Shown here piece by piece: positions 1 through 25,893 of a DNA stretch of 25,893 nt. The stretch spans positions 1 through 25,893 of the forward strand of contig WJKD01000448.1 of NCBI GenBank assembly GCA_014729315.1, given 5' to 3'. This DNA comes from Promethearchaeota archaeon (GTDB taxonomy: Archaea; Asgardarchaeota; Lokiarchaeia; Sigynarchaeales; SOKP01). The position numbers and the translations under genes were made by a program. Below the pieces are notes generated by a model that was not told the DNA's origin, made no database searches, and saw nothing but the letters and a program-made list of their open reading frames with translations. Position 1 is the first letter of the stretch. Each line of letters starts with the position of its first letter.

Positions 1-169
1 CATTCCTTTTAGTAGCGGTCCAAAGAATGACCATAATATAAGAATTATTTCAAGTAGATCCCATTATTTTATGTATATTAATTTAATAATTATATTAAAC
101 TTAATTAAGAACTTTTTTTAGAACACCCGGACACTAGTGATATATAATATCAATTCAAATAACGGGCTA

Positions 170-193
170 ACAGGTAATGTATTATAAACCTGT
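170..193. repeat. Small inverted repeat ACAGGT/ACCTGT
   Basis: The arms ACAGGT (170-175) and ACCTGT (188-193) are perfect reverse complements separated by 12 AT-rich bases. It lies just upstream of the candidate promoter and could be an operator for a dimeric regulator. Six-base arms also arise by chance, so the call is weak. Confidence 0.25.
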
Positions 194-201
194 AAAATAA
201 A

Positions 202-229
202 TTGAAATGGCGAAGCACCTTATTATATT
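202..229 (+). promoter_or_regulatory. Candidate sigma70-type promoter
   Basis: TTGAAA (202-207) is followed after 16 bases by TATATT (224-229), a reasonable match to a -35/-10 pair. It sits 46 bp before the mini-ORF start and about 170 bp before the first full gene, where a promoter for the whole co-directional block is expected. In such AT-rich DNA similar pairs occur by chance. Confidence 0.3.
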
Positions 230-274
230 AGAGTTATCGAATATTTAATATCACATTAAAGGAGACTACGCCTT

Positions 275-349
275 ATGGAAAAGATAAGACCTTCGAACCG
301 ATTAAACAAAAAAATTAAAAATCTTTTACAATCAGGCTCTCATAATTGA
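275..349 (+). CDS. Mini-ORF, 24 codons, possible leader peptide
   Basis: An ATG at 275 is preceded by AAAGGAG (258-264) at a 10-base spacing, a better ribosome site than that of several large genes in this operon. The frame encodes a 24-residue basic peptide rich in Lys, Asn and Arg and stops at TGA 347-349. The stop codon lies in the left arm of a small hairpin that covers the start of the spacer to the next gene. That arrangement could be a translated leader with an attenuator-like role, or the remnant of a longer gene. No family is recognised. Confidence 0.35.
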   Translation: MEKIRPSNRLNKKIKNLLQSGSHN

Positions 350-363
350 GAAGTTTTTTCTCA
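347..363 (+). other. Small hairpin overlapping the mini-ORF stop
   Basis: TGAGAA (347-352) and TTCTCA (358-363) can form a 6-bp stem with a GTTTT loop, starting at the mini-ORF stop codon. Two similar 11-mers, CTCATAATTGA (339-349) and CTCACGATTGA (360-370), also flank it. It is too weak to be a classical terminator. Confidence 0.3.
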
Positions 364-401
364 CGATTGAATAATAACTTCATATCATTATTGAATAAAT
401 T

Positions 402-761
402 ATGAAAATAGTTGTTAAAAACAAAAATATTTCCCGTAAAGATTTTGAAAAACATTTTCAATTACTTTTTCACTCAAATCTTCTCTCAAATAATAATATT
501 TCTTATAGCATTACTGAAACAAAACTTAGAAGTGTTGATTCATCAGTTCTTATGGTGTTAGTCAGTTCATCTGGAGTTGTATTAACAACATTAATTTCCT
601 GGTTATTTAAATTGGCAATCACAAAAGGTTCTCAAAAAATTGTTATTCAAGGAAAGAACGGTAAAAAAATTGAAGTTCCTGCAGGCACCTCAGAAAAAGA
701 TATTGATAAGTTTCTTGAAAAAGCAAGTAAATTAAGTGTAGACAGTATTTTTATAGAATAG
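402..761 (+). CDS. EACC1-like small membrane protein
   Basis: This 119-residue protein has a soluble N-terminal part, one strong hydrophobic helix at about residues 49-73, then a short beta-hairpin-like stretch (KIVIQGKNGKKIEVP, residues 79-93) and a C-terminal helix. A small alpha/beta protein with a central membrane helix followed by a 'basic strand-turn-strand' matches the EACC1 (effector-associated constant component 1) family. That family is found beside CHAT, caspase or trypsin effectors in bacterial conflict systems. It is thought to be a fixed accessory part, possibly tying the effector complex to the membrane. Here it is the first full gene, 33 bp before a CHAT protease, which fits. 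The ATG at 402 has no clear ribosome site. Family assignment is by recognition only; an unrelated small membrane protein is possible. Confidence 0.6.
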   Translation: MKIVVKNKNISRKDFEKHFQLLFHSNLLSNNNISYSITETKLRSVDSSVLMVLVSSSGVVLTTLISWLFKLAITKGSQKIVIQGKNGKKIEVPAGTSEKDIDKFLEKASKLSVDSIFIE

Positions 762-794
762 CATTATAAATGATTAGTTATAGGAAATAGTAGT

Positions 795-3239
795 ATGAAT
801 TGTATGCCTACTGTTTTAAGTATAACGAAATTGCATGAAACACAATATAGATTTACTCTTTCTAATCCTGGCGAACCGTTTTTAGGACCGCTACAAAGGA
901 TTTTTGAGGTAAAAGTAAATCCTGCCGTTCTCAATGTACTCGGTAATAGGATAATAGAATCTGCAAAGCAAGCAAATTTAGAAGGAGATATATCAAACGT
1001 TCATATAGAATCCTTTAAAAAATCTGGGAAATTACTTTATTCTAATATATTTCCCAAACGGGGTGGTGCCCAACCATTAATTGATGAATTAGCCTTAGTT
1101 AATACCCCACTTTTAATTAACACTGATGATCCTAACATTTTATGGGAATTGATGTACGATGGTACTGACTTTTTGGGGATAAAATTTATCACAGGTAGAA
1201 GACTTAAGACTAGTATGGTTCCTCCTGGAGTTCCTAAAAAACGTAAGGAGTGGCGCTGCTTGGTAATATCTAATCCCACTTGTGATCTTGATGAAACAGA
1301 ATTAGAGACATCCAAACTTGTCGAAGCACTTCAGAGGAAAGACGTTATATGTGATTATTTAAATGGTTCGGATGCCAATTTAGCTGAATTAATTATAAAA
1401 CTTGATGAGAATGAGTATGATATTATTCATTACGCTGGCCACATAGTATACGATGATTCTGCGAAACAATATGCGTTGAGGTTAAATAATAATGAATTAT
1501 TTTGGGCTATAAATATTAGAAATGAAGTTAAAGGTTCACCTATTGTATTTTTGAATGGCTGTTGGTCAGCTTGTGAAGTCAAAAGTCATACGGATTCATT
1601 ACATAGTATGGAAAGTTTAACAGAAGCGTTTTTGGAAACTGGGGCTCGATTAGTTGTGGGATCATTATTTGAGATTCCCGATGAAGGTGCCAGGATTTTT
1701 GCTGAAGTCTTTTACGATAATGTTTTAAACGGTGAAATGGTTGGTGAGGCATTAAGAAAAGCTCGCTATATAACAATGGAAGATAGGAAATACGGTGCCA
1801 CATGGGCAAGCTTTATTATGTATGGTGATCCATGCCTCCAAGTCGAATTCAAAAAAGATGAAATCGAAGAGCTACTTAATACTATAAATATGACTCGAAA
1901 GGATTTCGATATTTCTGCCAGTCGTATTATTGAACAAACTGTAATGTATGGAAAAGAATCTGGCAGAATATCTACAGTACATTTGTTTGCTGCTATAATT
2001 GCTGATGAAAATAGTGAAATTGCCAAGACACTTAATTACCAAAAAATTCCTGCTGAAAAATTGAAAAATGCTTTCCAAAAAATATTTTCAATAGCAGAAG
2101 ATTTAGATTTTGAGAAATCAGATAAAAAAAAAATAAAATTTTCAACTAATCTTGAAGCTATTCTTGAATATGCAAAAGAACAAATTAAAAATAACGACAA
2201 AGAAAAAATTACTGTTTCGGACCTAAACAACGCTTTCTCTGAAAGAGCAGGTGGGCCAACGCTTCAAATTTTGAAAAAGTTAGGAGTTGATTTTCAGAAA
2301 AACAAGGAAGAAACAGCAACTTCAGAAAGTAAAACATCGAAAACATCTCCATACGATATTAGAATTGAGTGGCCTAGACCTTCGCCGCCTGAATATCTAC
2401 GAAATAAGGATGCTTATTCATCATTAGCTTGGGAAGTACTTAGATGCTCGATAGAAAGCGCGATAAAAGCACATTCCATGATAATTTCAACATTTCATCT
2501 TTTTATGGGATTATTACTAGGTCCTTGTTTTTTAATTTATAGAACTCTTCGGCAACAGGGTTTTTCACCCTTTCAATTATTAATTTCTATTTCTGATATA
2601 ATTGAAAATGAAATAGATACCATTATAGATCATTCATCAATTAGATTTTCAGAAAATGTCAAAAGAATTTTAATCAGAGCAGATGAGATCGCTAAAGAAT
2701 TAAACCAGGACAAAGTAAACGATACCGATTTATTTACTGCATTTATACAAACTGGGGGCGGTGGGACAGGGAAATTACTTTCACAATTAGGAATTGAGTT
2801 AAGTACAATTTTTTATCCTATTTTTACAATTGATGGTGAAATTGACAAAAATTTTGTTGATGAAAAAATATATTCAATATTTCAAAAATCTGAAGATTAT
2901 GCAAATAGAATTAAATGTGGATTTGTCTCACGTCCTCATCTTTTTTATGGAATATGTTCAATTCCAAATAGTAAAATTAAGGACTATTTACCAGACATTG
3001 TAATTAAATTAGATGAATTAGATAATGCTATTCAACAAATTTTAGGTATAACTGAAAATGGCCCTAAAATAAATTTTGAACTCCCTTTTATGACTTTAGG
3101 ATTAAAACAAACACTAATCCTGGCTTCAAATATTTGTAAAAAAGAAAATTCTCAAAAGATTACTGAAGATCATTTTATTAAGGCACTTCTGACTCCAACG
3201 CAAAGTAGTATAAAAACATTGTTGAATAGATTGAAATGA
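795..3239 (+). CDS. CHAT protease fused to Clp-repeat (Clp_N-like) domains
   Basis: An 814-residue soluble protein. Residues 1-150 are a pre-CHAT region containing the typical WELMYDG stretch (117-123). The CHAT (caspase-like cysteine protease) domain spans about 152-350. Its catalytic His lies in HYAGH (212-216, likely H216) and its catalytic Cys in NGCW (C256), and it ends with a YGDP motif (343-346). The C-terminal 450 residues contain about three double Clp-repeat units, at about 370-500, 535-670 and 690-814. Each has an 'HLF' helix (for example STVHLFAAI at 393-401), like the adaptor-binding N domains of ClpA/ClpB. There is no AAA+ motor in this protein. The ATG at 795 is preceded by AGGA. 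The Clp repeats suggest it docks with, or mimics, the N domain of the ClpB-like ATPase encoded downstream. The protease call is firm; the substrate is unknown. Confidence 0.85.
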   Translation: MNCMPTVLSITKLHETQYRFTLSNPGEPFLGPLQRIFEVKVNPAVLNVLGNRIIESAKQANLEGDISNVHIESFKKSGKLLYSNIFPKRGGAQPLIDELALVNTPLLINTDDPNILWELMYDGTDFLGIKFITGRRLKTSMVPPGVPKKRKEWRCLVISNPTCDLDETELETSKLVEALQRKDVICDYLNGSDANLAELIIKLDENEYDIIHYAGHIVYDDSAKQYALRLNNNELFWAINIRNEVKGSPIVFLNGCWSACEVKSHTDSLHSMESLTEAFLETGARLVVGSLFEIPDEGARIFAEVFYDNVLNGEMVGEALRKARYITMEDRKYGATWASFIMYGDPCLQVEFKKDEIEELLNTINMTRKDFDISASRIIEQTVMYGKESGRISTVHLFAAIIADENSEIAKTLNYQKIPAEKLKNAFQKIFSIAEDLDFEKSDKKKIKFSTNLEAILEYAKEQIKNNDKEKITVSDLNNAFSERAGGPTLQILKKLGVDFQKNKEETATSESKTSKTSPYDIRIEWPRPSPPEYLRNKDAYSSLAWEVLRCSIESAIKAHSMIISTFHLFMGLLLGPCFLIYRTLRQQGFSPFQLLISISDIIENEIDTIIDHSSIRFSENVKRILIRADEIAKELNQDKVNDTDLFTAFIQTGGGGTGKLLSQLGIELSTIFYPIFTIDGEIDKNFVDEKIYSIFQKSEDYANRIKCGFVSRPHLFYGICSIPNSKIKDYLPDIVIKLDELDNAIQQILGITENGPKINFELPFMTLGLKQTLILASNICKKENSQKITEDHFIKALLTPTQSSIKTLLNRLK

Positions 3240-3277
3240 TCTATTAATAACGTAATAGTGTTTTAGGAAATACTTAC

Positions 3278-5620
3278 GTGGAAACGCCTAAAAAGAATTC
3301 AAATAATGAAATAAATAAAAACTCTTCCAAAGAAGAAAGCAAAGATATTCATTCTTTTATAAAGATACTTTCTGATTCTAATAGTAGAGAAGATATCTTA
3401 CCGCAACCGCTCTCCAAAATTAATACAAGTGAAATATTCCCTAAAAATAACAAACCAACTGCAGATGAAATAATCGAAACAGTAAAGGCACTTTTAGCTC
3501 CAAAACCAATAGATATAAAATCAGATAATATTTATATTGAAGCATTCTTTTCTAAATTATCAATAAGTAGAGATACTCACGAACGTCTGGATCATTACAT
3601 CAAAGATGCAGGGATTTCGACTTTACCTACAAAAGTAGGTGGGAATATTAAAGTTCCTAATAAATTGCTTACTTATGAAAAAATAAAAGAATTGGGACAA
3701 GGAGCTTTTACTATTGTATGGTTAGCCCAAGATTCATCATCTTGGTTAGAACGTAAAGTTGTTTTAAAAATTCCCAAAAGGCAACAAATAGATAAAAACT
3801 GGACTGAACGTTTAAAGCATGAATCAAAAGTATGGTGGCATTTATCTGAATATAAGCATCCAAACATCTTGAACTTGGAGGATATTAAGGAAGATGGAAT
3901 CTTTACTTTCTTTGTAACAGAATATTTGGATGGAGGTAGTTTAGAATCTGTAATACATAATATTCCGAAGTCCCAAAAAATAAATACAATTCAACAAATA
4001 CTTATTCCTATCTGCAAAGCTCTTTCTTTTGCACATCAAAACAAGATTATTCACGGTGATATAAAGCCTTCAAATATTCTTGTCTCTCAAGATTTTAATC
4101 AGGTTAAACTTGGAGATTTTGGATTATCATATTTCATTCATGATCTGATTAATTCAGGGAAAAAACTAGAAGGTACACTACTCTTTCTTGCACCTGAATC
4201 ATTCAATGGTGAGAAAACGACTCAAACAGATATTTATGCTTTTGGTGTTACACTATATTATTGTCTTACTGGAGAGTTCCCTTTTAAAGATATTACTAAT
4301 CAAAAGCAACGACTTATAGATGAACGATTAAAATTTAAGCTTGATATTTCAAAAAAAATACCAAACATACCAAATTGGTTAGAAAATGTAATTCAACGTT
4401 GTCTTTCACCATTACCCGAAAATCGTTTTACTGATGCAACTGAACTATTGCATTTCATTATACCGTATATTAATCCTAAAAAAGCAAATCGAATTATATT
4501 AAGCGTTTGGAGTAATCCTGAAAACCAGACAATAGATTACGATATTGAATTCAGAGGCAAACGAATACGTGAATTACTTACTGTTGAAGTAACTCATGAA
4601 ACAATTCGTGGTCTATGTAAACAATGGGATAAAATTGGTAATCTTGCAATAAATCGAATAAATAAAGGAAATGAAATCTCCACATCGAATGATATTGATG
4701 AAGAAATTCATACTCTGTTGCATTCAATTTCGGAAGATGGTGCTCATTTTATGCTTGGTTTAAAAGTACGCAAAATATTGACAAAGCATTCCTATTCAGG
4801 TTTTGAGCTAATCTATGATCCCAGGTTAACATCCATTCCATGGGAATTATTTCAAATTGATGGGACTTGTCTTTGTCGTCGTTATCCCATGTCTCGATTA
4901 CCAAAATTATTACGTAGAGAACCAAAAAATCATTTAATGGAAACTGATGAAAAGATTAACGTATTAATAATTTCAAATCCAAGTGGAGATTTGCAAGGTG
5001 CAGAAGAAGAATCTAAACAACTTGTGAAAGAATTCGAAAAAGCTCTATTATTTAAAAAAATTGATATCCAAATCGTCAATGATAAGGATGATTTATTCAC
5101 AATCAGAAGTAAAATGCGTCGTTGTCATATAATTCATTATGCAGGACACGCCATTTTTTCTGAAATGCATGGCGATATGTCAAAAAGTGGCCTATTTCTG
5201 CGAGGTGATTTTAATGATCCAGAATCTGGGGATCTTCTTCGAGCAAGTGCACTGGAAGAGCTCTGGGAAGATTGTGCCCCGACCCTAATTTTTGCCAATG
5301 CTTGTGTTTCTGGACGTTCAAGTGTTGGTTCAATTAAAAATAGAGTCTCCAGTGATTCTGCACTCGGATTGGCACAAGCCTTTCTTTCGGCGGGTATTGA
5401 AAATTATATTGGTACAGTATGGAATGCCCCAGATAATGAAGCCACAATTTCATTTGCATGTAAATTTTATAAAAACTTTTTTTCAGGTAATACTATCAGT
5501 CAATCCATGCTATCAGCGAGGAATCATTGCCTTGAAAAATACGGTGAAGAAGATTTAACTTGGGCACGTTATATTTTATTTGGTGATCCGTTCACATATA
5601 TATCAGTAAATCAATCATAA
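3278..5620 (+). CDS. Ser/Thr protein kinase-CHAT protease fusion
   Basis: A 780-residue protein. Residues 1-130 are polar and probably disordered or helical. The kinase domain (about 132-395) looks active: glycine loop LGQGAF (139-144), Lys164, Glu182, catalytic loop HGDIKPSN with Asp261, DFG at 280-282 and APE at 305-307. HGD replaces HRD, as in some bacterial kinases. A linker with IPWELF (520-525) leads into the CHAT domain (about 560-775), with HYAGH (620-624, likely H624) and NAC (C676), ending TWARYILFGDP. The start is GTG at 3278, supported by AGGAAA nine bases upstream; no ATG lies near. Its CHAT and kinase regions closely resemble those of the next gene, so the two are tandem paralogues. 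The kinase may control its own protease or phosphorylate other operon products. Confidence 0.88.
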   Translation: METPKKNSNNEINKNSSKEESKDIHSFIKILSDSNSREDILPQPLSKINTSEIFPKNNKPTADEIIETVKALLAPKPIDIKSDNIYIEAFFSKLSISRDTHERLDHYIKDAGISTLPTKVGGNIKVPNKLLTYEKIKELGQGAFTIVWLAQDSSSWLERKVVLKIPKRQQIDKNWTERLKHESKVWWHLSEYKHPNILNLEDIKEDGIFTFFVTEYLDGGSLESVIHNIPKSQKINTIQQILIPICKALSFAHQNKIIHGDIKPSNILVSQDFNQVKLGDFGLSYFIHDLINSGKKLEGTLLFLAPESFNGEKTTQTDIYAFGVTLYYCLTGEFPFKDITNQKQRLIDERLKFKLDISKKIPNIPNWLENVIQRCLSPLPENRFTDATELLHFIIPYINPKKANRIILSVWSNPENQTIDYDIEFRGKRIRELLTVEVTHETIRGLCKQWDKIGNLAINRINKGNEISTSNDIDEEIHTLLHSISEDGAHFMLGLKVRKILTKHSYSGFELIYDPRLTSIPWELFQIDGTCLCRRYPMSRLPKLLRREPKNHLMETDEKINVLIISNPSGDLQGAEEESKQLVKEFEKALLFKKIDIQIVNDKDDLFTIRSKMRRCHIIHYAGHAIFSEMHGDMSKSGLFLRGDFNDPESGDLLRASALEELWEDCAPTLIFANACVSGRSSVGSIKNRVSSDSALGLAQAFLSAGIENYIGTVWNAPDNEATISFACKFYKNFFSGNTISQSMLSARNHCLEKYGEEDLTWARYILFGDPFTYISVNQS

Positions 5621-5670
5621 CAATTAAATATTCATATCCTTCAATTCAATGTATATTTTAAAAAAATTTT

Positions 5671-8600
5671 ATGTCTAATGATTATACAATAGATACTGTT
5701 GGAATCCATTTTGGAACGACTAATTGCAGAATAGGTGCCGTAAATCCTATTAATTTAAAGCCCATCATCTGTGATCCTATTCCTTGTTGCATTTGGAAGT
5801 CTCCAGCAACGAGTAATATATACGTTGGTATTGATGCATATGATCACGTTGGTTCACATCCTGAACCTATTATTTACATTAAAAGATCATTAAGCAATCA
5901 GACTTTTCGGATAACAGACGAAGAAATTACTTCCGAACAAATTTTTTATTATATTTTTAATGAGGCAAAACGGCAAATTCAAATAAAAATTAACAATATT
6001 GACAAGAAATTACGGTTAGATATAACAAATGTGGTTGTTGCAATACCCACGAAATATGACGATTCACAAATTGTATTAGCTGATGAAGAAGAAAAAATAA
6101 ATAGGAAAAATTACTTAAATTCATTGATCGAAGCATTAAGATTAGCAAATATAAAGAATGTACATTTCATACCGTATTCATGTGCTATTACGTACTATTG
6201 TATAAATTATAAAATAAGCAGGGGATTAGTCTTTTATTCTTATTTAGGTGGAGGTTTACTCGAAACCTCATTGATTAAAATAGATGAAAATAAATTTGAA
6301 ATAATACAAACTTGTTCAGATGATGAAAACTGTGGTATAAATATAGATCGTGATATTGCGAATATTCTGCAAAAACAAATATCAGAAGAAGGTTATTGTT
6401 TTGACTTAAAAATTAATGATAATCATGATGATAAAATTAAATTCGATAAACTTAAAACTATTGGAGAAATTGCTAAAAAAGGGCTTTCTAAATCTGATGA
6501 ATTTAGAGTAACTGATCTTAATAGAATCAAAGATAAAATTGGAAATACTATCAATATTGAAATTTTGTTGAAACAAGCTGAACTTAGAAAAATTCTTACA
6601 CCAATCTTTGAGAAAACAGCTGAAATTTCTGTTAAATTAATTGAGCAAGCTTATGAGGAACATAATGATTTAGAGAAAATTAGCTATATAGTATTTGCTG
6701 GGGGGTCTTGCAATATTCCATTAATTCAAGAGATGCTTTATGAAAATCTAAATAATAATTCGCTAATTAAAAATTATTTAAGTATAAAAAATAATATAAT
6801 ATATAATAATCCAGAAAACTCAGTAATTTTAGGAACTATTAAATATATTACCAAAATTTTAAAAACCAAGGACAGAAAAAAAGATGACTTTTTTAGTATT
6901 CTTGATTTACCTGAAATTCACATTAAAAAAAGTATAAAACAACCTCTAAAAATTCTAAATGTTACTGAAGAAATTTTACCATTCGCAGCTGATAGAAAAG
7001 AATCAATATTAGAAAATTTTAACATATATCAAGAAATCCCCAAAATCTACCCATATATAGGATTAATCGAAACATATAGTTATATTAAACTACCATGTAA
7101 ACTTGGCGATTTTACTCTTCTTAAATCATTAACTCGTAATAATTATTATTGGTATGTTTTAGCAATAGATACTCGAACAAGAGATCGCTCTGAATTCCTG
7201 CTAGGAATTCCAATTTATCATCCCTTGAAAGGCGAATATAGAAAAAATTTTGAGTATGTGAAAAAAATTTGGGATGAACTTAAAAATATATCTAAAAATC
7301 TAAATCACCCTAACATCCTCAGACTTGTGGATACATTAAGGATTAATGAGAAGCAAACCCATATCCATCCCTTTGAAGTTTTCTTATCAGAATATTTGGC
7401 AGGAGGAGATTTAAGATCATCACAATATAAATTATCAAGAAATATTACAACTATACTCCATATTTTATATAACCTAATCGTTGGAGTAAAACACATCCAT
7501 TCTAAAGAAATTATTCATGGAGATTTAACTCCTGAAAAAATATATTTGTCTCCTGAATTTAAAGAAGTTAAAATTGGTGGTTTTGAAAAATCTATATGGC
7601 AGAAAGATGTATCATCTAAAGGTGGTTTAAATTCTATGTTAAAAAATGATATTAATAATTTATTCAGTATACTGCTTTACTTATTTACTGGCAAGTATAT
7701 TCAAAACATACAAATTGTTTCAAAAAATTTAGAATCAGAAATCAAAAATATTAATATGCCGAATTGGTTGAATCAGCTCATTACTGAATTTTTATCTTCC
7801 AATGTTAATATTTATGATATTCATGAATTACACGACAAAGTAAATTTTCATGTAAGCCCATCGAAGCAGCATATTGTAACTGTTGAAGCTGTTTATCTAC
7901 ATCAAGAGAAACAAATTAGGCTTAAGTTTACAGATAAAGATAACAAAAATAATGATTACTATTCATTTCACCTTGATTTTCTTACTATTAAAGAAATTCA
8001 ACAGCTTTGGATAGAAATAGGAGATCATGCTATTGAGAGAATGGTGTTAAGTTATGATCTATTAACTAACAACAGCCAAATAGAAAAGTTAAATAATATG
8101 ATTCATAACAATCTTAAACTAATAAGTAAAACTGCAGTAAGAAACATTCTCCCAAGAATTGAAGAAAAAATAAAGAAGAAAACATACATATATTTTGAGT
8201 TTCAATATGATCAAGATTTAGAAAGTCTTCCTTATGAATTATTTGAAATTGAAGGATCAAATCTCTGCCAATGTTTTCCAATATCACGATCTCCTAATAT
8301 TACTAATAAAAAGGACTATAATAACCAGATACAAAAGAATAATACAATTCGAATTTTGATTATCAAAAACCCATGCGGAGATTTACCTCAAGCAGAAAAT
8401 GAAGGCAATGAACTAAAATCCAAATTTACAAAATTAAATAGAAATAATTTTGAAATAGAAGTCATAGATTCCACATATCGATTTTTACAAATGAAAGAAT
8501 TGATTGAGGAAGGAGAATTTCAAATTATTCATTTTGCAGGTCATGTATTATTTTCTGAAAATAAAATTGATTATTTAAATAACGGCTGGTTACTCAAAAT

Positions 8601-9006
8601 CGATGGAGATTATACAGCAGTATTAACTAAAAAGGATTTTGAAGATATTTGGAGTGATAAACCTCCTTTATTAATTTTTGCTAATGCATGTAATTCTGCA
8701 ACACAGATAAATAATGATTTTGCTTATTTAAGTTATTATGAAGCAACAAATTCTTTAGCACATTCAATTCTTAAGGGTGGTGTTTGTAATTATATTGGAA
8801 CAACATTGTTCGTCCCAGATTCTGAATCGACATTAAATTTTGCAAGCGTATTTTATGATGAGTTTTTTAGTGGGAATACAATTAGTCAGGCTGTTTTAGA
8901 AGCTCGAAAATATTGTATAAAAAAATATGGTAAAGAGGATCTAACATGGGCACGATATGTACTTTATGGTGATCCTTTATCATATATCAAAGGTTACCTA
9001 ATTTAA
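5671..9006 (+). CDS. Hsp70-like / pseudokinase / CHAT protease triple fusion
   Basis: An 1111-residue protein with three parts. Residues 1-400 are an Hsp70-type ATPase fold: phosphate-1 motif degraded to HFGTTN (13-18, His for the usual Asp), VVVAIPTKY (121-129), phosphate-2 LGGG (192-195) lacking the preceding Asp, and adenosine motif AGGSCNIP (343-350). Residues about 480-725 are kinase-like but lack key residues. HGD is kept (616-618), but the following Lys is Thr620, DFG is replaced by GFE (637-639), and the ATP-anchoring Lys is missing, so this is a pseudokinase. Residues about 890-1105 are a CHAT protease with HFAGH (954-958) and NAC (C1007), both catalytic residues intact. No clear ribosome site precedes the ATG. 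Inference: non-hydrolysing Hsp70 and kinase modules act as sensors or scaffolds for a live protease. Confidence 0.85.
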   Translation: MSNDYTIDTVGIHFGTTNCRIGAVNPINLKPIICDPIPCCIWKSPATSNIYVGIDAYDHVGSHPEPIIYIKRSLSNQTFRITDEEITSEQIFYYIFNEAKRQIQIKINNIDKKLRLDITNVVVAIPTKYDDSQIVLADEEEKINRKNYLNSLIEALRLANIKNVHFIPYSCAITYYCINYKISRGLVFYSYLGGGLLETSLIKIDENKFEIIQTCSDDENCGINIDRDIANILQKQISEEGYCFDLKINDNHDDKIKFDKLKTIGEIAKKGLSKSDEFRVTDLNRIKDKIGNTINIEILLKQAELRKILTPIFEKTAEISVKLIEQAYEEHNDLEKISYIVFAGGSCNIPLIQEMLYENLNNNSLIKNYLSIKNNIIYNNPENSVILGTIKYITKILKTKDRKKDDFFSILDLPEIHIKKSIKQPLKILNVTEEILPFAADRKESILENFNIYQEIPKIYPYIGLIETYSYIKLPCKLGDFTLLKSLTRNNYYWYVLAIDTRTRDRSEFLLGIPIYHPLKGEYRKNFEYVKKIWDELKNISKNLNHPNILRLVDTLRINEKQTHIHPFEVFLSEYLAGGDLRSSQYKLSRNITTILHILYNLIVGVKHIHSKEIIHGDLTPEKIYLSPEFKEVKIGGFEKSIWQKDVSSKGGLNSMLKNDINNLFSILLYLFTGKYIQNIQIVSKNLESEIKNINMPNWLNQLITEFLSSNVNIYDIHELHDKVNFHVSPSKQHIVTVEAVYLHQEKQIRLKFTDKDNKNNDYYSFHLDFLTIKEIQQLWIEIGDHAIERMVLSYDLLTNNSQIEKLNNMIHNNLKLISKTAVRNILPRIEEKIKKKTYIYFEFQYDQDLESLPYELFEIEGSNLCQCFPISRSPNITNKKDYNNQIQKNNTIRILIIKNPCGDLPQAENEGNELKSKFTKLNRNNFEIEVIDSTYRFLQMKELIEEGEFQIIHFAGHVLFSENKIDYLNNGWLLKIDGDYTAVLTKKDFEDIWSDKPPLLIFANACNSATQINNDFAYLSYYEATNSLAHSILKGGVCNYIGTTLFVPDSESTLNFASVFYDEFFSGNTISQAVLEARKYCIKKYGKEDLTWARYVLYGDPLSYIKGYLI

Positions 9007-9012
9007 AAATGA

Positions 9013-10089
9013 TTGAATATTCCATTTCTTGAATATGTAACAATTATGAAAACAACTTTAAAGTCTATCTCTTTATTTAACAAAAAAAAAGAGAATAACA
9101 ACGATAAAAATAATCCAACGTATTATTTGGACTTACAGCAAAGTGAGATAGAAGTGGTTACTTCATCAACCAGCACTATGAACGATACGAAAATACCTAA
9201 AAGCTCAGAATCATTTCCTTTATACTATCGGGGAAGTATTCTAAGGTTCAATTTTAAACTTGTTTTTAAGAATTTATTACCTGAAGGAAGTTCAGTTGCT
9301 ATTTTTTCAGCACAGAGCACTACAAAATCATTCAATAGTGAAGAAAGAATTCCATTGTTACAAAAAATTGGTACATGGATCAAAACAAGAACAAAAAATC
9401 TTTGGTTGACCTTAATATTACAAAAACCTACTCAATTTAATTTAAACGAATTTTCAACTATTCAACACCATACTATTGATGAAGATTTTGATGAATCGGA
9501 AAGTGACGCTTTACAACCGATATCTAGCACAATGAAGTCAACAGAAAGAGAGGATATTGACCTTAGTAAACAGATTATTGAAGATGATTTTAATATATAT
9601 AGATATAAATCATTTTTTACAAACGAAGATATAACAAGTTATAAGTTTTCTATGAATTTGGACAGCAAAGGTTTTAATGTTGTAATACCTTCTTCTGAAG
9701 CGATTTGGATTTCTCTTAAACCTTTAAACGGAAGCTGTGAGCCATTAGCCTTAAAAATACCTGAAATTTGTCTTAAAAATATGATCTATATAATTGCACA
9801 ACCAGCATATTTACGATTACATGGTAAAAATACAATCATCCGAAAAGTATTTAAGTTTAGTAGGAATGATAATGCACTCATAAATATATATCATGATGTT
9901 AATACAAAGTTACCAAATACTTCTGTAAAAAAAATGAATGAAGATTCTATCGAAATCAAAGTTAATTTGAAATCATTAAAGAAATCTAAACAAGTTTTTT
10001 CTAAATCAAAAATAGCTTATTTACGATTTTTTGATACAATAAGTAGTAAAAAACTAAGTGCCATAATTCCAATTGTTCTTGATAATTAA
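9013..10089 (+). CDS. Unrecognised 358-aa protein
   Basis: No known family is recognised. The N-terminal 60 residues are polar and low-complexity (Lys/Asn/Ser-rich), with an A9 run at 9082-9090. Residues 65-100 and 205-358 look beta-rich, with alternating hydrophobic residues, and a short acidic stretch lies at about 154-164. There is no signal peptide or membrane helix. The start is uncertain: TTG at 9013 gives 358 residues and ATG at 9046 gives 347, neither with a good ribosome site. It sits between the last CHAT protease and the motor genes. An adaptor between them, or a protease substrate, are possibilities from position only. Confidence 0.6.
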   Translation: MNIPFLEYVTIMKTTLKSISLFNKKKENNNDKNNPTYYLDLQQSEIEVVTSSTSTMNDTKIPKSSESFPLYYRGSILRFNFKLVFKNLLPEGSSVAIFSAQSTTKSFNSEERIPLLQKIGTWIKTRTKNLWLTLILQKPTQFNLNEFSTIQHHTIDEDFDESESDALQPISSTMKSTEREDIDLSKQIIEDDFNIYRYKSFFTNEDITSYKFSMNLDSKGFNVVIPSSEAIWISLKPLNGSCEPLALKIPEICLKNMIYIIAQPAYLRLHGKNTIIRKVFKFSRNDNALINIYHDVNTKLPNTSVKKMNEDSIEIKVNLKSLKKSKQVFSKSKIAYLRFFDTISSKKLSAIIPIVLDN

Positions 10090-10127
10090 CAGAAATTGTA
10101 AGCTGTAAAAAATTTTAAATTAAATAT

Positions 10128-10132
10128 AGGAG
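10128..10132 (+). promoter_or_regulatory. Ribosome binding site that fixes a TTG start
   Basis: AGGAG lies 8 bases before TTG 10141. The nearby ATG at 10134 is too close to it and opens a frame that stops after ten codons, so TTG is the start of the motor gene. Confidence 0.65.
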
Positions 10133-10140
10133 TATGAAAA

Positions 10141-11721
10141 TTGGATATCATACTAAAATTATTTAAATTTATCTTTGTTGGACATAGCGTAGTTGCAATA
10201 ACTATCAATAGTGTTATCATTGCTGTTAGCATTGGTATTTTATTTTGGATTATAATTCAATTGTACAATATCCGAGGTGCATTTAGAAAATTCTCCAAAT
10301 TTAAACGTGATTTTCAAAAATTAGATGAAAAGGAAAAAACAAAAGAAAAAATTGATGAGTTTATTAAAAATAAGAAATATAGACATCCCTGGCTACTGAA
10401 AAAAATAGATACTGTAAAAAAATTAAAGGATGATACAAATGCCACGATTGATGCTATTGATAATATTGATTCAAATTTACGTTGGATTACCTACGGAATT
10501 TTAAGATATCCAACGAGCAGTTTGATAATTTTAGGATTATTAGGGACAATTGCTGGTTTGCAAAAAGCAATTTATAGCTTCTTACCTGCTATTCGAACGG
10601 GGAAATTGCTTAACTTGGAAGCAGTTAGAAATGTAATGCTTGGCACACTGGAAGGAATGCAAACAGCGTTTTCTACTACATTGGCAGGTTTATTCTGTTC
10701 AATTATCCTTGGCTTTATTATTTCTTTAGGAATCAAAGGCTATTTTGATCGCTACATTACAGCAGCTAAAAGCTTTTTAGTAGAAACCTTAATTCCTCTT
10801 TATTCTGTATTGGAAGCCTCAAATTTACAAACTCTAACAGACCAAACAAAAGAATTAAAAACTGCTGTTGCTGATTTAGCTGAACAAAGTAATACCTTGT
10901 TTCAACCGATCGTTGAGTCAGCAAACAGTTTAAATAGTGGGATAAATAAAATATTTGCGGCAGCACAAACCTATGTGAAGGTAACTGATAGTATTGAAAA
11001 ACTAAATTCAAATTTAGAAGGGAATTTAGATATATTATCTAATTCTCTAAAAGGAGTTATGACAAGTATTGATAAATACAGCAGTCTTCAGACAGATATT
11101 GAAAACACTCTCAAAGAAATTGCTAGTGTACCCCAGCAGTTCAAGGAATATATCAATAGCTTGAATACTGAATTCAAAAATCAGCAAGATATTCTTTATG
11201 AGCAGCATAATAAAATTGTAAAAGAACAATTGGACGCATTAATTGAAGCTACGGATTCAATGTCGAAACGAATGGAGACATTTCAGGAAGAGGCTGATAA
11301 AACAAAAGAAGCATTAAAAGATGCAGCAGAAAAAGGTGTTGGAGATTTAATGACGGAAGTAGAAAAAGTCATAAAACAAGTAGGTTCAACATCAACAAAG
11401 ATAGTAGATGCAAATAAAAGTTTGGATATAACTTTAGCAAATGTACAAAAAAGCCAAAAAGAGCATGCAGATCAATATCTAAACGCATACAAAAAACAAT
11501 ATGAATCGATTCAATCCAGTTTAAATGAATTCTTTGATAACTTTAAACAAGATCAAGTATTTAGGAATAAACAGGTTATTGATGCTGTGTCTTCATGGGC
11601 TACCTACAATCAATTTTTGTCAAAGCTGTTGAAGGATATGGATAGTTTGCCAACAAAGATAGCGAAAGCGGTTAGAGAAGGGAATGGTCGATCAACGAAA
11701 ACTAAATTGATCAAGGAGTAA
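10141..11721 (+). CDS. ZorA-like MotA/TolQ/ExbB-family motor subunit
   Basis: A 526-residue inner-membrane protein. Hydrophobic helices lie at about 15-42, 120-145 and 174-198. The second contains LGLLGTIAGL (131-140), and before the third is GMQTAFSTTLAG (172-183), both signature stretches of the MotA/TolQ/ExbB proton-channel family. The remaining ~320 residues form a long, almost purely helical, probably coiled-coil cytoplasmic tail. A MotA-like channel with a long tail is the hallmark of ZorA of the Zorya anti-phage system; flagellar MotA lacks it. The next gene is the matching MotB/ZorB-like partner, 5 bp away. The start is TTG with AGGAG 8 bases upstream. Family membership is strong; calling it ZorA rather than another tailed MotA-like protein is tentative. 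Confidence 0.8.
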   Translation: MDIILKLFKFIFVGHSVVAITINSVIIAVSIGILFWIIIQLYNIRGAFRKFSKFKRDFQKLDEKEKTKEKIDEFIKNKKYRHPWLLKKIDTVKKLKDDTNATIDAIDNIDSNLRWITYGILRYPTSSLIILGLLGTIAGLQKAIYSFLPAIRTGKLLNLEAVRNVMLGTLEGMQTAFSTTLAGLFCSIILGFIISLGIKGYFDRYITAAKSFLVETLIPLYSVLEASNLQTLTDQTKELKTAVADLAEQSNTLFQPIVESANSLNSGINKIFAAAQTYVKVTDSIEKLNSNLEGNLDILSNSLKGVMTSIDKYSSLQTDIENTLKEIASVPQQFKEYINSLNTEFKNQQDILYEQHNKIVKEQLDALIEATDSMSKRMETFQEEADKTKEALKDAAEKGVGDLMTEVEKVIKQVGSTSTKIVDANKSLDITLANVQKSQKEHADQYLNAYKKQYESIQSSLNEFFDNFKQDQVFRNKQVIDAVSSWATYNQFLSKLLKDMDSLPTKIAKAVREGNGRSTKTKLIKE

Positions 11722-11726
11722 AAAAT

Positions 11727-12557
11727 ATGTTAAAACACAATCCTGATGAAGAAGAATTTAATATTTGGCCTACCTATTCTGATGTTGCTTTTGCTATTGT
11801 GTTGATTTTAGTATTTATTTTATTAGGTCAGTTTGTTGTTACTTTAAAAACATTAGAAATAGATAAAATTGAAAAAGAGCAACAATTGCTTAGTAACAGA
11901 TTAAAATCAACATTCCCAAATCAATATGGTAAATCCATTCAAGATATACGTCAACCACAGTTGCAAAAAATTATGTTTTCTGATCGAATTTTATTTGACT
12001 CTGGAAGTGATATTATACAGCATAGAGGGCGAGCAGTTTTAAGAAATATTGCAAATATTCTAAGTGACTTAAAAAAACCTATATATCAAATTACAGAAGA
12101 AACAGTAAGTAATCTACAAGTTCAGAAATTTCCAGATGATCTGATTAAAAAAGTCGAAAAACTAAGTGGTATTAAAGGTAACAATGAAAAAGAGTTTTTA
12201 AAAAATATAAACAATTCTGAAATAGGGATGCAGATACCTGTAAATTATAAATCAATGATTTTAAAATATTCGAAATGTATGCCTAGCTGTTTTGATGAAA
12301 TTCACATTAGAGGTCACACAGACAATATTCCTATTCATAATAATAAGTTTGCATCGAATTGGGAATTATCATCTGCTAGAGCAACATCAGTTGTACGTTT
12401 CTTTGATGAGGTATGCGGATTACGTCCTGAAAATGGATTATTAATTTCAGCTCAAGGATATTCTGAATTCGATCCGATTGCAAGTAACTCTAATTACACA
12501 GGACGATCATTAAACCGTCGAATTGAAATCGTAATCAAATATCCTTTACCATTTTAG
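11727..12557 (+). CDS. ZorB-like MotB/OmpA-family motor subunit
   Basis: A 276-residue protein with a short cytoplasmic N-terminus, one membrane helix (about 20-42) and a periplasmic OmpA-type domain. Asp19 in YSDVAF sits at the mouth of the helix, where MotB and ZorB have the essential ion-carrying Asp. The OmpA/MotB peptidoglycan-binding domain shows LFDSGS (89-94), IRGHTDN (194-200), NWELSSARA (211-219) and RSLNRRIEI (260-268), covering the usual wall-contact Asp and Arg residues. A ribosome site AAGGAG (11713-11718) overlaps the end of the upstream subunit gene, so translation of the two is probably coupled, as expected for fixed-ratio partners. The pair would form an ion-driven, wall-anchored stator-like complex in the inner membrane. 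Confidence 0.85.
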   Translation: MLKHNPDEEEFNIWPTYSDVAFAIVLILVFILLGQFVVTLKTLEIDKIEKEQQLLSNRLKSTFPNQYGKSIQDIRQPQLQKIMFSDRILFDSGSDIIQHRGRAVLRNIANILSDLKKPIYQITEETVSNLQVQKFPDDLIKKVEKLSGIKGNNEKEFLKNINNSEIGMQIPVNYKSMILKYSKCMPSCFDEIHIRGHTDNIPIHNNKFASNWELSSARATSVVRFFDEVCGLRPENGLLISAQGYSEFDPIASNSNYTGRSLNRRIEIVIKYPLPF

Positions 12558-12571
12558 TATAGTGTAACTTC

Positions 12572-15500
12572 ATGAATATTAAATTGATAAATAGACTTAA
12601 ATTATTTCGAAGCTACCAAATAGTAGATAATATCGGGGTAATATTTTCAGGGAAATATAAAGATATTATTAAACTTACAGAAGATACTTTTAGAGACTTA
12701 GAATTTACCCAAATACCTAAAAGCGTTCTTAAAGAATTAAGAAAAATAAGATGTTATTGTATTGGTGAAGAAAATTTTGTAAATGTTCTCAATTTTATTA
12801 TTGAAGAAAAAAATACAACTAAATATAAGGATCTAATCCTGGAGCATACATATTCTCCAAAATCGTTAAAAGAAGCCTTGTCTATAATACGACATGAAAA
12901 AAAGTGCGAGATTCGTGATCCATTAATATTAAAGATATCTAGAATACTCTACACATTGGAAAAATACTTGGCTGATGCCAAAAAAGAGAACTTTATAAAT
13001 AAGAACCAAATTTTCGAAAACGTATTAATTTATTTATCGGATAATCTCCCTAACAGAGGATTACTATTATTTGTAAATGAGTTGAGTAAATTGAGTTATA
13101 ATCCTATTGATTATATTTATAAATTTGAAAAAACATTAAATAGAATTTATGATGAATTTTGTCGACCCCTTAAGTCTTTAAAATCAAAAAAAAATCAATT
13201 GCTAATAAAGCAAAACAAAAAGAAACTGCTGAAACTTTGGCATGATTCAAACCTTAATTTGGATGAAATCCTTAAAAGGGAACTTGTTAAATTAATTTTA
13301 GATGATGGTGATACAGATATATATTGGATTCAATATTGTATCCCATATTTGTCTGATAAAGAATTAAGTACCAATATTTCTAATCAATATTTAAAAACTC
13401 TACAAAAATTTGCCAAAGCTGAATTTGAAGATTTAGAGGTTCAACAAAATTCATTTGAGTCTATAGAAAAATATACATTAAAATCTATTATCAATACACA
13501 ACTCGCATTGTTAAATCAAGATAAGTTCGCATGGGCTTTTCTAAATATTGCAAGACTAGCTATTTCAAGAGATCAGCAGGACAAATTTGCTGAAATTCAA
13601 GCGGATAAAACAAGCATTGATAACTTTTTTGATTGGAGTGATGAATATCTCGATTGGAATATTGAGCAAGCTGTAAACGCAGGTGTTCCACTAACTGAAA
13701 TAGATCTTTATATCGCTGCGTATGCTCAATGTTTAAAGAAAAATTACCAAAAGGTTATTGAATTACTAGCAAATTATGATAGTATCACCGAAGAAAAATT
13801 AATTGTCAAATGTAAACTTTTATTAGCTAAAGCTCATGGGCAATTATGGTTAATTAATGAAAAACATGGTGATGGTGAACAAGCAATTAAGATCATTTTG
13901 GAAATTAAATCAGATAGCCAAACGAAAAACTTATTAACTGATAGTGATGGTTTTTTGTTATGTCAATTGTTGATCAAAATTGGAAAAATAGATGATGCAA
14001 AGCAAGAATTTAGGGACATTAATCTCTCATTTGTGAGAGAAGCAAAGGAAAAGATTGCTCAACTTGCTTGGCAATTAGAAACGTTTGATAAGCTCGAAGT
14101 TTTTCTCGATAGTGAACTAAATAAAACACCAGATTCCATTAGTCTACTATCACTACAATGTGCATTAAATAGATCTTTTAAAAACAAATTCAAAGAGGCT
14201 AATTCAATAATTGAACAGATTAGAAAATTACAACCGACTCATCCCTGGATATATATTAAAGACTGTATGGCTTTTTTGGATCAGAATGAAATTGAACAAT
14301 GTAAAGAAAAAATGAATAAAATTCCTGATGATACCTTCTGGCAAGAAGAAATTATAATATTGAAGAGTAGAATTGAATTACAAAAAGGTGAATATTCAAA
14401 AGCAGCCAGAACTATAACTAAAATAAAATTAAAGGATAGAATTGACTATCAATATTGGAATGCAGTTATTAATGTACATCAGAACAAGTTAACACTAGCA
14501 TTAACTAAATTAGATAAGATACAGCAGGATGAGTTTTTCAATGATCCTGTGGCACTATTTAGGGGAAAATTGTATTTAGCTAAAGGTGATTTTGGCAAAG
14601 CGCTAAATATTTTTATGAATTTACCATCGAACCTTGAAATAAATCTTTTAAAAGCATGGTGTTTTTTTAAATTAACTGATTATAATAGAGCACTTGAATT
14701 GTTAAAAGATAATAAAACATCGGAAGGCCAATACTTGAAAGCTGAGATATATTATTTGACTGGAAAAAGAGATGATGCCTATATAAATTTTAAAAGTTTT
14801 ATAAGTGAAACAAGTGCTGATGATCTATATCTTTCTCAAGCTGTTGAGCGCTTTACAAAATTAGTTATTGAAAAAGAAAAAATTCAAGATGTTGAATGGC
14901 TATTAACAGAAAAACGTTTCCTGAAAGTTATTCCCAATAGACATTTGGCTCATTTATATGCAATTCGTAAAGATTGGAAAATGGTTGTTGAACACTTAAC
15001 AGATCAGAAGGATGAAAGGTATAAAAATAATCTATTATATGCATATAACCAGATTTTATTCAATTCTATTAAAAATAAAGAATGGGCTGTAGCGAACAAT
15101 ATTATTGAGAAATTAAATCAATTAAATATCCAAGTTGATGATTACAAACAATATCTTCTTCGATCGGAATTACTTGATAATATTCAAAAAATGGAGCAAA
15201 AATTAGATTATAGAAAATTTGAGGTAGTAGGGGATGAAAACATACAAATTGCCATTGGTATTCATAAATTCATTAATGGGAAAATAAAATTTGATAAAAT
15301 TTTAAGCCAATTAGATAAATGGGCGAAAAATAACAAAAATAATCCTCAAGCTAATCTATTAATGTTAATCATGCACTTAATTGACAATAATAAAGAAAAA
15401 GTTATAGAGTATGCTAATATATTAGAAACAATGCTCGATCAAATTGAATATGAAAATGACAAATTAATTTGTCAGTCATTCATAGCTTTTGGGTTAGACA

Positions 15501-15775
15501 ATAAACCAATACCAATTGATAGTATTTTGCAGATATTTGCTTCACTCAACCAAAATTTACCAATATCAGCGGAAAGCTTTTGGAATAGATTAGTAATTTG
15601 TTTAGCTAAGCAAAATATCGAAAAAGCTGTCGAAACAGTGGATAGTATTAAAATGAAAGTTGCATTAGAACAGGATAATATTGCATTAGTTTATGCACAA
15701 AGCGCTCTTAAAAACCTTGAAAAAGGTCAAGAAAAAATGGCAATTCATGATCTAGAAAAAATAATAGGAGATTAA
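12572..15775 (+). CDS. Large TPR-like repeat protein (1067 aa)
   Basis: An almost entirely helical protein of 1067 residues. From about residue 375 to 770 it has repeated helix pairs with TPR-like spacing and residues, for example DLYIAAYAQCLKKNYQKVIE at 378-397 and a YLKAEIYYLTGKRDDAYINF stretch. The N-terminal ~370 and C-terminal ~250 residues are helical but unassigned. There is no signal peptide or membrane helix. It lies between the motor subunits and the ClpB-like ATPase, and a ribosome site for the latter overlaps its 3' end. Such proteins are usually scaffolds, so a link between motor and unfoldase is a reasonable but unproven guess. The Zorya proteins ZorC, ZorD and ZorE are not recognised in it. 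Confidence 0.7.
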   Translation: MNIKLINRLKLFRSYQIVDNIGVIFSGKYKDIIKLTEDTFRDLEFTQIPKSVLKELRKIRCYCIGEENFVNVLNFIIEEKNTTKYKDLILEHTYSPKSLKEALSIIRHEKKCEIRDPLILKISRILYTLEKYLADAKKENFINKNQIFENVLIYLSDNLPNRGLLLFVNELSKLSYNPIDYIYKFEKTLNRIYDEFCRPLKSLKSKKNQLLIKQNKKKLLKLWHDSNLNLDEILKRELVKLILDDGDTDIYWIQYCIPYLSDKELSTNISNQYLKTLQKFAKAEFEDLEVQQNSFESIEKYTLKSIINTQLALLNQDKFAWAFLNIARLAISRDQQDKFAEIQADKTSIDNFFDWSDEYLDWNIEQAVNAGVPLTEIDLYIAAYAQCLKKNYQKVIELLANYDSITEEKLIVKCKLLLAKAHGQLWLINEKHGDGEQAIKIILEIKSDSQTKNLLTDSDGFLLCQLLIKIGKIDDAKQEFRDINLSFVREAKEKIAQLAWQLETFDKLEVFLDSELNKTPDSISLLSLQCALNRSFKNKFKEANSIIEQIRKLQPTHPWIYIKDCMAFLDQNEIEQCKEKMNKIPDDTFWQEEIIILKSRIELQKGEYSKAARTITKIKLKDRIDYQYWNAVINVHQNKLTLALTKLDKIQQDEFFNDPVALFRGKLYLAKGDFGKALNIFMNLPSNLEINLLKAWCFFKLTDYNRALELLKDNKTSEGQYLKAEIYYLTGKRDDAYINFKSFISETSADDLYLSQAVERFTKLVIEKEKIQDVEWLLTEKRFLKVIPNRHLAHLYAIRKDWKMVVEHLTDQKDERYKNNLLYAYNQILFNSIKNKEWAVANNIIEKLNQLNIQVDDYKQYLLRSELLDNIQKMEQKLDYRKFEVVGDENIQIAIGIHKFINGKIKFDKILSQLDKWAKNNKNNPQANLLMLIMHLIDNNKEKVIEYANILETMLDQIEYENDKLICQSFIAFGLDNKPIPIDSILQIFASLNQNLPISAESFWNRLVICLAKQNIEKAVETVDSIKMKVALEQDNIALVYAQSALKNLEKGQEKMAIHDLEKIIGD

Positions 15776-15781
15776 AATCAA

Positions 15782-17764
15782 ATGGATATTGTAAAGATAT
15801 TCAATTATTTAGAGATTGATATAGAAGAGTATAAAAAAGCTCTATTAAGTACTATCGTGGAATCAAAATGTGATTCTATATTTCCAGAACACATTTTAGC
15901 TGCATTAATTAAAATCCCTGATAGTTATATTCATCGAAGAATAAAACAACAACGATTAAATCCTAATAATGTTTATAAAGTATTAACTCAGTGTGTTGAA
16001 CAAACGGATAGAAAACTTCCTCCAGTATTTTCAATTGAAGAAGCTTCTCATAATCAAAAACTAAATGATTTGGAACAAAAGCTTAATGAGTGGCTAGCAC
16101 AAAATAAAAAAATTCAAAAAATTAAAGATCGAGATTTTGCTGGTCTTATAGTAAATTTTATTGAGAATGATGTTATCGAAAACCTTATTGAATTTGCTCG
16201 ATTGGATTGGGAAGATCTAGTGAGTAATCTTTCTTGGCCCCCTACTATAGTAGAAAAGTCCATACAAATATGGAGTAAAGAATCCTCGAATTTAATGGTG
16301 GATACTTGTTTTGACAAATCAGGGAAAAAACTTATAAATGCACTAATAGCAGAGGTTGAAGGGCTGGGATTAAAACAATATAGTGCAGAAGCTTTATTTA
16401 TTGCTTTACTAAATTTTGAACCAAGTATTTTGGAACTTGCCATTAGCACGCAGCTGACGAGTAAGGATTCATACATTGTTAGCACTAAAGATTTAGGTTT
16501 AGAATTAAGAAATAGTATACGCAGACCTAGAATAATGAAAAATTTAGGTAATATTTCTCAGGGCAATTGTACTGAAATTCTTATTTCAATATTTAATAAA
16601 GCTTCAGAAATTGCATCGAATGAGGGTAAAACGAAAATTTCAGTTCGTGATGTGGCAGAATCTTTATCCTGGACTGAATCAAAAGGACGATTAGGTAAAT
16701 TACTTAAGGCGTTTGGAGTTGATCTTAATAAAGTATACGATTTTCTGGAAACTTACACAGAGGAACTCGAGGAGGAATTAATATTAGTACCGATCACACA
16801 ACTGGAACAAAAAGTTAAGGAAAAAATTATCGGACAAAATCACGCTGTTGAACGAATTCTGCCTTTAATTAAAAGACTTCGTTTTGGTTATCGCCGACCT
16901 GGCAAGCCAGCTGGGGTGTTTTTGTTTATGGGGCCAAGTGGAACTGGAAAAACTCAAATGGCTAAAGTGCTTGCAGAAATTCTTTATGGTTCAGAAGAAA
17001 ATATGTTAATGCTTGAAATGGGTCAGTTCGGTACAAAAGAGACAAAAAGTATGTTTATCGGAGCAGCACCTGGATATGTCGGCTATGGTGAAGGAAAATT
17101 GACAAATGGATTGCGGGATAATCCTGAGTGCGTAATATTATTCGATGAAGTCGAAAAAGCAGATCCTTTAGTATTAGATGTACTGTTAAGATTTTTAGAT
17201 GAAGGGAAAATTGATGATCCTGCAGGTCCTGTTAGAGATGGAAGCAAATGTTTAATCATTTTAACATCAAACTTTTTTGCTGATAAATTACATGAATTTG
17301 AGGAGCAAATTGAAAGCACAGATAATTCCCAAAAAGAGGAAATGTATAAAAATCTTCGTAATGCGCTTTTAGATGTTGGGAAAAGTGAAGGTCAAAACGA
17401 AAAAGTTCAAAAATTTTTCCGTCCAGAATTTATATTTCGTATTGATGAGATAATTCTCTTTCGGTCGTTTAATCGAGATAATTACAAAAAAATTGCAGAA
17501 TTAGGTCTCGAAAATGAAATTGCATATCTTAAAAAAAATTATGACTACAATGTTTCCTATGACAAAAAAATACTTGACATGATTGCAATTGAAAGTGTGA
17601 AGCGAAGTAACGAAGGAGCTCGAGTAATAAATAGACTGATTAATGTACATGTAGTCAATCCAATAATAGATTTTCTCACAGCTCATCCCAGTGAGGATTT
17701 TGATCATTTAACAGTATCTTATAATAAAAATACAAAATTAATTAACGTGAGTAAAAAGTCATGA
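15782..17764 (+). CDS. ClpB/ClpA-like AAA+ unfoldase with a single ATPase ring
   Basis: A 660-residue protein. Two Clp-repeat N-domain-like segments (about 1-95 and 177-320) are followed by one D2-type ClpA/B AAA+ module (about 335-655). Visible motifs are Walker A GPSGTGKT (384-391), pore loop GYVGYG (431-436), Walker B ILFDE (452-456), Arg finger region FFRPEF (R547) and sensor-2 GAR (612-614). The D1 ring of ClpA/ClpB is missing, so it is shorter than the usual 750-860 residues. No IGF/IGL loop for docking ClpP is seen, which favours a ClpB-like unfoldase or disaggregase that does not feed ClpP. AGGAG at 15766-15770 precedes the ATG, and the gene overlaps the next by 4 bases (ATGA). Its N domains resemble the repeats on the first CHAT protease. 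Confidence 0.88.
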   Translation: MDIVKIFNYLEIDIEEYKKALLSTIVESKCDSIFPEHILAALIKIPDSYIHRRIKQQRLNPNNVYKVLTQCVEQTDRKLPPVFSIEEASHNQKLNDLEQKLNEWLAQNKKIQKIKDRDFAGLIVNFIENDVIENLIEFARLDWEDLVSNLSWPPTIVEKSIQIWSKESSNLMVDTCFDKSGKKLINALIAEVEGLGLKQYSAEALFIALLNFEPSILELAISTQLTSKDSYIVSTKDLGLELRNSIRRPRIMKNLGNISQGNCTEILISIFNKASEIASNEGKTKISVRDVAESLSWTESKGRLGKLLKAFGVDLNKVYDFLETYTEELEEELILVPITQLEQKVKEKIIGQNHAVERILPLIKRLRFGYRRPGKPAGVFLFMGPSGTGKTQMAKVLAEILYGSEENMLMLEMGQFGTKETKSMFIGAAPGYVGYGEGKLTNGLRDNPECVILFDEVEKADPLVLDVLLRFLDEGKIDDPAGPVRDGSKCLIILTSNFFADKLHEFEEQIESTDNSQKEEMYKNLRNALLDVGKSEGQNEKVQKFFRPEFIFRIDEIILFRSFNRDNYKKIAELGLENEIAYLKKNYDYNVSYDKKILDMIAIESVKRSNEGARVINRLINVHVVNPIIDFLTAHPSEDFDHLTVSYNKNTKLINVSKKS

Positions 17765-19080
17765 TAGATTTTAATAAAAATTGCTTAATAGCAGGACGTT
17801 ATAAAACTAAAAAAAAATTAGGAGCAGGTGCTTTTGGAAGCGTCTTTCTAGCTGAACAAGAAGCATTCGATATGACTTTTCGTAGTGTAGCTTTAAAATT
17901 GTTTAATAAGGATATAAAAAATAGTATGGAAGCAAGGCAAATTTTTAATGATGCAATAGTCTTGTTGGATTTAATAGAAAATTGTTTTGATCCATATATT
18001 CAATCACTATTCATATACGTGTATGATATTGGATCAACAACAATAAAGGATGATACTGAGGGATTGCTTGATAGAGGCTATATTACAATGGAGTTGATGG
18101 AAACGGATTTACGTACTATTATTGGTCCCACTGGTAGTGATAAATTTAGAAGAACAACGGTAACTGAAGCATTAAATTACATGAAACCTGTTATTTCAGC
18201 CTTGGCTTTTATGCACTCACAAAAATACCCAATAATTCATCGTGACTTAAAACCGGGCAACATTTTATTTCGAGTTGGGAAAGAAAACGGGAAAGATAAA
18301 ATACAAATTAAAGTAGCTGATTTTGGGCTTGCAGTTCAAATATTCAATTTTCTTGAATTACCCGACATGGGGGGTACAATCGCTTATCAGGATTTAGAAA
18401 GTTTTACAATAGGAAAGGCCTCTACTGAAAGTGACGTCTATGCTATAGGTATTATGTTATACGAACTCTTAACAGGAAAATATCCGTATGACATTGAGTT
18501 TGCTAATAATTTATCGCCGAATACTCAGTTAAGTAAGGATATCCTGAATGATTGTTTAGAGCACGCAATGTCTAAACCAGTTATTCCACCATCCGATCTA
18601 AATTATGAATTAAAAAAATATTTATGGTTGGAAGAAATAATCATGGCTTGTATAGAGCCATCCCGTATAAATCGCACAAAAAATGCAAAGCAGCTGAAAT
18701 TACTTATTGAGAATGATGAGCCTCCTCCTCCTCCTCCTCCAACTTCTAAGTATAAAGACCTTGTTGAGTTAGGCAAAAACGCAATGGGTAGAGGAAGAGA
18801 ACAGTGGAATAGTGCAGAAAAATTTTTTAAGCAAGCCATACAGATATCTCGAAAACATTGTGATGCTATATCATTATTGGCACATTTACTAATCGAAATG
18901 GATAAAATAAAGGAAGCTGAATTGTTATTACGTGAGCGAATTGAGCAGAATAGAGAATGCTGCCATATATATCAAGAACTTGCATATTTGTATGGAAAAC
19001 GAGGATTGCCAAGTCTTCAAGCTGATTATTTAAGTCAGATGAAACAAATAGGGGAATGCAAATACTCGATATTTAATTGA
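17761..19080 (+). CDS. Ser/Thr protein kinase with C-terminal TPR repeats
   Basis: A 439-residue soluble kinase. It has glycine loop LGAGAFGSV (20-28), Lys46, catalytic loop HRDLKPGN (160-167) and DFG (187-189), so it should be active. The usual APE is replaced by a QDLE stretch (210-213). A seven-proline linker (321-327) leads to about two TPR units (335-430). No membrane helix or PASTA-type sensor is present. The start codon overlaps the stop of the ClpB-like gene (ATGA), so the two are probably translated together. It is the stand-alone counterpart of the kinase fused to CHAT earlier in the operon. Likely substrates are other operon proteins; this is inference. Confidence 0.87.
   Translation: MIDFNKNCLIAGRYKTKKKLGAGAFGSVFLAEQEAFDMTFRSVALKLFNKDIKNSMEARQIFNDAIVLLDLIENCFDPYIQSLFIYVYDIGSTTIKDDTEGLLDRGYITMELMETDLRTIIGPTGSDKFRRTTVTEALNYMKPVISALAFMHSQKYPIIHRDLKPGNILFRVGKENGKDKIQIKVADFGLAVQIFNFLELPDMGGTIAYQDLESFTIGKASTESDVYAIGIMLYELLTGKYPYDIEFANNLSPNTQLSKDILNDCLEHAMSKPVIPPSDLNYELKKYLWLEEIIMACIEPSRINRTKNAKQLKLLIENDEPPPPPPPTSKYKDLVELGKNAMGRGREQWNSAEKFFKQAIQISRKHCDAISLLAHLLIEMDKIKEAELLLRERIEQNRECCHIYQELAYLYGKRGLPSLQADYLSQMKQIGECKYSIFN
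18721..18741 (+). repeat. CCT microsatellite encoding a poly-proline linker
   Basis: Six CCT units and one CCA encode seven consecutive prolines between the kinase and TPR parts. The C-rich tract stands out in the AT-rich gene. Slippage would change linker length in whole codons without a frameshift. Confidence 0.8.
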
Positions 19081-19113
19081 TTTTAACCTTTACAAGATAT
19101 TATTTTTTCAATT

Positions 19114-19134
19114 TACTTTTTTAAGAAAAGAGTA
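19114..19134 (+). other. Hairpin in the largest intergenic gap of the operon
   Basis: TACTTTTTT (19114-19122) and AAAAGAGTA (19126-19134) can form a 9-bp RNA stem with one G-U pair and a 3-base loop. It lies in the 85-bp gap before the coiled-coil gene, the widest between full genes. A weak promoter-like pair, TTGATT (19077-19082) and TATTAT (19098-19103), precedes it. It may be an mRNA processing or attenuation site that separates expression of the DnaK end. Confidence 0.3.
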
Positions 19135-19154
19135 TTCATTTTAGAAACTAGATA

Positions 19155-19160
19155 AAGGAG
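19155..19160 (+). promoter_or_regulatory. Strong ribosome binding site before a TTG start
   Basis: AAGGAG lies five bases before TTG 19166. No other start codon in frame is close, so it decides the start of the coiled-coil gene. Confidence 0.6.
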
Positions 19161-19165
19161 TTCAA

Positions 19166-20956
19166 TTGAAAGAAGAATCATCTACAAAAAACAAATTAGT
19201 TAAAATACTATATGATCTAAAAACGGCAATTGAAGGGCATGTTGTTGCCTATAAACACTTAGTATCAACAGAAGATCCTCACAAACTTGCAATGGTTTAC
19301 TCAAAAAATGCGGAAGACGAGTGGTTAAAAATACACAAAAAAAATCCTGAAGATTGGCTTTCCTGTCATCATTTAGCGATTTTATATCACGCTCATGCTT
19401 TTCATTTAGAATTAAGTGGGAATACCAAACAGGCCGTTCAATTTTGGAAAAATGCTCATACTTACTGGAATAAATTATTTAAATTAAATGAGCCAATTGA
19501 TAGATTTCACAACATTGTTAAAAAAATGGATCGCTATAATGAAAATGAACATAGTGAAAAATTCAATAAATTAAAACAAAGAATTATTGATGATTTGCTG
19601 AGTGTTCATAGTAAACTATATGAATATTATAGTAATCAGAAAAAAATAGAATTGAAACAAAAGGCGGATTATCATTATGAACTATTAGAAAAATCACCTT
19701 TTAAAGAATCCCATGAAATTCTTGAAAAGATTTATGAGAATCAATATGGGAATAAAGTAAAAAAATTAATATTGAACATTGAAAAAAAACAATCGTATGA
19801 GGATCAAATTTCTTTTAAACAAGATTTCGATGTACTTATAAATGAAATATCAGAGCTTAATGAGAAAAAAATTTCTTTAACCACTGTTTTACGTGATTTA
19901 ATTATTTTAGCATCTTGGAGTATACGTATTCGGTTATATCAATGGATTTTAGATTTGGCAAAATTAAGAAAAAAACAAAGCTCTGATGAAAAAAGATTTA
20001 ATGACCTAAATCAACAACTACAAATTTCAGCAAGAAAAATCGATAAATTGAAACGGAAAATACAAGGTGGAAAGCATTTACTATCTGGTAAACATGATGA
20101 ACTTGTACGTGAACATAATGATAATGTTGGATACTTAAATTCACTTCGTGATAGACTTATAAGAGAAACTCAAAATCATATTAGCAAATTAGCCGATTTA
20201 TTTGAATATTTTGATTCCTGTATACTATATCTAGAAAAATTAAGTACGTTAAATGATGTGACAAGTTTACAAAGAGCAACATTTGCTTTACAGAATGCCG
20301 TCAATGAAGTTATTATTATTGAAAAAAATTATAGAGGAATAAATGAACATTCAGTCTTTCGAGAATTAAAACAGGAATGTCAAAAATTAATAAAAAAAAT
20401 AAATATGTATCAGCCTAAAAAATTACAATCAATTGAACCTGTTGATGAACAGCAGAATCTTAATTTATGGGAATTAACTGAAATAAGTGAGGATGAAAAT
20501 CCATATCATAACACTTCCTTTTTATTATTAGAGACAGAATTACCTAGCATTGCTGATGATATAGACATTAATAATTTAATCAAGAATATGAAATTAAAAA
20601 AACAGCGAATTTTAGAAAAAAGAGCTAAGGCAGGCAAGTATCAAGTATTAGGGAAAAAAATTAAGCATCAGGACTTGAATAAAGCTATACTTCGGCTTGA
20701 TAAACCTGAAGATTTGGTTAAAGATATGTTACTTCAACATCAAGCTCATCATGCAGATACTAATAAAATTAAAGAAAATTTATCTAAATTTGAATTACCA
20801 TCACCAGAAAAAATTCCTATTACTTTTTCACCAACAGTATTTTTTTACTTTTCTATAGCGTCATTACCTAAAAAAGATGAGCTTAAATGGGAAAATGATT
20901 TCGAAGAAGATGATGAAGGAAAGCAAATTAAACCAGAACTTAAATGGCCTACTTAA
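19166..20956 (+). CDS. Coiled-coil helical protein of the DnaK cluster
   Basis: A 596-residue, highly charged helical protein of no recognised family. Residues about 45-105 resemble a TPR-type helix pair, about 265-345 are a strong coiled coil, and the tail (575-596) is acidic. There is no signal peptide, membrane helix or J-domain HPD motif. The start is TTG with AAGGAG five bases upstream. It directly precedes the GrpE-like and DnaK genes, so it may be a co-chaperone or adaptor for that pair; this rests on position only. Confidence 0.6.
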   Translation: MKEESSTKNKLVKILYDLKTAIEGHVVAYKHLVSTEDPHKLAMVYSKNAEDEWLKIHKKNPEDWLSCHHLAILYHAHAFHLELSGNTKQAVQFWKNAHTYWNKLFKLNEPIDRFHNIVKKMDRYNENEHSEKFNKLKQRIIDDLLSVHSKLYEYYSNQKKIELKQKADYHYELLEKSPFKESHEILEKIYENQYGNKVKKLILNIEKKQSYEDQISFKQDFDVLINEISELNEKKISLTTVLRDLIILASWSIRIRLYQWILDLAKLRKKQSSDEKRFNDLNQQLQISARKIDKLKRKIQGGKHLLSGKHDELVREHNDNVGYLNSLRDRLIRETQNHISKLADLFEYFDSCILYLEKLSTLNDVTSLQRATFALQNAVNEVIIIEKNYRGINEHSVFRELKQECQKLIKKINMYQPKKLQSIEPVDEQQNLNLWELTEISEDENPYHNTSFLLLETELPSIADDIDINNLIKNMKLKKQRILEKRAKAGKYQVLGKKIKHQDLNKAILRLDKPEDLVKDMLLQHQAHHADTNKIKENLSKFELPSPEKIPITFSPTVFFYFSIASLPKKDELKWENDFEEDDEGKQIKPELKWPT

Positions 20957-20972
20957 AATTAATGAGGTAAAA

Positions 20973-21497
20973 ATGCAAAATCAAGAACCATCATTGAAAT
21001 ATTCTAAAAGAGAAATAAAATATTTAAAGGAACCTATTAATCAATTCTCGCAAATTTGGCAATTATCGAAAAAATATGCTGAAGTATTGAAAAAACAGAA
21101 AGAACATCATAATGAAAATCAACATAAGATGGTTATTAAATATTGTGAAAAGATACATGATCTAAAAAAAATTATAAATGAACATAGAATTTCAAAAAGT
21201 GAAGAAGTAAATAAAATACTCGATCAGTTAGGAATTTTATTTGAGGCTTTTAATGATATTTTACATGAAAATAAATACAAAATGCAGATCCTTGACGGAC
21301 GTCATTGGGATGAAATTCAAGATGGTGAAGCTTACATTGAAGGTAATTTTGAAAGCAATCAAGTAACTGTAGCAGTCGTTGCAGATACAATAAAGCCCTT
21401 AATAAAATATGAAAATAATATCATCCAATCTGCGCGAGTAATAGTTCATGTACCAATAAAAAAAGATATATCTAAAAAAGGAGAATTTAATGAGTAA
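20973..21497 (+). CDS. GrpE-like nucleotide exchange factor
   Basis: A 174-residue protein from the ATG at 20973, which has GAGG (20964-20967) upstream. A longer frame from 20877 would overlap the preceding gene by 80 bases and is rejected. The N-terminal ~100 residues form a long helical region rich in Lys and Glu. The last ~55 residues look like the GrpE beta domain: DGRHWD, then short strands ending in IIQSARVIVHVP, matching the 'vlRpArVvV' end of GrpE. It overlaps dnaK by 8 bases, and the grpE-dnaK pairing supports the call. Overall similarity to housekeeping GrpE is low, so it is probably a dedicated partner of this DnaK. Confidence 0.6.
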   Translation: MQNQEPSLKYSKREIKYLKEPINQFSQIWQLSKKYAEVLKKQKEHHNENQHKMVIKYCEKIHDLKKIINEHRISKSEEVNKILDQLGILFEAFNDILHENKYKMQILDGRHWDEIQDGEAYIEGNFESNQVTVAVVADTIKPLIKYENNIIQSARVIVHVPIKKDISKKGEFNE

Positions 21498-24066
21498 TCT
21501 TATAGTAGGTGTTGATTTAGGTACTACAAATTCATGCATTTCCATCCGTGGTAGTCATCCTGATTGTTATGTTGCTGATAATATTCCTGGATTCTCTGTT
21601 ATTACCGATCGATTGAAACGTAAATTCACCCCATCGGTTTTATCATATACTGGTAATCCTGAAAAACCGTATGATATTGGTTACGTGGCAAAGGGTAATA
21701 TTGAAGGAAAATACCCTCCAGTAATGTTTGCTAAAAGACACTTAGGATCAGATAAAAAATTCCAATTAGATGATAACTTATTTATATCCCCTGAAGAAGT
21801 TTCAACAGAAATATTGAAATATTTGAAAAAAATGGCAGAAGCAAAACTTAATCAAAAAATTGAGAAATCAGTTGTAACGGTACCAGCTTATTTTACATTT
21901 ACACAAAAAAACTTAACAAGAAAAGCTATAAAAGAAGCAGGTTTTATAGTAGATGATGAGCGATGTATACTTCAGGAACCTGTCGCTGCAGCCTTGACTT
22001 ATACGCAAATAACTGACACAGAATCACTTAGAATCATGGTTTACGATTTAGGCGGAGGAACATTTGATATCACAATATTACAAAAAGAGGGAGATTTAAT
22101 TGAAGTTGTATATCCTGGCGGTGATCATGCTTTAGGTGGATATGAATTTGATAAGCTGATAGCGGATTACATTATCAACATGTTACAAGAAACTGGTTAT
22201 CATCTAGATTTTGATCTTGAAAACAACATAGAAGATAAAATGAGATATACAAAATTACTTTTAGAAGCTGAACAAGCAAAAATAGAGTTATCACATGTCC
22301 AAGAAGTGCATCTACGCAAGCCTTCATTGTTTAGCGATCATAATGGCGAATCAGTTGTTCTAGATATGAAATTGGATAGACCTACTTTTGAGAAAATGAT
22401 TTCCGATAAGGTAGATTATACTATGGAACTCTGTCATCAAACACTAAAATCATCAAATTTTAAAATTGATAAGATTGACAAAATTATCATGGTAGGAGGA
22501 TCTACTTATATACCATTAATAAGTAGAAGACTTAAGAAGGAATTTGGAAAAGAACCACAGTATTTAGAGCCAGATTTGTGTGTTGCAATTGGCGCGTCTA
22601 TTCAGGCATCTCAATTTGGTATCGTCGTTGAGCAAGATGTCCGCGTTAAATTTGATTTAATACCAACATTAACAGTATCTGATAAAGAAATCATTTCTGG
22701 GAAAGTAACATTATTAACTGGCAAACCTGTGGAGAGCGACTATACTATCGAAATTGAAAATCAATTAAAAGCTTTTAAAGAAAGCTCAAATATAGAAGAA
22801 GAAGGTAATTTCTTTTTTGAAGTCCCTCTTCAAGAGAATTGTGAAAATACCATTATTATAAAAGTTTTTGACAAAAATGGCATTTCGAAAGCAGACACTG
22901 AAATAAAAATTATACACTCTACGGATGCCAATGTTGAAGAAACAACTACTACTGAAATTACTGGAACTGTAAACCTACCAAGAGCAATCTTCATTAAAAG
23001 AGAAAGTGGAATGACTGAATTAGCTCCCAAAGGAGCTCAATTACCTTTCGAAAAACGAGAAGAATTTAATATTGTTAAGAAAGGAAATATTTCACTCGAT
23101 GATGAATTAGAATTAAACATTCAATTATTTGAGGAAGACTTGTTTTTAGGTGATGTGACAGTAACAAATATCCCTGGTAATATTAGTGATGACGATCCAG
23201 TTTTTGTTGGCATCAAAGTAACTCCTGATTTTCAAATAATTGTAAATGCACAACTTCCAACAGTAAAACGAGAAGGGAAACATGTTTTTTCGATTAATAT
23301 AGAATCAGTTCAAAGCGTTGACAATCTCGTTAAAGAATTCAACAATCTAATGGAAGACTGGGAACAGCTAAAAATGCTTTTAAGCCAGGATGAATTAGCT
23401 AAAATTGGGGTGCGAATTAATCGGTATTTTCAACGTGTCGAGAGTTGTCTCAAAGGAGTAGATAAGGATACTACAGAAGCTTCTAAAGTTTTGAGTACAC
23501 TAAACATAATGATAAAAGATTTAAAAGGGAAAGGTCCACTTATTTTACAGCCAAGTAAGGAAAAATTTGAAAAACTTTGTGCAGAGACTCGTAAAATGAT
23601 TAGTGCTGCTGAACAAGTAGATACAACTGCAAGTGAAATGGCAATGGGGCGAACTTTAGATGCTCTTATTGAACAAGGTAAAACTGCCCATTCCCGAAGA
23701 GATCAACAAGCCTGGAAAACGATCTATCGACAAGTTGAGGAACTTTATGCTAAAGCAGCTCAGATTGTTGATCATTCGAAACCTGGAGGAGAATTGCCAC
23801 CTGATCCTCATCAACTATTACTAAGTTTAGCATATTTGTTAAATGAAATGAGAGAAGAAGCAAATCAACAACAGACTCATCCGTATTATGCACGATGGAT
23901 GAAACAGATTGTAGAGATTCAAGTTGAAATTCAAGAACTTGGTAAAATTACAGATAATAGTGCATTAATGCCGAAAATACAACAATTATATAGCCAAAAA
24001 ATTGCCCCTTTGAGGGATGAAATTCATGGAGGCCCTGTTGAAGATAAAGATATCTTTTTACGATAA
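21490..24066 (+). CDS. dnaK: DnaK/Hsp70 chaperone, long form
   Basis: An 858-residue Hsp70, about 220 longer than ordinary DnaK. The ATPase domain (1-375) is intact: VDLGTTNS (8-15), VPAYF (131-135), QEPVAAAL (162-169), YDLGGGTFD (185-193) and VGGSTYIP (335-342). Between it and the substrate-binding beta domain is an extra beta-rich segment (about 388-478). The substrate-binding part follows, with GTVNLP, LAPKGAQLPF (511-520) and LFLGDVTV (551-558). The C-terminal ~240 residues are helical, longer than the usual lid, and lack an acidic EEVD-like end. AAGGAG precedes the ATG. It overlaps the GrpE-like gene by 8 bases. No DnaJ gene is in the window. It is the active counterpart of the degenerate Hsp70 module on the third CHAT protease. 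Confidence 0.9.
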   Translation: MSNLIVGVDLGTTNSCISIRGSHPDCYVADNIPGFSVITDRLKRKFTPSVLSYTGNPEKPYDIGYVAKGNIEGKYPPVMFAKRHLGSDKKFQLDDNLFISPEEVSTEILKYLKKMAEAKLNQKIEKSVVTVPAYFTFTQKNLTRKAIKEAGFIVDDERCILQEPVAAALTYTQITDTESLRIMVYDLGGGTFDITILQKEGDLIEVVYPGGDHALGGYEFDKLIADYIINMLQETGYHLDFDLENNIEDKMRYTKLLLEAEQAKIELSHVQEVHLRKPSLFSDHNGESVVLDMKLDRPTFEKMISDKVDYTMELCHQTLKSSNFKIDKIDKIIMVGGSTYIPLISRRLKKEFGKEPQYLEPDLCVAIGASIQASQFGIVVEQDVRVKFDLIPTLTVSDKEIISGKVTLLTGKPVESDYTIEIENQLKAFKESSNIEEEGNFFFEVPLQENCENTIIIKVFDKNGISKADTEIKIIHSTDANVEETTTTEITGTVNLPRAIFIKRESGMTELAPKGAQLPFEKREEFNIVKKGNISLDDELELNIQLFEEDLFLGDVTVTNIPGNISDDDPVFVGIKVTPDFQIIVNAQLPTVKREGKHVFSINIESVQSVDNLVKEFNNLMEDWEQLKMLLSQDELAKIGVRINRYFQRVESCLKGVDKDTTEASKVLSTLNIMIKDLKGKGPLILQPSKEKFEKLCAETRKMISAAEQVDTTASEMAMGRTLDALIEQGKTAHSRRDQQAWKTIYRQVEELYAKAAQIVDHSKPGGELPPDPHQLLLSLAYLLNEMREEANQQQTHPYYARWMKQIVEIQVEIQELGKITDNSALMPKIQQLYSQKIAPLRDEIHGGPVEDKDIFLR

Positions 24067-24080
24067 GAAAGGTTGAAAAA

Positions 24081-24455
24081 ATGATTTGTCCGTCCTGTGA
24101 TACTCGTATTCATTCTTTAGTTTCTACCTGTCCTGTTTGTCAATTTGAACTTCTAACATTGATAAAAACAAAAGAAACAACTAACTATTATTTTAACTTG
24201 GCATTAGATGCCTATAATGAAAGCAAATATTATGATGCTTTAGAATCTCTTATTCTTGCACATAATTTTAATCCTGCGGATACAGAAGTCCTTAATTTAT
24301 TGGCTTATGTCTATGTCAAATTAAATCAGTATAAAAAGGCAATAACATATTTTAGTAAAGTATTAAAAGTTGATGCAAAAAATAAAGATACACAACAAGC
24401 ATTATTATGGTTACAATCAAATGGATACGAGATTTCAATAAATAATTTATTCTAA
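24081..24455 (+). CDS. Zinc-ribbon-TPR protein
   Basis: A 124-residue protein. The N-terminal zinc ribbon has four Cys at positions 3, 6, 17 and 20 (two CxxC knuckles). It is followed by about two TPR repeats (32-110), for example YYDALESLILAHNFNP and LAYVYVKLNQYKKAITYF. AAAGG eight bases before the ATG is its ribosome site, 15 bp after dnaK. TPR proteins often bind the ends of Hsp70 or other chaperones, so it may be an adaptor for this DnaK. The frame continues open for 62 codons directly after its TAA stop (see next entry), so the protein may be a shortened version of a longer one. Confidence 0.75.
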   Translation: MICPSCDTRIHSLVSTCPVCQFELLTLIKTKETTNYYFNLALDAYNESKYYDALESLILAHNFNPADTEVLNLLAYVYVKLNQYKKAITYFSKVLKVDAKNKDTQQALLWLQSNGYEISINNLF

Positions 24456-24644
24456 AACTTTAACATTAAACTCACATTATGTAAATTCCGCTACAAAAGT
24501 GAACCAGCAAAATTTAAAATGAAACCAGTTGTTGGTGCTTTTAAGAAAAATGATATTGGACAAATACTTGAAGTAAAAGAAATTAGAGATTCAAGCGGCA
24601 ATGAAGAGATTTGGATCGTTATTGAACCTGTTAAAGTGAAATAA
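24456..24644 (+). pseudogene. In-frame 3' continuation of the zinc-ribbon-TPR gene, SH3-like
   Basis: Right after TAA 24453-24455 the same frame is open for 62 codons to TAA 24642-24644. Its last part from Met at 24519 reads like a small beta barrel: a GAFKKNDIGQILEVKEI stretch, a turn, then EEIWIVIEPVKV, reminiscent of bacterial SH3 domains. No good ribosome site precedes the internal ATG. The simplest reading is a once 187-residue zinc-ribbon-TPR-SH3-like protein split by a nonsense change. Separate translation of a 41-residue peptide, stop-codon readthrough or a sequencing error are alternatives. Confidence 0.45.
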
Positions 24645-24661
24645 TTTTATATATTATAAAA
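24645..24661 (+). terminator. AT-only palindrome after the last operon frame
   Basis: TTTTATA (24645-24651) and TATAAAA (24655-24661) form a perfect 7-bp stem with a 3-base loop directly after the final TAA. With no GC pairs it would be a poor intrinsic terminator, but its place at the operon end is suggestive. Confidence 0.25.
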
Positions 24662-24709
24662 CCCATCTTCGACAGTAGTAGTACAAAAAATATAGAGATA
24701 ACTCTTAAT

Positions 24710-25797
24710 CATACAAGAAACTAAGTGATGTTAAAGAAGAATAAACGTGTTACTACAAAATCAGTCCAGTTGTATTCCTACAACAGTTGACGGTTCTTTG
24801 ATATCCACTGCAGCAAAGATTGATTGTTGTTCTTTGGTTAATTCAGTCATTAAACTGATGGTTTTACCGTGTTTTCGAAATTCACCGACATAGATTCGAT
24901 TCATTTCGTTTCGTATTCGGGACCAGCTTAAGTTGGTTTTGCTTTCAATGATTCTAGCTAACACTAACGCCAGAAAGCACAAGAAAATATGACAGCGAAT
25001 CCGATCATCCCGACTATGATAATTGGGCCGTAGTTCAAGAGTAGTCTTCAACGAACGGAACGCTTTTTCAACATCGTTGAGTTGTTTGTAACCCAGTACC
25101 ACATCTGTCATGGACAAGGTCTCGTCACTGGTTTCGATCAGGAATTTGCCGTCGAAACGCTTGTCAGCGACAATCTTTGATTTATTGATCTTGAGCTGAC
25201 CATTTTTCAGTTCTTTGATATAGCGCCGTACACCGGATGCGATTTGAGCTCGCACACCTCTTTGGTATGAGAACTACTGCGACGCCTATTGACATGGTCA
25301 AGTCTTTGTTTGATCGCATCAATAATGGATTGGCGTACAGTATTCGCACGCTCTTCTTCTTCCACATTCTTGACCAGAACCAATCGTGTTCGCTTTTCGC
25401 CATCACCCAGCATGATCTCTTTGGCGCACAGATTCTCTCTGATTTTTGTATAAGGGCCCTTTTGCGACAAGGCAGCCTCGGCTTCACGTTCGCCGCTCTT
25501 GAGCTTGCGGCCAACGATATAATGACCACCGCCACGCTGCAGATACTGCAGATTGGCTTGTGAGGTCATGCCGGCATCATGAACAAAGATACAGCGGCTC
25601 AAACGCCAGCCCATCAGGTCTTGTTTCACTTGCTCAATTGTCGTCATGTCAGCGGTATTACCGGGAAAGACCCAATGCTTCACCGGAATGCCTTCCCGGG
25701 TCACTGCCAGACCAATGACCACCTGCGGCAGGTCACTGCGCTTGTCCTTGGAATAACCGCGCTGTTTGAGCTCAGTGAGTTCCTCGGTCTCAAAATA
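24710..25797 (-). mobile_element. Remnant of an IS1634-type (IS4-related) insertion sequence
   Basis: This stretch is visibly richer in GC than the rest of the window and carries most of an IS1634-type transposase on the - strand. The transposase-distal end of the element probably lies near 24710-24760 but no terminal repeat could be assigned. The other end is lost: the coding frame breaks off at about 25800, where an IS21-like end seems to begin. No target-site duplication can be recognised. Confidence 0.65.
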
Positions 25798-25803
25798 TGT
25801 CAA
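24761..25803 (-). pseudogene. IS1634-type transposase, 5'-truncated and frameshifted
   Basis: Two overlapping - strand frames (25803-25207 and 25255-24761) together give about 345 residues of one DDE transposase. The first begins near the expected TYFE stretch and contains RGYSKDKRSDLPQVVIGLAV, WVFPGNT and HDAGM (second catalytic Asp). The second has KQLNDVEKAFRSLK with the catalytic Glu, then LELRPNYH and the helical end, stopping at 24761. The usual N-terminal ~200 residues with the first Asp are missing, and an in-frame stop lies just upstream. Loss of one base at about 25225-25228, where VYG should continue as RYIKEL, causes the frameshift. The transposase should be inactive. Confidence 0.85.
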
Positions 25804-25893
25804 ATTTCATCATATTCCCCAGTGGGAATTTCACGTTATTCCCCACTTGTTTTTAATCTAGCGATATAATAAACAGATTAAAAATAAGAGTCA
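25798..25893 (+). mobile_element. Probable left end of an IS21-like element, cut by the window edge
   Basis: The sequence from TGT at 25798 has an IS21-like terminal layout: a 5'-TG end, two copies of TATTCCCCA at 25813-25821 and 25837-25845, and a palindrome ATTCCC-CAGT-GGGAAT at 25814-25829. It begins exactly where the IS1634-type transposase frame stops, so it probably inserted into that gene. TATAAT at 25865-25870 may be the -10 of an istA promoter pointing right. The transposase itself lies beyond the window. This is a recognition-based call without a database check. Confidence 0.45.
25813..25845. repeat. Direct repeat TATTCCCCA x2 with palindrome
   Basis: TATTCCCCA occurs at 25813-25821 and 25837-25845, 24 bases apart. 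The first copy is part of the palindrome ATTCCC/GGGAAT (25814-25829). Multiple short end repeats of this sort serve as transposase binding sites in IS21-type elements. Confidence 0.7.

What the first reader, a model, noticed from the sequence alone, without database searches (positions are those of the whole stretch)
402..24644. Candidate undescribed system: three CHAT proteases, a ZorAB-like motor and a Hsp70/Clp/kinase chaperone set in one operon
Seen: thirteen co-directional, tightly packed genes combine an EACC1-like membrane protein, three different CHAT protease fusions, a MotA/MotB-type motor, a ClpB-like ATPase, kinases, a GrpE-like protein and DnaK. Known: ZorAB motors sense phage entry in Zorya defence, and CHAT proteases are effectors in conflict systems such as Craspase. 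Inference: an envelope motor signals to chaperone and kinase modules that switch on proteolysis. I know of no described system with this gene set.
Basis: partly seen in the sequence, partly recalled or inferred. Interest (0 to 1): 0.92.

Follow-up and report, generated by a model that had tools for sequence, protein, structure and literature searches.

The report
Motor, chaperone and CHAT protease operon
A block of fourteen bacterial genes joins a cell-wall-anchored ion motor, a heat-shock protein machine and caspase-like proteases; most of it recurs in the same order in a distant bacterium, so it is probably one undescribed machine, perhaps a sense-and-self-destruct defence, though nobody has tested it.

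Summary
Fourteen co-directional genes (402-24455) encode an EACC1-like membrane protein (weak), CHAT-Clp_N, kinase-CHAT, degenerate Hsp70/kinase-CHAT, an unknown, a ZorA/ZorB-like motor, a TPR scaffold, a single-ring Clp ATPase, a kinase-TPR, a coiled coil, a GrpE-fold protein, an Hsp70 and a zinc-ribbon-TPR protein. All three CHAT domains keep His and Cys. Eleven of the fourteen recur in the same order and strand in a Calditrichaceae MAG (29-56% identity); A, C and D do not. A reduced form without a detected motor lies in a Planctomycetia MAG, one gene away from a MoxR gene of the beta-propeller ternary conflict systems. The half-Clp forms its own clade and is rare: 1 of 40 Calditrichota, 2 of 392 Planctomycetota, 1 of 389 Desulfobacterales genomes (lower bounds). 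The window is not Zorya (no ZorC/D/E found), not a MoxR-vWA system, not a ClpB-DnaK bichaperone. Best reading: an envelope-sensing, chaperone-thresholded, protease-executing conflict or cell-death system. Function is untested and the signal direction inferred. My seven paper searches found no described system with this gene set.

The parts
402..761 (+). Gene A: 119 aa, one predicted TM helix, EACC1-like (weak)
   Evidence: PF19953 16 bits, cut-off 23.6; TM 47-65 by hydropathy; no match in L001/L097 at E 1e-3
795..3239 (+). Gene B: CHAT protease fused to three Clp_N-like domains (third by self-alignment only)
   Evidence: CHAT 8.3e-27, Clp_N 4.4e-16; His in HYAGHI, Cys in NGCWSA; repeats match each other and ClpC N-domain chains; CHAT-Clp_N also in L001 and L002
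3278..5620 (+). Gene C: protein kinase (motifs intact) fused to CHAT
   Evidence: Pkinase 5.9e-44, CHAT 2.1e-25; motifs; 50% identical over 668 columns to the kinase-CHAT part of P0132
5671..9006 (+). Gene D: degenerate Hsp70, degenerate kinase, CHAT with intact His/Cys motifs
   Evidence: HSP70 2.3e-17, Pkinase 4.4e-10, CHAT 7.6e-15; motifs; one other protein found, P0132, with the same architecture
9013..10089 (+). Gene E: conserved protein without known domain
   Evidence: no Pfam or PADLOC match; homologue in L001; structure model failed, pLDDT 36.5
10141..11721 (+). Gene F: ZorA/MotA-type channel subunit with long helical cytoplasmic tail
   Evidence: ZorA3 profile 2.3e-16; invariant Thr/Gly in the channel block of 11 aligned rows; 4 of the 10 listed proteins carry precomputed PF01618; 43% identical in L001
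11727..12557 (+). Gene G: ZorB/MotB-type subunit, TM helix with Asp19, OmpA-type peptidoglycan-binding domain
   Evidence: OmpA 2.5e-11; ZorB3 3.6e-19; NCBIfam best is flagellar MotD 5.6e-30, below its cut-off; MotB chains in PDB; YSD and GHTD...NWELSSAR motifs shared with L001
12572..15775 (+). Gene H: 1067 aa TPR scaffold
   Evidence: TPR_19 1.5e-12; 33% identical in L001
15782..17764 (+). Gene I: half-Clp AAA+ ATPase (Clp_N region plus one ClpB-D2-like ring)
   Evidence: AAA_2 5.7e-38, Clp_N 1.8e-6 with no single stretch passing on its own; Walker A/B, GYVG pore, FRID; own clade
17761..19080 (+). Gene J: Ser/Thr protein kinase plus TPR, motifs intact
   Evidence: Pkinase 2.3e-31; HRD, DFG; next to gene I in 5 of 5 loci seen
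19166..20956 (+). Gene K: helical/coiled-coil protein (by eye)
   Evidence: no family over cut-off; 36% identical to the C-terminal half of the 1152 aa L001 protein
20973..21497 (+). Gene L: GrpE-fold protein (ORF opens at 20877; the likely start, 20973, avoids overlap with K)
   Evidence: best of five models pLDDT 68.8, the other four 40-47; Foldseek best 12 all GrpE/GrpEL1, best E 3.4e-4
21490..24066 (+). Gene M: Hsp70
   Evidence: HSP70 8.6e-72; 54% identical to L001 over residues 1-849
24081..24455 (+). Gene N: zinc-ribbon plus TPR protein
   Evidence: TPR matches 69-100, two CxxC by eye in the translation; 39% identical in L001

Best explanation
One conserved multi-protein machine that watches the cell envelope and, when triggered, releases caspase-like (CHAT) proteolysis, most likely as a defence or regulated cell-death response. 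Shown by sequence or predicted fold: a peptidoglycan-binding, ion-motor type pair (F, G); a single-ring Clp ATPase (I) next to a kinase (J); an Hsp70 (M) with a GrpE-fold partner (L) and a zinc-ribbon-TPR protein (N); a CHAT protease (B) carrying the same Clp_N type of domain as the ATPase. Inferred: in the resting cell Hsp70/GrpE-like and half-Clp hold or take apart an inactive assembly of CHAT proteins on the TPR and coiled-coil scaffolds (H, K); B is tied to the half-Clp layer through its Clp_N domains, and D to the Hsp70 layer through its dead Hsp70 domain, as a bait. Wall damage or altered ion flow moves G and F, the tail of F hands the signal to the scaffolds and kinase J, the chaperone hold is lifted, and CHAT proteases cut cellular proteins. 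In this window C and D multiply the protease output and tie it to further kinase and Hsp70 inputs.
For: Conserved cassette of 11 genes in a Calditrichaceae MAG. Motor with PG-binding type domain and TM Asp. Clp_N in both B and I. Hsp70-kinase-CHAT fusions tie chaperone, kinase and protease together in one chain. Conflict-system company: the Planctomycetia form is followed, after one gene without Pfam match, by a bpMoxR gene (5.3e-55); the Desulfobacterales half-Clp-kinase pair is convergent with a STAND NTPase with WD40 repeats and a weak TIR match. For Zorya, ZorB wall binding, the ZorA tail and ion flow matter, and ZorAB draws ZorE to the membrane on infection (PMC11890865, passages).
Against: No functional data. 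The motor was not found in the Planctomycetia form and only 2 loci with readable context have the motor. The Planctomycetia and Calditrichaceae loci each show a single CHAT gene. No CHAT lies on the half-Clp contigs of G361 and G632, which are 55 and 21 kb long. Chaperone genes alone fit housekeeping proteostasis just as well. Gene F is far below NCBIfam's ZorA cut-off (37 against 100) and gene G scores best there with flagellar MotD.
Confidence: 0.45

Rival explanations
1. An envelope-linked protein quality control machine: Hsp70, GrpE-like and half-Clp extract damaged or aggregated proteins and CHAT proteases degrade them, with the motor powering or gating the process; no immune role.
For: Hsp70, GrpE fold and Hsp100-type ATPase in one unit; half-Clp shows no obvious ClpP loop (only LGL tripeptides, positions not judged), so a different protease partner is plausible.
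Against: Rare and patchy in the genomes searched, unlike housekeeping proteostasis; CHAT proteases studied so far are signal-gated effectors (recalled); neighbours of two relatives are conflict-type genes.
Confidence: 0.25
2. Two or three independent modules side by side: an EACC1-CHAT type effector block (A-D) and a motor-chaperone block (E-N), not one mechanism.
For: A, C and D are not seen in the Calditrichaceae copy; EACC1 systems are described as two-gene systems (PMC7159879, passages).
Against: B, the CHAT-Clp_N gene, is in the same unit in L001 and beside it, on the other strand, in L002; D and P0132 fuse Hsp70 and kinase to CHAT, and P0132 shares contig length and source tag with a half-Clp.
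Confidence: 0.15
3. A divergent Zorya system whose effector genes have been replaced.
For: ZorA/ZorB profiles are the best PADLOC matches of the motor pair here and in L001.
Against: No ZorC, ZorD or ZorE among the listed PADLOC matches of the 14 genes (lists of C and J cut at 25 of 36 and 34); ZorA score far below NCBIfam cut-offs and gene G best with flagellar MotD; the chaperone-kinase-CHAT part occurs without a detected motor.
Confidence: 0.1

Closest known systems
MoxR-vWA ternary conflict systems (Kaur et al. 2020, PMC7159879; section 22 and passages read)
   Same: NTP-driven chaperone threshold, peptidase effectors, TPR accessories; the Planctomycetia relative is one gene away from a bpMoxR gene
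   Different: no MoxR or vWA in the window; Hsp70/half-Clp instead; motor added; section 22 names no Clp ATPase, Hsp70 or motor for the beta-propeller type
Zorya (ZorAB)
   Same: MotA/MotB-type pair with PG-binding type domain and long helical tail
   Different: no ZorC/D/E found; linked genes are chaperones, kinases and CHAT proteases
EACC1 two-gene system (Kaur et al. 2020, passages)
   Same: small one-TM protein followed by a caspase-fold protein with a variable tail
   Different: EACC1 match below cut-off; not seen in L001; embedded in a larger unit
GAP1-N2 GTPase-centric systems with Hsp70 and GrpE (Kaur et al. 2020, passage)
   Same: Hsp70, GrpE and a second, reduced Hsp70
   Different: no GTPase/GAP1 gene; Clp ATPase, motor and CHAT instead
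ClpB-DnaK-GrpE bichaperone
   Same: Hsp100-type ring, Hsp70, GrpE fold
   Different: single ring, own clade, fused and linked CHAT proteases
Dodola (DolB; system recalled)
   Same: single ClpB-like AAA+ module in a defence system (PADLOC DolB 1.4e-26 on gene I)
   Different: no DolA match listed; Clp_N and large partner set here
TPR-CHAT (Csx29) of CRISPR type III-E
   Same: CHAT protease as signal-gated effector (PMC10028731, start of abstract in the search listing)
   Different: no CRISPR components noticed; CHAT fused to Clp_N, kinase or Hsp70

Membership tests
Zorya | ZorA and ZorB | tested here: inconclusive
   PADLOC ZorA3 2.3e-16, ZorB3 3.6e-19; NCBIfam ZorA 37 bits against cut-off 100, and gene G best with flagellar MotD
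Zorya | ZorC/ZorD or ZorE effector genes | tested here: not met
   no such profile listed for genes A-H (E up to 0.1) and I-N (E up to 0.001); lists of C and J show the best 25 of 36 and 34, all kinase-type rows
EACC1 two-gene system | EACC1 membrane protein | tested here: inconclusive
   16 bits against 23.6; family search of 4 other genomes gave 0 over cut-off and so no comparison set
EACC1 two-gene system | 3' gene with N-terminal caspase-superfamily peptidase and variable C-terminal part | tested here: met
   gene B: CHAT 135-345, Clp_N tail
MoxR-vWA ternary systems | MoxR AAA+ and vWA proteins | tested here: not met
   no MoxR or vWA family listed for the 14 genes (list of N shows 25 of 28); bpMoxR only near the relative L002
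GAP1-N2 GTPase-centric systems | TRAFAC-type GTPase and GAP1 domain | tested here: not met
   no such Pfam match listed for the 14 genes
ClpB-DnaK-GrpE bichaperone | two AAA+ rings with a middle domain | tested here: not met
   660 aa with one AAA_2; matches only the last part of ClpB profiles; separate clade
ClpB-DnaK-GrpE bichaperone | Hsp70 with GrpE | tested here: met
   HSP70 8.6e-72; GrpE fold by model
Dodola | DolA and DolB | tested here: not met
   DolB match on gene I, no DolA match listed
GrpE (gene L) | GrpE sequence family | tested here: not met
   no Pfam GrpE match; whole-genome GrpE search lists 4 places in G001 at E up to 1, none on the contig of the L001 copy
GrpE (gene L) | GrpE fold | tested here: met

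The most novel reading that the evidence does not exclude
A new class of bacterial machine in which a wall-anchored ion motor is wired through Hsp70/GrpE-like and a single-ring Hsp100, with protein kinases, to caspase-like proteases: a bacterial counterpart of a chaperone-guarded apoptosis or inflammasome pathway, with dead Hsp70 and Clp_N domains used as baits in the proteases.
Probability: 0.35. Interest if true: 0.92.

Novelty: new variant of a known kind. Interest (0 to 1): 0.74.

Why it matters
No described system known to me, or found in my paper searches, couples a Zor-type motor to Hsp70/Hsp100 chaperones and CHAT proteases. If it is one machine, it gives a direct way to ask how envelope state can gate proteolysis in bacteria, whether chaperones act as the threshold of a cell-death switch (as proposed, not shown, for the ternary systems), and what half-Clp ATPases and Hsp70-kinase-CHAT fusions do. 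The 11-gene set shared with a Calditrichaceae genome is small enough to express and mutate.
Full report
What is there. The window is AT-rich (G+C 0.306) and carries 14 co-directional genes, here A to N, from 402 to 24455, with gaps of -8 to 85 bp and no + strand terminator-like site between genes in the scan, whose counts are near those of shuffles. Pfam gives CHAT domains in B, C and D, kinases in C, D and J, Hsp70 in D and M, Clp_N in B and I, one AAA_2 module in I, an OmpA-type domain in G, TPRs in H, J and N. No tRNA or Rfam RNA was found. No whole genome is held for the window, so its organism is unknown.

Gene A matches EACC1 below cut-off (16 against 23.6 bits). Gene B has CHAT plus three Clp_N-like units: Pfam marks the first, ClpC N-domain chains match the second, and the third rests on self-alignment. 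All three CHAT domains have the His and Cys motifs; kinases C and J keep Gly-loop, HRD-type (HGD in C) and DFG motifs, gene D keeps only the HGD one; D's Hsp70 lacks the usual phosphate-loop residues. C and D are related (31% over 671 columns), and C is 50% identical to the kinase-CHAT part of P0132, a 1135 aa Hsp70-kinase-CHAT protein, so C and D look like two derivatives of one such fusion (inference). The search with D listed only itself and P0132 at E 1e-10, out of a capped 7990 candidates.

Motor. Pfam gives no channel family for F itself, but 4 of the 10 proteins of its homologue list carry precomputed PF01618 (MotA/TolQ/ExbB). PADLOC ranks ZorA3 (2.3e-16) and ZorB3 (3.6e-19) first. Against a close Zorya tie, NCBIfam ZorA scores 37 against a cut-off of 100, and G scores best with flagellar MotD. 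The 11-row alignment shows invariant Thr and Gly residues in the channel block. One relative is annotated in a Candidatus Magnetomoraceae bacterium (P0129; lineage); that this family comprises multicellular magnetotactic bacteria is recalled, and PMC10907252 calls such bacteria obligatorily multicellular (passage). In Zorya, wall binding by ZorB, the ZorA tail and ion flow are needed, and ZorE is drawn to the membrane on infection (PMC11890865, passages).

Chaperones. Gene I is a half-Clp. In a tree of its ATPase region with 71 rows, the 55 half-Clp rows (called so by length) lie on one side of a 100/100 branch, away from 11 rows of ordinary long ClpB/ClpC type and 5 others, and the 17 close relatives, window and L001 included, are on one 100/98 branch (I took every third of the broad hits P0018-P0120 and left out P0015, a 483 aa shorter protein). 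The tree warns of long branches, and the 11 long rows are not one group in it. Gene L folds like GrpE: the twelve best Foldseek matches are GrpE or GrpEL1 chains, best E 3.4e-4, though TM-scores by query length are only 0.30-0.48, the best model's mean pLDDT is 68.8 and the other four models reached 40-47.

Conservation. A scan of genome contigs with the half-Clp alignment gave 8 loci. L001, a Calditrichaceae MAG, has B, E, F, G, H, I, J, K, L, M, N in the same order and strand (11 of 14); A, C and D are not seen there or in the 17 kb fetched around its upstream end (A is short, so its absence is not firm). L001 adds a zinc-ribbon/DUF2569 gene after B, and a gene with a sub-threshold zf-HC2 match lies upstream of B. 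L002, a Planctomycetia MAG, has I, J, K, L, M, N in order (K and L by weak matches, 4e-10 and 1e-4), a long gene with weak TPR matches before I, and CHAT-Clp_N on the other strand; no motor gene at the locus by BLAST and none in that genome by profile at 1e-10. After N come a 486 aa gene without Pfam match, a bpMoxR gene (5.3e-55), and two more genes without Pfam match, the first perhaps a vWA protein by eye only. G361 has I, J, K and two Hsp70 genes, and G632 has I and J, convergent with a STAND NTPase with WD40 repeats and a weak TIR match; neither has a CHAT match on that contig. The remaining six loci (L003-L008) match in the AAA module only. I and J are neighbours in 5 of 5 loci seen with this half-Clp family.

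Rarity. Half-Clp by the window protein: 1 of 40 Calditrichota at E 1e-50. Planctomycetota: 21 of 392 at E 1e-50, of which 2 (5.4e-90 and 9.3e-81) are this family; the other 19 are at 1.3e-53 or weaker, with open frames of 589-1068 aa, and 11 of them were put in the tree, outside the half-Clp branch. The Planctomycetia protein as query again gives 2 of 392 at E 1e-60. Desulfobacterales: 1 of 389 at E 1e-55. In the larger searches only about three or four candidates per genome were scored, so these are lower bounds. The motor profile: of 40 Calditrichota one match is full-length and one more is weak; 18 of 392 Planctomycetota match weakly (7.5e-16 to 9.9e-11), mostly over about 100-130 of 521 positions; 0 of 321 Desulfobacterales at 1e-30.

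Interpretation. The cassette is real and undescribed as far as I could find. My seven paper searches and passages or sections of four papers (PMC7159879, PMC8195603, PMC11890865, PMC10907252) show no system with motor, half-Clp, Hsp70 and CHAT together; most subscription papers and bioRxiv preprints are not in that library. Kaur et al. describe chaperone-thresholded peptidase conflict systems preponderantly in multicellular prokaryotes (PMC7159879, abstract and passages), and the Planctomycetia relative sits beside a gene of one of them, so I place the window in that broad kind, as a new variant with its own core. That it is defence or cell death is inference from company and parts. Signal order, the bait role of Clp_N and dead Hsp70, and the role of the kinases are inference.

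Verdict. Observation confirmed with corrections; interpretation as one system partly supported; function open.

Noticed in passing
window 24761-25803 (-): Two overlapping-frame pieces of a DDE_Tnp_1 transposase (164 and 198 aa), apparently broken, just downstream of the operon.
   Followed up: no
   Followed up: no
L002/L100 (G002 C193): Half-Clp/Hsp70/kinase/CHAT-Clp_N set one gene away from a bpMoxR gene, and a weak TCAD9 match (E 0.0026) in the 535 aa gene before the TPR gene.
   Followed up: partly
L126 (G632 C187): Half-Clp and kinase genes convergent with an 823 aa gene and a 1403 aa STAND-WD40 protein with a weak TIR match.
   Followed up: partly
L001 13352-16810: The K homologue is 1152 aa and its N-terminal half also matches window K weakly, suggesting an internal duplication.
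   Followed up: no
G001 (genome of L001): Ten CHAT domain matches in this one Calditrichaceae MAG.
   Followed up: no
P0132: A second Hsp70-kinase-CHAT fusion protein, on a contig whose length and source tag equal those of half-Clp P0052.
   Followed up: partly
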